DNA from: Cellulomonas pakistanensis
GTDB lineage: Bacteria; Actinomycetota; Actinomycetes; Actinomycetales; Cellulomonadaceae
Assembly: GCF_016862755.1 (NCBI RefSeq)
Contig: NZ_BONO01000020.1
Coordinates: 1 to 64,000, forward strand
Reading direction: 5' to 3'
DNA: 64,000 nucleotides
Every line of letters starts with the position of its first letter. Position 1 is the stretch's first letter. Below the pieces are notes generated by a model. That model was not told the origin of the DNA. It worked only from the letters and a program-made list of their open reading frames with translations, and made no database searches. Positions 1-64,000 of this stretch are shown piece by piece. The translations under genes were made by a program, and so were the position numbers.

Positions 1-42
1 GGCCCGGGCGCGCGCACCTCGCGGGGTGCGCGCGCCCGGGCC
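1..42. terminator. Perfect 18-bp GC hairpin
   Basis: Positions 1-18 and 25-42 are exact reverse complements around a 6-nt loop (tcgcgg). There is no T-run after either arm. It lies downstream of the leftward winged-helix gene and is most likely a GC-rich factor-independent terminator for it and/or for a gene outside the window. Confidence 0.6.
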
Positions 43-146
43 GTCCGCGCGTCCGGCGGCCGCGGGGTGTCGGCCGTCGAGTGTCCAGAACTCGGGTGAC
101 GAACCGGGACGAGCCGCCCGGCGTTGTGGACACTCGGCGTGCGGGG

Positions 147-1316
147 TCAGGCGGGCTCGGCGCCGCGGAAGGCCGCCAGGCGCTCGTGCTGCTCCGCGAC
201 CGCGCGCCGCAGGCCCGCGTCCCACGGGACCCACGGGTCGAGCTCGAGCGCGAGGCGCCGCCCCTTCGCGCGCGGGCGCCAGGTGCCGACGACCGCGCCG
301 TCCGCCAGCACCGCGCCCGGCCGGCCGAGCACCGGCCACAGCGCTCTGGCGCGCGCCGGGTCGGCGACGAGCACGTGCCGGTCCCGCGCCTGGAGGAACA
401 GGTCGTAGGGGCCGAGCAGCCGGACCACCGGCTCGCGGTCCCGGGCGCCGGCGCCGAGCAGCGCCGGCAGGTCGTCCGCCAGGAGCGCTGCCGCGGTTCC
501 GTCGACCTCGACCGGCACCGCGTCGTCCGGCCAGCGCCGCCTGACGTCCGCCGCGGGCGCGTCGAGGTACGCCGCCACGTCCCGCGGGGTCGCGGGGCCG
601 AGCAGGTGCAGGACGCTGCGGACGGGGTCGAGCCGGGTCGCGGCGTCCGCGCCGCCGGCGCCGTCCGCCCCGTCCCGGTCGTCCGCCCCGTCCCGGTCGA
701 CCGCCCCGACCTGCCCGGCGGGGAACCCCGGCGCCCGGCGCAGCACCGGGGGAGAGGTGCCCGGCTCGAGCTCCAGCCCGGCGTGCAGCGCGCCGAGCCG
801 GAACGGCATCTCGAACATGTGCGTCGCGCCGCACGCGCGGCACCAGCGCAGGTACGGCTCGTCGAGCTCCGCGGTCATCCGCGTCGAGAGCGCGCCCTTG
901 CCGGTGGGCTCGGCGACGACCGCGTGCATGGTCCGGGCGACGTGGGCGAGGGCGTCGACCGGCCGGATCCCCGCGGCCCGCAGCGGCTTCGCGGCGTCGT
1001 AGATCCGCTTCCCGGCGTCCGCGTCCGAGTACGGCCGCAGCGCGCGCTGCACCGCCGGCAGGTCGGCGCGGCGGTACGCGTGCGGCGCGCCGCGGACGCT
1101 CCAGGCGACCGCGAGGTCCTCGGGCCAGGCGCCCGCGGCCACCGGCACGCCGCGCAGCGCGAGCGCCCACAGCGCCCCGTCCGGGCCGGTGCCCTGCACG
1201 CCGGCGTCGAGCACGGCGGCGTCGGTCGCGGCGCGCGCCGGATCGGTCGCGCGGTCGAGCTGCTGCGCCCGGACGCGGTACCGGCGGACCTGGTCGGCGG
1301 TGACGCGGTCGGTCAT
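147..1316 (-). CDS. Winged-helix DNA-binding domain protein (HTH_42/YcaQ-like family)
   Basis: A 389-residue protein that resembles the actinobacterial winged helix DNA-binding domain-containing family (Pfam HTH_42, the family of the crosslink glycosylases YcaQ/AlkX and AlkZ). Supporting stretches are an N-terminal MTDRVTADQVRRYRVRAQQL, a central segment with WCRACGATHMFEMPFRLGAL, and a C-terminal segment with LRRAVAEQHERLAAF. The ATG at 1316 is preferred because the 63 residues upstream in frame are low-complexity Arg/Gly sequence read from intergenic repeats. Family members include DNA glycosylases for crosslinks, but the catalytic Q-x-Q/E motif was not identified here, so a repair role is only possible. 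A short Asp-Gly-Ala repeat (about residues 205-230) comes from a ccgtcc-type repeat in the DNA. It is transcribed divergently from ftsK. Confidence 0.75.
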   Translation of the reverse strand: MTDRVTADQVRRYRVRAQQLDRATDPARAATDAAVLDAGVQGTGPDGALWALALRGVPVAAGAWPEDLAVAWSVRGAPHAYRRADLPAVQRALRPYSDADAGKRIYDAAKPLRAAGIRPVDALAHVARTMHAVVAEPTGKGALSTRMTAELDEPYLRWCRACGATHMFEMPFRLGALHAGLELEPGTSPPVLRRAPGFPAGQVGAVDRDGADDRDGADGAGGADAATRLDPVRSVLHLLGPATPRDVAAYLDAPAADVRRRWPDDAVPVEVDGTAAALLADDLPALLGAGARDREPVVRLLGPYDLFLQARDRHVLVADPARARALWPVLGRPGAVLADGAVVGTWRPRAKGRRLALELDPWVPWDAGLRRAVAEQHERLAAFRGAEPA

Positions 1317-1390
1317 GCCCCGAGCGTCCCACCCGCCGCGGCAGCCGTCACGAGGGCGCCGCGGTCGCCGCCGGCTCCGCCGCGCCGCCG

Positions 1391-1428
1391 CCCGCCCCAC
1401 CCGAGCCCGCCCGCCCCACCCGAGCCCG
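1391..1428. repeat. Two tandem 19-bp direct repeats
   Basis: Two copies of a C-rich 19-bp unit containing cccgccccacccgag (1391-1409 and 1410-1428), followed by a decayed partial copy to about 1446. They sit in the divergent gap between the winged-helix gene and ftsK. This 323-nt gap otherwise holds only the inverted repeat at 1449-1513 and the ftsK ribosome site. No function is evident. Confidence 0.7.
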
Positions 1429-1448
1429 CCCGCCCGCCCCATCCCTGA

Positions 1449-1513
1449 CGCCGAGAATGCAGAAGATGCGGGGTTCGTGTGCCCGGAACCCCGCAACAAG
1501 TGCAAGCTCGGCG
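1449..1513. repeat. Intergenic inverted repeat, CGCCGAG family (copy A)
   Basis: The arms are 1449-1476 and 1486-1513 (28 nt each), starting CGCCGAG and ending CTCGGCG, with a perfect inner stem of tgcggggttc and several mismatches between. The right arm matches the right arm of the copy at 32427-32454 at 27 of 28 positions, so this is a dispersed repeat and not a chance hairpin. It lies between two divergent genes, where neither should need a terminator. Confidence 0.85.
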
Positions 1514-1639
1514 CCCTGGGCGGCGGAGGCCGGCGAGCGGGGGTGGTCCTGTCCTCACGCTGTGGCGCGCGTCACCGACACGCACCCCGGCGGCGCGGGG
1601 TCCCGGCCGAGCACGCGGGTGGCGGCTACCGTGAGGATC

Positions 1640-4420
1640 ATGGCCGCCCGTCCGTCCTCCACCGCCACCCGTGCGGCAGCGACCTCGTCGCGCGCCCGCA
1701 CCGCGGCACCGGCGGGGCGCGCGTCCGGCTCCGGCTCGCGCGGCCCCGCGAAGAACGCCGCCCCGCCGCCCCCGCCGCGCCCCGCGCTGCCGATCCGCAT
1801 CGTGCGCGGCATCTGGATGGGCGCCGCCCACGTCGTCGGCGGCGCCGCGCGCCGGGTCGGCCACGGCGCCCGCGACCTCGACCCCGCGCTGCGTCGCGAC
1901 GGCGCCGCGTTCTTCCTGATCGCGCTCGCGATCGTCGTCGCCGCGCGCGAGTGGTGGGGCCTGGACGGCATGGCGGGCGACGCCGTGCACGTCGTGGTCG
2001 CCGGCACGTTCGGCCGCGTCGCGGTCGCCGTCCCGGTCGCCCTGGTCGGCATCGCGGTCCGGCTCATGCGGCACCCCGAGCGCAACCAGGCGAACTCCCG
2101 GATCAGCATCGGCCTCACCGCGATCACGCTGGCCGCCTGCGCGCTCGTGCACGTCCAGCAGGACCTGCCCGCCCCGTCGGGCGGCTTCGAGGCGGTCCGG
2201 GACGCCGGCGGCATCGTGGGCTACCTGGTCGGCACGCCGCTCGTCAGCCTGGTGACCGCCTGGGCGGCCGTGCCGCTGCTGGTGCTGCTCGCGTTCTTCG
2301 GCGTGCTGGTCGTCACCGCGACCCCCGTCAACCAGATCGGCCCGCGCCTGCGCGGCGTCTACGACCGGCTGACCGGCAACCACCGCGAGGACGAGGTCGT
2401 CGAGGACGACGACGCGCCGCTCGTCATCAACGCCGGCCACACGGCGATCGACGAGGAGCCCGCCAAGCCGTCCCGCCGGAAGCTGATGGACCGGCTCAAG
2501 AAGCGCGCGGCGGCCGACCTCGGGGACCCCGACGCCCTCGACGAGTACGCCGGCGACGAGGCCTTCGAGCGCGCCGCCTACGTCGAGCGCATGCGCCGCG
2601 AGGAGGACGCGACCGCGGTCCTCGACCCGGACGACGTCGCCGACGACGAGCTGCCGGCCCCGGGCACCGCCCCGACCCAGGCCGTGACGGCGGTCGGCGC
2701 CGCCACCGCGACCCCCGCGGCCACTGCGGCGGACGAGGTCCCCGCGCAGCGGCCGGACCCGGTGGCCCCGCCCACGACCGGCGTGCCGCGCGGCGAGCAG
2801 CCGATGCTCGGCGGCGACGTGCTCTACACGCTGCCGGACGAGAACGCGCTGGCGAAGGGCGCGCCGCACAAGGTGCGCTCCGCCGCGAACGACCGCGTGG
2901 TCGAGGCGCTGACCGGCGTCCTGGAGAACTTCGAGATCGACGCCCAGGTCACCGGCTTCACGCGCGGCCCGACCGTCACGCGGTACGAGGTCGAGCTCGG
3001 CAAGGGCGTGAAGGTCGAGCGCGTCACGGCGCTCAGCAAGAACATCGCCTACGCCGTGGCGTCGGCGGACGTGCGCATCCTGTCGCCGATCCCCGGCAAG
3101 TCGGCCATCGGCATCGAGATCCCCAACACCGACCGCGAGACCGTGTCGCTCGGCGACGTGCTCCGGTCCAGCGCGGCCCGGCGCTCCGAGCACCCGATGG
3201 TGATCGGCGTCGGCAAGGACGTCGAGGGCGGCTACGTCACGGCGAACCTGGCGAAGATGCCGCACATGCTCGTCGCGGGTGCGACCGGCGCCGGCAAGTC
3301 GTCGTTCGTGAACTCGATGATCGTGTCGGTCCTCATGCGCGCGACGCCCGACCAGGTGCGCATGGTGCTGGTCGACCCCAAGCGCGTCGAGCTCACGATC
3401 TACGAGGGCATCCCGCACCTCATCACCCCGATCATCACCAACCCGAAGAAGGCCGCCGAGGCCCTCGAGTGGGTGGTGCGGGAGATGGAGGCGCGGTACG
3501 ACGACCTCGCGATGTTCGGCTTCAAGCACATCGACGACTTCAACGTCGCGGTGAAGGCCGGCAAGGTGAAGCCGCTGCCGGGCTCGGAGCGCAAGATCGC
3601 GCCGTACCCGTACCTGCTGGTGATCGTCGACGAGCTCGCCGACCTCATGATGGTCGCCCCGCGCGACGTCGAGGCGTCGATCCAGCGCATCACCCAGCTC
3701 GCGCGCGCCGCCGGCATCCACCTGGTGCTCGCGACCCAGCGCCCGTCGGTCGACGTCGTCACCGGTCTGATCAAGGCCAACGTGCCGTCCCGCCTGGCGT
3801 TCGCGACGTCGTCGCTCACCGACTCCCGCGTCGTGCTCGACCAGCCCGGCGCCGAGAAGCTGATCGGCCAGGGCGACGCCCTGTTCCTGCCGATGGGCGC
3901 GGCGAAGCCGATGCGCACCCAGGGCGCCTGGGTCTCCGAGTCGGAGATCCACGCCGTCGTGGCGCACGTGAAGCAGCAGCTCAAGCCCGTCTACCGCGAG
4001 GACGTCGCCGTCACGGTGGCCAAGAAGCAGGTGGACGAGGACATCGGCGACGACCTGGACCTGCTGCTGCAGGCCGCGGAGCTCGTGGTCACCTCGCAGT
4101 TCGGCTCGACCTCGATGCTGCAGCGCAAGCTCCGCGTCGGGTTCGCCAAGGCCGGCCGCCTCATGGACCTGCTCGAGTCCCGCGAGATCGTCGGCCCGTC
4201 CGAGGGGTCGAAGGCGCGCGAGGTGCTCGTGCAGCCCGACGACCTGCCGGGGACGCTGGCGATGCTGCGCGGCGAGCCGGAACCGGGCGGGTCGGGCGCC
4301 GCGTCCGACGGCGGCGGCGCGCCCGCGGCCGACGACCGGTACGCCGCGCCGGAGGGCCGGATGCCCGGCGAGCCGCCCGAGGCCGTCGACTACTACGACG
4401 ACGCCGACGACCTGCGCTGA
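1640..4420 (+). CDS. ftsK: DNA translocase FtsK
   Basis: A 926-residue FtsK/SpoIIIE-type motor that pumps chromosome-dimer DNA through the division septum and activates XerCD recombination. About four hydrophobic segments lie in residues 90-235. An acidic and Ala/Pro-rich linker follows, then the alpha/beta motor domain with Walker A GATGAGKS (about residue 546) and Walker B LLVIVDELADLMMVA. The C-terminal winged-helix gamma domain (ELVVTSQFGSTSMLQRKL) would read KOPS-type sites. The ATG at 1640 follows gtgagg and is preferred over an upstream in-frame start whose 61 extra residues are read from an intergenic repeat. The N-terminal tail (MAARPSSTATRAAATSSRAR) is basic. It is followed after 82 nt by pgsA, the order seen in mycobacteria. 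Confidence 0.97.
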   Translation: MAARPSSTATRAAATSSRARTAAPAGRASGSGSRGPAKNAAPPPPPRPALPIRIVRGIWMGAAHVVGGAARRVGHGARDLDPALRRDGAAFFLIALAIVVAAREWWGLDGMAGDAVHVVVAGTFGRVAVAVPVALVGIAVRLMRHPERNQANSRISIGLTAITLAACALVHVQQDLPAPSGGFEAVRDAGGIVGYLVGTPLVSLVTAWAAVPLLVLLAFFGVLVVTATPVNQIGPRLRGVYDRLTGNHREDEVVEDDDAPLVINAGHTAIDEEPAKPSRRKLMDRLKKRAAADLGDPDALDEYAGDEAFERAAYVERMRREEDATAVLDPDDVADDELPAPGTAPTQAVTAVGAATATPAATAADEVPAQRPDPVAPPTTGVPRGEQPMLGGDVLYTLPDENALAKGAPHKVRSAANDRVVEALTGVLENFEIDAQVTGFTRGPTVTRYEVELGKGVKVERVTALSKNIAYAVASADVRILSPIPGKSAIGIEIPNTDRETVSLGDVLRSSAARRSEHPMVIGVGKDVEGGYVTANLAKMPHMLVAGATGAGKSSFVNSMIVSVLMRATPDQVRMVLVDPKRVELTIYEGIPHLITPIITNPKKAAEALEWVVREMEARYDDLAMFGFKHIDDFNVAVKAGKVKPLPGSERKIAPYPYLLVIVDELADLMMVAPRDVEASIQRITQLARAAGIHLVLATQRPSVDVVTGLIKANVPSRLAFATSSLTDSRVVLDQPGAEKLIGQGDALFLPMGAAKPMRTQGAWVSESEIHAVVAHVKQQLKPVYREDVAVTVAKKQVDEDIGDDLDLLLQAAELVVTSQFGSTSMLQRKLRVGFAKAGRLMDLLESREIVGPSEGSKAREVLVQPDDLPGTLAMLRGEPEPGGSGAASDGGGAPAADDRYAAPEGRMPGEPPEAVDYYDDADDLR

Positions 4421-4490
4421 CGCCCGCCGGGCGGTCCGCGAGGCGTGCCCCCGGGGCCGGCTCCGGGTCGGGTTCGGCGTCGTCTGCCCG

Positions 4491-4496
4491 TAGGCT
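4491..4496 (+). promoter_or_regulatory. Candidate -10 element for leaderless pgsA mRNA
   Basis: TAGGCT ends exactly six nucleotides before the pgsA GTG, so transcription would begin on the start codon itself. The intervening gagggg also resembles a ribosome-binding site, so a leadered transcript from ftsK read-through could be translated too. No clear -35 was seen. Confidence 0.5.
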
Positions 4497-4502
4497 GAGG
4501 GG

Positions 4503-5138
4503 GTGAGTCGCCCTTCGCCGCTGAACGTCGCCAACGTGGTGACGGTGCTGCGCATCGCCGTGGTGCCGTTCTTCGCGTGGGCCCTCCTGGTCGACGGCGG
4601 GGACGACCCGACCTGGCGCTGGGTGGCCGCCGGGATCTTCGCGCTCGCCGCCGCCACGGACCGGCTCGACGGCTACCTGGCCCGCCGGCTCGGCCTGGTC
4701 ACGGACCTCGGCAAGCTGCTCGACCCGATCGCCGACAAGGCCCTCATCGGCGCCGCGCTGGTCGGGCTGTCCTGGATCGGCGACCTCGGCTGGTGGGTGA
4801 CCGGCGCGATCCTCGTCCGGGAGATCGGCATCACCGTGATGCGGTTCTTCCTGCTCAAGTACCTCGTGCTGCCGGCGTCCCGCGGCGGCAAGATCAAGAC
4901 CGTGCTGCAGTCGGTCGCCGTCGGGCTGTTCCTGCTGCCGCTCGCCGAGCTGCCGACCGTGGTGCTCGTCGTCGCCAGCGTGCTCATGGGCGCCGCCGTC
5001 GTCGTCACGCTGGTCACCGGCGCCGACTACGTGCGGACGGCCGTGCGGGTGCACCGGGAGCACGTCGCGGGCGGCGTGGAGGCCACCCGGCACGCGGCGG
5101 CGACCGGGACGACGTCCCCGCACGGCGACCCGGCGTGA
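4503..5138 (+). CDS. pgsA: CDP-diacylglycerol--glycerol-3-phosphate 3-phosphatidyltransferase
   Basis: A 211-residue integral membrane CDP-alcohol phosphatidyltransferase. The complete family signature D-x2-DG-x2-AR-x8-G-x3-D-x3-D is present at D53, D56, G57, A60, R61, G70, D74 and D78 (DRLDGYLARR then GKLLDPIADK). It makes phosphatidylglycerol phosphate, the first committed step toward phosphatidylglycerol and cardiolipin. Hydrophobic segments flank the motif and fill the second half. The start is GTG. The stop overlaps the cinA GTG as GTGA, so the two genes are translationally coupled. Other CDP-alcohol transferases share the motif; the ftsK-pgsA-cinA order and the N-terminal NVANVVTVLRI support PgsA. 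Confidence 0.93.
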   Translation: MSRPSPLNVANVVTVLRIAVVPFFAWALLVDGGDDPTWRWVAAGIFALAAATDRLDGYLARRLGLVTDLGKLLDPIADKALIGAALVGLSWIGDLGWWVTGAILVREIGITVMRFFLLKYLVLPASRGGKIKTVLQSVAVGLFLLPLAELPTVVLVVASVLMGAAVVVTLVTGADYVRTAVRVHREHVAGGVEATRHAAATGTTSPHGDPA

Positions 5139-5740
5139 CCGCGGGGGCCGCGGACCCGGCCGTGGGGGCCGCGGACGGGCCCGTGCGGGCCGCGGACGGA
5201 CCCGCGGGCGCGGAGGGCCGGCCCGGGGCGGTCGCGGACGCGCACGGCGCGGCGGACGCGCACGCCGCGGCGGACGCGCTGCTCGCCGCCCTGCGCGGGC
5301 GCGGCTGGACGGTGGGCACCGCCGAGTCGCTCACCGGCGGCCGGGTCGCGGCGGCCCTGGTGGACGTGCCGGGCGCCTCGCGGTCCCTGCGCGGCGGCGT
5401 CGTCGCCTACGCCACGGACGTCAAGGGCTCCGTGCTCGGCGTCGACGCCGACCTGCTCGCGGAGCACGGCGCCGTGCACCCCGAGGTGGCGCGCCAGATG
5501 GCCGAGCGCGTGCGCGGCGTCGTGGGCTCCGACGTCGGCCTCGCGACCACCGGGGTCGCTGGACCGGACCAGCAGGACGGACATTCACCCGGGACCGTGC
5601 ACGTCGCCGTCGCGACCCCCGAGCGCACCGTGGTGCGCACCCTCGCGCTGGAAGGGGACCGGGACGCGATCCGGGCCGCCACCTGCGACGCGGTCCTCCG
5701 GGAGGCGCTGTCCGCGGTGGCCGGCGACGGCGCCCGCTGA
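5135..5740 (+). CDS. cinA: CinA C-terminal-domain protein (nicotinamide-nucleotide amidohydrolase)
   Basis: A 201-residue protein made only of the CinA C-terminal (PncC-type) domain, which in characterised members deamidates nicotinamide mononucleotide to nicotinate mononucleotide in pyridine-nucleotide salvage. Diagnostic stretches are GTAESLTGGRVAAALVDVPG, LRGGVVAYATDVKGSVLGV and TTGVAGPDQQDGHSPGTVHV. The molybdopterin-like N-terminal domain of full-length CinA (about 400 residues) is absent. In its place are about 45 residues of low-complexity Ala/Gly/Asp sequence read from ggccgcggac-type repeats, so the true start may lie later, near residue 45. The GTG at 5135 overlaps the pgsA stop. 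Confidence 0.88.
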   Translation: MTAGAADPAVGAADGPVRAADGPAGAEGRPGAVADAHGAADAHAAADALLAALRGRGWTVGTAESLTGGRVAAALVDVPGASRSLRGGVVAYATDVKGSVLGVDADLLAEHGAVHPEVARQMAERVRGVVGSDVGLATTGVAGPDQQDGHSPGTVHVAVATPERTVVRTLALEGDRDAIRAATCDAVLREALSAVAGDGAR

Positions 5741-5955
5741 CGCCCGGGAACACCCGGGGCCGTGCGGGCGTTGTGTAGATCGTGATGAACACCAGGCCCA
5801 CCAGCCGTCCCGGCGCTGCCCGTCAGGGCGCCGCACTGTACGGTGGGAGCCTCCCCACGCGGGGCCACAAGGGTGCCGCCGTCGTCCGGCCCGCTGCTGC
5901 GGGTCAGCAGACGGCGCGGCAGGAGCAGGATCGGGACCAGAGAGGGGGACGCCAG

Positions 5956-6291
5956 ATGGTCGTGTTGCGCCGAGAGATCGGTGACGTGCTGCGGGATGCC
6001 CGCCAGCGGCAGGGACGCACCCTGCGCGAGGTGTCCTCCGCCGCCCGGGTGTCGCTGGGTTACCTCAGCGAGGTCGAGCGGGGTCAGAAGGAGGCGTCGT
6101 CGGAGCTGCTCGCGAGCATCTGCGAGGCGCTCGACGTGCCCATGTCGCTCGTGCTGCGCGAGGTGAGCGACCGCATCGCCGTCGCCGAGGGTCTGCTGAT
6201 CCCCGACACCGTCCCGGTCGACCTGGCTTCGGCCCTGGCCGGTCAGGACAGCACCTGGCGCCGACGCCCGGAGCTCACCCCGGTCGGCTGA
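5956..6291 (+). CDS. clgR: XRE-family transcriptional regulator ClgR
   Basis: A 111-residue helix-turn-helix regulator. The HTH ([20 protein letters not shown]) is followed by [20 protein letters not shown], a stretch nearly invariant in ClgR/PopR proteins, which activate clp protease and other stress genes in actinobacteria. The ATG at 5956 has a strong AGAGGGGGAC ribosome site. The 58 residues available upstream in frame look like untranslated leader. In Mycobacterium tuberculosis clgR likewise follows ftsK and pgsA. A weak promoter candidate (TACGGT at 5839-5844) lies in the 215-nt leader. The C-terminal degradation tag expected for ClgR turnover cannot be judged from sequence. Confidence 0.92.
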
Positions 6292-6315
6292 CCGCGGGGG
6301 ACCCACCCCAGACAC

Positions 6316-6368
6316 CGACGACGCCCGGTCGTCCCGCCCTTCGCTCGGCGGGAGGCCGGGCGTCGTCG
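6316..6368 (+). terminator. clgR terminator hairpin
   Basis: A perfect 13-bp outer stem (cgacgacgcccgg with its complement at 6356-6368) and an inner cccgcc/ggcggg stem begin 24 nt after the clgR stop. The spacing and stem strength suit an intrinsic-type terminator lacking a T-tract, as is usual in high-GC actinobacteria. Confidence 0.75.
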
Positions 6369-6405
6369 CGTCCGGCGGCCGGTTGATCGGCGGGTGACCG
6401 GGCTC

Positions 6406-6459
6406 GAGTGGAGGATCCGGCCCGACACGCACCGGCGTGTCGGGCCGGATCGTCCACTC
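6406..6459. terminator. Second long convergent hairpin
   Basis: Arms gatccggcccgacacgc (6414-6430) and its exact complement (6435-6451) enclose a 4-nt loop. They extend past one G/G mismatch by a further 7 bp (gagtgga/tccactc). It lies between clgR and the leftward nei and probably ends transcription from the nei side, making the pair with the 6316 hairpin bidirectional. Confidence 0.7.
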
Positions 6460-6532
6460 GTCCCTGGTCCCTCGTCGTCCGGGCCGAGTGGATCACCGGC
6501 ACGGACACGCGTGGGCGAGCGGCGCGCGGGGG

Positions 6533-7342
6533 TCAGGCCGCGGGCGTCGGCGGGCGCTGGCAGACGCCGCAGAAGTACGCCGGCCGCTCCGTCGGCGGGT
6601 GGCCCGCGAGCCCGCGGCGCACCGGCGCGCCGCACCGTCGGCACGGCTCCTTGAGCCGCCCGTGCACCCAGGTCTCGCGGCCGCGGTACACCTCGCCCGT
6701 CGTGGACGGCGACGACGACCCGACCGAGCGCTGCATGATCGCCCGGGCGACGCGGAGCAGCCGGACGGGGTCGGCGACCTCGTCGGCCGGGGTCCAGGGC
6801 CAGATCTTCTCGAGGAACAGGGAGTCGGCCATGTAGATCGTGCCGATGCCGGCGACGACGGTCTGGTCGAGCAGCACCTCGCACACCGGGGTGGACCCGC
6901 GCGCGGCCCACCGGCGCAGCACCTCGGGGATGCCGGCCGCCTCGAAGTCGTCGGCCAGCAGGTCCGGCCCGAGGTGGCCGATGAGGGTGTGCTCGTCGCG
7001 GGTCGGCACCACGTCGAGCATCCCGATCAGCTCGCCGACGGCGGTCCAGGTCTCGTTCGCCAGCACCGCGCGCACGTGCGGTGCGCCGGCCCGGGCGCCG
7101 GGGGAGCCGGTGCGGGCGATCCGCCAGGACCCGTCCATCCGCAGGTGGGTGTGCAGGGTGCGGCCGTCGTCGAACCGGGTGAGCAGGTGCTTGCCGTACG
7201 GCTTCGTGCCGAGGACGGTGCGGCCGACCAGGTCGACGGTGGCGGCGGTGGGCCAGCGCAGGTCGCTGCGCACGAGCACGCGACCCGCGAGGGCCTCGTC
7301 GAGCCGGCGGGCGGTGCGGGCGAGGATGTCGCCCTCAGGCAC
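6533..7342 (-). CDS. nei: Fpg/Nei-family DNA glycosylase/AP lyase (Nei2-like)
   Basis: A 269-residue formamidopyrimidine-DNA-glycosylase/endonuclease VIII-type enzyme. It begins MPEGD, giving the catalytic N-terminal proline and Glu after Met removal, and the EGD form is typical of Nei rather than Fpg. A central helix-two-turn-helix region (GSTPVCEVLLDQTVVAGIGT) precedes a zinc finger with CRRC and CGVC. It excises oxidised pyrimidines and cuts the abasic site. It lies 69 nt downstream of lhr on the same strand; M. tuberculosis also has a Nei gene next to lhr. The two could be co-transcribed as a repair unit. Confidence 0.93.
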   Translation of the reverse strand: MPEGDILARTARRLDEALAGRVLVRSDLRWPTAATVDLVGRTVLGTKPYGKHLLTRFDDGRTLHTHLRMDGSWRIARTGSPGARAGAPHVRAVLANETWTAVGELIGMLDVVPTRDEHTLIGHLGPDLLADDFEAAGIPEVLRRWAARGSTPVCEVLLDQTVVAGIGTIYMADSLFLEKIWPWTPADEVADPVRLLRVARAIMQRSVGSSSPSTTGEVYRGRETWVHGRLKEPCRRCGAPVRRGLAGHPPTERPAYFCGVCQRPPTPAA

Positions 7343-7411
7343 CGGCGGTCACCTTCCCGGCGCTGCGGGCGACCCCGCCTCCCGGCACGACCGCGCGACC
7401 GGGCGACCGCC

Positions 7412-12490
<5,079 letters not shown>

Positions 12491-12600
12491 CGCGCCATTC
12501 TGTCGCGGGGCACCGACACGCGCGCCCTCACCTGCGGGTCCGCGGCTGCGCTCCCCGCGAACGGCTGCGCGGGGCGGGTCGCGCGCGGCAGGATCGGGGC

Positions 12601-13071
12601 ATGCCGATCGACGACGCGACGCAGGCCGTGGTCCGGGCGCTGTGGGAGGCCGGGGCGCGCCACGGCCGGGCGCCCGCGCCGGTGCCGGAGGCGGACCCCT
12701 GGGAGGACGACGCCCAGGGCGCCGGCCACGCCGCGCTGGTGGTGGTGCTCGCCGGGACGCCGGACCTCGAGGTGCACCTGCACCGCGACGGCCACGACGA
12801 GGTCGAGGTCGAGAACGGGGCGTACCTGGACGTCCCGCGCCGGGACACCGTGGCGGTCGTCGAGGCGCTGCTCGGCGGCGGGGCGCGGCGGCGGCCGCGG
12901 GTGCGCGGGTTCCTCGGCAACCTGGTCGCCATCTTCCTCGACAGCCCGGCCCCGTCGGACCTCGAGGTGCGGGTCGGCGAGGGGGACGCGGCGCGGACCT
13001 ACCGCGCGCAGATCACGGCGACGCAGCCGGTGTCGGCGTGGCTGATGTCGCGGCCGGTGGCGGACGACTGA
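12601..13071 (+). CDS. Hypothetical protein
   Basis: A 156-residue, strongly acidic protein that I do not recognise. It has an acidic N-terminal third (PEADPWEDDAQG), a central beta-rich stretch (LVVVLAGTPDLEVHLHRDG), an Arg-rich turn (GGGARRRPRVRGFLGNLVAI) and a C-terminus ending in MSRPVADD. No signal peptide or membrane segment is visible. CAGGAT lies six nucleotides before the ATG, so a leaderless transcript is likely. It lies divergent from lhr and upstream of the DUF3046 gene. Confidence 0.7.
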   Translation: MPIDDATQAVVRALWEAGARHGRAPAPVPEADPWEDDAQGAGHAALVVVLAGTPDLEVHLHRDGHDEVEVENGAYLDVPRRDTVAVVEALLGGGARRRPRVRGFLGNLVAIFLDSPAPSDLEVRVGEGDAARTYRAQITATQPVSAWLMSRPVADD

Positions 13072-13146
13072 CCGTGGCCGACTGACCACCGGAGCCGTGT
13101 CGCGCGTACGCTCGCTGGTCCACGGACGGTCGGGGAGGGGAACGCA

Positions 13147-13380
13147 GTGCGGTACCGGGAGTTCTGGCAGCTGGTCGACGAGGTGCTCGGCAGCGCCCAC
13201 GGCCGCGTCCTCACCCGCGAGCTGGTCCTGCAGCGGCTGGGCGACCGCACCCCGGAGCAGGCGCTCGACGCCGGCATCGACCCGCGCGACGTGTGGCACG
13301 CGCTGTGCGACGAGCTGGACATCCCCGACGCGCAGCGATGGGGCGACGACAGGTACCGCCAGGCGCCCCCGCGCCGCTGA
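13147..13380 (+). CDS. DUF3046 domain protein
   Basis: A 77-residue protein matching the DUF3046 family, a small actinobacterial protein of unknown function that typically lies just upstream of recA. Conserved features are MRYREFWQLVDEVLGSAHG, the Leu-rich VLTRELVLQRLGDRT and the C-terminal DVWHALCDELDIP. A GTG start follows a gggagggg ribosome site. Two genes separate it from recA here, so the usual pairing has been interrupted. Confidence 0.88.
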   Translation: MRYREFWQLVDEVLGSAHGRVLTRELVLQRLGDRTPEQALDAGIDPRDVWHALCDELDIPDAQRWGDDRYRQAPPRR

Positions 13381-13445
13381 CGCCCGCACCGCACCACCCG
13401 CGACGGGCGTCCCTCCGTGCGCCGCCGCGTGGCAGGCTGGGCGAC

Positions 13446-15602
13446 GTGTCGCCCGCCGACCCGCACCGCCCGCCGCCGCGCTGGTGGACGGTCACGCTCA
13501 GCGACGTCGGCGACGCGCTGCTGGGGCTGGTCACCACCGCCGTCGGCCTGGGGATCGCGATCGCGGTCGTCGACGGCGTCAGCGCCACCAACCCCGGGTC
13601 GGTGCTGCTCGCGGCGCTCGCTGTCGCGGTCGGGGACCTCGTGCTGCGGCCCCCGCTGCGCCTGCTGGCGCGGGTCGGCGGCGCCATGGGGGCGCTGCTG
13701 GCCGGGCTGGGCGCGCAGGTGCTGGTCGCCTGGCTGGCGCTGACGATGCTGCCCGGCCTGCAGGTCGCGAACGCGTGGGGCGTCGTGCAGGTGCTCGTCA
13801 TCTCCGGGGTCGTCATGGCGGCGGGGCGCTGGGTGTGGGGCGCCTCCGACTCGGACTACGTGGTCGGCGACGTGCTGCGCCGCGCTCGCGCGCACGCGCG
13901 GCGCGCCGGCGAGGGCGGCGGCGCCGTCCCGGACGACCGGCCGCCGGGCCTGCTCGTCGTGCAGCTCGACGGGGTCGCCGCCCCGGTGCTCGCGCAGGCC
14001 GTGGACGCCGGGCTCGCGCCGACGATGGCGCGCTGGACGGCCGACGGCACGCACACGCTGCGCACCTGGTGGGCGCAGGCGCCCTCGACGACCCCCGCGA
14101 GCCAGGCGGGGCTGCTGCACGGCGCCGCGGACGCGATCTGCTCGTTCCGCTGGTGGGACCGCGAGGCGGGCCGGCTCGTGGTGACGAACCACCCCGACGA
14201 CGCCGCGCTGGTCGAGCGCCGGCTGTCCGACGGCCGGGGGCTGCTCGCCGACGGCGGCGCGGCGGTCGCGACGATGTTCTCCGGAGACGCGGAGCGCCAG
14301 CACCTCGTGATGAGCCAGGCGCGGCGCGGCATCGGCCCGGGCACGTCGTACCTGCGGTTCTTCGCCAGCCCGTTCGTGCTCGCCCGCGCCGTGACGCTGA
14401 CCGTCGGCGAGATGGTCAAGGAGCTGTACCAGGGCCGGCGGCAGCGGGTGCGCGACGTGCGGCCGCGGGTGCCACGGCGCGGCTGGTACGTCGTCCTGCG
14501 GGGCGTCACGAACGTGCTGCTGCGGGACCTGGCCACGTCGGTCGTCGCCGAGCAGCTGGTGCGCGGCGCGCCGGTCGTGTTCGTCGACCTCGTGGACTAC
14601 GACGAGATCGCGCACCACGCCGGGCCGACGCGGCCCGAGGCGATGCGCGCGCTCGAGGGCCTGGACCGGGTGCTGGACACGCTGGTGCGGGTCACCGCCG
14701 CGGCCCCGCGGGACTACCGCGTCGTCGTGCTCTCGGACCACGGGCAGTCGCTCGGCGCGACCTTCGAGCAGGTCACCGGCCGGACCCTGGTCGACGTCGT
14801 GCGGCGGCTGATGGCGGAGCCGGGGGTCGACGCGGTGCAGGCGGGGACGGACGAGGAGTGGGGGCCGCTCAACGCGTTCCTCAGCTCGGCGTCGGCGGGG
14901 CGCGGCGACCGGTCGGTCGTGCTGGGCCCGCAGGGGCGCGAGCGGCGCGACGGAGGAGACGTGCGGCCCGAGGCCGACGGCGCCGCCGCGCCGGACGTCG
15001 CCGTGACCGGGTCGGGCAACCTCGGCATGGTCTGGTTCCCGCGCGCCGGGCGGCGGCTGGTGCTCGAAGAGGTCGAGGCGCGCTGGCCGGGGCTGGTCCG
15101 CGGGCTCGCCGGGACGCCGGGCGTGGGGCTGGTCGTCGTCGACACCGCGGCGCGGGGGCTGATGGCGGTCGGCCCCGGCGGCGTGGCGTGGCTGGAGGCG
15201 GGCGACGACGGTGCCGCGGTCGACGGCGTGGACCCGCTCGCGCGGTACGGCGCGCAGGCGACCGACGACCTCCGGCGGCTGGGGCGGCTCGCGGAGGTCG
15301 GCGACCTCGTGCTGCTGTCCGACGTCACGCCCGAGGGGCACGTGCACGCCTTCGAGGAGCAGGTCGGCTCGCACGGCGGGCTCGGCGGCGCGCAGAACCT
15401 CGCCGTGCTCCTGCACCCGGCCGACCTCGCGGTGGACGACGACCTGCTGGCCGACGTCGACGGCGTCCGGATGCCCGTCGGCGCCGACCGGGTGCACGAG
15501 CAGCTGCTGCGCTGGGCCACCGCGCTCGGGCTGCGGACGACGGCGGCCGAGCGGGCGGCGGCCGACGTGGACACGGGCCGGCCGGCGGGCGGGTCCCCGT
15601 GA
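13446..15602 (+). CDS. Membrane-anchored type I phosphodiesterase/alkaline-phosphatase-superfamily protein
   Basis: A 718-residue protein. Residues 20-140 contain about four hydrophobic helices, a region databases often label holin-like. The rest is an alkaline-phosphatase-superfamily domain: LLVVQLDGVAAPVL (first metal ligand), the nucleophile region APSTTPASQAG, FVDLVDYDEIAHHAG and VVLSDHGQSLG (metal-binding Asp-His). It probably hydrolyses a phosphodiester or phosphoester at the membrane; the substrate is unknown. The GTG at 13446 is preferred because the upstream in-frame sequence overlaps the DUF3046 gene in another frame. Its stop overlaps the start of the next gene (GTGA). Confidence 0.82.
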   Translation: MSPADPHRPPPRWWTVTLSDVGDALLGLVTTAVGLGIAIAVVDGVSATNPGSVLLAALAVAVGDLVLRPPLRLLARVGGAMGALLAGLGAQVLVAWLALTMLPGLQVANAWGVVQVLVISGVVMAAGRWVWGASDSDYVVGDVLRRARAHARRAGEGGGAVPDDRPPGLLVVQLDGVAAPVLAQAVDAGLAPTMARWTADGTHTLRTWWAQAPSTTPASQAGLLHGAADAICSFRWWDREAGRLVVTNHPDDAALVERRLSDGRGLLADGGAAVATMFSGDAERQHLVMSQARRGIGPGTSYLRFFASPFVLARAVTLTVGEMVKELYQGRRQRVRDVRPRVPRRGWYVVLRGVTNVLLRDLATSVVAEQLVRGAPVVFVDLVDYDEIAHHAGPTRPEAMRALEGLDRVLDTLVRVTAAAPRDYRVVVLSDHGQSLGATFEQVTGRTLVDVVRRLMAEPGVDAVQAGTDEEWGPLNAFLSSASAGRGDRSVVLGPQGRERRDGGDVRPEADGAAAPDVAVTGSGNLGMVWFPRAGRRLVLEEVEARWPGLVRGLAGTPGVGLVVVDTAARGLMAVGPGGVAWLEAGDDGAAVDGVDPLARYGAQATDDLRRLGRLAEVGDLVLLSDVTPEGHVHAFEEQVGSHGGLGGAQNLAVLLHPADLAVDDDLLADVDGVRMPVGADRVHEQLLRWATALGLRTTAAERAAADVDTGRPAGGSP

Positions 15603-16432
15603 CCGCGGCGGACCCGAGCGGCGCCGGGGCGACGCTGCGCTGGATCGGCCACGCCACGGTGGTGCTCGACGTCGGCGGGGCGCGGGTCGTCACGGACCCG
15701 CTGCTGCGCCCGCACGCGGGGCTGCTCCGGCGGCGCGCGCCGGCGCCGCACCCCGAGCACTGGGCGGCCCCCGACGTGGTGCTGGTCTCCCACCTGCACC
15801 ACGACCACGCGGAGGTCGGCTCGCTGCGGCTGCTGGGCGACGCGCCGGTGCTGGCGGGCCGCGCGAACGCGCACTGGCTCGCGCGGCAAGGGCTCCGGGC
15901 GGTCGGGCTCGGGGCGGAGGAGTGGTGGACGGTCCCGGGCTCGGTCGTGCGCGTCCGGCCCGTCCCGGCCGAGCACGGGCACCGGCCGATGCCGCACCGG
16001 CCGAACGCGGCCCACGGCTTCCTGGTCGTCGCGCCCGGGCTGCGCGCGTGGTTCGCCGGCGACACCGCGCCGTACCCGCACATGCGCCGGCTGCCCGAGC
16101 TCGCGGGCGGGCCGATCGACCTGGCGATGGTGCCGGTCGGCGGCTGGGGGCCGCGGCTGTCCGGCGGGCACATGGACCCGCGCCAGGCGGCGGCGGTGTG
16201 CGAGGCGATCGGGGCGCGGTGGGCCCTGCCGGTGCACTGGGGCACGCTGCATCCGCCGGCGCAGCGGCGGCTGCCACCGGGGTGGATGGACCGGGCGGGG
16301 CCCGCGTTCGCGCGGGCGCTCGGGCGGCGGGCGCAGGTCGAGCCGGTGCTGCTGGCGCCGGGCGAAGCGGTCCGGCTGGGGGAGCCGGGCGCGGCGGTGG
16401 AGCGGGTGGCGGAGGCGCCCGACGAGGCGTGA
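15599..16432 (+). CDS. Metallo-beta-lactamase-fold hydrolase
   Basis: A 277-residue MBL-fold protein of the UlaG/RomA-like group. It shows LRWIGHATVVLDVGG, the metal-binding HLHHDHAEV, GFLVVAPGLRAWFAGDTAPY and a late histidine motif ALPVHWGTLHPP. UlaG-like members include lactonases and N-acyl-phosphatidylethanolamine phospholipase D homologues; the substrate here cannot be assigned. A GTG start overlaps the stop of the phosphodiesterase gene, so the two are translationally coupled and may act on related substrates. Confidence 0.85.
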   Translation: MTAADPSGAGATLRWIGHATVVLDVGGARVVTDPLLRPHAGLLRRRAPAPHPEHWAAPDVVLVSHLHHDHAEVGSLRLLGDAPVLAGRANAHWLARQGLRAVGLGAEEWWTVPGSVVRVRPVPAEHGHRPMPHRPNAAHGFLVVAPGLRAWFAGDTAPYPHMRRLPELAGGPIDLAMVPVGGWGPRLSGGHMDPRQAAAVCEAIGARWALPVHWGTLHPPAQRRLPPGWMDRAGPAFARALGRRAQVEPVLLAPGEAVRLGEPGAAVERVAEAPDEA

Positions 16433-16493
16433 GGCGCGGGCACGCGGGCGGGGTCGGTGCGCGACGCGCCGCGGCGTGTCGGTGCGCAGTCGG

Positions 16494-16515
16494 TCGAACA
16501 TGTGTTCGGTAGAGT
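16494..16515 (+). promoter_or_regulatory. LexA (SOS) box and -10 of recA
   Basis: TCGAACATGTGTTCGG at 16494-16509 matches the actinobacterial/mycobacterial LexA palindrome TCGAAC-N4-GTTCGA at all but the last base. TAGAGT at 16510-16515 immediately after is a good -10 element, so LexA would cover the promoter. The leader to recA is about 180 nt and no other gene fits in it. Confidence 0.9.
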
Positions 16516-16703
16516 GGTCCGCGATGGCGCGCCACGGGTCCGGGCGCGGTCCGACGGTGCGTCCCCAGGAGGGGCGTGCGGCGCGGGCTGTGGACGGGGC
16601 CGGGGTCCATGTCGGTGGTCGGGCATAGCGTCGTCGCCACACACACGAGACCAGCCCTGCCGGCGCAGCGCGAGGCTGCACGAGACGCACGAGGTGGAAC
16701 ACC

Positions 16704-17744
16704 ATGCCCGCACCCCAGGACCGCGAGAAGGCTCTCGAGGCCGCCCTCAGCCAGATCGACCGCCAGTTCGGCAAGGGCTCGATCATGCGTCTCGGCGACG
16801 ACGGTCGCGCCCCGGTCGAGGTCATCCCGACCGGCTCCGTCGCCCTCGACGTCGCGCTCGGCATCGGCGGCCTGCCGAAGGGCCGCATCGTCGAGATCTA
16901 CGGCCCCGAGTCCTCCGGTAAGACCACCGTCGCGCTGCACGCCGTGGCCAACGCCCAGCGCCAGGGCGGCATCGCCGCGTTCATCGACGCGGAGCACGCG
17001 CTCGACCCGGACTACGCCAAGAAGCTCGGCGTCGACACCGACGCCCTGCTCGTGTCCCAGCCGGACACCGGTGAGCAGGCGCTCGAGATCATGGACATGC
17101 TGATCCGCTCCGGCGCGATCGACATCATCGTCATCGACTCCGTCGCGGCCCTGGTGCCGAAGGCCGAGATCGAGGGCGAGATGGGCGACAGCCACGTCGG
17201 TCTCCAGGCCCGCCTCATGTCCCAGGCGCTCCGCAAGATCACCGGTGCGCTCAACGCGTCCGGCACCACCGCGATCTTCATCAACCAGCTGCGCGAGAAG
17301 ATCGGCGTGTTCTTCGGGTCGCCCGAGACCACCACCGGTGGCAAGGCGCTCAAGTTCTACGCGTCGGTCCGCATGGACATCCGCCGCATCGAGACCCTCA
17401 AGGAGGGCACGGACGCGGTCGGCAACCGGACCCGCGTGAAGATCGTCAAGAACAAGATGGCCCCGCCCTTCAAGCAGGCCGAGTTCGACATCCTGTACGG
17501 CGTCGGCATCTCCCGCGAGGGCGGCCTCATCGACATGGGCGTCGAGCACGGGTTCATCCGGAAGTCCGGCTCCTGGTTCACCTACGAGGGCGACCAGCTC
17601 GGCCAGGGCAAGGAGAACGCGCGCGGGTTCCTGCGCGACAACCCGGACCTCGCCGTGGAGATCGAGAAGAAGATCCTCGAGAAGCTCGGCATCGGTGCCA
17701 AGGTCGACGCGCCCGCCGGCGCGGAGGTGAAGGTCGACTTCTGA
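16704..17744 (+). CDS. recA: Recombinase RecA
   Basis: A 346-residue RecA without an intein. It shows [11 protein letters not shown], Walker [40 protein letters not shown], the loop L1 region [19 protein letters not shown] and the loop L2 region [20 protein letters not shown]. It forms the ssDNA filament that performs strand exchange and stimulates LexA self-cleavage. An ATG with GAGGTGG upstream is the start. A LexA box controls the promoter. recX begins within the recA stop (TGATG). Confidence 0.99.
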
Positions 17745-19189
17745 TGTCGACCCGGCACGACCCGGCCGCCGGACCCGCGGCGGCCGGGGGCGACTCGGCG
17801 TGGCTCGACACCCGCTCGACGGGTGAGTCGGCGTGGGACGACCGGTCCGACGCCGACTCGTCCGCCTGGGCGGGGGATGCGGAGTCGTCGGCCTCGGTGT
17901 GGGACGACGACTCGGCCGCGCCTGCGTCGGTGTGGGACGACGACGCGTCGGCGCCCGCGTCGGTGTGGGACGACGACGCGTCGGCGCCCGCGTCCGGATG
18001 GACCGACGCGGCGTCGGTGCGCGCGTCGGTCTCGAGCGACGAGCCGTCGGCCTCGGCGTTCGCGCGACGCGCGGGCGCCCGGGCCACACCTCGGGCGGAT
18101 GCCGACCCCGACCCCAAGGAGGCGTGGGGCGACGGCGACGTCGAGTCGTCGGCCCCGCGCAGGGGACGTGGCTCCGCCGGGCGCGCGCGACCGTCGACGG
18201 CCGGGAGGCGTCGCCGGTCCGCCGAGGGGAGCGACCAGGACGACGGCGTCGTCGTCGACCCGGACGAGCCGCGGACGCGTCCCGCTCGGGCGCGCGCCGG
18301 CGGGGGCCGTTCCACCGGCTCCGGCGACCGCGCGTCCGCCGAGCAGTCGCCCGAGGTGGCGGCGGTGGCCGCGCGCCTGGCCGAGATCGTCGCGCGCACG
18401 GGCAGCGGCCGGTCCGGGGGCTTTGGCGCCGGCAAGGGGCCGGGCCGCGAGGCCGCCGACGCGGCGCCGATGCCGGACGACCGCGCTGCCGGCGCCGCGC
18501 CGATGCCGGGCCACCGCGCGGCGGACGCCGAGCGAGCGGCGGACCAGAGCGCTGCGGACGCCGACATGGCGTCGGACCACGACGCCGCGGACGAGCCGCG
18601 CAGCTCCCGTGGCGCGTCCCGCGCCCGCCGCGTCACGCCGGGCCGCCGCCGCGCGCCCGCGTCGGAGCCGCCCGCGGCCGGGGCGGCCGCCGCGGACGCC
18701 GAGCCCGATCCCGAGTCCGTCGCCCGCGCCATCGCCCTGCGCCAGCTGACCGCCGCGCCCCGCAGCCGCGCTCAGCTGGCCGAGGCGATGGCCAGGCGCG
18801 ACGTGCCCGACGACGTGGCCGACCGGGTGCTCGACCGGTTCACCGAGGTCGGCCTGGTCGACGACGCCGCCTACGCCGAGATCCTGGTCCGCAGCCGGCA
18901 CGCCGAGCGCGGCATGTCGCGCCGGGCGCTCGCGATGGAGCTCCGCCGGAAGGGCGTGGACGACGAGATCGCCCGCGAGGCGCTCGAGCAGGTGGACGAC
19001 GCGGACGAGGAGCAGGCCGCCCGCGCGCTCGCCCGCAAGAAGCTGCGCGCCACCCGCGGGCTCGACCGCGAGGTCCGGCTGCGCCGGGCGTACGGCGCGC
19101 TCGGCCGCCGCGGCTACGGCGGGTCCCTGGTGTCCCGGGTGGTCCGGGAGGAGCTCGACGCCGAGGCCGCCGACGACGCCGTCGGCTGA
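17744..19189 (+). CDS. recX: Regulatory protein RecX with a long N-terminal extension
   Basis: A 481-residue protein. The RecX three-helix repeat domain, which binds the RecA filament and limits its activity, occupies only residues 322-481 (for example SVARAIALRQLTAAPRSRAQ, VDDAAYAEILVRSR and GMSRRALAMELRRKGVDD). The preceding 321 residues are a low-complexity, Asp/Ser/Ala-rich, presumably disordered region with three tandem SVWDDDASAPA-type repeats at residues 51-83, and Arg/Gly-rich stretches near 140-200. Typical RecX proteins are 150-270 residues. The ATG overlapping the recA stop is a natural coupled start, but an internal start cannot be excluded. Confidence 0.9.
   Translation: MSTRHDPAAGPAAAGGDSAWLDTRSTGESAWDDRSDADSSAWAGDAESSASVWDDDSAAPASVWDDDASAPASVWDDDASAPASGWTDAASVRASVSSDEPSASAFARRAGARATPRADADPDPKEAWGDGDVESSAPRRGRGSAGRARPSTAGRRRRSAEGSDQDDGVVVDPDEPRTRPARARAGGGRSTGSGDRASAEQSPEVAAVAARLAEIVARTGSGRSGGFGAGKGPGREAADAAPMPDDRAAGAAPMPGHRAADAERAADQSAADADMASDHDAADEPRSSRGASRARRVTPGRRRAPASEPPAAGAAAADAEPDPESVARAIALRQLTAAPRSRAQLAEAMARRDVPDDVADRVLDRFTEVGLVDDAAYAEILVRSRHAERGMSRRALAMELRRKGVDDEIAREALEQVDDADEEQAARALARKKLRATRGLDREVRLRRAYGALGRRGYGGSLVSRVVREELDAEAADDAVG
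17894..17992 (+). repeat. Three tandem 33-bp repeats inside recX
   Basis: Units at 17894, 17927 and 17960 each begin tcggtgtgggacgacgac and encode SVWDDD plus a Ser/Ala/Pro spacer. The second and third copies are almost identical at DNA level, which points to recent duplication in the disordered N-terminal part of RecX. Confidence 0.9.
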
Positions 19190-19422
19190 CGACCACCCGG
19201 TGCGGGCGGGTCGGCCGGGTGGGGCAACCCGCCGCGGCCGCGACCTCGCCGGTCCCGGCCCCGCGATGGGTGAGAATGGGGTCTCTCGCGTCGGCGCCGA
19301 CCCGCGCGCCGGATCGGCGGCGTGCCGGGGACCCGTGCGGCCGCGTCGAGAGGGCCGGGTCGCGCGCACCGCGCGCCCCGGCGCGAGCACAGCTGGACCT
19401 CGAGACCGGGAGCGTGGGACGC

Positions 19423-21015
19423 ATGCAGGACGTGGCGATCATCGTGGGGCTGCTCGCCGCCTGCCTGGTCGCGCTCGTGCTCGTGCTGCTCGCCCGGCGG
19501 GAGGCCGCGGCCGTGCGCCGGCAGGCCCAGGAGGACGTGCGAGACATCCGTGACGAGGCCCGGACCGCGCTCGCCGACGCCCAGCGCCGCGAGGCCCGCG
19601 CCGTCGAGCGCGAGGAGAGCGCCGCCGCGGCCGAGCGCACCGCGACGGAGCGGGAGCGTGCCGCACGGTCCGCCGAGGACGCCGCCGCGGAGCTGCGCCG
19701 CCGGGCCGCCGAGCAGGCCGCGACCGCCGCGTCGGCCGCCGGGGAGCGGGTCGCCGCGGCCGAGCGGGAGGCCACCCAGGTCCTCGCGGACGCGCAGCGG
19801 ACCGCCGCCGAGCAGACCGCCGAGGCCGAGCGCCGCGCCGCCGAGCGCCTCGCCGCGGCCGAGCGCGAGGCCACCGAGCGGCTGGAGGCCACGTCGGGGC
19901 TCACGGCCGACGAGGCCCGCGCCGAGCTGCTCCGGCAGCTCACCGCCGAGGCCGCCACCAGCGCGTCCGCGTCGGTCCGCCGGATCGAGGCCCAGGCGAG
20001 GCGCACGGCCGACGCCCGCGTCCGCCGGGTGCTCGCCACCGCGGCCCAGCGCGCCGCCGTCGCGACCAGCAGCCAGAGCGCCGTGACGCTGCTGCCGCTG
20101 CCGTCCGACGAGATGAAGGGCCGGATCATCGGCAAGGAGGGCCGGAACATCCGGCTGTTCGAGGCGCTGACCGGCGTGAACGTCCTCGTCGACGAGACCC
20201 CCGACACCGTCGTGCTGTCCTGCTTCGACCCGGACCGCCGCGAGGTCGCCCAGGTCGCGCTCGAGGCCCTGATGGCGGACGGCCGGATCAACCCGCAGCG
20301 CATCGAGGCGGCGTACGCCGAGGCGCTCGCCGGGGCCGACGACCGGTCCGACGAGGCCGGGCACGCCGCCGCCGAGCGCGCCGGGGTGCGTGGGCTGGAC
20401 CCGGAGCTCGTGCGCGTGCTGGGGCGGCTGCGACTGCGCACGTCGTTCGGCCAGAACGTCCTGGAGCACCTCGTGGAGTCCGCGCTCGTCGCGGCGCAGG
20501 TCGCGGGTGAGATCGGCGCCGACGTCGACGTCGCGCGCCGCGCGGCCCTGCTGCACGACCTCGGCAAGGCGCTGACCGGCGAGGTGCCCGGAACGCACGC
20601 CCAGGTCGGCGCGGCCCTCGCCGCCCGGCACGGCGAGTCGGCGGCCGTGGTCAACGGCATCGCCGCGCACCACGACGAGGTGCCTGCCGAGACGGTCGAG
20701 GCCGTGCTCGTGCAGGTCGCCGACGCGATGTCCGCCGCGCGCCCCGGCGCCCGCCGCGAGGACACCGACCAGCACGTGGAGCGGCTCGAGGCGCTGGAGG
20801 AGCTCGTCGCGAGCCACGCCGGCGTGCGGCGCGCGCTGGCCATGGCCGCGGGTCGGGAGATGCGGGTCGTCGTCGAGCCGAGCCAGGTGCCGGACACCGA
20901 GATCGGCCGGCTCGCGGTCGAGATCGCCCGGCACATCGAGCAGGACCTGTCCTACCCGGGCGAGATCAAGGTGACGGTCGTCCGCGAGGTCCGCGCGAGC
21001 GCCACCGCGGGCTGA
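19423..21015 (+). CDS. rny: Ribonuclease Y
   Basis: A 530-residue membrane-anchored endoribonuclease that initiates mRNA decay in Gram-positives. An N-terminal membrane helix (IIVGLLAACLVALVLVLLA) is followed by a long Ala/Glu/Arg coiled coil (about residues 25-200), the KH RNA-binding domain (GRIIGKEGRNIR, about residue 233) and the HD hydrolase domain (LLHDLGKALTGEVPG, about residue 376, and IAAHHDEVPAE). The ATG at 19423 is chosen; a GTG three codons earlier is possible. It lies 233 nt downstream of recX and precedes a convergent region with a long inverted repeat. Confidence 0.95.
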   Translation: MQDVAIIVGLLAACLVALVLVLLARREAAAVRRQAQEDVRDIRDEARTALADAQRREARAVEREESAAAAERTATERERAARSAEDAAAELRRRAAEQAATAASAAGERVAAAEREATQVLADAQRTAAEQTAEAERRAAERLAAAEREATERLEATSGLTADEARAELLRQLTAEAATSASASVRRIEAQARRTADARVRRVLATAAQRAAVATSSQSAVTLLPLPSDEMKGRIIGKEGRNIRLFEALTGVNVLVDETPDTVVLSCFDPDRREVAQVALEALMADGRINPQRIEAAYAEALAGADDRSDEAGHAAAERAGVRGLDPELVRVLGRLRLRTSFGQNVLEHLVESALVAAQVAGEIGADVDVARRAALLHDLGKALTGEVPGTHAQVGAALAARHGESAAVVNGIAAHHDEVPAETVEAVLVQVADAMSAARPGARREDTDQHVERLEALEELVASHAGVRRALAMAAGREMRVVVEPSQVPDTEIGRLAVEIARHIEQDLSYPGEIKVTVVREVRASATAG

Positions 21016-21142
21016 CGCGCCGCGGCCCGCTGACGCGGGACGGTCGGCAGACGTTTCGCCTGCACCGCCCGCGCAGCCCGCCGGTGCACCGCTGTCGCCG
21101 AGGTGTGGCGGCGCGCAGCCAGGCGTCCTCGGGGCACACCGA

Positions 21143-21216
21143 CGCCGAGATAGGGCCGTCCCGCCGAGGTAGGGCCCTGGATGGTCCTACCTCGGCGGAA
21201 CGGCCCTATCTCGGCG
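21143..21216. repeat. Intergenic inverted repeat, CGCCGAG family (copy D)
   Basis: Two 34-nt arms (21143-21176 and 21183-21216) pair with only two mismatches, both G-T wobble-compatible, around a 6-nt loop. Each arm holds two copies of the module GCCGAGRTAGGGCC. It lies between convergent rny and gluD, so it could act as a bidirectional terminator. It shares ends and modules with copy E at 59613-59688. The rest of this 250-nt gap shows nothing else. Confidence 0.9.
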
Positions 21217-21265
21217 CTGTGGGGCGCCCGGCCCCCTGCGGATCGGCTCCGGATCGCCGCGTCGG

Positions 21266-22159
21266 TCAGACCGTGCCGCCGGCGCCGGCCGCCGCGCCAC
21301 CCGGGCCGCCCACCGGGGGCAGCGTCGCGTCGCGGGCGACCTTCCCGGACGTCTTCGCCCCGCCCCGGCGCTGCAGCCACACGGCCAGGCGGGTCAGCGA
21401 GATGTTGACGATCAGGTAGATCCCGGCCCCGAGCACGAACAGGGCGACGTAGTACTTCTGCCCGAAGTACTGCGCGTTGGTCTGCATGGCGCGGAGCAGC
21501 TCGGGGTACCCGACGATGAAGCCGAGCGACGAGTCCTTGAGCAGCACCACGAGCTGCGCGATGAGGCTCGGGAGCATCGTCCGCACGGCCTGCGGGAGCT
21601 GCACGAGCAGCAGCGTCTGCCAGCGCGACAGGCCGATGGCGTAGGCCGCCTCGGTCTGCCCCTTCGGCAGCGACGCCAGCCCGGCGCGCAGGATCTCGGC
21701 GATGATCGCCATGTTGTAGACGGTCAGGCCGAACACGACCGACGAGAACGCGTCCCAGCCGAAGCCGAGCAGGCCGAACAGCATCATGAGCAGGACGGGC
21801 AGGCCGCGGAACAGCTCGATGACGGCGGTCGCGGGGGCACGCAGCCAGGCGATGCTCGTCGTGCGCCACATGGCGAGGAGCAGGCCGAGCACGAGCGCGA
21901 GCGGCGCGGCGACCACGGCGGCGCGCAGGGTGGCGCCGAGGCCGACGACGATCATCGAGCGCCAGACGTCCTCGACGGACTGGTTCTTCGGCGGGTCGTA
22001 CAGGACGTCCCAGCGGTCGGCGCCGAACAGGCCGCGCTGGTCGGCGTACCGGAAGGCGAGCGCGAGCAGGGCGATGATCAGCACGGCGCCGATGACGGAG
22101 CCGATCCGCTCCCGGCGGCGCGCGACCGGGCCGGGCTCGTCGTACAGGACGGAGCTCAT
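21266..22159 (-). CDS. gluD: Amino-acid ABC transporter permease (GluD type)
   Basis: A 297-residue inner-membrane permease of the HAAT/PAAT (His/Glu/Gln) family. It has an extended N-terminus with one hydrophobic segment, a core of about five helices, and the EAA-loop region AYAIGLSRWQTLLLVQLPQA that contacts the ATPase. The C-terminus ends in a Gly/Ala-rich tail. Its ATG overlaps the gluC stop (ATGA), giving coupled translation. Together with the upstream genes it forms a glutamate-type uptake system; the substrate is inferred from family and gene order only. Confidence 0.88.
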   Translation of the reverse strand: MSSVLYDEPGPVARRRERIGSVIGAVLIIALLALAFRYADQRGLFGADRWDVLYDPPKNQSVEDVWRSMIVVGLGATLRAAVVAAPLALVLGLLLAMWRTTSIAWLRAPATAVIELFRGLPVLLMMLFGLLGFGWDAFSSVVFGLTVYNMAIIAEILRAGLASLPKGQTEAAYAIGLSRWQTLLLVQLPQAVRTMLPSLIAQLVVLLKDSSLGFIVGYPELLRAMQTNAQYFGQKYYVALFVLGAGIYLIVNISLTRLAVWLQRRGGAKTSGKVARDATLPPVGGPGGAAAGAGGTV

Positions 22160-22806
22160 CGGGCGAACGCCACCTTCCGCTCGAGGACCCCGGCGAGCAG
22201 GCCGGCCGGGATCGTGATGATCAGGTAGAAGACGCCGACGCCGGCCAGCGCGAGCATGGCCTCCGACGGGTTGGCGAGCGCGATGCGGCGGCCCGCGGCG
22301 AGCAGCTCGACCACGGCGAAGCCGGCGGCCACGGAGGTGTTCTTGGTCAGCGCGATGAGCACGTTGATCAGCGGCGGGATCACCGACCGGACGGCCTGCG
22401 GCAGCACGACCAGCCCGAGCGTCTGGCCGAACGTGAGCCCGATGGCGCGCGCGGCCTCGGCCTGGCCGAGCGGCACGGCGTTGATGCCGGACCGGACGGC
22501 CTCGGCCACGAACGCCGAGGTGTAGGCGGAGAGCGCGATGACGGCGGTCCAGAAGCCGAGCGGGGGCAGCACCCCGAACTGCGGGGCGACGAACACGAGG
22601 AAGAAGAACACCAGCGTGAGCGGGGTGTTGCGGAGCAGCTCGACGTACGTCACGGCGATGCCGCGCAGGGTCGCCACGGGGGAGACGCGCATGGCGGCCA
22701 GCACGGTGCCCCAGACGAGGGCGAACGCCCCGGACAGGGCGGTGAGCTGCAGCGTGACGACGAAGCCGCTGAGGTAGGCCGGCAGGTTGTCGGCGAAGAG
22801 GTCCAC
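22156..22806 (-). CDS. gluC: Amino-acid ABC transporter permease (GluC type)
   Basis: A 216-residue permease with about five membrane helices and the PAAT signature YVELLRNTPLTLVFFFLVFV followed by AEAVRSGINAVPLGQAEAAR and the EAA loop ARAIGLTFGQTLGLVVLPQA. It would heterodimerise with GluD. It lies 116 nt below the binding-protein gene, and this gap contains a strong hairpin that should reduce permease expression relative to the binding protein. Confidence 0.88.
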   Translation of the reverse strand: MDLFADNLPAYLSGFVVTLQLTALSGAFALVWGTVLAAMRVSPVATLRGIAVTYVELLRNTPLTLVFFFLVFVAPQFGVLPPLGFWTAVIALSAYTSAFVAEAVRSGINAVPLGQAEAARAIGLTFGQTLGLVVLPQAVRSVIPPLINVLIALTKNTSVAAGFAVVELLAAGRRIALANPSEAMLALAGVGVFYLIITIPAGLLAGVLERKVAFAR

Positions 22807-22876
22807 GCAGGGTCCTTCGGGTCAGGGGCGGGCGGCGCCGGGCGCCGGGCGGCGCGCGGGGGCGCGACGGCGGTGC

Positions 22877-22915
22877 GGCGCCCGGCCCCGCGCAGCACGC
22901 GCGGGGCCGGGCGCC
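22877..22915 (-). terminator. Intra-operon attenuating hairpin between gluB and gluC
   Basis: A perfect 17-bp stem (ggcgcccggccccgcgc, 22877-22893, with 22899-22915) has a 5-nt loop and starts a few bases after the gluB stop. Partial terminators or mRNA-stabilising stems at this point are common in binding-protein operons and keep the binding protein in excess. Confidence 0.7.
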
Positions 22916-22922
22916 GAGGGGG

Positions 22923-23801
22923 TCAGTACCGGTCGACGGCCGGGGGCTCCGGGGTCGGCAGCACGGTGCCCGCGGTGCTCTCCCAGGCCTCGGTCCAGGT
23001 GCCGTCCTCGTAGCTGGCCTCGAGGGTGTCGTTGATCCAGTTGCGGAACTCGGTGTCGTCCAGCGCGAGGCCGATGCCGTAGGGCTCCTCGGTGAACGGT
23101 TCGCCGCGGACCTCGAACGCCGGGTCGTCGGCCGCGAAGCCGGCGAGGATGACGTTGTCGGTGCTGATCGCGTCGACCTGCCCGCCGCGCAGCGGCTCGA
23201 GGCAGTCGGAGTACGCGCCGAACGGCACGACCTCGGTGTCGGGGAAGTTCTCCAGCAGGTTCGCCTCGGGGGTGGACCCGGCGACGGTGCAGACCTTCTT
23301 GCCGGCGAGGTCCTCCTCGCTCTGGATGTCCTCGTTGTCGGCGAGCGTCAGGATCGACTGGCCGGCCTCGTAGTACGGGCCCGCGAACGACACGACCTCC
23401 TTGCGCTCGTCGTTGATCGTGTACGTCGCGATGACGAGGTCGACCTGGCCGGACTGGATGAACGACTCGCGGTTGGCCGAGACGGTCTCGGTCCAGGTGA
23501 TGCCGTCCTCGGGGATGCCGAGGGCGCCGGCGATGATCTTGCCGATCTCGACGTCGAAGCCCTCGGGGGTCCCGTCCGGGCCGACGAGGCCGAACAGCGG
23601 CTGGTCGAACTTGGTGCCGATGGTGATCTCGCCGGCCTCCGCCAGCTCCGCCATCGTCGAGCCCTCGGGGAACGAGGACGCGTCGACGTCGGAGACCTCG
23701 GGCGCCGAGCCCTCGTCGCCGTCGTCGGACCCGCCGCAGGCGGCGAGCGTGAGGACGGCGGCAGCGGCCAGGGCGATGGGTCCTGCGGTGCGGGTTCTCA
23801 T
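22923..23801 (-). CDS. gluB: Amino-acid ABC transporter substrate-binding lipoprotein (GluB type)
   Basis: A 292-residue extracytoplasmic solute-binding protein. A lipoprotein signal peptide ends in the lipobox LAAC, with the lipidated Cys at position 22, followed by a short Gly/Asp/Ser linker. The family-3 binding fold includes [33 protein letters not shown], the ligand-contact region [20 protein letters not shown] and GPYYEAGQS. It delivers glutamate or a related amino acid to GluCD. It lies second in the operon, after gluA. Confidence 0.92.
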
Positions 23802-23885
23802 GTCGAGCTCCTATGCGTCGCGTGTCGGGGATCGGCCGGGTGGGGCCCGGCCGTGCGGTGGGGGCGGGCGCGGGGGCGCCCGGGC

Positions 23886-24632
23886 TCAGTGGGTGAGGAT
23901 CTTCGACAGGAAGTCGCGGGCGCGCTCGGACTTCGGCGCGGTGAAGAAGGTCTCGGGGTCGGCCTCCTCGACGATCGCGCCGCCGTCCATGAAGACGACG
24001 CGGTCCGCGGCGCGGCGGGCGAAGCCCATCTCGTGGGTGACGACGACCATCGTCATGCCCTCGGCGGCGAGGGCCGTCATGACGTCGAGCACCTCGTTGA
24101 TCATCTCGGGGTCGAGGGCCGAGGTGGGCTCGTCGAACAGCATGACCTTCGGCTCCATCGCGAGCGCGCGGGCGATCGCGACGCGCTGCTGCTGGCCGCC
24201 GGAGAGCTGCGCCGGCAGCTTGTCGGCCTGGCTGGCGACGCCGACGCGCTCGAGCAGCGCCATGGCGCGCTCCTCGGCCTCCCCGGCGCCGATCTTCCGC
24301 ACCTTGCGCAGGCCGAGCGTGACGTTCTGCAGCACGGTGCGGTGCGCGAACAGGTTGAACGACTGGAACACCATGCCGACGTCCGCGCGGAGCTTCGCCA
24401 GTCCCTTGCCCTCGGCGGGCAGGGGCTGGCCGTCGACGGTGATGGTGCCGGACTCGATGGTCTCGAGCCGGTTGATCGTCCGGCAGAGCGTGGACTTGCC
24501 GCTGCCGGACGGGCCGATGACGACGACGACCTCGCCGCGGCGCACGGTGAGGCTGACGTCCTTGAGGACGTGCAGCGCACCGAAGTGCTTGTCGACGTGG
24601 TCGAGGACGACGAGGGGCTCGGGCTGTGCCAT
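23886..24632 (-). CDS. gluA: Amino-acid ABC transporter ATP-binding protein (GluA type)
   Basis: A 248-residue ABC ATPase of the PAAT family: Walker [11 protein letters not shown]-loop [14 protein letters not shown], signature LSGGQQQR, Walker [14 protein letters not shown] and switch His in [10 protein letters not shown]. It powers uptake by GluCD. It is the first gene of the gluABCD unit. Promoter-like elements lie directly before its ATG with no room for an untranslated leader. Confidence 0.94.
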
Positions 24633-24638
24633 CCCTGG

Positions 24639-24668
24639 AACCTATGAGGCGTTTGTTACCGGCGCCAA
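24639..24668 (-). promoter_or_regulatory. Candidate leaderless promoter of gluABCD
   Basis: Reading leftward, TTGGCG (24663-24668), an 18-nt spacer and TAGGTT (24639-24644) end six nucleotides before the gluA ATG. This geometry would start the mRNA at the A of the start codon. Confidence 0.5.
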
Positions 24669-24802
24669 CTCCTTCAGGTCACAAGATGGAAACGTCCCGG
24701 TCATGCGCGCGCCCGCGCCGTGCCCCCGGGGGCGTCCCGGGGGCACGACCCGGGCGCGTCCCGGTCCGTCCCGCGGCGGCCCTGGGTCGCGGCCCGCGGA
24801 CG

Positions 24803-24808
24803 TACCCT
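24803..24808 (+). promoter_or_regulatory. Candidate -10 element of miaB
   Basis: TACCCT ends eight nucleotides before the miaB ATG, implying a leaderless or nearly leaderless transcript. No convincing ribosome-binding site is present, which supports this reading. Confidence 0.4.
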
Positions 24809-24816
24809 TGTCCGCG

Positions 24817-26412
24817 ATGAGCACGACGACCACGCCCCCCGTCCTGACGGTGGCCGACGCCCCCACGTCGGCGGCCGGAGCCCCCGCGCGCACGTACCTG
24901 GTCAAGACCCTCGGGTGCCAGATGAACGTGCACGACTCCGAGCACATGGCCGGCATGCTCGAGCAGGCCGGCTACGTCGCCGCGTCGCCCGAGGCCGCGG
25001 CGGCCGAGGAGGCCGACGTCATCGTCATCAACACCTGCGCGGTGCGGGAGAACGCGGCCGACAAGCTGTACGGCAACCTCGGCCGGCTGGCCGGGACGAA
25101 GCGGTCCCGCCCCGGCATGCAGATCGCCGTCGGCGGCTGCCTCGCCCAGAAGGACCGGACGGGCATCGTCGAGCGCGCGCCGTGGGTGGACGTCGTGTTC
25201 GGTACGCACAACCTCGACGTGCTGCCGGTGCTGCTGGAGCGCGCGCGGCACAACGAGGCCGCGCAGGTCGAGATCGAGGAGTCCCTCAAGGTCTTCCCGT
25301 CGACGCTGCCGACCCGGCGCGAGTCCGCCTACGCGGGCTGGGTGTCGATCAGCGTGGGCTGCAACAACACCTGCACGTTCTGCATCGTCCCGCACCTGCG
25401 CGGCAAGGAGCGCGACCGCAGGCCGGGCGACGTGCTCGCCGAGGTCGCGGCGCTCGTGGACCAGGGCGCGATCGAGGTGACCCTGCTCGGCCAGAACGTG
25501 AACTCCTACGGCGTCGAGTTCGGCGACCGCGGCGCGTTCGCGAAGCTGCTGCGCGCCGCCGGGACGATCGAGGGCCTGGAGCGGCTGCGGTTCACGTCGC
25601 CGCACCCCGCCGCGTTCACCGACGACGTGATCGCCGCGATGGCCGAGACCCCCGCCGTCATGCCGAGCCTGCACATGCCGCTGCAGTCCGGCTCCGACCG
25701 CGTCCTGCGCGCGATGCGCCGGTCGTACCGGTCGGAGAAGTTCCTCGGCATCCTCGACCGCGTCCGGGCGCAGCTGCCGGACGCCGCGATCACCACCGAC
25801 ATCATCGTCGGCTTCCCGGGCGAGACCGAGGAGGACTTCGCCGAGACGCTGCGCGTGGTCGAGGCCTCCCGGTTCTCGTCGGCGTTCACGTTCCAGTACT
25901 CGCCGCGCCCCGGCACGCCGGCCGCGGACCTGCCCGACCAGCTGCCCAAGGCGGTCGTGCAGGAGCGGTACGAGCGGCTGATCGCGCTGCAGGACCGGAT
26001 CGGGCTCGAGGAGGCGCAGCGCCAGGTCGGCCGCACCGTCGAGGTGCTGCTCGCCGAGGGCGAGGGCCGCAAGGACGGCGCGACGCGCCGGCTGTCCGGC
26101 CGCGCGGCCGACAACCGCCTGGTGCACCTCGCGCTGCCCGCGGACCTGGCCGAGGCCGGCGTCCCGCGCCCGGGCGACCTCGTCACCGTGGACGTCACCC
26201 ACGCCGCGCCGCACCACCTGGTCGCCGACTCGGCGGTCGAGGGCGGCACGTTCGCCGTGCGGCGGACCCGGGCGGGCGACGCCTGGGAGCGGCGCCAGGC
26301 GGGCGAGGACGACCACGCGCACGGCGGCGCCGGCGACGCGTGCGGGACCGGCGCCCCCGCGGGGCCGGCCGCGCCGGTGCTGCTGGGGCTGCCGACCATC
26401 GGGCGGCGCTGA
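24817..26412 (+). CDS. miaB: tRNA-2-methylthio-N6-dimethylallyladenosine synthase MiaB
   Basis: A 531-residue radical-SAM methylthiotransferase that converts i6A37 of tRNAs to ms2i6A37, acting after MiaA. The N-terminal UPF0004 domain begins [20 protein letters not shown] and carries further Cys in [13 protein letters not shown] and VGGCLAQKD. The radical-SAM CxxxCxxC is C182, C186 and C189 (CNNTCTFC), and a C-terminal TRAM-like region follows ([19 protein letters not shown]). The last 60 residues are a Gly/Ala-rich tail. Long in-frame sequence upstream of the ATG covers other genes and is rejected. Confidence 0.95.
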
Positions 26413-26490
26413 GCGCGCTGCGCGACGCCGACCCACGCGCACGGCGCGCGGGCACGACCCGTCACGCCCGGGCCGGCCGCGCGGCGGGGC

Positions 26491-27000
26491 TCAGACCGAC
26501 GGCGGCAGCAGCGAGTCGAACGACGCGAAGCTCTGCACGCCCGTGCCGAGCCCGCAGGAGACCAGCTGGTCGAGCTGCTCGTCCGTCACGCCGTGCTCGA
26601 GGTCGGTCGACACCTCGCTGTACACGGCGAGCTGCCCCTCCTCCTCGCGGAGGTAGAGCTTCGGCCAGATGCGCTCGCGGTTCCAGTCGTTGAGGGCGAG
26701 CGTCACGGCCCGGCGGCTGTCGACCGGCAGCTGCCGGTGCCACCGGCCGCGCACCTGCAGGATCTCCCGCTGCTCGCCGAGCAGCAGGAACCAGAACCGG
26801 GAGTCGTTCCACACGCCGGTCAGGTCGCCGTCCTCGTCGACGCGGTAGTGGTAGCCGCGGGACGACAGGGAGGACGCGACCCGGTCGCGGGTGAGCGGCG
26901 TCGGCCGGGCCTGCAGCGGCACGCGGCGCTGCGGCGCGGGCTCCGGGGACCGCTCGCCGAGCACCCGGGACAGCCAGCCCGGCGTCCGCGGGGCGGTCAC
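26491..27000 (-). CDS. YbjN domain-containing protein (paralogue 1)
   Basis: A 169-residue YbjN-family protein (annotated as a putative sensory-transduction regulator; the fold is grouped with type III secretion chaperones). Family marks are YHYRVDEDGDLTGVW, EILQVRGRWHRQLP and NDWNRERIWPKLYLREEE, followed by VSTDLEHGVTDEQLDQLVSC. The N-terminal 40 residues are basic and Pro-rich. Its GTG overlaps the stop of paralogue 2 (GTGA), so they are coupled. It converges on miaB across a 78-nt gap in which no strong terminator was seen. Confidence 0.85.
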   Translation of the reverse strand: MTAPRTPGWLSRVLGERSPEPAPQRRVPLQARPTPLTRDRVASSLSSRGYHYRVDEDGDLTGVWNDSRFWFLLLGEQREILQVRGRWHRQLPVDSRRAVTLALNDWNRERIWPKLYLREEEGQLAVYSEVSTDLEHGVTDEQLDQLVSCGLGTGVQSFASFDSLLPPSV

Positions 27001-27566
27001 GGGGCCACCGCCGCGGGGTCGGGGTACAGCTCGTCGATCGCGTCGAAGAACGTGCTCGACGTGCTCAGGCCGCAGAACAGGATCTGGCTGAGCTGCTCGT
27101 CGGTCGCGCCGTGCTCGAGGTCCGTCGACACCTCGGCGACGACGTGCACCATGCCGTTGTCCCGCACCCGCACGTACGCCTTGGGCCAGATCCGCTCGGC
27201 GTTCCACTCGGTGCAGGCGTCGAGCACCTCCTCGAGCCGCTCGATCGCGACCTCGCGGTTCCACTGCCCGCGCACCTGGACGATCTCCTGGTGGTCGCCG
27301 AACAGGAAGAAGTAGAACAGCCGCCCGCGCCACAGCCCGCCGAGGTCGCCGTCGTCGTCGGTGAAGTAGTGGAAGTCGTTGCGCTCGAACCACCGGACGA
27401 CCCGGTCGTGCGTGATCGGGGTGGGGCGCCCGTCGTCCACCGTGACGCCGGTCCCGCTGCCGCGGTCGGTGCCGCGGCCCGGGTTGGCCGGCACCGGCGT
27501 GGCCTCGCGGCCGGCGGCCGGGCGGCCCGGTCCGCGGCGGGGGCGGCGGTTCCGGAACAGACCCAT
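26997..27566 (-). CDS. YbjN domain-containing protein (paralogue 2)
   Basis: A 189-residue YbjN-family protein with FHYFTDDDGDLGGLW, IVQVRGQWNREVA, TEWNAERIWPKAYVRVRDNG and VSTDLEHGATDEQLSQIL. The basic N-terminus (MGLFRNRRPRRGPGR) precedes a Gly/Thr linker. The ATG at 27566 is chosen; a GTG two codons earlier is equally in frame. It is first in a two-gene leftward unit and divergent from paralogue 3. Similarity among the three proteins points to local duplication. Confidence 0.85.
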   Translation of the reverse strand: MGLFRNRRPRRGPGRPAAGREATPVPANPGRGTDRGSGTGVTVDDGRPTPITHDRVVRWFERNDFHYFTDDDGDLGGLWRGRLFYFFLFGDHQEIVQVRGQWNREVAIERLEEVLDACTEWNAERIWPKAYVRVRDNGMVHVVAEVSTDLEHGATDEQLSQILFCGLSTSSTFFDAIDELYPDPAAVAP

Positions 27567-27757
27567 GCGCACACCATACGCGCGGCCGCGGACACCGCCA
27601 GCGTGGTCACCCGGTGTTCACCGGAACGGACATCTCGGGCGGCGATAGGTGCGCGCGATCGGGTTAGGCTCGACCGGTACGGGTGCGTCCGCGCCCGCCA
27701 CCTGCACCGACGCGACCGCGGGGCCGAGGCGCCCCGCACGACACCCACGAGGACGCC

Positions 27758-28255
27758 ATGGGTTTCTTCACCAAGCCGGACGCCGAGGCGTCCGTGCCCG
27801 GTCCGCAGCCGCTCTCGCACCAGCGCATCCTCGACGTGCTGGACGCGCGCGAGATGAACTACGGCGTCGACGACGACGGCGACATCGGCGGGTTCTGGGA
27901 CGGCCACCTGTTCTACTTCTTCCGGCTCGGCGGCCAGCAGGAGTACCTGCAGACCCGCGGCCGGTGGAACCGGAAGGTCGGCGTCGACCAGTACGCGCGG
28001 GTCGTCGACCTGGTGAACACCTGGAACTCGGAGAAGCTGTGGCCCAAGGGCTACGTGCGGGCCGAGGGCGACCTGGTCGGCGTGTACGCGGAGCACACGG
28101 TCGACTACGAGCACGGCGCGACCGACGAGCAGCTCGACCTGCACCTGGCGTGCGGCATCACGACCGCCCTCAGCCTGTTCGAGCACCTCGACGAGCAGTT
28201 CCCGGCGGAGGCCGCGGAGGCCAAGGCGGCCGAGGCCGCCGCCGACGGGGAGTGA
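27758..28255 (+). CDS. YbjN domain-containing protein (paralogue 3)
   Basis: A 165-residue YbjN-family protein: MNYGVDDDGDIGGFWDGHLF, EYLQTRGRWNRKVG, NTWNSEKLWPKGYVRAEGD and DYEHGATDEQLDLHLACG. It lacks the long basic N-terminus of the two leftward paralogues and ends in an Ala/Glu/Lys tail. The ATG at 27758 has a cgaggacg ribosome site; TAGGCT at 27665-27670 may be its -10. The HSP90-like gene starts 10 nt after its stop, so YbjN-HSP90-TPR look like one operon. Confidence 0.87.
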   Translation: MGFFTKPDAEASVPGPQPLSHQRILDVLDAREMNYGVDDDGDIGGFWDGHLFYFFRLGGQQEYLQTRGRWNRKVGVDQYARVVDLVNTWNSEKLWPKGYVRAEGDLVGVYAEHTVDYEHGATDEQLDLHLACGITTALSLFEHLDEQFPAEAAEAKAAEAAADGE

Positions 28256-28265
28256 CGCGCCGCCG

Positions 28266-30263
28266 ATGACGGACGCTGCGGCGCGGGCGTTCCAGGTCGA
28301 CCTGCACGGCGTGGTCGACCTGCTCGCCCGGCACCTGTACTCCGGCCCCCGGGTCTACCTGCGCGAGCTGCTGCAGAACGGCGTGGACGCGATCACGGCG
28401 CGCCGCGCGGTCGACCCGGGGTGCCCGGCGACCGTGCGGCTGCGGCCGCTCGCGGACGGGTCGCTGCTGGTCGTCGACTCCGGGGTGGGCCTGACGCGCG
28501 CCGAGGCCGAGGAGCTGCTCGCCACCGTCGGCCGGTCGTCCAAGCGCGACCTGGACCTGGGCGTCGGCCGCGAGGAGTTCCTCGGGCAGTTCGGCATCGG
28601 CCTGCTGTCGGCCTTCATGGTCGCCGACCGCATCGAGCTGGTGTCCCGGTCCGCGCGCGACCCGCAGGCGCCGGCCGTGCGCTGGCGCGGGCACGCCGAC
28701 GGGTCGTACGACCTCGTCGAGCTGCCGGACGCCGACGTGCCGCCGGGCAGCACCGTGCGGCTGCGGCCGCGGCGGGACCTGGAGCACTGGCTGGCGGGGG
28801 AGACGGTCGCGGCGCTCGCGGCCGAGTTCGGGTCGCTGCTGCCGGTCGACGTGGCGGTGGAGGTGCCGCTGGGGTCGGGCGCGTCCGCGGCGCCGGTCGA
28901 CGAGGTCGCCGACGCCCCGCCCGCCGCCGACGCCCTGCCCGCCGACGGCGCGCCCCGCCCCGGCCACGCCTGGCGCCGGGTCTCCGAGCCCGAGGCGCCG
29001 TGGGCGCGCGCGTACCCCGACGAGGCGGCGCGGGCCCGCGCCCTGGCCCGGTACTGCGAGCAGACCTTCGGCTTCACGCCGCTCGCGCACGTCGACCTCG
29101 CGGTGCCGCTCGCGGGCGTGTCCGGCGTCGCCTTCGTGCTGCCGGCCGCGGTGCCCCCGGGCGGCGGCGGGTCGCACCGGGTCTACCTCAAGCGGATGCT
29201 GCTCGGGGCGCGCGTCGAGGGGCTGCTGCCGGAGTGGGCGTTCTTCGTCCGGTGCGTCATCGACGCCTCGGGCCTGCGGCCGACCGCGTCCCGCGAGCAG
29301 CTCTACACGGACGAGGTGCTGCTGGCGACGCAGGAGGCGCTCGCGGACGCGGTCCGGTCCTGGACGCTGCGCACCCTGGAGTCGTCGACCGCGCTGGCGC
29401 GCCAGTTCGTCGCCACGCACCACCTCGCGGTGCGGTCGCTCGCGCTGACCGACGACACCATGCTCGACCTCGCCGCGCGGATCCTGCCGTACGAGACGAC
29501 CGACGGGACGCTGACGCTCGCCGAGGTCGCCGCGGAGCACGGCCAGGTGGTCTACGCGCCGACGCTCGAGGAGTACAAGCGGATCGCGCCGGTCGCCCGG
29601 GCCCAGGGCGTGGCCGTGGTGAACGCGGGCTACGTCTACGACGCCGACCTGCTGGCCCGGCTCGCCGCGCGCGGCCCGGGGCGCGGGCTCGGCGAGGTCC
29701 GGCCGCTCGGCGCGGGCGACATCGCGCAGGTGCTGGCCCCGGTGACCCCGGAGCGCGAGCTCGCCACGCTGGACGCGGTCCGGGCCGGCGGCGAGGTGCT
29801 GCGCCCCCTCGACACCGAGCTGGTGCTCCGCACCTTCGAGCCCGCCGAGCTGCCCGCCGTGCTCCTGCACGACCGGGACGGCGACCACCAGCGCGACCTG
29901 CGGGCCGCGATGGCCGAGGCCGACGACGTGTGGAGCGACGTGCTCGCGGGGTTCGCCGCGCCCGCCGCTGCGCGGCAGCTCGTGCTCAACGACGCCAGCA
30001 CCCTGGTGCGCGACCTGCTCGACGCGCCGCCCGGCGAGGTGACGGCGGCGGGCCTGCGGTCGCTGTACGTGTCGGCGCTGCTGCTGTCCGGGGAGCCGCT
30101 GCGGGCGCGCGACGCCGAGCTGATGACCGGCTCGATGTCGGTGCTGCTGCGGGCCGGCCTGCGGGGCGGGGGCGGCGGGGTCCGCGCGGACGGCGGGGCG
30201 GCCGGGTGGACCGGCGCCGACGACGAGGCGGCCGGGGGACCGGCCGGGGAGGAGCGCGCGTGA
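28266..30263 (+). CDS. HSP90-family (HtpG-like) ATPase
   Basis: A 665-residue protein with an intact GHKL ATP-binding domain: YLRELLQNGVDAITARR (catalytic Glu and Mg-binding Asn), LVVDSGVGLT, the lid region ATVGRSSKRDL and GQFGIGLLSAFMVAD. The middle domain includes FVLPAAVPPGGGGSHRVYLK, RVEGLLPEWAFFVRCVIDAS and SREQLYTDE. The C-terminus diverges from HtpG and ends in a Gly/Asp-rich tail without MEEVD. It belongs to the divergent actinobacterial HSP90 family rather than canonical htpG. Its stop overlaps the GTG of the TPR gene (GTGA), implying stoichiometric expression. The client is unknown. Confidence 0.88.
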   Translation: MTDAAARAFQVDLHGVVDLLARHLYSGPRVYLRELLQNGVDAITARRAVDPGCPATVRLRPLADGSLLVVDSGVGLTRAEAEELLATVGRSSKRDLDLGVGREEFLGQFGIGLLSAFMVADRIELVSRSARDPQAPAVRWRGHADGSYDLVELPDADVPPGSTVRLRPRRDLEHWLAGETVAALAAEFGSLLPVDVAVEVPLGSGASAAPVDEVADAPPAADALPADGAPRPGHAWRRVSEPEAPWARAYPDEAARARALARYCEQTFGFTPLAHVDLAVPLAGVSGVAFVLPAAVPPGGGGSHRVYLKRMLLGARVEGLLPEWAFFVRCVIDASGLRPTASREQLYTDEVLLATQEALADAVRSWTLRTLESSTALARQFVATHHLAVRSLALTDDTMLDLAARILPYETTDGTLTLAEVAAEHGQVVYAPTLEEYKRIAPVARAQGVAVVNAGYVYDADLLARLAARGPGRGLGEVRPLGAGDIAQVLAPVTPERELATLDAVRAGGEVLRPLDTELVLRTFEPAELPAVLLHDRDGDHQRDLRAAMAEADDVWSDVLAGFAAPAAARQLVLNDASTLVRDLLDAPPGEVTAAGLRSLYVSALLLSGEPLRARDAELMTGSMSVLLRAGLRGGGGGVRADGGAAGWTGADDEAAGGPAGEERA

Positions 30264-32224
30264 CCCGCTCGCTGGAGGAGGCGAACCGCGAGATCGGGCG
30301 CGTGCGGCAGATGCCGTACGGGCTCGCGCGCACCCAGGCGGCGGAGCGCCAGGTGCGGCTCGTCGACGCCGAGGGGCCGGACGCCGCGCGCGCCTACGCG
30401 CTGTCCACGCTCGTGGAGGCGTACCAGTGGGGCGGCGAGGTCGACCGGTCGTTCGTCGCGTTCGCGCGCCTGCTGCGGTGGTTCGACGAGCACCCGGAGC
30501 ACTTCGACGCGCACGACCGGCACGGGCTGTTCTGGTCGTTCAAGTGGATGATCAGCGGGCTCGCGGACTTCCCGACCGTGCCCGCCGAGCAGATCGACCG
30601 CACGCTCGCCGACATGGAGCGCCGGTACGCGCTCGCGGGGAACGGGATGGACGCGGTCGCCTACGAGCGGTTCGCGTGGGCCCGCCAGCGCGGCGCGGAC
30701 GACGCCGAGCAGGCCTACCAGGCGTGGATCGCCACGCCGCGCGACGACTACTCCCAGTGCGAGGCGTGCGACCCGGGCGACCGCGCCGCGTGGCTGCTCG
30801 CCACCGGCCGCGCCGAGGAGGGCATCCGGCTCATCGAGCGGACGCTCGAGCAGGACCCGTCCTGCGCGTCCGAGCCCGCCGACATGCTGTCCTACCTCGC
30901 CGAGGCCTACCTGGACGCGGGCCGGCCGCGGGACGCCGCGCGGACGCACCGGCGCGCGGTCGCGGCGCTCGCGGAGGCCGAGTCCGACATGGTCGGCGCG
31001 CGCGGCCGGCGCGTCCGGCTGCTCGCACGCGGCGGGCAGCCCGAGCGCGCGGTGCGGGCGATCGAGGCGGACCAGCAGTACCTCACCGGCGGGGACACGC
31101 CCTACTCGCGGCTGGCGTTCGCCCGCCTGGTCGGCGGCGCCACGCACGTGCTGCGCGCCGGCGGGCACGGGGAGCTGCCCGTGCGGCTGACGTCGGTGCC
31201 GGCGACCACCGTCGCGGAGCTCGACGACTGGCTGCGGGCGCAGGCGGACGCGCTGGCGGCGCAGTTCGACGCGCGGAACGGGACCGCGGCCGAGAGCGAG
31301 TCGGTGGCCCGCGCGTGGGCGACGGGGCCGGCCGCGGCGCGGCTGGACCTCGACGTGCTGCCGCGCGGACTCGTGGGTGCCGCGGGTGGAGCCGGCCCTG
31401 ATGCGGACCCGGCGGATTCCGGCGCTCCCGGCCCGGACGCCACCGGCGCCGCCGCCCGCCGCGCGGCGCCTGCCGACCCGGCGGCGCTCGTCGCGGAGGC
31501 GGAGCGGCTGTCCGCCGCTGGTGACCAGGAGGCGGCCGCGGGCGCGTACCTGGACGCGGCCCTCGCCTTCGAGGCCGCCGGGCTGCTGACCGAGTCGGGC
31601 TTCGCGTACGCCGAGGCGGCGCACTGCGCCCAGGTCCTCGGCGACGACGACGGCGCGGCCTCCGGCTACGCGGCGGCGGTGGCGCGGCTGCGCGCCGCGG
31701 ACGTCGCGGCGCCGGCCGTCGTGCCGGTCGTGGTCGCGTGGGCGGGCGCCGCCGCGGCGACCGGCCAGGCGGAGGCGGTGCTGGCGGAGGCGGACGGGCT
31801 GCTGCTGCGGCTGGCGGGCGAGGACGCGGGCGAGCGCGCGCCGGACCTGGCCGCGCGCGAGCATGCCGCGCAGCGCCGGGCGGCGGCCGACCTGGACGAC
31901 GCAGCCGCGCGCCTGCTCGCCACGCTGGGCGGCGAGGAGCGGCACGCCGCGGCCGCGGCCCGCGCGCAGACCGCCGCCGAGACGTACGCCGGGCTCGGCG
32001 CCGTCGCGGACGCGGCGCACGCGTTCTGGCTCGCGGGCCGGCTGCACGACGGGCTCGGCCACGTCGAGGACGCGATCTGGCACCTGGAGTCGGCGATGGA
32101 GGGCTTCGCGGCCGCCCGCCGGCGGGGCCCGCACGGCGAGGTGGCGAACGCGCTGGTCGACGTCCTGCGCCGCTCGGGCCAGGACTCGCGCGCCGACGAC
32201 CTGGCCCGCTCGCTCACGTCCTGA
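30260..32224 (+). CDS. Tetratricopeptide-repeat protein coupled to HSP90
   Basis: A 654-residue, almost wholly helical protein. The N-terminal half (residues 1-350) carries TPR-like helix pairs (for example SYLAEAYLDAGRPRDAARTH and AWLLATGRAEEGIRLIE) and a CEACD motif near residue 170. An Ala/Pro/Asp-rich linker (about 370-405) leads to a second TPR array (SAAGDQEAAAGAYLDAALAF; AFWLAGRLHDGLGHVEDAIW). The GTG start overlaps the HSP90 stop. TPR proteins are classic HSP90 cochaperones, though the C-terminal MEEVD ligand is missing here, so any interaction would use another surface. Confidence 0.82.
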   Translation: MTRSLEEANREIGRVRQMPYGLARTQAAERQVRLVDAEGPDAARAYALSTLVEAYQWGGEVDRSFVAFARLLRWFDEHPEHFDAHDRHGLFWSFKWMISGLADFPTVPAEQIDRTLADMERRYALAGNGMDAVAYERFAWARQRGADDAEQAYQAWIATPRDDYSQCEACDPGDRAAWLLATGRAEEGIRLIERTLEQDPSCASEPADMLSYLAEAYLDAGRPRDAARTHRRAVAALAEAESDMVGARGRRVRLLARGGQPERAVRAIEADQQYLTGGDTPYSRLAFARLVGGATHVLRAGGHGELPVRLTSVPATTVAELDDWLRAQADALAAQFDARNGTAAESESVARAWATGPAAARLDLDVLPRGLVGAAGGAGPDADPADSGAPGPDATGAAARRAAPADPAALVAEAERLSAAGDQEAAAGAYLDAALAFEAAGLLTESGFAYAEAAHCAQVLGDDDGAASGYAAAVARLRAADVAAPAVVPVVVAWAGAAAATGQAEAVLAEADGLLLRLAGEDAGERAPDLAAREHAAQRRAAADLDDAAARLLATLGGEERHAAAAARAQTAAETYAGLGAVADAAHAFWLAGRLHDGLGHVEDAIWHLESAMEGFAAARRRGPHGEVANALVDVLRRSGQDSRADDLARSLTS

Positions 32225-32293
32225 CGCGCGCCGCCCGTGGCGGGCGCCGCCCTGCGCCACGCCGCCCTGAGCCACGCCGCCCTGAGCCACGTC

Positions 32294-32359
32294 CGCCGAG
32301 ATGGCAGCTCTCGGCTGTCGCGGGGCGCTCGCGCACAGCCGAGAGGTGCCATCTCGGCG
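32294..32359. repeat. Intergenic inverted repeat, CGCCGAG family (copy C)
   Basis: Arms 32294-32318 and 32335-32359 (25 nt each) pair with one mismatch around a 16-nt loop. They begin CGCCGAGATGGCA and end in the complement. It lies 70 nt after the TPR gene and could terminate the YbjN-HSP90-TPR operon. Confidence 0.9.
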
Positions 32360-32389
32360 AGTCGTCCTGCGCACGCGAGGTCGCCTCTC

Positions 32390-32450
32390 CGCCGAGCTTG
32401 CAGTAGCTGCGGGGTTCGGGGCGGCGGAACCCCGCAACAACTGCAAGCTC

Positions 32451-32454
<4 letters not shown>
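32390..32454. repeat. Intergenic inverted repeat, CGCCGAG family (copy B)
   Basis: Arms 32390-32417 and 32427-32454 (28 nt) pair with two mismatches around a 9-nt loop, starting CGCCGAGCTTGCAGT. The right arm is 27/28 identical to that of copy A at 1486-1513, 31 kb away. It sits 30 nt downstream of copy C in the same 328-nt gap. Confidence 0.9.
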
Positions 32455-32513
<59 letters not shown>

Positions 32514-32540
32514 GCGGCGGGGGTGGCGCGCGCGGCGGGA

Positions 32541-32546
32541 TACCGT
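32541..32546 (+). promoter_or_regulatory. Candidate -10 element, leaderless start
   Basis: TACCGT ends exactly six nucleotides before the GTG at 32553. The intervening cggggg could also serve as a weak ribosome site. No -35 was recognised. Confidence 0.45.
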
Positions 32547-32552
32547 CGGGGG

Positions 32553-33521
32553 GTGAGCCTGGCCGTGGTGTTCCTGCCCGACACCGCCCTGCTCGTCCCC
32601 GGCGCCGCCGGCCGGGCCGACCCCGCCGCCGGGCTGCGGGACGCGGCGGTGGCGGCGCTCGCGGACCTCGCCGGCGCCGACGCGCGCGGCGGGCGGGTGC
32701 TCGTCGTCGCGCCCGCGCGCGGGGACCGGTTCCTGCCGCACCCCGTCGCCCCCGGGCTCGGCGCCGCCGGTCTCCTCCTGCCCGACGTCGCGCCGGCCGT
32801 GGGCTCCGCGCCGGCCGCCGGAGCCGGGTCCGCGCCGGCCGCCGTACCCGGTGCCGAGCCCGGTGCCGCGATCGCCGACGTCCCGGCGTCGGCCGCGCTC
32901 GTGCTGCTCCGCGCGGCCCGGGTCACCGCGCCGGTCGACGTCCTCGAGATCGCGCGCCCCGCCGCCGCTCCCGCCACCGACGCGCCCCCGAGCGGTCCTG
33001 ACCTCGACCCCGCCGCCGGGGCCCACGCCGTGCCGGTCGCCGACGCGCCCCCGACCGGTCCGACCGACCCCGGTCCCGCCGCCGTCGCTCACGCCGCGCC
33101 CGGCGACCTGCGCGCGCTCGTCGTCGTCGGGTCGCTGAGCGCGCGGCACGGCCCGGACGCGCCGCTGGCCGACGACCCCAGAGCCCCGGACGCCGACGCC
33201 GCCCTGCTGGCCGCGCTCGCCGAGGGACCCGCGGCGCTGGCCCGCGCGCTCGACGACCTCGGCCCCGCCGCGGCCCGCGACCTCGCCGTCTCCGGCTGGG
33301 CCCCGTGGCGCGCGGCGCTCGCCCTGCTGCCCGCCGGCACGCCCGACGTGACCGCCACGACCGACGTGACCGCCACGCCCGGCGCGGCCGCCACGCCCCG
33401 GACTCCGCACGCCGAGGTCGTCGCCGGCGCCCAGCACGCCGTCGTCGCCTGGCGCGTCACCGGCCCGGACGACACCGACGTGCACCCGCACGCCCCGCAC
33501 CACCCCGAGGAGCCCCGTTGA
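32553..33521 (+). CDS. Class III extradiol-dioxygenase-like protein upstream of miaA
   Basis: A 322-residue protein beginning MSLAVVFLPDTALLVPGAAG. Actinobacteria commonly have a protein with a class III extradiol dioxygenase subunit B-like domain at this place before miaA-dapF, and the overall pattern (early PDTALLVPG, central LRALVVVGSLSARHG, late TPHAEVVAGAQHAVVAWRV) fits. The usual metal-binding histidines could not be assigned, and Ala/Pro-rich stretches (about residues 85-105 and 130-185) interrupt the fold, so enzymatic activity is doubtful. Its stop overlaps the TTG start of miaA. Confidence 0.6.
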   Translation: MSLAVVFLPDTALLVPGAAGRADPAAGLRDAAVAALADLAGADARGGRVLVVAPARGDRFLPHPVAPGLGAAGLLLPDVAPAVGSAPAAGAGSAPAAVPGAEPGAAIADVPASAALVLLRAARVTAPVDVLEIARPAAAPATDAPPSGPDLDPAAGAHAVPVADAPPTGPTDPGPAAVAHAAPGDLRALVVVGSLSARHGPDAPLADDPRAPDADAALLAALAEGPAALARALDDLGPAAARDLAVSGWAPWRAALALLPAGTPDVTATTDVTATPGAAATPRTPHAEVVAGAQHAVVAWRVTGPDDTDVHPHAPHHPEEPR

Positions 33522-34474
33522 CCGTCGTCGTCGCCGTGGTCGGTCCGACCGCGACCGGCAAGTCCGACCTGGGGCTGGCGCTCGCCGAGCGCCTGGGCGG
33601 CGAGGTCGTGAACGCCGACGCCCTCCAGCTGTACCGGGGCCTGGACATCGGCACCGCCAAGCTCCCGGTGGCGGAGCGCCGCGGGGTGCCGCACCACCTG
33701 CTCGACGTGCTCGACCCCGACGAGGACGCCACGGTGGCCGCGTACCAGCGGGACGCCCGCGCGGCGCTCGCCGACATCGCCGCGCGCGGGCGCCGCGCCG
33801 TCGCGGTGGGTGGCTCCGGGCTGTACGTGCGGTCCCTGCTCGATCACATGGAGTTCCCGGGCACCGACCCCGACGTGCGGGCGGCCCTGGAGGCGCGCGT
33901 CGAGGCCGAGGGCGCCCGCGCGCTGCACGCGGAGCTCGAGGCGGCGGACCCCGTCGCCGCCGGGAACATCGGCCCTCGCAACGCGCGCCGCATCGTCCGG
34001 GCGCTGGAGGTCATCGCGCTGACCGGCCGGCCGTACTCGGCCAACCTGCCGAGCCACGACTACGAGGTCCCGGCCGTGCAGATCGGCCTGGACTGCGACC
34101 GCGCCGTCCTGGACGAGCGCGTGCAGGCCCGGGTCGACCGGATGTGGGCGGCCGGGCTCGTCGACGAGGTCCGCGGGCTCCTCGGGCGCGGCATCGGCCG
34201 GACGGCGTCGCGAGCGGTCGGCTACGCCGAGGTGCTGGCGGCGCTGCGCGGCGAGATCACCGAGGAGGAGGCACGCGACCAGGTCGTCGCCGGCACCCGA
34301 CGGCTGGCCCGCAAGCAGATGGGCTGGTTCGGCCGGGACCCGCGGGTGCACTGGCTCGACGCGCGCGACCCGGAGCTCGTCGACCGGGCGCTCGCGCTCG
34401 TCGCCGCCGCGGACGCCGGGACGCTCGGGCTCGCCACGGACGACCCGGCCCCGCGCCGTAGTCTGGGCTCATGA
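33518..34474 (+). CDS. miaA: tRNA dimethylallyltransferase MiaA
   Basis: A 318-residue enzyme that transfers dimethylallyl to A37 of tRNAs reading UNN codons, producing the substrate of MiaB. P-loop VVGPTATGKSDLGLALA, NADALQLYRGLDIGTAKLP, GGSGLYVRSLLD and RRLARKQMGWFGRDPR are all family signatures. The start is the rare codon TTG at 33518, supported by a GAGGAG ribosome site with five-base spacing and by overlap with the upstream stop (TTGA). The stop overlaps the dapF ATG (ATGA). Confidence 0.95.
   Translation: MTVVVAVVGPTATGKSDLGLALAERLGGEVVNADALQLYRGLDIGTAKLPVAERRGVPHHLLDVLDPDEDATVAAYQRDARAALADIAARGRRAVAVGGSGLYVRSLLDHMEFPGTDPDVRAALEARVEAEGARALHAELEAADPVAAGNIGPRNARRIVRALEVIALTGRPYSANLPSHDYEVPAVQIGLDCDRAVLDERVQARVDRMWAAGLVDEVRGLLGRGIGRTASRAVGYAEVLAALRGEITEEEARDQVVAGTRRLARKQMGWFGRDPRVHWLDARDPELVDRALALVAAADAGTLGLATDDPAPRRSLGS
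34459..34464 (+). promoter_or_regulatory. Candidate internal -10 for leaderless dapF
   Basis: TAGTCT within the 3' end of miaA ends exactly six nucleotides before the dapF ATG. dapF could therefore have its own leaderless mRNA in addition to read-through from miaA. Confidence 0.45.
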
Positions 34475-35442
34475 CCGCCCCCGCCGCGTCCCCGGCCGCC
34501 CGCGCCCTGCCCGGCTCCGTCGAGCCGCTGCGCGTGACGAAGGGCCATGGCACGCAGAACGACTTCGTGCTGCTCGACGGCCGGACCGGCGTCGCGCTGG
34601 ACGCGGACCTGGTGCGCGCGCTCGCCGACCGCCGGGCGGGCATCGGCGGCGACGGCGTCATCCGGCTGGTCGCCAGCGCCGACCTCCCCGAGGGCGCCGC
34701 CGTCCTCGCCGAGGACCCCGCCGCCACGTGGTTCATGGACTACCGCAACGCGGACGGATCGATCGCCGAGATGTGCGGCAACGGCGTGCGGGTCGTCGCG
34801 GAGTACGCCCGCGCGCTCGGCCTGTGGGACCCGGCGGCGGGCGAGCTCGTGCTCGGCACCCGCGCCGGCGTGCGCCGCGTCCGCGAGGCCGCCGGTCCCG
34901 CGGGCGAGACCTGGTACGCCGTCGACATGGGGGAGTGGCGCCTGCCCGGGGGGCCGGAGGCGGCGGCCGCAGGCGCGGACGCGCAGGTCGACGTGACTGG
35001 CCTGACCGTGGCGCGCCCGGCGCTGAGCGTCGACCTCGGCAACCCGCACACCGTGCTGGCGCTCGCGGACGACGCCGAGCTCGCCGCCGCCGACCTGACC
35101 CGCGCGCCGGTCGTCGACCCGGTGCCGCCGCACGGCACGAACGTCGAGCTCGTCGTCCCGCTCGGCGAGCAGCGGCTGCAGGACGGCACCGTCGTGGGCC
35201 GCGTGCGGATGCGCGTGCACGAGCGCGGCGTCGGCGAGACCCGCTCCTGCGGCACGGGCGCGTGCGCCGCGGCGCTGGCGGTGCGGGCGTGGGCCGGCCC
35301 CCAGGCGCCGGACGTGTGGCTGGTCGACGTGCCCGGCGGGACGGTCCGGGTCGCGACGCTGCCCGACGGGCACGTGGAGCTCGCCGGCCCGGCGGTGCTG
35401 GTCGCGGACCTGGACGTCGACCCGGCGGCGCTGCGCGGCTGA
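34471..35442 (+). CDS. dapF: Diaminopimelate epimerase
   Basis: A 323-residue enzyme converting LL- to meso-diaminopimelate for lysine and peptidoglycan. The two catalytic cysteines are C102 in MCGNGVRVV and C260 in SCGTGACAAAL. The N-terminal FVLLDGRTG-type strand follows KGHGTQND, and GNPHTVL and GTNVELVVP are family features. It is somewhat longer than the usual 275-290 residues owing to a Ala/Pro-rich N-terminal 20 residues and an Ala-rich insert near residue 165. Its start overlaps miaA. Confidence 0.96.
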   Translation: MTAPAASPAARALPGSVEPLRVTKGHGTQNDFVLLDGRTGVALDADLVRALADRRAGIGGDGVIRLVASADLPEGAAVLAEDPAATWFMDYRNADGSIAEMCGNGVRVVAEYARALGLWDPAAGELVLGTRAGVRRVREAAGPAGETWYAVDMGEWRLPGGPEAAAAGADAQVDVTGLTVARPALSVDLGNPHTVLALADDAELAAADLTRAPVVDPVPPHGTNVELVVPLGEQRLQDGTVVGRVRMRVHERGVGETRSCGTGACAAALAVRAWAGPQAPDVWLVDVPGGTVRVATLPDGHVELAGPAVLVADLDVDPAALRG

Positions 35443-35558
35443 CGCGCGCGCCGGGGCGCCCGGCCACCCCGCCGGTCCCGCGTGGCCCGCGGTCCCACCC
35501 CGGCCCCGCGAGGCCCCGCCTCCGGAACACCCCGTTGCGCTCCCGCGTTGCACAGGCC

Positions 35559-35891
35559 GTGACCGACCCGACGACCGCACCCGCCGTGACGGCCGAGGAC
35601 CTGCGCCGCCCCCTGGGCCGCGACGCGACGTTCCTCCAGCTGTCGTCCGGCTTCTGCGCGCCGTGCCGGGCGACCCGCCGGGTCCTCGAGCGCGTGGCCG
35701 CGACCCGCGACGGCGTCGCGCACGTCGAGGTCGACGTCGCCCACCGGGCCGACCTGGCCGAGCGGTTCGGCGTCACCGAGACGCCGACGGTCGTGCTGCT
35801 CGACGCCGACGGCGCCCCGGCGCTGCGGGTCACCGGCGTGCCGTCGCTCGCGCAGGCCCGCGCCGCGGTGGCGGCCCTCGCCGGCGCCTGA
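35559..35891 (+). CDS. Thioredoxin-like protein with CAPC active site
   Basis: A 110-residue thioredoxin-fold protein. The redox motif is FCAPC (SSGFCAPCRATRRVLERV), followed by the conserved cis-Pro segment VTETPTVVLLDADG. No signal peptide is present, so it is cytoplasmic. Canonical thioredoxin is W-C-G-P-C; Phe and Ala replace Trp and Gly, which should alter redox potential and partners. The GTG at 35559 is chosen although no clear ribosome site is visible. It converges on the methyltransferase gene. Confidence 0.82.
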   Translation: MTDPTTAPAVTAEDLRRPLGRDATFLQLSSGFCAPCRATRRVLERVAATRDGVAHVEVDVAHRADLAERFGVTETPTVVLLDADGAPALRVTGVPSLAQARAAVAALAGA

Positions 35892-35916
35892 GCGCGGCGC
35901 CGAGCCCGGGCGGGCC

Positions 35917-36531
35917 TCAGCTCGCCGCGACCACCCGCAGCACCCGGAACCCCCGCGCCGTCGCCACCCGGTCGACCGCCGCGAGCCCGTCGAGCTCGGT
36001 CGCCAGCCAGCGCAGCAGCGAGTCCGACCCGAGGTTCTTCGCGACCACGAGGTACGCCTCGCCGCCGGGCACCAGCCGGCGCAGCCACTGCCGGAGCATC
36101 GCGTGCAGCGTCTCCTTGCCGACCCGGATGGGCGGGTTCGACCAGATGGCGGCGAACCGCACGTCGTCCGGCACGTCCTCGGGCCGCGCCGCCGTCAGTC
36201 CCTCGACCCCCAGCCGCGCCGCGTTGCGCCGCGTCAGGTCGAGCGCCCGCTCGTTCACGTCGACGGCCCAGACGCGCGCGTCCGGCGCCAGGATCCCGAG
36301 GCTCAGCGCGACCGGCCCCCAGCCACAGCCCAGGTCCAGCAGGTCGCCGTCCCGCGGCGGGTCGGGCACGTGCCGGAGCAGCACCTCGGTGCCGGCGTCC
36401 AGGTGGTCGGGGGAGAACACGCCGCCGGCGGTCTCGACCTCGACGTCCCGGCCGGCGAGGTGCACGGTGCGGGCCCGGCGCTCGTCGGGGGAGGCGGGCT
36501 CGGCGGTGAAGTAGTGCTCGGTGCCGGTCAC
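35917..36531 (-). CDS. Class I SAM-dependent methyltransferase (RsmC/MTS type)
   Basis: A 204-residue methyltransferase small-domain protein. It begins MTGTEHYFTAEPASP and shows the early GGVFSPDHLD, motif I DLLDLGCGWGPVALSL, acidic loop VWAVDVNERAL and the catalytic SNPPIRVGKETLH. The NPP motif is typical of amino-group methylation of bases; RsmC homologues make m2G1207 of 16S rRNA. It is half the length of E. coli RsmC, as in most actinobacteria, and the RNA target is inferred. Confidence 0.85.
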   Translation of the reverse strand: MTGTEHYFTAEPASPDERRARTVHLAGRDVEVETAGGVFSPDHLDAGTEVLLRHVPDPPRDGDLLDLGCGWGPVALSLGILAPDARVWAVDVNERALDLTRRNAARLGVEGLTAARPEDVPDDVRFAAIWSNPPIRVGKETLHAMLRQWLRRLVPGGEAYLVVAKNLGSDSLLRWLATELDGLAAVDRVATARGFRVLRVVAAS

Positions 36532-36688
36532 GCCGCGACCCTACCGGCGCCCCGTGGACCGCGGCGGCGCGCCGCTGCGCGACGCGTCGTCCGCCGGTGG
36601 CGAATTGCCTCGCACGAGCCGCCACGGAGCGCGACACTGGAACCCGGGCGCCGACGACGGCGACCACCGGCGACAGCGAAGGAACCGC

Positions 36689-38242
36689 GTGAACGACCCC
36701 CAGAACCCCACGACTCGCGAGCAGGACGCCCCGGAGACCGAGGTGGACGCGCAGCAGGCCGCGCGCGACGCCCAGCGGGTCGCCGACGACGTCGTGGCAC
36801 GCGTGCTCGCGCGGGCGGGCACGGCGGTCCACGACGGCGCGACCGTCCACACCACCTACGACGGCGAGCAGCTCGACCTGGAGGAGCGCACGTCGCTGCG
36901 CCGGGTCGCCGGGCTGTCCACCGAGCTCCAGGACGTCACCGAGGTCGAGTACCGGCAGCTGCGCCTCGAGCGCGTCGTGCTGGTCGGCATCTGGGGCGCC
37001 GCGGGCGTGACCCAGGAGCAGGCCGAGATCTCGCTGCGCGAGCTGGCCGCCCTGGCCGAGACCGCGGGCTCCACGGTGCTCGACGGCCTGCTGCAGCGCC
37101 GGCAGACCCCCGACCCGGGCACGTACCTCGGCTCCGGCAAGGCGGCGGAGCTCGCGGGCGTCGTGCTCGCGGCCGGCGCGGACACCGTGGTCGTGGACGG
37201 CGAGCTCGCCCCGTCCCAGCGCCGCGCGCTGGAGGACGTGGTGAAGGTCAAGGTCGTCGACCGCACCGCGCTGATCCTCGACATCTTCGCCCAGCACGCC
37301 AAGTCCCGGGAGGGCAAGGCGCAGGTCGAGCTCGCGCAGCTCGAGTACCTGCTCCCGCGCCTGCGCGGCTGGGGCGAGTCGATGTCCCGGCAGGCGGGTG
37401 GCCAGGTCGGCGGCGCCGGCGCGGGCATGGGCTCGCGCGGCCCCGGTGAGACGAAGATCGAGCTGGACCGCCGCCGCATCCGCAACCGGATGGCCAAGCT
37501 GCGCCGCGAGATCGCCGCGATGGAGCCCGCGCGCCAGACCAAGCGGGCGTCCCGGAAGAAGAACGCGATCCCGTCGGTGGCGATCGCCGGGTACACCAAC
37601 GCGGGCAAGTCCTCGCTGCTCAACCGGCTCACCGACGCCGGGGTCCTGGTGGAGAACGCCCTGTTCGCCACCCTGGACCCGACGGTCCGGCGCGCCCAGG
37701 CCGCGGACGGCCGCGTGTACACGCTCGCGGACACGGTCGGCTTCGTGCGGAACCTGCCGCACCAGCTGGTCGAGGCGTTCCGGTCGACGCTCGAGGAGGT
37801 CGCGGACGCCGACCTGGTGCTGCACGTCGTCGACGCGTCGCACCCGGACCCCGAGGGCCAGATCGCCGCGGTGCGGCACGTGTTCGCCGACATCCCGGGC
37901 GCCATGGACGTGCCCGAGATCATCGTGCTGAACAAGGCCGACCTGGCGGAGCCGGAGGCGCTGGCGCGGCTGCGGTCGCGCGAGCACGGCGCCGTCGTGG
38001 TGTCCGCGCACACCGGCGAGGGGATCGACGGCCTCCAGGAGGTCATCGCCGACCAGCTGCCGCGCCCCGGCGTGGTCGTCGACCTGGTCATCCCGTACGA
38101 CCGCGGCGACCTGGTCCACCGGGTGCACGAGACCGGCGAGATCGACGCCGAGGAGCACACGCCGCAGGGCACCGCGCTCCGCGGCCGGGTCGACCAGGCG
38201 CTGGCGACCGAGCTCGCCGCCGCGGCGGTCGAGCGCGGCTGA
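36689..38242 (+). CDS. hflX: GTPase HflX
   Basis: A 517-residue ribosome-associated GTPase that splits stalled or stress-arrested 70S ribosomes. The N-terminal HflX domain contains GTYLGSGKAAELAG and FAQHAKSREGKAQVELAQLE, then a Gly-rich turn and GSRGPGETKIELDRR. The G domain has G1 GYTNAGKSS (about residue 301), G3 DTVGFVRNLPHQLVEAF and G4 NKADL. The N-terminal 50 residues are acidic and extra to E. coli HflX. A GTG start follows gaaggaac; an upstream in-frame ATG would add 56 unlikely residues. Confidence 0.95.
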   Translation: MNDPQNPTTREQDAPETEVDAQQAARDAQRVADDVVARVLARAGTAVHDGATVHTTYDGEQLDLEERTSLRRVAGLSTELQDVTEVEYRQLRLERVVLVGIWGAAGVTQEQAEISLRELAALAETAGSTVLDGLLQRRQTPDPGTYLGSGKAAELAGVVLAAGADTVVVDGELAPSQRRALEDVVKVKVVDRTALILDIFAQHAKSREGKAQVELAQLEYLLPRLRGWGESMSRQAGGQVGGAGAGMGSRGPGETKIELDRRRIRNRMAKLRREIAAMEPARQTKRASRKKNAIPSVAIAGYTNAGKSSLLNRLTDAGVLVENALFATLDPTVRRAQAADGRVYTLADTVGFVRNLPHQLVEAFRSTLEEVADADLVLHVVDASHPDPEGQIAAVRHVFADIPGAMDVPEIIVLNKADLAEPEALARLRSREHGAVVVSAHTGEGIDGLQEVIADQLPRPGVVVDLVIPYDRGDLVHRVHETGEIDAEEHTPQGTALRGRVDQALATELAAAAVERG

Positions 38243-38250
38243 CGTCCGCG

Positions 38251-38289
38251 GCGCGGGGACCCTCCGGGCGTTCGGAGGTGTCCCCGCGC
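38251..38289 (+). terminator. hflX terminator hairpin
   Basis: gcgcggggaccctccg (38251-38266) pairs with 38273-38289 through 16 bp with a single bulged T. It starts 8 nt after the hflX stop. Its 3' arm runs to within six bases of the dinG -10. Confidence 0.8.
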
Positions 38290-38294
38290 CCGAC

Positions 38295-38300
38295 TACCCT
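38295..38300 (+). promoter_or_regulatory. Candidate -10 for leaderless dinG
   Basis: TACCCT ends exactly six nucleotides before the dinG GTG. TTCGGA at 38271-38276, within the hflX terminator and 18 nt upstream, could be a -35, so terminator and promoter would overlap. Confidence 0.45.
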
Positions 38301-38306
38301 GTCCGG

Positions 38307-40445
38307 GTGCCTGATCCCGTAGCCGTCGACCACCTGCTCGACGTGGCGGTCGCGGCGCTCGGCGGCTCGCCCCGCGACGGGCAGCGCACGATGGCGAACG
38401 CGGTCGCGGACGCCGTCGAGAAGGGCGAGCACCTGCTCGTCCAGGCCGGCACGGGCACCGGCAAGTCGCTCGGCTACCTGGTGCCCTCCGTGCGGCACGC
38501 GGTGCTCGCCGACGAGCGCGTCGTCGTGTCCACCGCGACGCTCGCCCTGCAGCGCCAGGTGATGACCCGTGACCTCCCGCTGGTCGCCGACGCGCTCGCC
38601 CCGGAGCTGCCGCGCGCCCCGCGGATCGCGCTGCTCAAGGGCTGGCACAACTACGTCTGCGTGCACAAGACGGCCGGCGGCTACCCGCCGGACGACCAGG
38701 GCATGCTGTTCGACCTCGGGGACCGGGGTGCGGCGGAGCACCCGTCGACCACCGAGGCCGCCGACGGCGAGGACGCCGGCAGGGAGTCGCTGGGCGCGCA
38801 GGTGGTCCGGCTGCGCGAGTGGGCGGACGAGACCGAGACCGGCGACCGCGACGACCTGGTGCCCGGCGTCACCGACCGCGCCTGGCGGCAAGTGTCCGTC
38901 ACGTCGCTGGAGTGCCTGGGCCAGCGCTGCCCGATGCTCGACGAGTGCTTCCCGGAGCGCGCCCGCGCCGCCGCGCGCGCGGCCGACGTCGTCGTCACGA
39001 ACCACGCGATGCTCGGCGTCGCGGCGTCCGGGTCGCCGAACGTGCTGCCCGAGCACGAGGTGCTGGTGGTCGACGAGGCGCACGAGCTCGCCGACCGGGT
39101 CACGGCGCAGTCCACCGCCGAGCTGTCGGTCGGCAGCGTCGAGCACGCCGGGCGGATGGCGCGCCGGCACGGCGGCATCGCGACGACGGAGCTCGACTCC
39201 GCGGCGACCGCTCTCGGCGCCGCGCTCATCCACCTGCCCGAGGGCCGGTTCACGCAGGGGCTGCCCGAGGGCACCCGGCAGGCCGTGGCGATGGTCCGCG
39301 ACGCGGCCCGCAGCCTGCTGAGCGCGCTCCGCCCGGAGAAGCCGGCCGCGGGCGAGGCGGCGTCGCCGGACAGCGGGCTCAAGATCGCGACCTCGGCGGT
39401 GCTCGCGCTGTTCGAGGTCGCCGAGCGCATGGCGGCCGAGGCGGACGACCAGCGGTACACCGTGCTGTGGTGCTCCCGCGCGGAGCGGGACGGGGCGACC
39501 CGGCTGTACGCGGCGCCGCTCGCCGTCAACGGGCTCATCCGCACCCACCTGCTGGCGGGCAAGGCGTCCGTGCTGACCTCGGCGACGCTGAGCCTCGGCG
39601 GCGAGTTCCGGTCGATGGCCCGCAGCATCGGCCTGGAGGGCGCGGGGGAGGCCGCGGCCGCCACGGCGACGGCCGCGACGGTGGCCGTGTCCGCGCCGGG
39701 CGGCAGCGAGGGCACGACCCTCGACGTGCCCGCCAGGCCGACGACCGCGGCCCCCGCCTCGCTGCCGTGGCACGGCCTCGACGTCGGCAGCCCGTTCGAC
39801 TACCCGAGGCAGGGGATCCTCTACATCGCGCGCCGCCTGCCGCCGCCCGGGCGCGAGCCCGCCACGGACGCGCAGCTCGACGAGATCGAGGCGCTCATCA
39901 CCGCCGCGGGCGGCCGGACGCTCGGGCTGTTCTCGTCGCGCCGCGCGGCCGTCGCGGTCGGCGAGGCGATGCGCGAGCGGCTCGACGTCCCGGTGCTGGT
40001 GCAGGGCGAGGACCAGCTGCCGACCCTCGTGCGGCAGTTCGCCGAGGACGAGGCCACCTGCCTGTTCGGCACCCTGTCCCTGTGGCAGGGCGTCGACGTG
40101 CCCGGCCGGTCCAACCAGCTGGTGATCATCGACCGCATCCCGTTCCCGCGGCCCGACGACCCGGTGAAGTCCGCCCGGTCCGAGGCGGTCGCGGCGTCCG
40201 GCGGCAACGGCTTCATGTCCGTGTCGGCGACCCACGCGGCGCTGCTGCTCGCCCAGGGCGCCGGACGGCTGATCCGGTCGACGGGGGACCGCGGCGTCGT
40301 GGCGGTGCTGGACCCGCGGCTGTCGACGGCCCGGTACGGGGAGTTCCTCACCCGGTCGCTGCCGGCGTTCTGGCGCACGACGGACCGCGAGGTCGCGCTC
40401 GGCGCGCTGCGCCGGCTGGCGGTCCCGCCGCCCCCTCCGGCCTGA
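38307..40445 (+). CDS. dinG: ATP-dependent DNA helicase DinG-like
   Basis: A 712-residue superfamily 2 helicase of the XPD/DinG group. Walker A is QAGTGTGKSLGYLVP, DEAH box VVDEAHELADRV, motif VI QGAGRLIRSTGDRG. Four cysteines consistent with a 4Fe-4S cluster lie between motifs Ia and II (YVCVHKT, SLECLGQRCPMLDECF). DinG unwinds R-loops and D-loops and resolves G-quadruplexes in studied bacteria. It is SOS-induced in E. coli, but no LexA box is visible here. An Ala-rich insert (about residues 445-490) is extra. Confidence 0.92.
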   Translation: MPDPVAVDHLLDVAVAALGGSPRDGQRTMANAVADAVEKGEHLLVQAGTGTGKSLGYLVPSVRHAVLADERVVVSTATLALQRQVMTRDLPLVADALAPELPRAPRIALLKGWHNYVCVHKTAGGYPPDDQGMLFDLGDRGAAEHPSTTEAADGEDAGRESLGAQVVRLREWADETETGDRDDLVPGVTDRAWRQVSVTSLECLGQRCPMLDECFPERARAAARAADVVVTNHAMLGVAASGSPNVLPEHEVLVVDEAHELADRVTAQSTAELSVGSVEHAGRMARRHGGIATTELDSAATALGAALIHLPEGRFTQGLPEGTRQAVAMVRDAARSLLSALRPEKPAAGEAASPDSGLKIATSAVLALFEVAERMAAEADDQRYTVLWCSRAERDGATRLYAAPLAVNGLIRTHLLAGKASVLTSATLSLGGEFRSMARSIGLEGAGEAAAATATAATVAVSAPGGSEGTTLDVPARPTTAAPASLPWHGLDVGSPFDYPRQGILYIARRLPPPGREPATDAQLDEIEALITAAGGRTLGLFSSRRAAVAVGEAMRERLDVPVLVQGEDQLPTLVRQFAEDEATCLFGTLSLWQGVDVPGRSNQLVIIDRIPFPRPDDPVKSARSEAVAASGGNGFMSVSATHAALLLAQGAGRLIRSTGDRGVVAVLDPRLSTARYGEFLTRSLPAFWRTTDREVALGALRRLAVPPPPPA

Positions 40446-40506
40446 CCTGCCGCGCGCGGCACCGGTCCCGGACGCTCCCGAGGGGCGGCCCCGCCGCCCC
40501 GCCCGC

Positions 40507-40512
40507 TAGCCT
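40507..40512 (+). promoter_or_regulatory. Candidate -10 element of ldh
   Basis: TAGCCT at 40507-40512 would give a leader of about 50 nt ending in the ribosome site gggagga before the ldh GTG. Confidence 0.35.
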
Positions 40513-40568
40513 CGTGACCAGCGCGCCGACCGACGCGCGGGCACCAGCAGCAGTACGGGAGGACCGCC

Positions 40569-41582
40569 GTGAGCGAGCAGACCAACGACGTCGAGGCCGA
40601 CGAGCTGGGCCTGGTGGGCACCGCGCTCCCGCCCCGCCGCACCACGAAGCTGGCGGTCGTCGGCGCGGGCGCGGTCGGGTCGACGATGGCGTACGCGGCG
40701 CTCATGCGCGGTGCCGCGCGCAGCGTGGTCCTCTACGACATCAACAAGGCGAAGGTCGAGGCCGAGGCGCTCGACCTCGGGCACGGCATCCAGTTCATGC
40801 CGATGGCCGAGGTCATCGGCTCGGACGACATCGCCGCGTGCGCGGACGCCGACGTGGTCATGATCACCGCGGGCGCGAAGCAGAAGCCCGGCCAGACCCG
40901 GATCGACCTGGCCGAGGCCACGATCGCGCTGGTCAAGAACATCCTGCCGTCGCTGGTCGAGGTCGCGCCGAACGCGGTCTACGTGATGGTGACGAACCCG
41001 GTCGACATCGTCACCTACGCGGCGCTGAAGGTCTCCGGGCTCCCGCCGACCCAGCTGTTCGGCTCCGGCACCGTGCTCGACTCCTCGCGCCTGCGGTACC
41101 TCATCGCGCAGTACACCGGCGTGGCCGTGCAGAACGTGCACGCCTACATCGCGGGCGAGCACGGCGACACCGAGCTGCCGCTGTGGTCGTCGGCGACCAT
41201 CGGCGGCGTGCCGATCCTGGACTGGAACGCGATCGAGGGCCACGTCCCGCTGACCCACGAGGTGCGCGAGTCGATCGCGCGCGAGGTCGTCGAGTCGGCG
41301 TACCGGATCATCGCCGGCAAGGGCGCGACGAACTACGCGGTGGCGCTGGCGGGCTCGCGGATCATCGAGGCGATCGTGAAGGACGAGCGGCGCATCCTCC
41401 CGGTCTCGTCGCTGCTCGACGGCTACCACGGCATCAGCGACGTGTGCCTGTCGGTGCCGTCGATCGTCGGTCGGTCCGGCGTCGGCGAGCGGCTCCAGGT
41501 GCCGATGTCGACGGACGAGCTCGCCGGGCTGCGGCGGTCCGGGGAGCAGCTGCGGGCGGTGGCGCGGCGGTTCGGGCTGTAG
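40569..41582 (+). CDS. ldh: L-lactate dehydrogenase
   Basis: A 337-residue NAD-dependent LDH that reduces pyruvate to L-lactate. The Rossmann motif is VVGAGAVGSTMAYAALM, and the specificity loop GAKQKPGQTR has Gln at the position that selects lactate over malate (Arg in malate dehydrogenases). MVTNPVDIVTY, DSSRLRYLIAQ and the catalytic His in AGEHGDTELPLW are present. A GTG start follows gggaggacc. About 20 extra N-terminal residues precede the usual start. The strong bidirectional hairpin at 41610-41653 separates it from lexA. Confidence 0.96.
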   Translation: MSEQTNDVEADELGLVGTALPPRRTTKLAVVGAGAVGSTMAYAALMRGAARSVVLYDINKAKVEAEALDLGHGIQFMPMAEVIGSDDIAACADADVVMITAGAKQKPGQTRIDLAEATIALVKNILPSLVEVAPNAVYVMVTNPVDIVTYAALKVSGLPPTQLFGSGTVLDSSRLRYLIAQYTGVAVQNVHAYIAGEHGDTELPLWSSATIGGVPILDWNAIEGHVPLTHEVRESIAREVVESAYRIIAGKGATNYAVALAGSRIIEAIVKDERRILPVSSLLDGYHGISDVCLSVPSIVGRSGVGERLQVPMSTDELAGLRRSGEQLRAVARRFGL

Positions 41583-41609
41583 CGGGACCGCTCCTGCGCG
41601 CCCGGCGCG

Positions 41610-41653
41610 CGACGGCCCCCGAACCCGCCGTGCGGCGGGTTCGGGGGCCGTCG
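41610..41653. terminator. Bidirectional terminator between ldh and lexA
   Basis: A perfect 20-bp stem (41610-41629 with 41634-41653) has the 4-nt loop gtgc. It lies 27 nt after the ldh stop and 5 nt beyond the lexA stop on the other strand. Confidence 0.88.
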
Positions 41654-41658
41654 CCGCG

Positions 41659-42405
41659 TCAGAGCGAGCGGAGCACCGAGACGACGCGGCCGAGCACCTG
41701 CGCGTGGTCGCCGTCGATCGGGGAGTACGCGGGGTTCTGCGGCAGCAGCCAGACGTGGCCGTCCGCGCGCTTGAGGGTCTTGACCGTCGCTTCGCCGTCG
41801 AGCATCGCGGCGACGATCTCCCCGTTCTCGGCGACGGGCTGCCGGCGGACCACGACCCAGTCCCCGTCGCAGATCGCGGCGTCGATCATCGAGTCGCCGA
41901 CGACCTTGAGCAGGAACAGCTCGCCCGCGCCCACGAGCTGGCGGGGGAGCGGGAACACGTCCTCGACGAGCTGCTCGGCGAGGATCGGGCCACCGGCGGC
42001 GATGCGGCCGACGACCGGCACGTAGGCGGCCTCGGGCGCACCCTCGCGGGCGGCGGAGTCGTCGTCCCCGATCCCCGTGATGCCCGCGACGCCGGGCAGG
42101 GCCGCCACGCCGCGGGAGTCGTCCGGCTGCACGACCTCGATCGCGCGGGGGCGGTTCGGGTCGCGGCGCAGGTAGCCCTTGCGCTCGAGCGCGGTGAGCT
42201 GGTGCTTGACGCTCGACGGGCTGGTGAGCCCCACCGCGTCGCCGATCTCCCGCATGCTCGGCGGGTAGCCGCGCGCCTCGACCGACGCGCGCACCGTCTC
42301 GAGGACCAGCCGCTGGCGCGGCGTGAGCCCGTCGCCCTCGCCGAGCTCGGCCACCGCCGCCTCCCCGCCGAGGTCCGCCGCGGCTGCCGTCCCGTCGCTC
42401 GCCAT
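41659..42405 (-). CDS. lexA: SOS repressor LexA
   Basis: A 248-residue repressor-protease. The N-terminal winged helix ([40 protein letters not shown]) binds the SOS box. The self-cleavage site is A137-G138 in RIAAGGPI, and the catalytic dyad is S172 ([15 protein letters not shown]) and K209 (EATVKTLK). RecA filament triggers cleavage. The ATG at 42405 follows gggagcagag; longer in-frame sequence upstream runs into the operator and is rejected. One LexA box (42540-42555) lies in its promoter region, so it is autoregulated. It is divergent from a LysM gene, as in mycobacteria. Confidence 0.98.
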
Positions 42406-42539
42406 CTCTGCTCCCGTCCCGTCCACCCTGGTCAGGCCGCCCGCCGGTGGGTCCGGGGCGGTCCGTCGGGCGGGCGTGTCAGTGCCTCGTGGTGCGCTGT
42501 ACCCGACGTCACCGAGCGTAGGGGGACGGACGGACGGGA

Positions 42540-42555
42540 TCAAACACCTGTTCGA
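42540..42555. promoter_or_regulatory. LexA box proximal to lexA
   Basis: TCAAACACCTGTTCGA differs from the palindromic consensus TCGAAC-N4-GTTCGA at one position. It lies 135 nt upstream of the lexA start and should mediate autorepression. Confidence 0.88.
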
Positions 42556-42606
42556 TCGTGTCTCGACATCGTCGGTGCCGTGTGGTTCCATCGTACAAGC
42601 GTTCGA

Positions 42607-42622
42607 ACGAACAGGTGTTCGA
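42607..42622. promoter_or_regulatory. LexA box proximal to the LysM gene
   Basis: ACGAACAGGTGTTCGA matches the consensus at all but the first base. It ends 38 nt before the LysM gene ATG. It overlaps a second GTTCGAACGAAC partial palindrome at 42601-42612, giving a denser operator than usual. Confidence 0.9.
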
Positions 42623-42660
42623 CTCGGGTCGCCAGCCGGCCCAGGAGGGAAGTGGTGGGG

Positions 42661-43056
42661 ATGAGCGCGATCGCAGCACAGCCGGGGATCGCTCGTCCGG
42701 CGCGCCGTGAGGTGCCCGCCCGGCGCGACGGGGATGCGCGCCGGGCGGTGCCCGCGGGCGGCGAGGGCCGGCTCCACCTGACGCGGCGCGGTCGCGTCGT
42801 CGTCGCCCTCCTGGGCCTGGCGGTCGTGCTCGGCGGCCTCATGGGCGGCCGCGCGGTCGCGGACGGGCCGGAGCGCGCGGTGGAGGTCACCACGCACGCG
42901 GTGCAGTCGGGGGAGACGCTCTGGCAGATCGCGACCCGCGTGGCCGCGCCGGGCGAGGACGTGCGCGACGTCGTGCTCGGCCTCCAGGAGCTCAACGGCC
43001 TGTCGGACGCCTCGCTCCAGGCCGGTCAGGTCCTGCTGCTGCCGGCCGGCTCCTGA
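42661..43056 (+). CDS. SOS-controlled LysM membrane protein (Rv2719c/ChiZ- or DivS-position cell-division inhibitor)
   Basis: A 131-residue protein: basic N-terminal cytoplasmic region (residues 1-45), one membrane helix ([20 protein letters not shown]) and an extracytoplasmic LysM domain ([20 protein letters not shown], ending [13 protein letters not shown]) that would bind peptidoglycan. Divergence from lexA, a LexA box at its promoter and the single helix plus LysM match the arrangement of M. tuberculosis Rv2719c and resemble Bacillus YneA and Corynebacterium DivS, which delay division during the SOS response. That role is inferred. No catalytic hydrolase domain is present. Confidence 0.85.
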
Positions 43057-43163
43057 ACCCGCGAGTCAGGGCGGGGCGGGGTCTCGACGGCGGGGTCCGC
43101 GCGAGCGCGAGCCCGCTGGTCAGCGCCCCGGGAAGGTCTCGAACGCATTACGTCACCCGCTCC

Positions 43164-43193
43164 TTGCGTAATTGGTGCAGGCACCCCTAGGGT
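43164..43193 (+). promoter_or_regulatory. Orphan promoter-like element
   Basis: TTGCGT (43164-43169), 18 nt, TAGGGT (43188-43193). An imperfectly spaced ATTACG/CGTAAT inverted repeat (43148-43153, 43167-43172) overlaps the -35. It is locally less G+C-rich than its surroundings. No protein-coding start fits downstream. Confidence 0.45.
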
Positions 43194-43199
43194 GGTGCC

Positions 43200-43366
43200 A
43201 CCTCGAACGGCTGGCTGGGGGGCTCGCCGCGAGGGACGCATCGTCGTCGCGGCTCTCGGGCCCCGGCGCAGAGGCGTGCAGCAACCGTCCGCGCGAGGCG
43301 AGTCGTGCGGACGAGACGGGACGGGGGCGTCCCCACGAGGGTGGCCGCATCAGCGGCCACCCTCGT
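43200..43366 (+). ncRNA. Candidate small non-coding RNA, about 165 nt
   Basis: The interval between the promoter-like element at 43164-43193 and a strong terminator hairpin at 43335-43366. It lies between the LysM gene and nrdR, in a 507-nt stretch with no credible protein gene; reading frames across it show no ribosome site and an Arg/Pro/Gly composition typical of spurious frames. It does not match SRP RNA, tmRNA, 6C RNA or a cobalamin riboswitch by the motifs I know. The identity is unknown and expression is unproven. Confidence 0.35.
43335..43366 (+). terminator. Strong terminator hairpin in the lysM-nrdR gap
   Basis: acgagggtggccgc (43335-43348) pairs perfectly with 43353-43366 around the 4-nt loop atca, followed by cgtctacc. 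It lies about 280 nt after the LysM gene, so it more likely ends a separate transcript than the LysM mRNA. Confidence 0.8.
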
Positions 43367-43456
43367 CGTCTACCCGGGGCCGACCTCGGCCCGCTGCCAC
43401 GTCCCCGCCCGCGCGCAGCTCCGCCACCAGCGTATTCGCCCCGCCGCGGAACCGCC

Positions 43457-43486
43457 TTGCACCGCCCGCTCCCGGGGCCCTACCGT
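43457..43486 (+). promoter_or_regulatory. Probable nrdR promoter
   Basis: TTGCAC (43457-43462), 18-nt spacer, TACCGT (43481-43486). Transcription would start near 43493 and give a leader of about 70 nt with a ggaggagg ribosome site before the nrdR ATG. Confidence 0.55.
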
Positions 43487-43563
43487 GTCCCGGTCGTCCG
43501 GGCGGGTGCCGCAGCGCTGCCGCCGCCGTCGCGGGCGTGCACCACATCCCGGAGGAGGCGTCC

Positions 43564-44073
43564 ATGCACTGCCCGTTCTGCCGTCACGCCGACTCCCGCG
43601 TCGTGGACTCCCGCACCTCCGACGACGGCCTCTCGATCCGCCGCCGGCGGCAGTGCCCGCAGTGCAACCGCCGGTTCACCACGATCGAGACGGCCAGCCT
43701 CTCGGTGGTGAAGCGGTCGGGCGCCACCGAGCCGTTCAGCCGCGAGAAGATCGTCAACGGCGTCCGCAAGGCCTGCCAGGGCCGGCCGGTCAGCGACGAC
43801 GACCTGGCGGTGCTCGCCCAGCGCGTCGAGGAGAACCTGCGCGCGAGCGGCAGCGCCGAGCTGGACGCCTACGAGATCGGCCTGGCCATCCTCGGGCCGC
43901 TCCGGGACCTGGACGAGGTCGCGTACCTGCGGTTCGCCAGCGTGTACCAGGCGTTCAACAGCCTGGAGGACTTCGAGGCCGCGATCACCGTGCTCCGCGC
44001 GGAGAACGAGGCCGCCGACGCCGCCCGCGCCGCCACGGCCGGCTCCGCGTCCGAGGACGCCCCGACCGCCTGA
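43564..44073 (+). CDS. nrdR: Transcriptional repressor NrdR
   Basis: A 169-residue repressor of ribonucleotide reductase genes. The zinc ribbon has C3, C6, C31 and C34 (MHCPFC and CPQC), with [19 protein letters not shown] between, followed by the ATP-cone ([20 protein letters not shown]) that senses ATP/dATP. A good ribosome site (ggaggagg) precedes the ATG. The C-terminal 20 residues are Ala-rich. A ribonucleotide reductase gene is not adjacent. A weak hairpin (44099-44139) may end its mRNA. Confidence 0.96.
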
Positions 44074-44202
44074 CGCCCGCCGCAGCACCGGGACCAGAGC
44101 GCGGGACCGCGACCGCCCGCACGCGCCCGCGGTCCGCGCGGGATCCGCCCGACCCGCGACCGCCCCGCACGCACCCGCGCCCGGCGTACTACCGTCGGAC
44201 GG

Positions 44203-46236
44203 GTGATCCCTGCTGACCTCGCGCTCCTGCACGCCCCCGGAACCCCCGCGGTCGCCCCCGACGGCTCGTTCGCCGTCGTCGCGCGCACCGCGCCCGACCT
44301 CGAGTCCGACGAGTACACCGGCCAGCTCTGGCGGGTGGCCACCGACGGCCGCACCCCGCCGGTGCGGCTGACCCGCGGGCACCGCGACACCGACCCGCAG
44401 GTGTCGCCGGACGGCCGCTGGGTCGCGTTCCTGCGCGCCGAGCCGAAGGGGCGCCCGCAGCTGTTCCTCGTCGAGGCCGCGGGCGGCGAGCCCGTCCGGC
44501 TGACCGACGCGCCGCTCGGCGTGCAGACGGCCCGGTTCTCGCCCGACGGCGCGACGCTCGCGTTCGTCGCCCGGGTGCCGGAGGAGGGCCGCTACGGCGA
44601 GGGCGACGCCGGCGCCGAGCGCCCGCGGCACATCACGGAGCTGCCGTACCGGAACGACGGCGTCGGGTTCACCCGGGACAAGCGCCGCCAGCTGTTCGTG
44701 GTCGACGTGCCCGCCGACCCGGCCGCGCGCGACGCCGTGCCCGCCGGCGAGGGCGCCGCGCCGGTCGCCCGTCAGGTGACGGACGGCGACACCGACGTCG
44801 AGGCGATCGCGTGGTTCCCGCGCGGCCGGTACGTCGCGGCGGTCGCCGCCCGGCACGCCGCCAAGGACGCGGACCTGCGGTCGGACGCCGTCGTGGTCGA
44901 CACCGCCGCGGACGCCGACCACGCACTGGTCCCGCTGACCGACGCGGACGCCGGCAGCCCGCTCGCCGTCGCCGGCGTCCTGCCGTCCGTCGACGGCGCG
45001 ACGCTCTGGCTGCTGGCGCAGGACATGGGTCCGTCCGGCCGCGACTTCGTGGCCGCGCAGACCGGCCTGTACCGCCTGCCGCTGACCGCCGCGGGCGAGG
45101 CCGGCGCACCGGCCGCCGCCGGCGCCGCCGAGCGGCTGACCGACGCCGAGGCCGTCGACCTCGACCCCGGCACCTTCGCGGTGACCGCCGACGGCGTCCT
45201 CGCGGGGGTGCTGCACCGCGGCACGGTCGTGCTGCGCGCGTTCGGCGCGGACGGCTCGTCGCGCGACCTGCTGACCGGCCTGGTCGCGCACGGCGTCGCC
45301 GCCGCGGCCGACGCGCCGGTGGCCGTCGTGACCGCCGCCGGCCCGGCGACCTCGGGCGACCTGCACGCGATCGACCTGGCGACGGGGGAGACCCGCGCGC
45401 TCACCGACTGGTCCGCGCCGCTGCGCGCGACGGGCCGGGTCCGCGAGCCCCGTGAGGTCACGACGACCGCGCCCGACGGCTACCCCGTGCACGGCTGGGT
45501 CGTCACCCCCGACCCGGAGCGGTTCGCCGGCCCGCACCCGACGATCCTCATGATCCACGGCGGCCCGTACGCGCAGTACACGGTCGGCCTGTTCGACGAG
45601 GTGCAGACGCTGGCCGAGGCCGGCTACGCGGTGGTCTACGGGAACCCGCGCGGCGCGGCGGGCTACGGGTCGGCGCACGGCACGGCGATCCGGCACGGCT
45701 TCGGCACCGTCGACACCGACGACGTGCTGGCGCTGCTCGACGCGGCGCTCGAGGACCCGGCGCTGGACGGCGAGCGGGTCGGCGTCATGGGCGGCTCGTA
45801 CGGCGGCTACCTCACCGCGTGGCTCACCACGCGCACGGACCGGTTCACCGGCGCGATCGTGGAGCGCGGGTTCCTCGACCCGGTCAGCTTCGTCGGGTCG
45901 AGCGACATCGGCTGGTTCTTCGGCCTGGAGTACCTGGGCGACGGCGACGACGAGGAGTCCCGGGCGCAGGTCGCCGCGCAGTCGCCGATGGCGCACGTGG
46001 CGCGCGTGACCACGCCGACGCTGGTGATCCACTCGGAGCAGGACTGGCGCTGCCCGGTCGAGCAGGGCCAGCGGTGGTTCGTGGAGCTCAAGCGCCGCGG
46101 TGTGCCGGCCGAGCTGCTGCTGTTCCCGGGCGAGGGCCACGAGCTGACCCGCTCCGGCCGACCGCAGCACCGCCTGGTCCGGTTCGAGCACGTGCTCGAC
46201 TGGTGGCAGCGGACCCTGCCGGTCGCGCAGGGCTGA
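44203..46236 (+). CDS. S9-family prolyl oligopeptidase/acylaminoacyl-peptidase-like
   Basis: A 677-residue cytoplasmic serine peptidase. The N-terminal beta-propeller contains WD40-like/PD40 units (DTDPQVSPDGRWVAFLRAEP, QTARFSPDGATLAFVARVP). The C-terminal alpha/beta-hydrolase domain holds ILMIHGGPYAQYTVGLFDEV, nucleophile S532 in GGSYGGYLTAW, the catalytic Asp in HSEQDWRCPVEQG and His in EGHELTRSG. It cleaves short peptides; exact specificity (acyl-aminoacyl, dipeptidyl or oligopeptide) is not evident. The start is GTG, with TACCGT seven nucleotides upstream. A 23-bp bidirectional hairpin follows. Confidence 0.9.
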   Translation: MIPADLALLHAPGTPAVAPDGSFAVVARTAPDLESDEYTGQLWRVATDGRTPPVRLTRGHRDTDPQVSPDGRWVAFLRAEPKGRPQLFLVEAAGGEPVRLTDAPLGVQTARFSPDGATLAFVARVPEEGRYGEGDAGAERPRHITELPYRNDGVGFTRDKRRQLFVVDVPADPAARDAVPAGEGAAPVARQVTDGDTDVEAIAWFPRGRYVAAVAARHAAKDADLRSDAVVVDTAADADHALVPLTDADAGSPLAVAGVLPSVDGATLWLLAQDMGPSGRDFVAAQTGLYRLPLTAAGEAGAPAAAGAAERLTDAEAVDLDPGTFAVTADGVLAGVLHRGTVVLRAFGADGSSRDLLTGLVAHGVAAAADAPVAVVTAAGPATSGDLHAIDLATGETRALTDWSAPLRATGRVREPREVTTTAPDGYPVHGWVVTPDPERFAGPHPTILMIHGGPYAQYTVGLFDEVQTLAEAGYAVVYGNPRGAAGYGSAHGTAIRHGFGTVDTDDVLALLDAALEDPALDGERVGVMGGSYGGYLTAWLTTRTDRFTGAIVERGFLDPVSFVGSSDIGWFFGLEYLGDGDDEESRAQVAAQSPMAHVARVTTPTLVIHSEQDWRCPVEQGQRWFVELKRRGVPAELLLFPGEGHELTRSGRPQHRLVRFEHVLDWWQRTLPVAQG

Positions 46237-46246
46237 CCCGCCCGGC

Positions 46247-46296
46247 CACGCACGAGGGCCCCGCACCGGCGATCCGGTGCGGGGCCCTCGTGCGTG
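46247..46296. terminator. Bidirectional terminator, 23-bp perfect stem
   Basis: Positions 46247-46269 and 46274-46296 are exact complements with the 4-nt loop cgat. It starts 10 nt after the S9 peptidase stop and lies 25 nt beyond the ligase stop on the other strand, so it serves both convergent genes. Confidence 0.9.
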
Positions 46297-46321
46297 CGGG
46301 TCGTGCGCGCCCGCGGTCCTG

Positions 46322-48013
46322 TCAGGCCGAGGACGCCATGAGGTCGTCCCGGACGACGCGGCGGAGCACCTTGCCGATCTGCGACCGCGGCAGCTCCGTG
46401 AGGATCACGAGCTCGCGCGGCACGGCGTACCGGGCCAGGCGCTCGGAGCACCACTCGCGGACCGCGGCGATGTCGACGTGCGCGCCGAGCTCGGTGACGA
46501 TCGCGGCGACCACCTTCTCGCCGAGGTCGCCGCCCGGCAGCCCCACGACGGCGACGTCGCGCACGCCCGGCATGCCGCGGAGCTTGTCCTCGACCTGGGA
46601 CGGGTACACCTTGAACCCGCCGGTCACGATCATCTCCTTGATCCGGTCGACCAGGACGACGAACCCGTCGTCGTCCAGCCGGACCACGTCGCCCGTGCGC
46701 AGCCAGCCGCCGGGCAGCAGCTGCTCCGCGGTCTCCTCGGGGCGGCCCCAGTAGCCGGAGAACACCTGCGGGCCGCGGATCAGCAGCTCGCCCTGCTCGC
46801 CGGGGGCGACGTCGCGGGCCGGGTCCTCCTGGTCGACCACGCGGACGTCGGTGCTCGGGAACGGCAGGCCGAGCGCGCCGGGCCGGCGGTCGGGCGACAG
46901 CGGGCTGCCCAGGGCCACGGGGGAGGTCTCGGTCATGCCGTAGCCCTCGATGACGAGGCCGCCGGTGACCCGCTCCCACCGCGCCGCGGTCTCGGGGGAC
47001 AGCGACATCGCGCCGGAGATGGCGTACCGGAACGACGACAGGTCGGCCTTCGCCGCCTCGGCGGAGGCCGCGAGGCGGTCGAGCATCGGCGGCACCGCGG
47101 GCAGGAAGGTGCCGGGGCGGCGGCGCTGGGCCGCGAGCACCTGCTCCGGGTCGAACTTCGGGAACGCCACGAGCGTCGCGCCGACCCGGGTCGCGTAGGT
47201 GAGGCACAGCGTGAGGCCGAACGCGTGGAAGAACGGCAGCACGCCGTAGATCGTCTCCGTCCCGGGCTCCGCCTGGGTCCAGGCCTGGCCCTGCACGGCG
47301 TTCGCCACGAGGTTCCGGTGCGTGAGCACGGCGGCCTTCGGGGTGCCGGTGGTCCCGCCGGTGTACTGGAGCAGGGCGACGTCGTCCGCCGTGGGCCGCG
47401 GCGTGCCGACCGGCAGCGCGGTCGCGTCCGCCACCAGGCGGTGCCACACCGGCGTGCCGGCGGGCAGCGCGGCGCGCAGGGCGGTCCTCGTCCGGCGGGC
47501 GGCGGGCAGGGGGAGGCGCAGCGCGAACCGCTTGGCGGCGGGCAGGTCGGCGGAGACGTCGACGGCGACGACCGTGCGGACGGCGGTCCGGTCCTGCGCG
47601 GCGAGCGCCGGCGCGACGGCCTTCTCCCAGACGAGCGCGACCGTGGCGCCCGAGTCGGCGAGCTGGTGCGCGAGCTCGTCGGCCGTGTAGGTCGGGTTGT
47701 GCTCGACGACGACGGCGCCGAGCCGCAGCGCGGCGTAGAACGCGACGACGTGCGAGGTGCAGTTGGGCAGCACGATCGCGACGCGGTCGCCGGCGCGCAC
47801 GCCGAGGTCGCGCAGCACGGCCGCGCCGCGGGCGACGGCGCCCGCGAGCTCGCCGTACGTCGTCGTCGCCCCGAGGAAGTCCACCGCGACGCGCTCGGGC
47901 CAGGCCGCGGCGGCGCGGTCCAGGGCGGCGGTCAGCGGCTCGTCGGGCACGTCGACGACGGGCGGGACGCCCGGCGCGTAGGAGGAGTGCCACGGTCGCG
48001 TGAAGTCGGTCAC
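46322..48013 (-). CDS. Long-chain fatty-acid--CoA ligase-like AMP-binding enzyme
   Basis: A 563-residue adenylate-forming enzyme of the ANL superfamily, closest in pattern to FadD-type acyl-CoA ligases. The P-loop-like motif is LQYTGGTTGTPKAAVLTHRN, followed by GVLPFFHAFGLT, EGYGMTETSPV, the hinge region GWLRTGDVVRLDDDGFVVLVDRIKEMIVTGGFKVYP and the catalytic Lys in RSQIGKVLRR. It would activate a fatty or other carboxylic acid for catabolism or lipid synthesis. The GTG at 48013 follows ggtgacc. A 24-bp operator-like palindrome lies just upstream. Confidence 0.9.
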   Translation of the reverse strand: MTDFTRPWHSSYAPGVPPVVDVPDEPLTAALDRAAAAWPERVAVDFLGATTTYGELAGAVARGAAVLRDLGVRAGDRVAIVLPNCTSHVVAFYAALRLGAVVVEHNPTYTADELAHQLADSGATVALVWEKAVAPALAAQDRTAVRTVVAVDVSADLPAAKRFALRLPLPAARRTRTALRAALPAGTPVWHRLVADATALPVGTPRPTADDVALLQYTGGTTGTPKAAVLTHRNLVANAVQGQAWTQAEPGTETIYGVLPFFHAFGLTLCLTYATRVGATLVAFPKFDPEQVLAAQRRRPGTFLPAVPPMLDRLAASAEAAKADLSSFRYAISGAMSLSPETAARWERVTGGLVIEGYGMTETSPVALGSPLSPDRRPGALGLPFPSTDVRVVDQEDPARDVAPGEQGELLIRGPQVFSGYWGRPEETAEQLLPGGWLRTGDVVRLDDDGFVVLVDRIKEMIVTGGFKVYPSQVEDKLRGMPGVRDVAVVGLPGGDLGEKVVAAIVTELGAHVDIAAVREWCSERLARYAVPRELVILTELPRSQIGKVLRRVVRDDLMASSA

Positions 48014-48022
48014 GAGGTCACC

Positions 48023-48046
48023 GTAACCTACGGATGCGTAAGTTAC
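48023..48046. promoter_or_regulatory. Operator-like 24-bp palindrome upstream of the ligase
   Basis: The sequence from GTAAC (48023) to GTTAC (48046) is self-complementary at 20 of 24 positions, with half-site CGTAAGTTAC. It is much more A+T-rich than its surroundings and lies ten bases before the ligase start. Size and symmetry suit a TetR-family repressor, which often controls acyl-CoA ligase genes. The regulator is not in this window. Confidence 0.55.
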
Positions 48047-48084
48047 GTGAGCGTAGCCTGAGGCAACGGGGGAGATCGCCCGGG

Positions 48085-49134
48085 TCAGAGGTCCGAGGAC
48101 CGCGACCCCCACAGGTTGATCCCCGCGTCCACCGCGTGCCGGTCGATCGCGGCCAGCTCCTCGTCGGTGAGCTCCGGGCCGTCGACCGCCGCGAGGTTCT
48201 CCCGCAGCTGCTCCGGGGTCCGCGCGCCGAGCGCCACCGACGTCACCCGCGGGTCGCGCAGCACCCAGGCGATCGCGAGCTGGGCGAGCGACTGCCCGCG
48301 CGCCTCCGCGACCGCGTTGAGGGCCCGCACCCGGTCCAGGTTCTCGTCGCTGAGGTACTCGGCGCGCAGGGGTCCGCCCCGGGCCGCGCGCGAGTCCTCG
48401 GGCACGCCGCCGAGGTACTTCCGGGTGAGCATGCCCTGGGCGAGCGGGGAGAACGCGACGACGCCCAGGCCGGCCTCGCCGGCGACGTCGAGCAGGCTCC
48501 GGCCGCCCGCCTCGTCGTCCGGCTGCTCGACCCAGCGGTTCAGCATCGAGTACGACGGCTGGTGCACGGCCAGCCGGAGGCCGAGGCCCTCGGCGACGGC
48601 GAGCGCCTCGGCGGTGCGCCGGGCGGAGTACGACGAGATGCCGGCGTGCAGCGCCCGGCCGGAGTCGACGGCCGTCTTGAGCGCGCCGATCGTCTCCTCG
48701 AGCGGGGTGCGCGGGTCGAACCGGTGGCTGTAGAACACGTCGACGCGGTCGGTGCCGAGCCGGCGGAGCGACTGGTCGAGCGACGCGAGCAGGTACTTGC
48801 GGGAGCCGAACTCGCCGTACGGGCCGGGCCACTGCCGGTAGCCGGCCTTCGTCGCGATCAGCAGCTCGTCGCGGTACGGGGCGAGGTCGGTCGCGAGCAG
48901 CCGGCCGACGCTCTCCTCGGCGGCCCCCGGCGGCGGGCCGTAGTTGTTCGCGAGGTCCAGGTGGACCACCCCGGCGTCGACCGCGGCGAGCACGAGCGCG
49001 CGCTGGTCGGCGAACGGGGTGGCGTCCCCGAAGTTCTGCCACAGCCCGAGCGTCACCGCGGGCAGGTCCAGGCCGGAGCGGCCGGCGCGGCGCAGGGGGA
49101 GTCGGTCGTGGCGGGCGTCGTCGGCGAGGTGCAC
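48085..49134 (-). CDS. Aldo/keto reductase (YghZ/MgrA-like)
   Basis: A 349-residue NADPH-dependent TIM-barrel reductase. GLWQNFGDATPFADQRALVL is typical of the YghZ (L-glyceraldehyde 3-phosphate reductase) group, and the tetrad residues are visible: Asp/Tyr in HLDLANNYGPPPGAAE, Lys in LLIATKAGYR and His in VDVFYSHRFDP. AFSPLAQGMLTRKYL and the C-terminal cofactor segment VALGARTPEQLRENL follow. It probably detoxifies aldehydes such as methylglyoxal; the substrate is inferred. The start is GTG. It ends 71 nt before the ligase gene. Confidence 0.9.
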   Translation of the reverse strand: MHLADDARHDRLPLRRAGRSGLDLPAVTLGLWQNFGDATPFADQRALVLAAVDAGVVHLDLANNYGPPPGAAEESVGRLLATDLAPYRDELLIATKAGYRQWPGPYGEFGSRKYLLASLDQSLRRLGTDRVDVFYSHRFDPRTPLEETIGALKTAVDSGRALHAGISSYSARRTAEALAVAEGLGLRLAVHQPSYSMLNRWVEQPDDEAGGRSLLDVAGEAGLGVVAFSPLAQGMLTRKYLGGVPEDSRAARGGPLRAEYLSDENLDRVRALNAVAEARGQSLAQLAIAWVLRDPRVTSVALGARTPEQLRENLAAVDGPELTDEELAAIDRHAVDAGINLWGSRSSDL

Positions 49135-49182
49135 GGCCCCGACGCTAGCGCGTCGACCCGGCGCCCCGCCGAGCGGCGGCCG

Positions 49183-50379
49183 TCAGTCGACGACGCGCAG
49201 CCGGATCGTCTCCGGGCGGGCCCGCAGCGCCGCGACCACCTCGGGCTCCACCGCGACGGCGTCGGTCACCACGTAGCCGACCTCGCCGCGCGTCGCGAGC
49301 AGCTGGCCCTCGATGTTCGCGCCGTGCTCGGCGAGCGTGTTGTTGACCGCCGCCAGCACGCCGGGGACGTTGCGGTGCAGGTAGGTGAGCCGGTGCACGC
49401 CGGGGCGGGCCTCGAGCGTGAGGTTCGGCAGGTTGACGCTGAGCATCGTCGTGCCGGTGTTCATGAAGTCGCGCAGCTTGTTCGACACGAACTGGCCGAT
49501 CGCCTCCTGCGCCTCCTCGGTCGACCCGCCGGTGTGCGGGGTGAGGATGACGTTCGGCAGCCCGCGCAGCTCCGACTCGAACGGGTCGCCCTTGCGCTTC
49601 GGCTCCACCGGGAACACGTCGACGGCCGCGCCGGCCACGTGCCCGGCGAGCACCGCGTCCCGCAGCGCCGCGTAGTCGACGACGAACCCGCGCGACAGGT
49701 TGAGGAAGATCGCGCCCTCGCGCATGCGGGCGAACTGCTTGGCGCCGAACAGCCCGGCGTTGCCGCTGCGGCCGTCGACGTGCAGCGTCACGATGTCGGC
49801 GACGTCGAGCAGCTCGTCCAGCGTCTCCGCGCGGCGCGCGTTGCCCAGCGCCAGCTTCTCCGCGGTGTCGTAGAACACGACCGACATGCCGAGGTTCTCG
49901 GCGAGCACCGACAGCTGGGTGCCGATGTTGCCGTAGCCGACGATGCCGAGCGTGCGGCCGCGGACCTCGTGCGCGCCGTCCGCCGACTTGTTCCACACGC
50001 CGTCGTGCATGGACCGGTCGAGCACGGTCAGCCGCCGGGTGAGCGCGATGATGTCGGCCAGCGCGATCTCGACCACCGAGCGGGTGTTCGAGAACGGCGC
50101 GTTGAACACCGCCACGCCGCGCGAGGCCGCCGCGTGCAGGTCGATCTGGTTCGTGCCGATGCAGTAGGCGCCGATCGCGACCAGGTCGGGCGCGGCGTCG
50201 AGGACGGCCTCGGTCACGTTGGTCTTGGACCGGATGCCGAGCAGGTGCACGCCCTGCAGCGCCTCGATCAGCTCCGACTCGTCGAGCGCGCCGGAGCGCG
50301 TGACGACCTCGTAGCCGGCCGCCTCCAGGATGGCGCGGGCCTGGGGGTGCAGGTTCTCGAGCAGCAGGGCGCGTAGCAC
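49183..50379 (-). CDS. serA: D-3-phosphoglycerate dehydrogenase
   Basis: A 398-residue enzyme for the first step of serine synthesis. It is of the E. coli type (single C-terminal ACT domain, about 410 residues), not the long mycobacterial type. LLGIRSKTNVTEAVLDAAPD, the NAD-binding VRGRTLGIVGYGNIGTQLSV, Arg in FLNLSRGFVVD, Glu in VFPVEPKRKGDPF and His in ILTPHTGGSTEEAQ form the catalytic set. The ACT region (HRNVPGVLAAVNNTLAEHG) would bind serine as inhibitor. The GTG at 50379 gives MLRALLLENLHP; a GGAGG lies 15 nt upstream. Confidence 0.94.
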   Translation of the reverse strand: MLRALLLENLHPQARAILEAAGYEVVTRSGALDESELIEALQGVHLLGIRSKTNVTEAVLDAAPDLVAIGAYCIGTNQIDLHAAASRGVAVFNAPFSNTRSVVEIALADIIALTRRLTVLDRSMHDGVWNKSADGAHEVRGRTLGIVGYGNIGTQLSVLAENLGMSVVFYDTAEKLALGNARRAETLDELLDVADIVTLHVDGRSGNAGLFGAKQFARMREGAIFLNLSRGFVVDYAALRDAVLAGHVAGAAVDVFPVEPKRKGDPFESELRGLPNVILTPHTGGSTEEAQEAIGQFVSNKLRDFMNTGTTMLSVNLPNLTLEARPGVHRLTYLHRNVPGVLAAVNNTLAEHGANIEGQLLATRGEVGYVVTDAVAVEPEVVAALRARPETIRLRVVD

Positions 50380-50483
50380 GCGCCTATGGTGCGCCTCCCG
50401 GGACCCCGGCTCCAAGCCGGTCCGGGTGGCGGACACCCGCGGGGCGGTGGACCGGGGTGGGACCGCCCGGCCCGGTAGGGCGG

Positions 50484-52727
50484 TCAGCCCGCGTCCGCCG
50501 CGTCCCAGCCGGCGGGCAGCGGCCGGCTGTGCACCACGCGCAGCGCCTGCGTCGGCCGGGTCATCGCGACGTATAGGTCGCCTGCCCCGCCCTTGAGCAC
50601 GTCGGCCGGCTCGACCAGCACGACCGCGTCGAACTCGAGGCCCTTGCTCTGCGTCGGCGTCATCACGGTCAGCGGCGCGTCCAGGTCGGGCGAGCCCGCG
50701 CGGGTGACCCCCGCCTGCGGCAGGGCCTGCGCGAGCGCCGGCACGAGCGCCGGCGGCGCGATGACCGCCACCCGCCCCGCCCCGGACGCGTCGCGGACGG
50801 CGTCGAGCGCGGCCTCGGCGTTCCGGGCGACGGCGTCGGGCACCCCGGCGGCGTCGACCTGCTCGGTGCGCAGCGCGTCGTCCACGTCCCGCGCGGAGGT
50901 CGTCGGCGTGAGCGGGAGCCCGGCGGCGCGGCCGACCCGCTCGGCGGCGCGGGCCACCGACGCGGGCGTGCGGTAGTTGACCGTCAGCTCGGACATGCGC
51001 CAGCCGCCCGCGAGGATGCGGTCGAACGTCGCCGCCCAGCTCCGGGTGCCGGCGGCCGTCGAGGTCTGCGCGACGTCGCCGACGACGGTCAGCGACCGGG
51101 TCGGCACGCGGCGCAGCACCATCCGCCAGGCCATGGGGGAGAGCTCCTGCGCCTCGTCGACGACCACGTGCCCGTAGGTCCACGTGCGGTCGGCGGCGGC
51201 GCGCTCGGCGGTGGTGAGCGCGGGGCCGGTCGCGGCGAACCGGTCGGCCAGCAGCTCGGCGGACACCAGCCCGGTGCCGGACTGCTCCAGCACCTGCCGG
51301 GCGTAGTCGAGCTCCTGCGCGCGCTGCGCGGCGTCCTGCTTCGCCTGGGCCCGGGCGGCCTGGTCGTCCTCGCCGAGCAGCTCGGCGGCCTCGTCGAGCA
51401 GCGGGACGTCGGCCTCGGTCCACGGGGCGTCCGCGGCGCGGAGCAGGGCGGCGCGCTCGTGCGCGGACAGCTCCGGGGCGGCGGCGTCGAGGCGGGCCGG
51501 CTTCGACAGCAGGGACGAGATCAGGCCCTGGGGGGTGAGCGGCATCCACGCGAGGTTGAGCGCGATCCGGATCTCCCGGGTGGTGCGCAGCTCCTCGAGG
51601 ATCTCGCCGCGCTCGTCCGGCGCGACCGACCAGCCGAGCTGGCTCACGTACTGCTCCGCGAGCCGGCCGAGCATGTCCCGCACGAACGTCACGCGCGCCT
51701 GGTTGTGCGGCCGGTGCCCGCGGCGCGCGTGGTTGATCGCGCCGCGCACGTCGGACGGCTTCACGACGATCCGGTGGCCGTCGATCGTCACGACGGTCGG
51801 CTGCTCGGGCGCGCGCTGCCGCTGGCGGACGGCGCGCTCGACGATCTTCCGCCACACCGGGCGGCCCTTGATCTCGGCGACCGCGTCGTCCTCGGTGCCG
51901 GTCGCGACGACGCCCGGGAACAGCTCGCCGACGGTCGTCGACACCACGCCCGTCTCGCCGAGGGAGGGCAGCACCTGGTCGATGTAGCGCAGGAACGTGC
52001 GGCTGGGGCCGAGCAGCAGCACGCCCGAGCGCTCCAGCACGCGCCGGTGCGCGTAGAGCAGGTACGCGGCGCGGTGCAGCGCGACGGCGGTCTTGCCGGT
52101 GCCGGGGCCGCCCTGGACGACCAGCGCGCCCGCGAGGTCGGCGCGGATGATCGCGTCCTGCTCGGCCTGGATGGTCGCGACGATGTCGCCCATCCGCCCG
52201 GTGCGCCGTGCGGCCAGCGCCGCGAGCAGCGCGCCCTCGCCGGAGAGGGCGCCGAGCCGGGCGGCGGCCTCCTCGTCGGCGAGCACGTCGAGGTCGATGA
52301 CCTCGTCCTCCAGGCCGGTGACGCGCCGGCCGCGGGTCACCAGGTGCCGGCGCTGCACGACGCCGTCGGGGTTCGCCGAGGTCGCGCGGTAGAACGACTG
52401 CGCCGCGGGCGCGCGCCAGTCCGTGAGGATCGACGCGTGCTCGTCGTCGTTCAGCCCGATGCGGCCGATGTACCGGCGGCCGCCGTCGGACAGGTCGAGC
52501 CGGCCGAACGCCAGCCGGTCCTCCACGGCCTCGAGCCGCGCCAGGCGGTCCTCGTAGAGCGTGGCGAACGCGTCGCGCTCGGAGCGGTTCTGCGGGGAGC
52601 CCGACGGGCCGACCCGGCGGACCTCCGCCAGCCGGTCGCGGGTGGCCGCCCGCAGCTCGTCCAGCCGCGCGTACAGGCCGTCGACGACCTCCTGCTCGGC
52701 CGCCAGCTGCGCCTCGATCCCGGTCAC
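50484..52727 (-). CDS. helD: RNA polymerase recycling motor HelD (UvrD/Rep-like)
   Basis: A 747-residue superfamily 1 helicase-like protein. The N-terminal coiled coil (IEAQLAAEQEVVDGLYARLD) is followed by YIGRIGLNDDEHASILTDWR and Walker A VVQGGPGTGKTAVALHRAAY (about residue 204). Late motifs include VVVDEAQELSPMAWRMVLRR, TVVGDVAQTSTAAGTRSWA and PTQSKGLEFDAVVLVEP. HelD proteins pull stalled RNA polymerase off DNA and some confer rifampicin tolerance. The actinobacterial (class II) type fits the length. The GTG at 52727 has gggagc upstream; an earlier ATG would add 26 Arg-rich residues. Confidence 0.88.
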   Translation of the reverse strand: MTGIEAQLAAEQEVVDGLYARLDELRAATRDRLAEVRRVGPSGSPQNRSERDAFATLYEDRLARLEAVEDRLAFGRLDLSDGGRRYIGRIGLNDDEHASILTDWRAPAAQSFYRATSANPDGVVQRRHLVTRGRRVTGLEDEVIDLDVLADEEAAARLGALSGEGALLAALAARRTGRMGDIVATIQAEQDAIIRADLAGALVVQGGPGTGKTAVALHRAAYLLYAHRRVLERSGVLLLGPSRTFLRYIDQVLPSLGETGVVSTTVGELFPGVVATGTEDDAVAEIKGRPVWRKIVERAVRQRQRAPEQPTVVTIDGHRIVVKPSDVRGAINHARRGHRPHNQARVTFVRDMLGRLAEQYVSQLGWSVAPDERGEILEELRTTREIRIALNLAWMPLTPQGLISSLLSKPARLDAAAPELSAHERAALLRAADAPWTEADVPLLDEAAELLGEDDQAARAQAKQDAAQRAQELDYARQVLEQSGTGLVSAELLADRFAATGPALTTAERAAADRTWTYGHVVVDEAQELSPMAWRMVLRRVPTRSLTVVGDVAQTSTAAGTRSWAATFDRILAGGWRMSELTVNYRTPASVARAAERVGRAAGLPLTPTTSARDVDDALRTEQVDAAGVPDAVARNAEAALDAVRDASGAGRVAVIAPPALVPALAQALPQAGVTRAGSPDLDAPLTVMTPTQSKGLEFDAVVLVEPADVLKGGAGDLYVAMTRPTQALRVVHSRPLPAGWDAADAG

Positions 52728-52978
52728 GCGTGCTCCCGTCGGTCGTCCCGTCCTGCGCCGCGCCCGGGCGAGGTCGACGCGCGACCGGCCGGAGCGGCCG
52801 TCCATTCTCCTACATCCCGGGCGCGCCGTGTGACGGCCGACCGGGTGGCGGGCGGCGGGGGCGCGACCTGCGCGAAGATCCTCCGCCGACCGGGAAGAGG
52901 GGCGGCGCTCGCGGTGTTGTGACCCTCAGGACGCCGCCCCGGTGGGCGGCGCACGGACTGACCCCCAGGGAGGACCCC

Positions 52979-53926
52979 ATGCTGGACCCGAGCGAGATCT
53001 ACGCCGTCGACCCGGCGGTCGCCGCCGAGGTCGAGGCGCGGACCGCGGGCGGCAGCGGGCCGGTGCTCGTGCACGCCGTGCGCGGCTTCGTGGACGCCGG
53101 CGGCGCCGGCCGGCTCTCGGCCGAGCACCTGACCGAGCAGCTCCCGACCGCGCGCCTGGCGACGTTCGACGTCGACCAGCTGCTCGACTACCGGTCGCGC
53201 CGCCCCACCGCCACCTTCGAGGGCGACCACTGGGGCGAGTACGAGGAGCCCGAGCTCGCCGTCGACCTGGTGCGCGACACCTCCGGGGTGCCGTTCCTGC
53301 TGCTGCACGGCGTCGAGCCGGACGTGCAGTGGGAGCGGTTCGCCGCCGCCGTGCGGCAGATCGTCGAGCGGTTCGACGTCCCGCTGACGGTCGGGCTGCA
53401 CGGCATCCCGATGGGCATCCCGCACACCCGCCCGCTGTCGGTCACGGCGCACGCCAGCCGGCCCGAGCTGGTCGCGAACTACACGTCGTGGTTCGGGACG
53501 GTGCAGGTGCCCGCCTCCGCGGGGACGCTGCTGGAGATCCGGCTCGGCCAGTCCGGGCACGACGCCATGGGCTTCGCGGTGCACGTGCCGCACTACCTGG
53601 CGCAGTCGCCGTTCCCGCAGGCGTCGATCACCGGGCTCGAGCACGTGCAGCGCGCCGCCGGCCTGGAGCTCGACCTCGGTGCGCTGACCGAGGCCGCCTC
53701 CGAGACGATGCTCGAGGTCGAGCGGCAGGTCGAGGACCAGCCCGAGGTCCAGACCGTCGTGCACGCCCTGGAGCAGCAGTACGACGCGTTCGCCCGGAAC
53801 ATCGGCAGGCCCAGCCTGCTCGCCGAGACCGCGGAGCTGCCGACCGCCGACGAGCTCGGTGCGGAGTTCGAGCGGTTCCTCGCCCAGCAGGGCGACGACG
53901 GCAAGGGCTCGGGCCCGGGCTACTGA
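52979..53926 (+). CDS. PAC2-family protein
   Basis: A 315-residue protein of the PAC2 (proteasome assembly chaperone) superfamily, common in actinobacteria. It shows VLVHAVRGFVDAGGAGRLSA, LATFDVDQLLDYRSRRPTAT, FLLLHGVEPDVQWERFAAAV and LHGIPMGIPHTRPLSVTAHA. The biochemical role in bacteria is not established; no proteasome genes are in the window. An AGGGAGGA ribosome site precedes the ATG. The 251-nt divergent gap to helD contains a small hairpin (about 52932-52950) and no gene. Confidence 0.87.
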   Translation: MLDPSEIYAVDPAVAAEVEARTAGGSGPVLVHAVRGFVDAGGAGRLSAEHLTEQLPTARLATFDVDQLLDYRSRRPTATFEGDHWGEYEEPELAVDLVRDTSGVPFLLLHGVEPDVQWERFAAAVRQIVERFDVPLTVGLHGIPMGIPHTRPLSVTAHASRPELVANYTSWFGTVQVPASAGTLLEIRLGQSGHDAMGFAVHVPHYLAQSPFPQASITGLEHVQRAAGLELDLGALTEAASETMLEVERQVEDQPEVQTVVHALEQQYDAFARNIGRPSLLAETAELPTADELGAEFERFLAQQGDDGKGSGPGY

Positions 53927-53938
53927 GCGCCGCCGCAC

Positions 53939-53986
53939 CGCCGAGGGCCCGGCGCCCGGGGGAGACCCGGTGCCGGGCCCTCGGCG
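53939..53986 (+). terminator. Terminator hairpin after the PAC2 gene
   Basis: A 15-bp perfect stem (cgccgagggcccggc, 53939-53953, with 53972-53986) and an inner ccgggg/cccgg region. It begins 12 nt after the stop. Its ends also read CGCCGAG...CTCGGCG, like the dispersed inverted repeats, but the interior is ordinary GC stem. Confidence 0.75.
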
Positions 53987-54063
53987 TGCGCGGGACGCCG
54001 CGCGCCGGTGTGTGACCCGCGACTCGTCGGACCCGCGCGCCGGAGCGGGCAGAATTGCTGTAC

Positions 54064-55419
54064 GTGACATCCGACCGCCGCGCGCTGCTTGTCTGGACGG
54101 TCGCGGTCGGCGCGTACGTCGTCGCGATCATGAACCGCTCCTCCCTGGGCGTCGCCACGCTCGAGGTGACGGAGCTGTTCGGCGTCTCCTCGGCGCTGCT
54201 GGCGGCGATGGCCGTCGCGCAGCTCGTGGTCTACGCCCTGCTGCAGGTGCCGGTCGGCGTGCTGCTCGACCGGTACGGGCCGCGGGTGCTCGTCGCCACC
54301 GGCGCCGCCGGCATGGCGCTCGGTCAGACCGTGCTCGCCCTGGCGCCGTCCGCCGGCTGGGTGCTGGCGGGCCGGGTGCTGGTCGGCGCGGGCGACGCGC
54401 TGACGTTCGTGTCCGTCGTCCGGCTGGTGCCCGCGTGGTTCGCCGCGCGCCGGGTGCCCGTGATGACGCAGCTCACCGGCAGCCTCGGCCAGCTCGGCCA
54501 GGTGCTGTCCGCGGTCCCGGTCGTCGCGCTCCTGCACGCCGAGGGCTGGCGGACGACCTTCCTGTCGGTCGCGGCCGTCGGCGTGGTGGCCACGATCGCG
54601 GTGGTCGCGGTCGTGCGGGACGCCCCGGCCGACGCCGTGGGGCCGGGTGCCGCCGCGGAGCCGGACGTCGCGGCGGGGCTCGGCGCGGGTGCCGCGGTCC
54701 CGGCGCCGTGGTGGCGGGCGGGGCTGCTGCGCCGGCGCTGGCGGCCGGCCCGCGCCCGGGCGCCGCGCGAGCCCGGGGCGCTGCGCGCCGTGCTGCGCGA
54801 CCCCGGCGCGCGCCTCGGGTTCTGGATGCACTTCTCCGGGCAGTTCAGCAACCACGTCGTCGTGCTGCTCTGGGGCTACGCGTTCTTCGTCGAGGGCCAG
54901 GGCCGGACGCCCGGCGAGGCGAGCGCGCTGCTGACGCTCAACGTGGTGGCGGCCGTCGTCGCCGGGCCGGTCATCGGCGTCGTCGTCGGGCGCCGCCCGC
55001 GCGCGCGGATGCCGATCGCCCTGGGCACGTCGGTGGCGATCGGGCTGGCGTGGCTGTCCGTGACGGTGCCTGCCGCGCCGGTGCCGTTCGCGGTGCTGTG
55101 CGTGTTCGTGGTCGTCGTGGCGGTCGGCGGGCCGACGTCGCTCGTGGCGTTCGACGTCGCCCGGTCCTGCACGCCGCCGCAGCGGCTCGGCACGGCGACC
55201 GGGTTCGTCAACACCGGCGGGTTCGTCGGGGCGCTCGCGACGATGCTCGTCGTCGGGATCGTGCTGGACGCGGCCTCGGGCGGCGCCACCGGGGCGCGGG
55301 ACCTGGACGCGTTCCGGTCGGCGTTCGCCTGGGTGGCGGTGCCGTGGGTCCTCGGGGTCGCGGCGATGCTGCTCGGCCGGCGCGGCGCGAGGCGTGCGCA
55401 CCCCGGGCTCGCGATCTGA
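54064..55419 (+). CDS. Major facilitator superfamily transporter
   Basis: A 451-residue, 12-helix MFS permease. The loop 2-3 signature appears as GVLLDRYGPRVLVATGAAGM. Helix 1 region is LLVWTVAVGAYVVAIMNRSS, and a long Ala/Arg/Pro-rich cytoplasmic loop (about residues 195-240) divides the halves. The substrate is unknown; the pattern resembles nitrate/nitrite-porter-like or drug-resistance groups. The GTG at 54064 gives MTSDRRALL with AGAATT seven nucleotides upstream; a TTG three codons earlier is possible. Confidence 0.83.
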   Translation: MTSDRRALLVWTVAVGAYVVAIMNRSSLGVATLEVTELFGVSSALLAAMAVAQLVVYALLQVPVGVLLDRYGPRVLVATGAAGMALGQTVLALAPSAGWVLAGRVLVGAGDALTFVSVVRLVPAWFAARRVPVMTQLTGSLGQLGQVLSAVPVVALLHAEGWRTTFLSVAAVGVVATIAVVAVVRDAPADAVGPGAAAEPDVAAGLGAGAAVPAPWWRAGLLRRRWRPARARAPREPGALRAVLRDPGARLGFWMHFSGQFSNHVVVLLWGYAFFVEGQGRTPGEASALLTLNVVAAVVAGPVIGVVVGRRPRARMPIALGTSVAIGLAWLSVTVPAAPVPFAVLCVFVVVVAVGGPTSLVAFDVARSCTPPQRLGTATGFVNTGGFVGALATMLVVGIVLDAASGGATGARDLDAFRSAFAWVAVPWVLGVAAMLLGRRGARRAHPGLAI

Positions 55420-55760
55420 GCGGCCGGGGCGCTCGCGGGCGGTCCCGTCGCCGCTCAGAACGCCTCCCGACCGGTCGGTCGGGGTGGTCGTCCTGTGACC
55501 GGGTCGTGACCGGATCGTTGTGATCCACGCCGCATCGGGCCGGGAAGAACCGTGGCGTCCAGATGACCTGCGTGAGAGTATCGCCGTGTTGCAGTGACGT
55601 ACTGACGCTTGACCGGCGCCGGTCGGGCCCCTCCGGGGACGCCCGCGCGGCACCTTCCAGCCATCCGGCTGGTCCACCCGGTGCAGGACGCGGGATAGGC
55701 ATTGCGGCACGGTCCGGGGAGTTCCCGGCACCGTCACCGGATGGACAGAAGGACAAGAAC
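55420..55760 (+). other. Gene-free 341-nt stretch, probable csp leader
   Basis: No credible gene lies between the MFS and cold-shock genes. Long untranslated leaders are usual for cold-shock mRNAs and act as thermosensors in E. coli. A short inverted repeat (gggcccctccggggac, near 55626) is visible. No promoter could be placed with confidence. Confidence 0.4.
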
Positions 55761-55964
55761 ATGGCACAGGGTGCTGTCAAGTGGTTCAACGCTGAGAAGG
55801 GCTACGGCTTCATCGCCCAGGACGGCGGCGGCGCCGACGTCTTCGTGCACTACTCGGCCATCGACTCCTCGGGCTACCGCTCCCTCGAGGAGGGCCAGCG
55901 CGTCGAGTTCGAGATCACCCAGGGCCCGAAGGGCCCGCAGGCGGAGCAGGTCCGCCCGCTCTGA
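55761..55964 (+). CDS. csp: Cold-shock protein (CspA family)
   Basis: A 67-residue single cold-shock domain: [13 protein letters not shown] (RNP1 KGYGFI), [10 protein letters not shown] (RNP2) and the C-terminal [17 protein letters not shown]. It binds single-stranded nucleic acid and melts mRNA structure. The ATG follows agaaggacaag. A terminator hairpin (56000-56037) lies 35 nt downstream, so it is monocistronic. Confidence 0.97.
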
Positions 55965-55999
55965 TCTGACTCCGACCGCCCGCTGCGGGCAGTCCGAGC

Positions 56000-56037
56000 G
56001 ACGAGGCCGCATCCCCTCCCGGGGGTGCGGCCTCGTC
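56000..56037. terminator. csp terminator, also facing the spermidine-synthase-like gene
   Basis: gacgaggccgca (56000-56011) pairs perfectly with 56026-56037, with further cccc/gggg pairing inside. It lies between convergent genes and probably works in both directions. Confidence 0.8.
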
Positions 56038-56060
56038 CGCGTCCGAATGCGGTCCGGCGG

Positions 56061-57023
56061 TCAGGGGTCGACGGCGGACCCGGGCTCCGGCTCGAGCTCC
56101 GGAGCCGCGTCCCGCAGCGGGGCGGCGCGGCCGGCGAACGCGACCAGCTCCTCGCCGACGAGCAGCCGCGCCGGCACGGGCAGCGACCGCAGGTCCCGCG
56201 CGAGGCCCGCGTCGTCGAGCAGCGCCGGGTCGTCCGTGGCGACCAGGACGAGGTTGCCGTACCGCCGCCCGCGGAGCACCGCCGGCTCGGCGACGACGCC
56301 GACGTGCGCGAACACCGGCGCGAGGGTGGCGGCCTCGGCGCGGGCCAGCGCGAGCGGCGGGCGGTCGGCGCAGTTGGCGAGGTAGAGCCCGCCGGGCCTC
56401 AGCACGCGCGCGACGTCCCGGGCGAACTCCTCGGTGGTCACGTGCGGCGGCGTGCGGTCGCCGGCGAACACGTCCCGCAGCACCGCGTCGGCGCTCGCGT
56501 CGGCCAGCGTGCCGAGCTCCGCGCGGGCCTCGCCCGCCCGCAGCCGCAGCGCGGGGGAGCGCGGCAGGTCGAACCAGTCGCGCACGAGGGCGACCAGCAC
56601 CGGGTCCAGGTCGACCGCGATCTGCCGCGCCCCGGGGAACCGCACGTCGGCCCAGCGGGCCATCGCGCAGCCCGCCGCCCCGAGGTGCACCGCGCGGAAC
56701 GGGCCGTCCGCCGCGGGCAGGTGGTCCAGGACCGCCGCCATCTGCTGCATGTACTCGAAGTCGAGGCGCAGCGGGTCGGCCAGGTCGAGGTGCGAGCTGG
56801 GGACGCCGTTGACGAGCAGCGTCACGGCGTCGGGGTCGTCGGGGGAGCGCTGCACCTCCGCGGTGCCGGTCGCGATCGGCACGGGGCCGTCCGGCCAGGG
56901 CTGCGCGGCGGCCTGCCCGCGCCCGCCGCGTGTCGGTGGTCGATGGGACTCTGGTGCAGGTCGGCGGCCCCCGGCGGTCTTCTCGGACCGGGTGGATCGG
57001 CCGGACCGGCCACGGGACGCCAT
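56061..57023 (-). CDS. Spermidine-synthase-like methyltransferase-fold protein
   Basis: A 320-residue Rossmann-fold protein of the actinobacterial spermidine-synthase-like group. Motifs are HLDLADPLRLDFEYMQQMAA, VHLGAAGCAMARW, IAVDLDPVLVALVRDWFDLP and ADAVLRDVFAGDRTPPHVTT, with LRPGGLYLANCADRP later. The active-site Asp of true spermidine synthases (YD in DVIIxD) appears as LRDVFAG, so polyamine synthesis is uncertain. The N-terminal 45 residues are Arg/Gly-rich; the start may lie later. It is divergent from the SOS-controlled HEPN-dinB operon and its start is 26 bp from the LexA box. Confidence 0.75.
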   Translation of the reverse strand: MASRGRSGRSTRSEKTAGGRRPAPESHRPPTRGGRGQAAAQPWPDGPVPIATGTAEVQRSPDDPDAVTLLVNGVPSSHLDLADPLRLDFEYMQQMAAVLDHLPAADGPFRAVHLGAAGCAMARWADVRFPGARQIAVDLDPVLVALVRDWFDLPRSPALRLRAGEARAELGTLADASADAVLRDVFAGDRTPPHVTTEEFARDVARVLRPGGLYLANCADRPPLALARAEAATLAPVFAHVGVVAEPAVLRGRRYGNLVLVATDDPALLDDAGLARDLRSLPVPARLLVGEELVAFAGRAAPLRDAAPELEPEPGSAVDP

Positions 57024-57039
57024 CGGCCCACCGTACGGG

Positions 57040-57068
57040 TTGACGCGTTCGAACAGGTGTTCGATACT
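57040..57068 (+). promoter_or_regulatory. SOS promoter with embedded LexA box (HEPN-dinB)
   Basis: -35 TTGACG (57040-57045), 17-nt spacer and -10 GATACT (57063-57068). The perfect LexA palindrome TCGAACAGGTGTTCGA occupies 57049-57064 between and overlapping them, so LexA binding would block RNA polymerase. Confidence 0.93.
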
Positions 57069-57095
57069 GGTGCAGTCGAGAGAGGGAGGTGCGCG

Positions 57096-57533
57096 ATGCC
57101 GGTCAAGACCCTTCGTGCCCTGCGGAGTGCGGCGCCCGGGCTGTCCGGCCGCACGGCCGAGCTGCTCCAGCGCGCGGACGCGGAGCTCGTCGCCGCGCAG
57201 TTCTCGTCCGAGCCGTGGGAGCAGTTCACCCACGCCCACCTGGCCGCGCTGCGCGCCGGCGCCGCGGTCCTGGCGGAGCGCCAGCCGCTGTCCGCCCGCC
57301 GCGGCCCGCGCACGGTGTGGGAGCTGCTCGACCGCGTCGCGCCGGAGATGAACCGGTGGTCCGCGTACTTCGCCGCAGGCGCCGGGCTGCGCGCCGCGGT
57401 GGACGCCGGGCGGTTCGACGCCGTGTCGGCCGAGCGCGCCGAGCAGGTCCTGTGCCACGCCGAGGACTTCCTCGACCTGGTGCGCGCCGAGCTCGAGGGC
57501 GCCGCCGAGCTCGAGGCGGCACGCGCCGGATGA
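57096..57533 (+). CDS. SAV_6107-family HEPN-domain protein
   Basis: A 145-residue, all-helical protein of the SAV_6107 HEPN family, commonly found next to dinB in actinobacteria. It shows LLQRADAELVAAQFSSEPWE, FTHAHLAALRAGAAVLAE and RTVWELLDRVAPEMNRWSAY. An R-x6-H arrangement (R114 to H121, RAEQVLCH) in the last helices fits the RX4-6H motif of HEPN ribonucleases, but its activity is unproven. An agagggagg ribosome site precedes the ATG. The stop overlaps the dinB ATG (ATGA), and the pair shares one LexA-controlled promoter. Confidence 0.86.
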   Translation: MPVKTLRALRSAAPGLSGRTAELLQRADAELVAAQFSSEPWEQFTHAHLAALRAGAAVLAERQPLSARRGPRTVWELLDRVAPEMNRWSAYFAAGAGLRAAVDAGRFDAVSAERAEQVLCHAEDFLDLVRAELEGAAELEAARAG

Positions 57534-58837
57534 GCCGCGGCCCACGGTCGCAGGACGCGAAGCGCGACTGGGGCACCGAGGAGGACGGGTGCTCGATCCT
57601 GCACGTCGACATGGACGCGTTCTTCGCGTCGGTCGAGCTCGCCCGCCGACCGCACCTCCGGGGCAAGCCGGTGATCGTCGGCGGGTCCGAGCGCTCCGTC
57701 GTGCTCGCCGCGACCTACGAGGCGCGCGCGTTCGGCGTGCACTCGGCGATGCCGATGGCCGCCGCGCTGCGGATGTGCCCGCAGGCGGTCGTCGTCCCGC
57801 CCGACCACGCGGCGTACCAGGAGGTGTCGCGCAGCGTCATGACGGTGCTGCACGACGTCACCTCCATCGTCGAGCAGGTCAGCGTCGACGAGGCCTTCCT
57901 CGACGTGAGCGGTGCGCGCCGCCGGCTCGGCAGCCCGACGCGCATCGCCGCGCTCATCCGGGAGCGGGTCCAGGCGCAGCACGGCATCACGTGCTCCGTC
58001 GGCATCGCGGCCACCAAGTTCGTCGCGAAGCTCGCCTCCGGGCACGCGAAGCCGGACGGCGTCCTGCTGATCCCGAGGGCCGCGACGGTGGACTTCCTCC
58101 GGGTCCTGCCGGTCGGCGCGCTGTGGGGCGTGGGGGAGCGGACCGCCGCGTCGCTCGAGCGCTGGGGCATCCGCACGGTCGCCGAGCTCGCCGACAGCGA
58201 CGTGACGGTCGTGCAGCGCGCGGTCGGCCGGGTCGCCGGCGCACACCTGCACGACCTCGCGTGGGGGCGGGACCCGCGGCCGGTGACGCCGGGGCGCGAG
58301 GAGAAGAGCATCGGCGCGGAGGAGACCTTCGCCGTCGACGTCCGCGACATGCGGGTGGTGGAGAGCAAGGCGCTGGAGCTCGCCGACCGGTGCGCCGGCC
58401 GGCTGCGGTCCCAGCGGCTCGTGGCGCGCACCGTGGCCGTGAAGATCCGCACCTCGGACTTCCGGACGCTGAGCCGGTCCCGGACGCTGCCCCAGCCGAC
58501 CGACGTCGGACGGGAGCTCTATCTGACCGCCCGGGACCTCCTCGCGGCCGCGGACCTCGGCGGGCTGCCTGTGCGGCTCGTGGGCGTGCGCGCGGAGGGG
58601 CTGAGGCCGGCGGCGGAGGTGATCCGGCAGCCGACGCTCGACGAGGCGGTCGCCGACAACCCGGGCGCCCGCCGCGACGCCGAGCGGGCGATGGACCTGG
58701 TGCGTGCGCGGTTCGGGCGGTCGGCGATCGGCGCCGGGACGCCCGCCGTCGGGCGCTCGGCGCGGGAGGTGTCGGCAGGGTCACCCGGTCCGGGCGAGCG
58801 CCCGACTACCGAGTTCGCCGACGGCCCTCTATCCTGA
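57530..58837 (+). CDS. dinB: DNA polymerase IV (Y family)
   Basis: A 435-residue translesion polymerase. The catalytic carboxylates lie in LHVDMDAFFASVELARRP and VSVDEAFLDVSGARRR. VIVGGSERSVVLAATYEARA, CSVGIAATKFVAKLASGHAK and the HhH region GVGERTAASLERWGIRT follow, then the little-finger domain (EEKSIGAEETFAVDV). No obvious beta-clamp-binding motif is seen in the Gly/Pro-rich last 40 residues. Translation is coupled to the HEPN gene and induction is by DNA damage through LexA. Confidence 0.95.
   Translation: MSRGPRSQDAKRDWGTEEDGCSILHVDMDAFFASVELARRPHLRGKPVIVGGSERSVVLAATYEARAFGVHSAMPMAAALRMCPQAVVVPPDHAAYQEVSRSVMTVLHDVTSIVEQVSVDEAFLDVSGARRRLGSPTRIAALIRERVQAQHGITCSVGIAATKFVAKLASGHAKPDGVLLIPRAATVDFLRVLPVGALWGVGERTAASLERWGIRTVAELADSDVTVVQRAVGRVAGAHLHDLAWGRDPRPVTPGREEKSIGAEETFAVDVRDMRVVESKALELADRCAGRLRSQRLVARTVAVKIRTSDFRTLSRSRTLPQPTDVGRELYLTARDLLAAADLGGLPVRLVGVRAEGLRPAAEVIRQPTLDEAVADNPGARRDAERAMDLVRARFGRSAIGAGTPAVGRSAREVSAGSPGPGERPTTEFADGPLS
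58830..58835 (+). promoter_or_regulatory. Candidate -10 of the DUF3040 gene
   Basis: TATCCT lies at the 3' end of dinB, overlapping its stop region. It would give a leader of about 35 nt with a gggggttgga ribosome site before the ATG. Confidence 0.4.
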
Positions 58838-58875
58838 GGTGAAGAGAGTCCCGACGGCGGAGCACGGGGGTTGGA

Positions 58876-59271
58876 ATGCCTCTCTCCGAGTACGAACAAC
58901 GTGTACTGGAGCAGATGGAGCGTCAGCTCACGTCTGATGATCCCCGGCTCGCGAACACGCTGACATCGCGTGGGCGGAAGCCGGTCCTGCGGTACGTCCT
59001 GGGCGGCATCGGTGCCGTCGTGGGGCTGTTGCTGCTGGTGGTGGGCGCTGCGGCGTCCGAGGTGTGGCTCGGGGTTCTGGGCTTCGTCGTCATGTTCGCC
59101 TCCGTCGCGATCGCGTTCACGCGGCCGCGTCGCGGTGGCGGGCCGGTCGGCGTCGTCCGTCCCGACGGGAGCACCGCGCCGCGTCCCGCGGCCACCGCCC
59201 CGAAGAGCAAGCGGGGCTTCATGTCCCGCATGGAGGACCGCTGGGACAAGCGGCGCGACCAGGGTCGCTGA
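58876..59271 (+). CDS. DUF3040 membrane protein
   Basis: A 131-residue protein of the actinobacterial DUF3040 family, which often lies near dinB or the division cluster. The N-terminal cytoplasmic helix MPLSEYEQRVLEQMERQL and DDPRLANTL are family-specific. Two membrane helices follow (LGGIGAVVGLLLLVVGAA; VWLGVLGFVVMFASVAIAF), then a basic, Pro-rich cytoplasmic tail. The function is unknown. A terminator hairpin begins 41 nt after the stop. Confidence 0.9.
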   Translation: MPLSEYEQRVLEQMERQLTSDDPRLANTLTSRGRKPVLRYVLGGIGAVVGLLLLVVGAAASEVWLGVLGFVVMFASVAIAFTRPRRGGGPVGVVRPDGSTAPRPAATAPKSKRGFMSRMEDRWDKRRDQGR

Positions 59272-59311
59272 CCCGGACGTCGACCGTCTGACCCCGCGGC
59301 GCCGCCGCGAC

Positions 59312-59338
59312 CGGGCCCGCCTCACGGAGGCGGGCCCG
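59312..59338 (+). terminator. DUF3040-gene terminator
   Basis: cgggcccgcct (59312-59322) pairs perfectly with 59328-59338 around the 5-nt loop cacgg. The tandem repeat array begins at the next base. Confidence 0.8.
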
Positions 59339-59538
59339 CGCACGTCGGCGCCGTGCCGCGGCCGCGGGGGTGGGCCCACGCGCGTCGGCGCCGTGCCGCG
59401 GTCGCGCGGGTGGGCCTGCGCGCGTCGGCGCCGTGCCGCGGCCGCGGGGGTGGGCCTGCGCGCGTCGGTGCCGTGACGCGGTCACGTGGGTGGGCGTGCG
59501 CGCGTCGGTGCCGTGACGCGGTCGCGCGGGTAGGCCCT
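59339..59538. repeat. Five tandem 40-bp repeats
   Basis: Five consecutive 40-bp units start at 59339, 59379, 59419, 59459 and 59499. The core is cgcgtcggcgccgtgccgcg followed by a variable g(g/t)c(g/a)cg stretch and ggtgggcc. Units 2 and 3 are the most alike; units 4 and 5 share gtgacgcgg. The array is intergenic between convergent genes, with no spacers, so it is a VNTR-like locus and not CRISPR. Confidence 0.95.
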
Positions 59539-59612
59539 CGCTGGAGGGGTGGCGACTCGCGGCGTGCCGCCGACGCGACTCGCGGCGTGCGCCGATGCCA
59601 CCGCCCGGGCCT

Positions 59613-59688
59613 CCGCCGAGGTAGGACCTGCGCGCCGAGATAGGACTGCGTCCGGCCCTACCTCGGCCGCGCGGTCCTACCTCGGCGG
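59613..59688. repeat. Intergenic inverted repeat, CGCCGAG family (copy E)
   Basis: A perfect 16-bp outer stem (ccgccgaggtaggacc, 59613-59628, with 59673-59688) encloses a second, imperfect stem made of gccgagatagga (59634-59645) and its near-complement (59656-59667). The double-module build matches copy D at 21143-21216. It lies between the tandem array and the end of the leftward transglutaminase gene. The rest of the 518-nt gap shows no gene. Confidence 0.9.
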
Positions 59689-59789
59689 CATGGTCCGCGT
59701 GGGGGAGCGGAGCTCCGCGCGCCGGGTGCGCGGGCACCGCACCGCCCGCCGTGCCCCGCGCCCAGCGACCGGCCGGCGTCCAGCCGGGG

Positions 59790-62126
59790 TCAGGCCTCCG
59801 TCGGGAGCGGCCCCGCTGCCGCGTCGGGGCCGGCGCCGCGCCCGCCCGCCGCGCCGCGCCCGCCCGCCGCGCCACGCCCGCCCGCCGTGCCGCGCCCGCC
59901 CGCCGCGCCGCGGGCGTCGCCCGGCGCGCGCGTGCTGACGTCCGTCAGCACCGCCGCCACCCAGCCCTGGAGCTCTGCCGGGTCGTACGCCTCGGGGTCG
60001 GGCGCGTAGCGCTCGCGCTCGAGCGCGGTGGCCAGCGCGACCAGCGCCGCGTCGGCGTCCCGGCCCAGGGGCCGGCCTCGCCGCTCGACGACCTGCGACC
60101 GCACGGCCGCGACGGCCTGCCGCGGGGTGTGCGCGTCGGACCACGTCACCCCGGCGCGCCGGAGCCGGTCGCGCAGCCGGTCCCAGGCGACCTCGGGGGC
60201 GAGCCGGTCGGGCGCGCGCCGGCGGCGGCGCAGCACGAACCAGGCCGCGGCCGCGGCGGCGACGAGCAGCGCGCCCACGGCGATGAGCGGTCCCCGGTTC
60301 CGCGGGTCGCCGACGACGCCGGGCAGCCCGCCCTGGGAGTCGGGCGCCGGCGCCGTCGTGGGGGCGGTGCTCGGGTTGCTGGTGACCTGCGGCGCGCTCG
60401 TCGTGGGCGCGGTGGTCGGCGTGGCCGCGTTGAACGGGTTGCTCCACGAGGGCGGCGGGCCGGTCTGCACGGCGGGGGTCGGCTCGAACCGGACCCAGCC
60501 GGTGCCGGGGAAGTACAGCTCGGGCCAGGCGTGCGCGTCGGCGCCGGTGACCCGGTAGGTGCGGTCGGTGCCGAGCTCGCCGGGGAGGAAGCCGACGCCG
60601 AGCCGGGCGGGGATGCCGAGGGTGCGCGCGAGCACGGTCATCGACGTCGCGAACTGCACGCAGTACCCGCGGCGGCTCTCCAGGAAGTCCCACACGGCGT
60701 CGTCGCTGTCGCCGGAGTCGACGGAGGTGTCGTACCGGAACTGCGTGCCGTCGCGGAAGTACGTCTGCAGCGCGAGCGCCTGGTCGTACGCCGTGGTGGC
60801 GCCGGCGGTGATCTCGGCCGCGAGCGCGCGCAGGTCGTCGGTGTGGTCGGTCTCGGGGACGTCGAGGTAGGCCTGGGCCTCCTCGGGGACGTCGCCGGCG
60901 CTCGCCCGCAGCAGGTCGGGCGCGAGCTCGGGCACCTCGACCACCATCTCGTACTCGCCGCCGGGGTCGGTGCGGTTCCGGCTGACGACCTCGTCGCGCA
61001 CGGCGTCGTACGTCCACGGGCCGTCGATCGCGACGGTGCGCGGGAACGTGCTGATCGGCAGGCGCTGCTCGCGCAGGGCGCCGACCCGGACGTCGACGGC
61101 GGTGAGCGTGCCGCGGGCGGGGTCGGGCTCGGCGCCGACCAGCGCGGGGTCGGACGCGAGCAGACGCTGCGGGTCCCACTCGGCGAGGTCCTCGCCGGGC
61201 TCGCGCTGCCAGGAGCGCCCGTCGAAGTCGCGCAGCGTGAACGACCGCAGCGGCCCGACCAGCCCGGCGGTCGCGGCGGGGCCCTCCGCGTCGTCGTCGA
61301 GCCGGTCGACGGTGTAGGTCAGCACGACCTGCGAGGACTGGTCGCGGAGGCTGTCGCGGAGGTCCAGGTCGTCCGCGAGCCGCACGGGCCCGACGGCGCC
61401 GGTGCCGACGTCCGGCAGGTCGACCCAGGACCAGGCGGGGACGGCGGCGACGACCGGGCCGGCGGCGAGGGTGACGGCGACGAGCCCGGCGGCCCCCGCG
61501 AGGACGACGCCGGCGCGCCGCCGCGAGCGGTCCCGCGCCACGGGCGGCTGCGCGAGCGCGAGCAGCAGGAGGTAGCAGAAGCCGGTCGCGGCCAGCGCCC
61601 AGGTGCTCCCGGGGAAGCCCAGCACGACGGCGGGCGTCCACACGGCGACATACGCGATGCCGGTGAGCGCGGGCATGCCGCAGCCGACCGCGAGCAGGTC
61701 GGCCGCCAGGAACACCAGCACGGCGGCGGCGACCAGGATCATCTCGACCGGCGGCCACACCGCCATCGGCACCACCGAGGTCTCGATGAGCTGCGCCGCC
61801 TGCTGCACGAGCGTCCCGGCGTGCTCGACCGTGCCGGGGCCCACGACCAGCGGGTTGCCGCCGGGGGGCGTGGCGTACCAGGCGAGCAGGGCGTAGGCGG
61901 AGACGACCAGCCCGACGGCCGACGGCAGCCAGGTCGACCGGGTGAGGCTGCGGGTGCCGCCGACGACCAGCGCCGCGCCGGCGACGGCGAGCACGGCGTG
62001 CAGGGCCCACGCCCCGCCGGCGAGCAGGCCGGACAGCGCGCCGAGCGCGGTGCACGTCGCCACGGCGGTCAGCGCGGTGGCCGCGGGGGAGCGCCAGCCG
62101 CGGCGCAGGGCCGCGCCGCCGCTCAC
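59790..62126 (-). CDS. Transglutaminase-like (TgpA-type) membrane protein
   Basis: A 778-residue membrane protein. About seven helices in the first 230 residues are followed by an extracytoplasmic region with a transglutaminase-like core: Cys in SRRGYCVQFATSMTVLARTL, GIPARLGVGFLPGEL, His/Asp in TGADAHAWPELYFPGTGWV. A Thr/Ala/Pro-rich linker, one further helix (LIAVGALLVAAAAAAWFVLR) and a DUF4129-like cytoplasmic tail end in GGRGAA repeats. The GTG at 62126 overlaps the DUF58 stop. TgpA-DUF58-MoxR operons are widespread; the function of the complex is not settled. The substrate is unknown. Confidence 0.9.
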   Translation of the reverse strand: MSGGAALRRGWRSPAATALTAVATCTALGALSGLLAGGAWALHAVLAVAGAALVVGGTRSLTRSTWLPSAVGLVVSAYALLAWYATPPGGNPLVVGPGTVEHAGTLVQQAAQLIETSVVPMAVWPPVEMILVAAAVLVFLAADLLAVGCGMPALTGIAYVAVWTPAVVLGFPGSTWALAATGFCYLLLLALAQPPVARDRSRRRAGVVLAGAAGLVAVTLAAGPVVAAVPAWSWVDLPDVGTGAVGPVRLADDLDLRDSLRDQSSQVVLTYTVDRLDDDAEGPAATAGLVGPLRSFTLRDFDGRSWQREPGEDLAEWDPQRLLASDPALVGAEPDPARGTLTAVDVRVGALREQRLPISTFPRTVAIDGPWTYDAVRDEVVSRNRTDPGGEYEMVVEVPELAPDLLRASAGDVPEEAQAYLDVPETDHTDDLRALAAEITAGATTAYDQALALQTYFRDGTQFRYDTSVDSGDSDDAVWDFLESRRGYCVQFATSMTVLARTLGIPARLGVGFLPGELGTDRTYRVTGADAHAWPELYFPGTGWVRFEPTPAVQTGPPPSWSNPFNAATPTTAPTTSAPQVTSNPSTAPTTAPAPDSQGGLPGVVGDPRNRGPLIAVGALLVAAAAAAWFVLRRRRRAPDRLAPEVAWDRLRDRLRRAGVTWSDAHTPRQAVAAVRSQVVERRGRPLGRDADAALVALATALERERYAPDPEAYDPAELQGWVAAVLTDVSTRAPGDARGAAGGRGTAGGRGAAGGRGAAGGRGAGPDAAAGPLPTEA
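59837..59908. repeat. Four tandem 18-bp repeats at the 3' end of the transglutaminase gene
   Basis: Units of 18 bp (cgcgcccgcccgccgcgc and close variants) start at 59837, 59855, 59873 and 59891. Read leftward they encode the GGRGAA-type hexapeptide repeats at the protein C-terminus. Confidence 0.9.
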
Positions 62127-63342
62127 GCCGCGCCGCCCGTCAGGCGCCACCACGTCGTCGCGAGGTCGGCGCCGGGTGCGGCCTGCACGACGCGCCACCC
62201 GGCGCGCCGGAGCTGCCGCGCGGTGGCGCCGGCGTGCTCGTCGCCGTCGGCGCCGCGGACCAGCGCCCAGGACGGCCGGGTCTGGCTGACCCCGGCGAGC
62301 GCGGCGCGCCCGGCCGGCCCCTGCGGCCCGAGCACGGCGATGACGAGGCCCGAGCCGCCGTCCGCCTCGTCGAGCCGGCGGATCTCCGCGAGCAGCGCGG
62401 CCTCCGCCGCGGCGGGGTCGGGCCGGCCCGCGAGGTCGACGGTCGCGTCGAGGAGCTGCTGGCGGCCGGGGGCCTCGAGCCGGGCGCCGCGCGGGTCGTC
62501 CGCCGCGGTGCCGGTGAGCAGGTGCGTGGGGTGGCCGGCGGCGTGCGTGGCGATGGCGACCGACGCGGCGAGCGAGATCGACCACTCGAGGTCGGCGCCG
62601 GGGGCCGGCTGGTCGAGCAGCACGGTGACGGGGCGCATGCCGGCGCGCTCGTCGGAGCGCACGACCAGCTCGCCGCGGCGCGCGCTGCTCGGCCAGTGCA
62701 CGCGGCGCAGGTCGTCGCCGACGCGGTAGTCGCGCAGCGCGGCGTCGTCCGGCGCGGGGGACCGGGCGCCGACGACCGACCGCTCCGGCTCCGCGACGAG
62801 CAGCTCGCGCGGGACGGGCAGGTCGACGACGGTCGGCCAGACCGTGACGGTCTCGCGCTCGCCCAGGGTGGCGCGGACCCGGGCGACGCCGAACGGGTCG
62901 GTGCGGGTGACGACGAGAGGGCCGAGCGCCCACCGGCCGCGCCGGGTGGCCTGCACGGGGTAGCGGAGGCGCACCGCGCGCGGCTCCCGGGCGACGGTCG
63001 CGCGCAGCGGCCGGCCGCCGGACAGCTCGACCGCCGCCTGCTCCCGCAGCTGCAGGTCGGTCAGCCGCGCGCGGGCGGCCCCCCGGGCGAGGCGGACCTC
63101 GACCTGCACGTCGGCGGTGCGGCCGACGTGCACGGGGTCGGGGTGCACGGTGCGCCGCGTGCGCAGACCCTGCCCGCGGCCCGGGTCGACCATGCCGACC
63201 GCGAGCATCCCGAGCACGACCAGCAGGACCGGCAGGGTGCCGATGGTCAGCAGGTCGGTGGACCCGAACGCGGTCCCGGTCGCGCCCACGGCGAGGCCGA
63301 GGACCAGCAGGCCCACGCCGCGGCGGGTCGGGCGCAGGCGCA

Positions 63343-63343
<1 letters not shown>
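62123..63343 (-). CDS. DUF58 domain-containing membrane protein
   Basis: A 406-residue protein with two N-terminal membrane helices (GVGLLVLGLAVGATGTAF; TLPVLLVVLGMLAVGMV) and a DUF58 domain with YRVGDDLRRVHWPSSARRGE and a von Willebrand A-like stretch (RPVTVLLDQPA). It is the usual partner of MoxR ATPases and transglutaminase-like proteins. Its ATG overlaps the MoxR stop (ATGA) and its stop overlaps the transglutaminase GTG (GTGA), so all three are tightly coupled. Confidence 0.92.

Positions 63344-64000
<657 letters not shown>

Follow-up and report, generated by a model that had tools for sequence, protein, structure and literature searches.

Families of dispersed intergenic palindromes in the genome of Cellulomonas pakistanensis appear to pair with genes for proteins of about 300 aa, in which an AbiEi-like domain is fused to a Vsr-like PD-(D/E)XK nuclease. 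These proteins are the candidate partners of the palindromes. It is likely that such palindrome families are paired with a resident nuclease of this kind in an analogue of the REPtron made of unrelated parts, including a mechanism that would seed new copies. The support from sequence consists of two-sided flanking of the nuclease genes, co-divergence of the palindromes with the N-terminal half of the protein, dispersed solo copies, clade-specific occurrence at a single junction, conserved stems and covariation in one family. A first-pass annotation of this DNA had recognized a dispersed REP-like set with subfamilies, which stands with tens of copies genome-wide, but it missed the further families and the candidate pairing, which is the new finding here. 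Among the papers listed in our literature searches, which covered few subscription papers or bioRxiv preprints and in two cases listed the best 15 of 679 and the best 10 of 225 matches, none describes these genes together with palindromic repeats.

Palindrome families in the window and the genome

The window is a stretch of 64,000 nt (contig NZ_BONO01000020.1, positions 1 to 64,000). The five inverted repeats of the first-pass annotation lie where it had placed them (the fifth spans 59614-59687 at family length), share the CGCCGAG/CTCGGCG ends it described and are correctly divided into three subfamilies, here called B, C, and D. Gene calling on the window also agrees that all five are intergenic and that copy A lies between divergent genes. 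A family F palindrome is additional to these five (Table 1).

Table 1. Palindromes in the window and the genes next to copy A
Feature	Position	Strand	Size and structure	Context
AlkZ-like gene	147-1316	minus		left neighbor of the 1449..1513 palindrome
Family B palindrome (copy A)	1449..1513		65 nt, 28-nt arms, 9-nt loop	divergent alkZ-like/ftsK junction
FtsK gene	1562-4420	plus		right neighbor of the 1449..1513 palindrome
Family F palindrome	6405..6460		56 nt, CGAGTGGAGGATCCGGCCCGACACGC	between genes 5956-6291 (+) and 6533-7342 (-)
Family D palindrome	21143..21216		74 nt	between rny (RNase Y, +) and ABC permease gene (-)
Family C palindrome	32294..32359		66 nt, 25-nt arms, 16-nt loop	
Family B palindrome	32390..32454		65 nt	codirectional gene pair; 30 nt past the C copy
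Family D palindrome	59614..59687		74 nt, two modules per arm	convergent genes

In 20 random windows generated with a first-order Markov model, the top stem score was 16 and stems scoring at least 14 numbered at most four per window. The real window gave scores of 28, 23, 23, 23, 22, and 21, plus nine others of at least 14. Four of the five hairpins score 28, 23, 22, and 16 in a stem search of the window. Copy A, which is mismatched, is absent among the 30 of 41 stems listed and was accepted because of its family likeness (six mismatches over 56 arm positions); it is also part of the training set for model R1. Rfam at gathering cut-offs returned zero matches within the window.

Across the genome (G000), the palindromes have fixed lengths of 65 (B), 66 (C), and 74 nt (D), with 32, 18, and 17 clear copies, respectively. 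The copies of these sets are intergenic, with inverted arms of fixed spacing, and each arm of family D consists of two 19-nt modules (CGCCGAGRTAGGRCC). The motif GCCGAGRTAGG has 67 genome-wide matches vs 4 for its reversed control, a count that includes several single matches resembling chance matches in coding sequence, while GCCGAGNTNGCA has 71 vs 35. The tens of copies counted and the excess over reversed controls speak against two readings that would have undone the first-pass annotation, namely that only a few copies exist and that their ends are shared by chance. Many further palindrome families were found, among them family E (CGAGACCCACTGATCC) and family H, with no nuclease for either seen in G000.

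Identity among copies is 0.79-0.88 in the stems, 0.38-0.46 in the loops and 0.37-0.40 in the flanks. Family B shows strong covariation, with double changes in 12 of 28 pairs and 0 of 500 shuffles reaching the observed value on each of five measures; template switching is another possible source of arm covariation (PMC8794818). Selected pairing is not claimed for C and D, since covariation in C does not exceed shuffles and in D is weak. The closest copy pairs in G000 are 0.88-0.92 identical, and there are therefore no fresh copies in this genome. No target-site duplications, which characterize MITE/IS-derived repeats, were found: observed counts for B, C, and D are close to those expected (n=2 to 9), although such traces might be lost in old insertions.

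RAYT transposases are the usual partners of REP-type palindromes, and the first-pass annotation had named RAYT/Y1 targets among the possible roles. That the palindromes are RAYT-mobilized REPs or REPINs would fit their resemblance to REPINs, which are likewise inverted pairs of fixed length with conserved ends and a variable center (PMC3116915). Against it, PF01797 has 0 matches in this 99.9% complete genome, whereas the same search was positive in 5 of 14 control genomes, and neither a GTAG nor a CGTC tag is found at the B, C, and D ends. The RAYT reading is thus contradicted for this genome and its probability is close to nil.

Nuclease genes between palindromes

Palindromes of the same family lie on both sides of 16 of the 20 full-length nuclease genes from three species (G000, G027, and G009) under a single flanking rule; by eye the count is 15, the left partner of L401 being doubtful. 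Four genes (L403, L404, L406, and L408) failed the rule. As background, one of 523 genes is flanked (600-1300 nt, 1.2 Mb), and that one is itself such a nuclease. The Fisher p of 4e-26 is nominal, as orthologues are not independent: the 20 genes represent 8 loci, orthologous between species, each flanked in at least one of them. Among the nuclease genes outside the search profile, 9 of 12 are flanked (8 by eye), and an earlier, overlapping set gave 14 of 21 loci at a threshold of at least seven shared 8-mers.

In G000, one nuclease is flanked by B (on G000:C21), one by C (on G000:C32) and a third (G000:C11:77940-78884) by family F palindromes. Family D palindromes flank a nuclease in a sister species (on G009:C22), yet G000 has no D-flanked nuclease despite its clear D copies; in G009, the B model has 74 matches (on both strands, possibly including C-type copies), but none of the nucleases found there is B-flanked. 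The nuclease-flanking palindromes are 52-96 nt long, and CGAG/CTCG occurs at most 12 nt from the end at 40 of the 64 ends of 32 such palindromes. In the 15 two-sided units measured, 87-264 nt separate the upstream copy from the matched start, and in 12 of them the downstream copy lies at most 62 nt past the matched end.

The C-terminal half is predicted to be a Vsr-like PD-(D/E)XK nuclease by domain match and conserved acidic residues. It matches 3hrl (‘endonuclease-like protein’, E 1.6e-7) and, weakly, the solved structure 3r3p (I-Bth0305I, of a Vsr-like class; E 0.024); all 20 nucleases share the residues E218, D251, E262, and D264. Two of six PF18741 matches in G000 pass Pfam’s cut-off, one being an excluded large protein. 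The N-terminal half is a predicted AbiEi-type DNA-binding domain: PADLOC AbiEi models match four of five proteins tested (best 6e-13, weakest 0.015), and the D nuclease has an AbiEi_4 match (E 0.0014) below Pfam’s cut-off. Separately, we observed the MTES_1575 domain within a large G000 protein that matches anti-phage protein models.

This sharing of the MTES_1575 domain and the joining of an AbiEi-like half to a PD-(D/E)XK-type half would suit a defense or toxin-type enzyme for which the palindromes serve as self-marks, decoys or protected sites; we consider such a role very unlikely.

Palindromes and proteins co-diverge across 22 units, a set that contains orthologues (Mantel rho -0.36, p 0.0003). 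Palindrome identity follows the N-terminal half when the C-terminal part is controlled for (partial rho 0.33, p 0.0005), and no association with the C-terminal, nuclease part was detected given the N-terminal part (0.003, p 0.48).

Outside Cellulomonas, G040 and G042 have matched flanks at three of the four short-protein loci inspected. The counts are two of three loci for Arthrobacter and one of one for Collinsella (a remote homologue), while matched flanks were absent at the two Tsukamurella loci and the one Nonomuraea locus. The L420 palindrome occurs at only 2 places and the Collinsella palindrome at only 4 in the plasmid collection; because of these small numbers, spread beyond the unit is not claimed for either.

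Gene context of the dispersed copies

Convergent junctions hold 62 of 136 copies (60 of 126 without poor copies) and divergent junctions fewer, 12 of 136 (11 of 126). On either side of the element, the flanking DNA is richer in C in the direction of the element (mean skew 0.19 vs 0.003, nominal p 5e-18), and no flank complementarity extends past the stems beyond this skew. Rho-loading regions are C-rich. Both the convergent bias and the C-rich flanks would thus be in line with ordinary terminators acting in both directions, or hairpins protecting mRNA 3' ends, that resemble each other by chance. This is, however, quite unlikely in view of the fixed lengths and common sequences at tens of sites, the copies at divergent gene pairs and the association with nuclease genes. 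In addition, at codirectional sites G.U is no commoner than A.C in the sense orientation (54 vs 56), a comparison that would not settle the matter if transcription covers both strands, and the hairpin at the rny junction is absent in 8 of 11 comparable congeners, its presence being clade-specific. No U-tract after the hairpin was seen by eye in the flanks inspected. The plain terminator reading is weakened by the shared sequences, divergent sites and lack of strand bias, as the first-pass annotation had argued from the divergent site of copy A. Type switching at G000/G027 junctions was also considered as replacement of a required terminator and rejected, given the hairpin-free congeners at the rny junction. 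Exaptation of copies as 3' hairpins is compatible with the nuclease explanation.

The palindromes might alternatively be binding sites of the AbiEi-like protein, as operators or chromosome marks, the flanking pair serving autoregulation and the solo copies a regulon or docking sites, with no spreading by the nuclease. Each of AbiEi and Rv2827c binds its own promoter at 23-bp inverted repeats, four in tandem for Rv2827c (PMC7319586), and both the upstream copy in every two-sided unit measured and the specificity that follows the N-terminal half agree with such a role. A pure operator leaves the second, downstream copy and the pairing covariation of family B unexplained, and solo copies favor convergent over divergent junctions; we regard the binding-site reading as possible but unlikely.

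Proposed explanation and known systems

In the favored explanation, pairing of a palindrome family with a resident nuclease, the nuclease gene stays at a fixed place in the chromosome, with a copy of its own palindrome on either side. The N-terminal domain would read modules of the palindrome, often CGAG with a tail particular to the family, and the nuclease would cut at the palindrome, either as duplex or as hairpin in single-stranded DNA. New intergenic copies could then be seeded when the cut palindrome is repaired or copied; they would be tolerated there and might persist as 3' hairpins. On this view the nuclease would disperse the palindromes. Points against it are the lack of target-site duplications and of fresh copies, the D copies of G000 and B-model matches of G009 with no nuclease flanked by that family in the same genome, the four nucleases that fail the rule, the PF18741 matches below Pfam’s cut-off, and the unmatched flanks in Tsukamurella and Nonomuraea. 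In our judgment it is evenly balanced whether the palindromes form a new, self-dispersing class of palindromic DNA in Actinomycetota. In such a class, a fixed-locus, vertically inherited AbiEi-Vsr-like nuclease would recognize and propagate its own family, and changes in N-terminal specificity would replace genome-wide families between species.

If true, the existence of a second enzyme, unrelated to RAYT and matched to palindromes one family at a time, would point to more than one origin of such repeat populations. DUF559/AbiEi-type genes, whose products are at present annotated as hypothetical, DUF559 or AbiEi-domain proteins, would gain a possible role, and their many natural pairings of protein with DNA specificity would lend themselves to direct assays of binding and cleavage.

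The closest known system is the REPIN/RAYT pair or REPtron, which shares dispersed intergenic palindromes of fixed length with conserved ends, a variable middle and compensatory changes, and a resident gene between its own repeats (PMC3116915, PMC6006769). It differs in its HUH-Y1 enzyme and GTAG tag, compared with an AbiEi-like plus Vsr-like PD-(D/E)XK protein and a tag that is often CGAG. The GTAG/CGTC REPs and TIRYTs are also tagged palindromes of many families; TIRYT genes carry terminal inverted repeats on their flanks, and CGTC REPs, a large class, are said there to be without a dedicated transposase (PMC3733652). Those REPs are 20-40 bp long, shorter than the nuclease-flanking palindromes, and their tags and proteins are unrelated; ‘actino’ and ‘cellulomonas’ have 0 occurrences in the main text of that article. 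AbiEi antitoxins of type IV TA systems resemble the N-terminal half, which fits AbiEi models, and bind inverted repeats (PMC7319586), whereas the proteins described here carry an additional nuclease-like C-terminal half. That half is in turn similar to Vsr-like endonucleases, including the solved ‘mobile intron protein’ 3r3p, which lies in an intron, while the proteins in this study are AbiEi-fused and flanked by palindromes.

Palindrome families in the C. pakistanensis genome

The assembly that holds the window (G000; 4.0 Mb, 57 contigs, 99.9% complete) was taken as Cellulomonas at the genus level. Three palindrome families (B, C, and D), each of fixed length and all sharing their outer ends, were defined by pattern searching and inspection of the sequence. 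The five hairpins of the first-pass annotation were all present where it had placed them. Stem scores in the window are 28, 23, 23, 23, 22, and 21, against a best score of 16 among 20 random windows.

Palindrome families, window hairpins, and nuclease loci of G000
Feature	Position	Family	Description
Palindrome		B	65 nt long; two 28-nt arms and a loop of 9 nt
Palindrome		C	66 nt long; two 25-nt arms and a loop of 16 nt
Palindrome		D	74 nt; two modules per arm, 19 nt apart
Palindrome	window 6405-6460	F	CGAGTGGAGGATCCGGCCCGACACGC...; absent from the first-pass list; other copies of this family flank the nuclease at G000:C11
Strong hairpin	window 46247-46296		resembles ordinary GC-rich terminators
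Strong hairpin	window 41609-41654		as preceding
Strong hairpin	window 53939-53986		as preceding; also CGCCGAG ends
Strong hairpin	window 22876-22916		as preceding, ends aside
Nuclease	G000:C21	B	
Nuclease	G000:C32	C	
Nuclease	G000:C19	K	
Nuclease	G000:C6	M	
Nuclease	G000:C1	N	weak
Nuclease	G000:C3	G	
Nuclease	G000:C19:40k	G'	
Nuclease	G000:C11	F	

The stretches of this genome that were inspected contain 35 candidates for B, 19 for C, and 17 for D, of which 32, 18, and 17 are clear; a poor B candidate at window 75-139 is probably due to chance. The dispersal claimed in the first-pass annotation was borne out. Searching G000 with a model made for each family yielded 76 matches for B, 50 for C, and 47 for D over both strands, counts that are inexact (only 84-90 candidates scored per genome, with the B model also catching C copies at a lower score). 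One element is a chimera with a C-like outer module and a B-like inner stem (L071:1441-1505). A composite in which C copies overlap a C'-type palindrome (CGAGTCTCC) occurs in two species (L063:1521-1647; also following the C copy in L152). A further family E (CGAGACCCACTGATCC) has three copies in a 400-kb sample of G000 (L304:12753, L300:7650, and L311:17497), in which no nuclease was found for it.

Between copies in G000, identity is 0.79-0.88 in the stems, 0.38-0.46 in the loops, and 0.37-0.40 in the flanks; the most similar whole copies reach 0.88-0.92. No target-site duplications were found at the B, C, and D copies of this genome. In B, 12 of 28 pairs show double changes that preserve pairing, a signal that none of 500 shuffles equalled on any of the five measures used; covariation is weakly above shuffles in D and not above them in C. 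One D copy (L038:165) carries GAGG for TAGG in all four modules. Template switching can yield such concerted changes without selection (PMC8794818).

Nuclease genes between paired palindromes

One gene lies inside a B pair and one inside a C pair, and their proteins are mutually homologous. Both are predicted nucleases of about 300 aa, with an AbiEi-like domain fused to a Vsr-like PD-(D/E)XK domain. PF18741 has six matches in G000, two of them above the Pfam cut-off; one of these two lies in a large protein that was left out of the set of short nucleases. This protein, at L360 (G000:C10), has an MTES_1575 domain, matches ProA/Hhe anti-phage models below cut-off, and adjoins a D palindrome.

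Palindromes with at least seven common 8-mers stand on both sides at 14 of 21 short-protein loci (12 genomes; the set is part of the matches), and one further locus ends at a contig edge. A profile from 20 nuclease proteins matched nine proteins in G000 and eight and seven in G027 and G009. Twenty are full-length, eight of which had been in the profile. Under a single rule, same-family palindromes flank 16 of these 20 nucleases (15 by eye, where the left partner at L401 may fall in coding sequence) versus 1 of 523 background genes, and that one gene also encodes a nuclease of this type. Among the 12 outside the profile, nine are flanked (eight by eye). L403, L404, L406, and L408 (two common 8-mers only) failed the rule. 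The 20 genes represent eight loci, and for every locus one or more species have the flanking pair.

Neighbouring genes mark these loci as orthologous across species, and the palindrome family at one locus can differ between species. Locus 1 carries C in G000 and G027, C' in G009, Bv in G034, and Bv2 in G001, with none found in G016; locus 5 carries G' or P and locus 6 G or I. A D-flanked nuclease occurs in G009 (C22), and its orthologue is flanked by N in G000 and has no matched pair in G027. Nuclease distance correlates negatively with palindrome similarity (Mantel rho -0.36, p 0.0003, 22 units); among the 225 pairs separated by more than 0.35 the value is -0.31. The partial correlation of palindrome similarity with the N-terminal half, controlling for the C-terminal half, is 0.33 (p 0.0005); that with the C-terminal half, controlling for the N-terminal one, is nil at 0.003 (p 0.48).

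Beyond Cellulomonas, G040 and G042, from two other families of the order, gave 19 matches, and three of four short-protein loci examined are flanked. On Arthrobacter plasmids, L420 and L422 are flanked on both sides and L421 on one. The L422 flanks share only four 8-mers, yet the two palindromes are plainly alike, with six and four places in two StoSoilB13 replicons; the L420 palindrome has only two. In Collinsella aerofaciens, four palindrome copies lie upstream and two downstream of a homologue that is remote (24% over 136 aa) and matches DUF559 under the cut-off (E 0.022); this palindrome has only four places in the collection searched (E 1e-5). No matched pair was found at two Tsukamurella loci and one Nonomuraea locus.

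Placement and history of the copies

The 136 copies from three species comprise 62 at convergent, 55 at codirectional, and 12 at divergent sites, six unresolved, and one called within a gene (60, 49, 11, five, and one without ten poor copies). Of the intergenic bases of the window (gaps of at least 80 nt), 17% are convergent and 22% divergent. At convergent and codirectional sites of all three families in G000, G027, and G009, both flanks are C-rich toward the element (mean skew 0.19 vs 0.003 in the background; species pooled, not independent), more weakly on one side at the few divergent sites. Such flanks on both strands resemble Rho-loading regions. Counts of G.U and A.C cells do not differ (54 vs 56) at codirectional sites read in the sense orientation.

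Among 58 genomes (G000, 35 congeners, and 22 others from the order), matches occur in 11 for B (E ≤0.01), and in six for C and 13 for D (E ≤0.001). Match numbers were highest in G000 (76) and G009 (74) for B; in G027 (82), G000 (50), G016 (31), and G009 (27) for C; and in G009 (84), G027 (70, including a related D' type), and G000 (47) for D. Compared with that of G000, RNase Y is 91% identical in G009 and G027, 89% in G034, 88% in G016, and 85% in G001, and 68-71% in eleven other genomes searched; judged from these identities, the main carriers are one clade.

Elements lie near many of the same genes in G000 and G027. Some of the 24 examined locus pairs with common flanking genes keep the family and some have switched, a rate biased by G027 loci picked mostly for C and D matches. 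D follows rny in G000 and in 2 of 16 congeners (G009, G027); three of the 14 others (G014, G026, G032) have another gene downstream. In the 11 comparable congeners, similarity of the permease facing rny is 85-88% for G016, G001, and G034 and only 37-45% for the rest, which are weaker comparisons. In eight of these 11 the gap lacks a hairpin; an unrelated hairpin occurs in G034 and G008, and in G011 an imperfect one extends into coding sequence. This distribution suggests a clade-specific gain of D after rny.

Comparison with known systems

The N-terminal half of the nuclease resembles AbiEi. Its C-terminal half resembles 3hrl, an endonuclease-like protein of solved structure, and has a weak likeness to 3r3p. 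AbiEi relatives bind inverted repeats, four in tandem in one case (PMC7319586); by analogy, this would fit family D, which has four modules. The main rival reading, which draws on such binding and which we regard as less likely, is that the palindromes are a set of binding sites that do not spread. In the reading we prefer, the nuclease would cut the palindrome and spread its copies.

The first-pass annotation had raised RAYT (Y1 transposase) targets as a role. The palindromes are not placed in the REP/RAYT family because no Y1 gene was found in G000 and the B, C, and D ends lack the GTAG tag of that family. The arrangement nevertheless parallels the REPtron, a RAYT gene flanked by its REPIN repeats: here too, a resident enzyme gene lies between copies of its paired repeats, with solo copies dispersed elsewhere, and the sequences point to a REPtron-like working.
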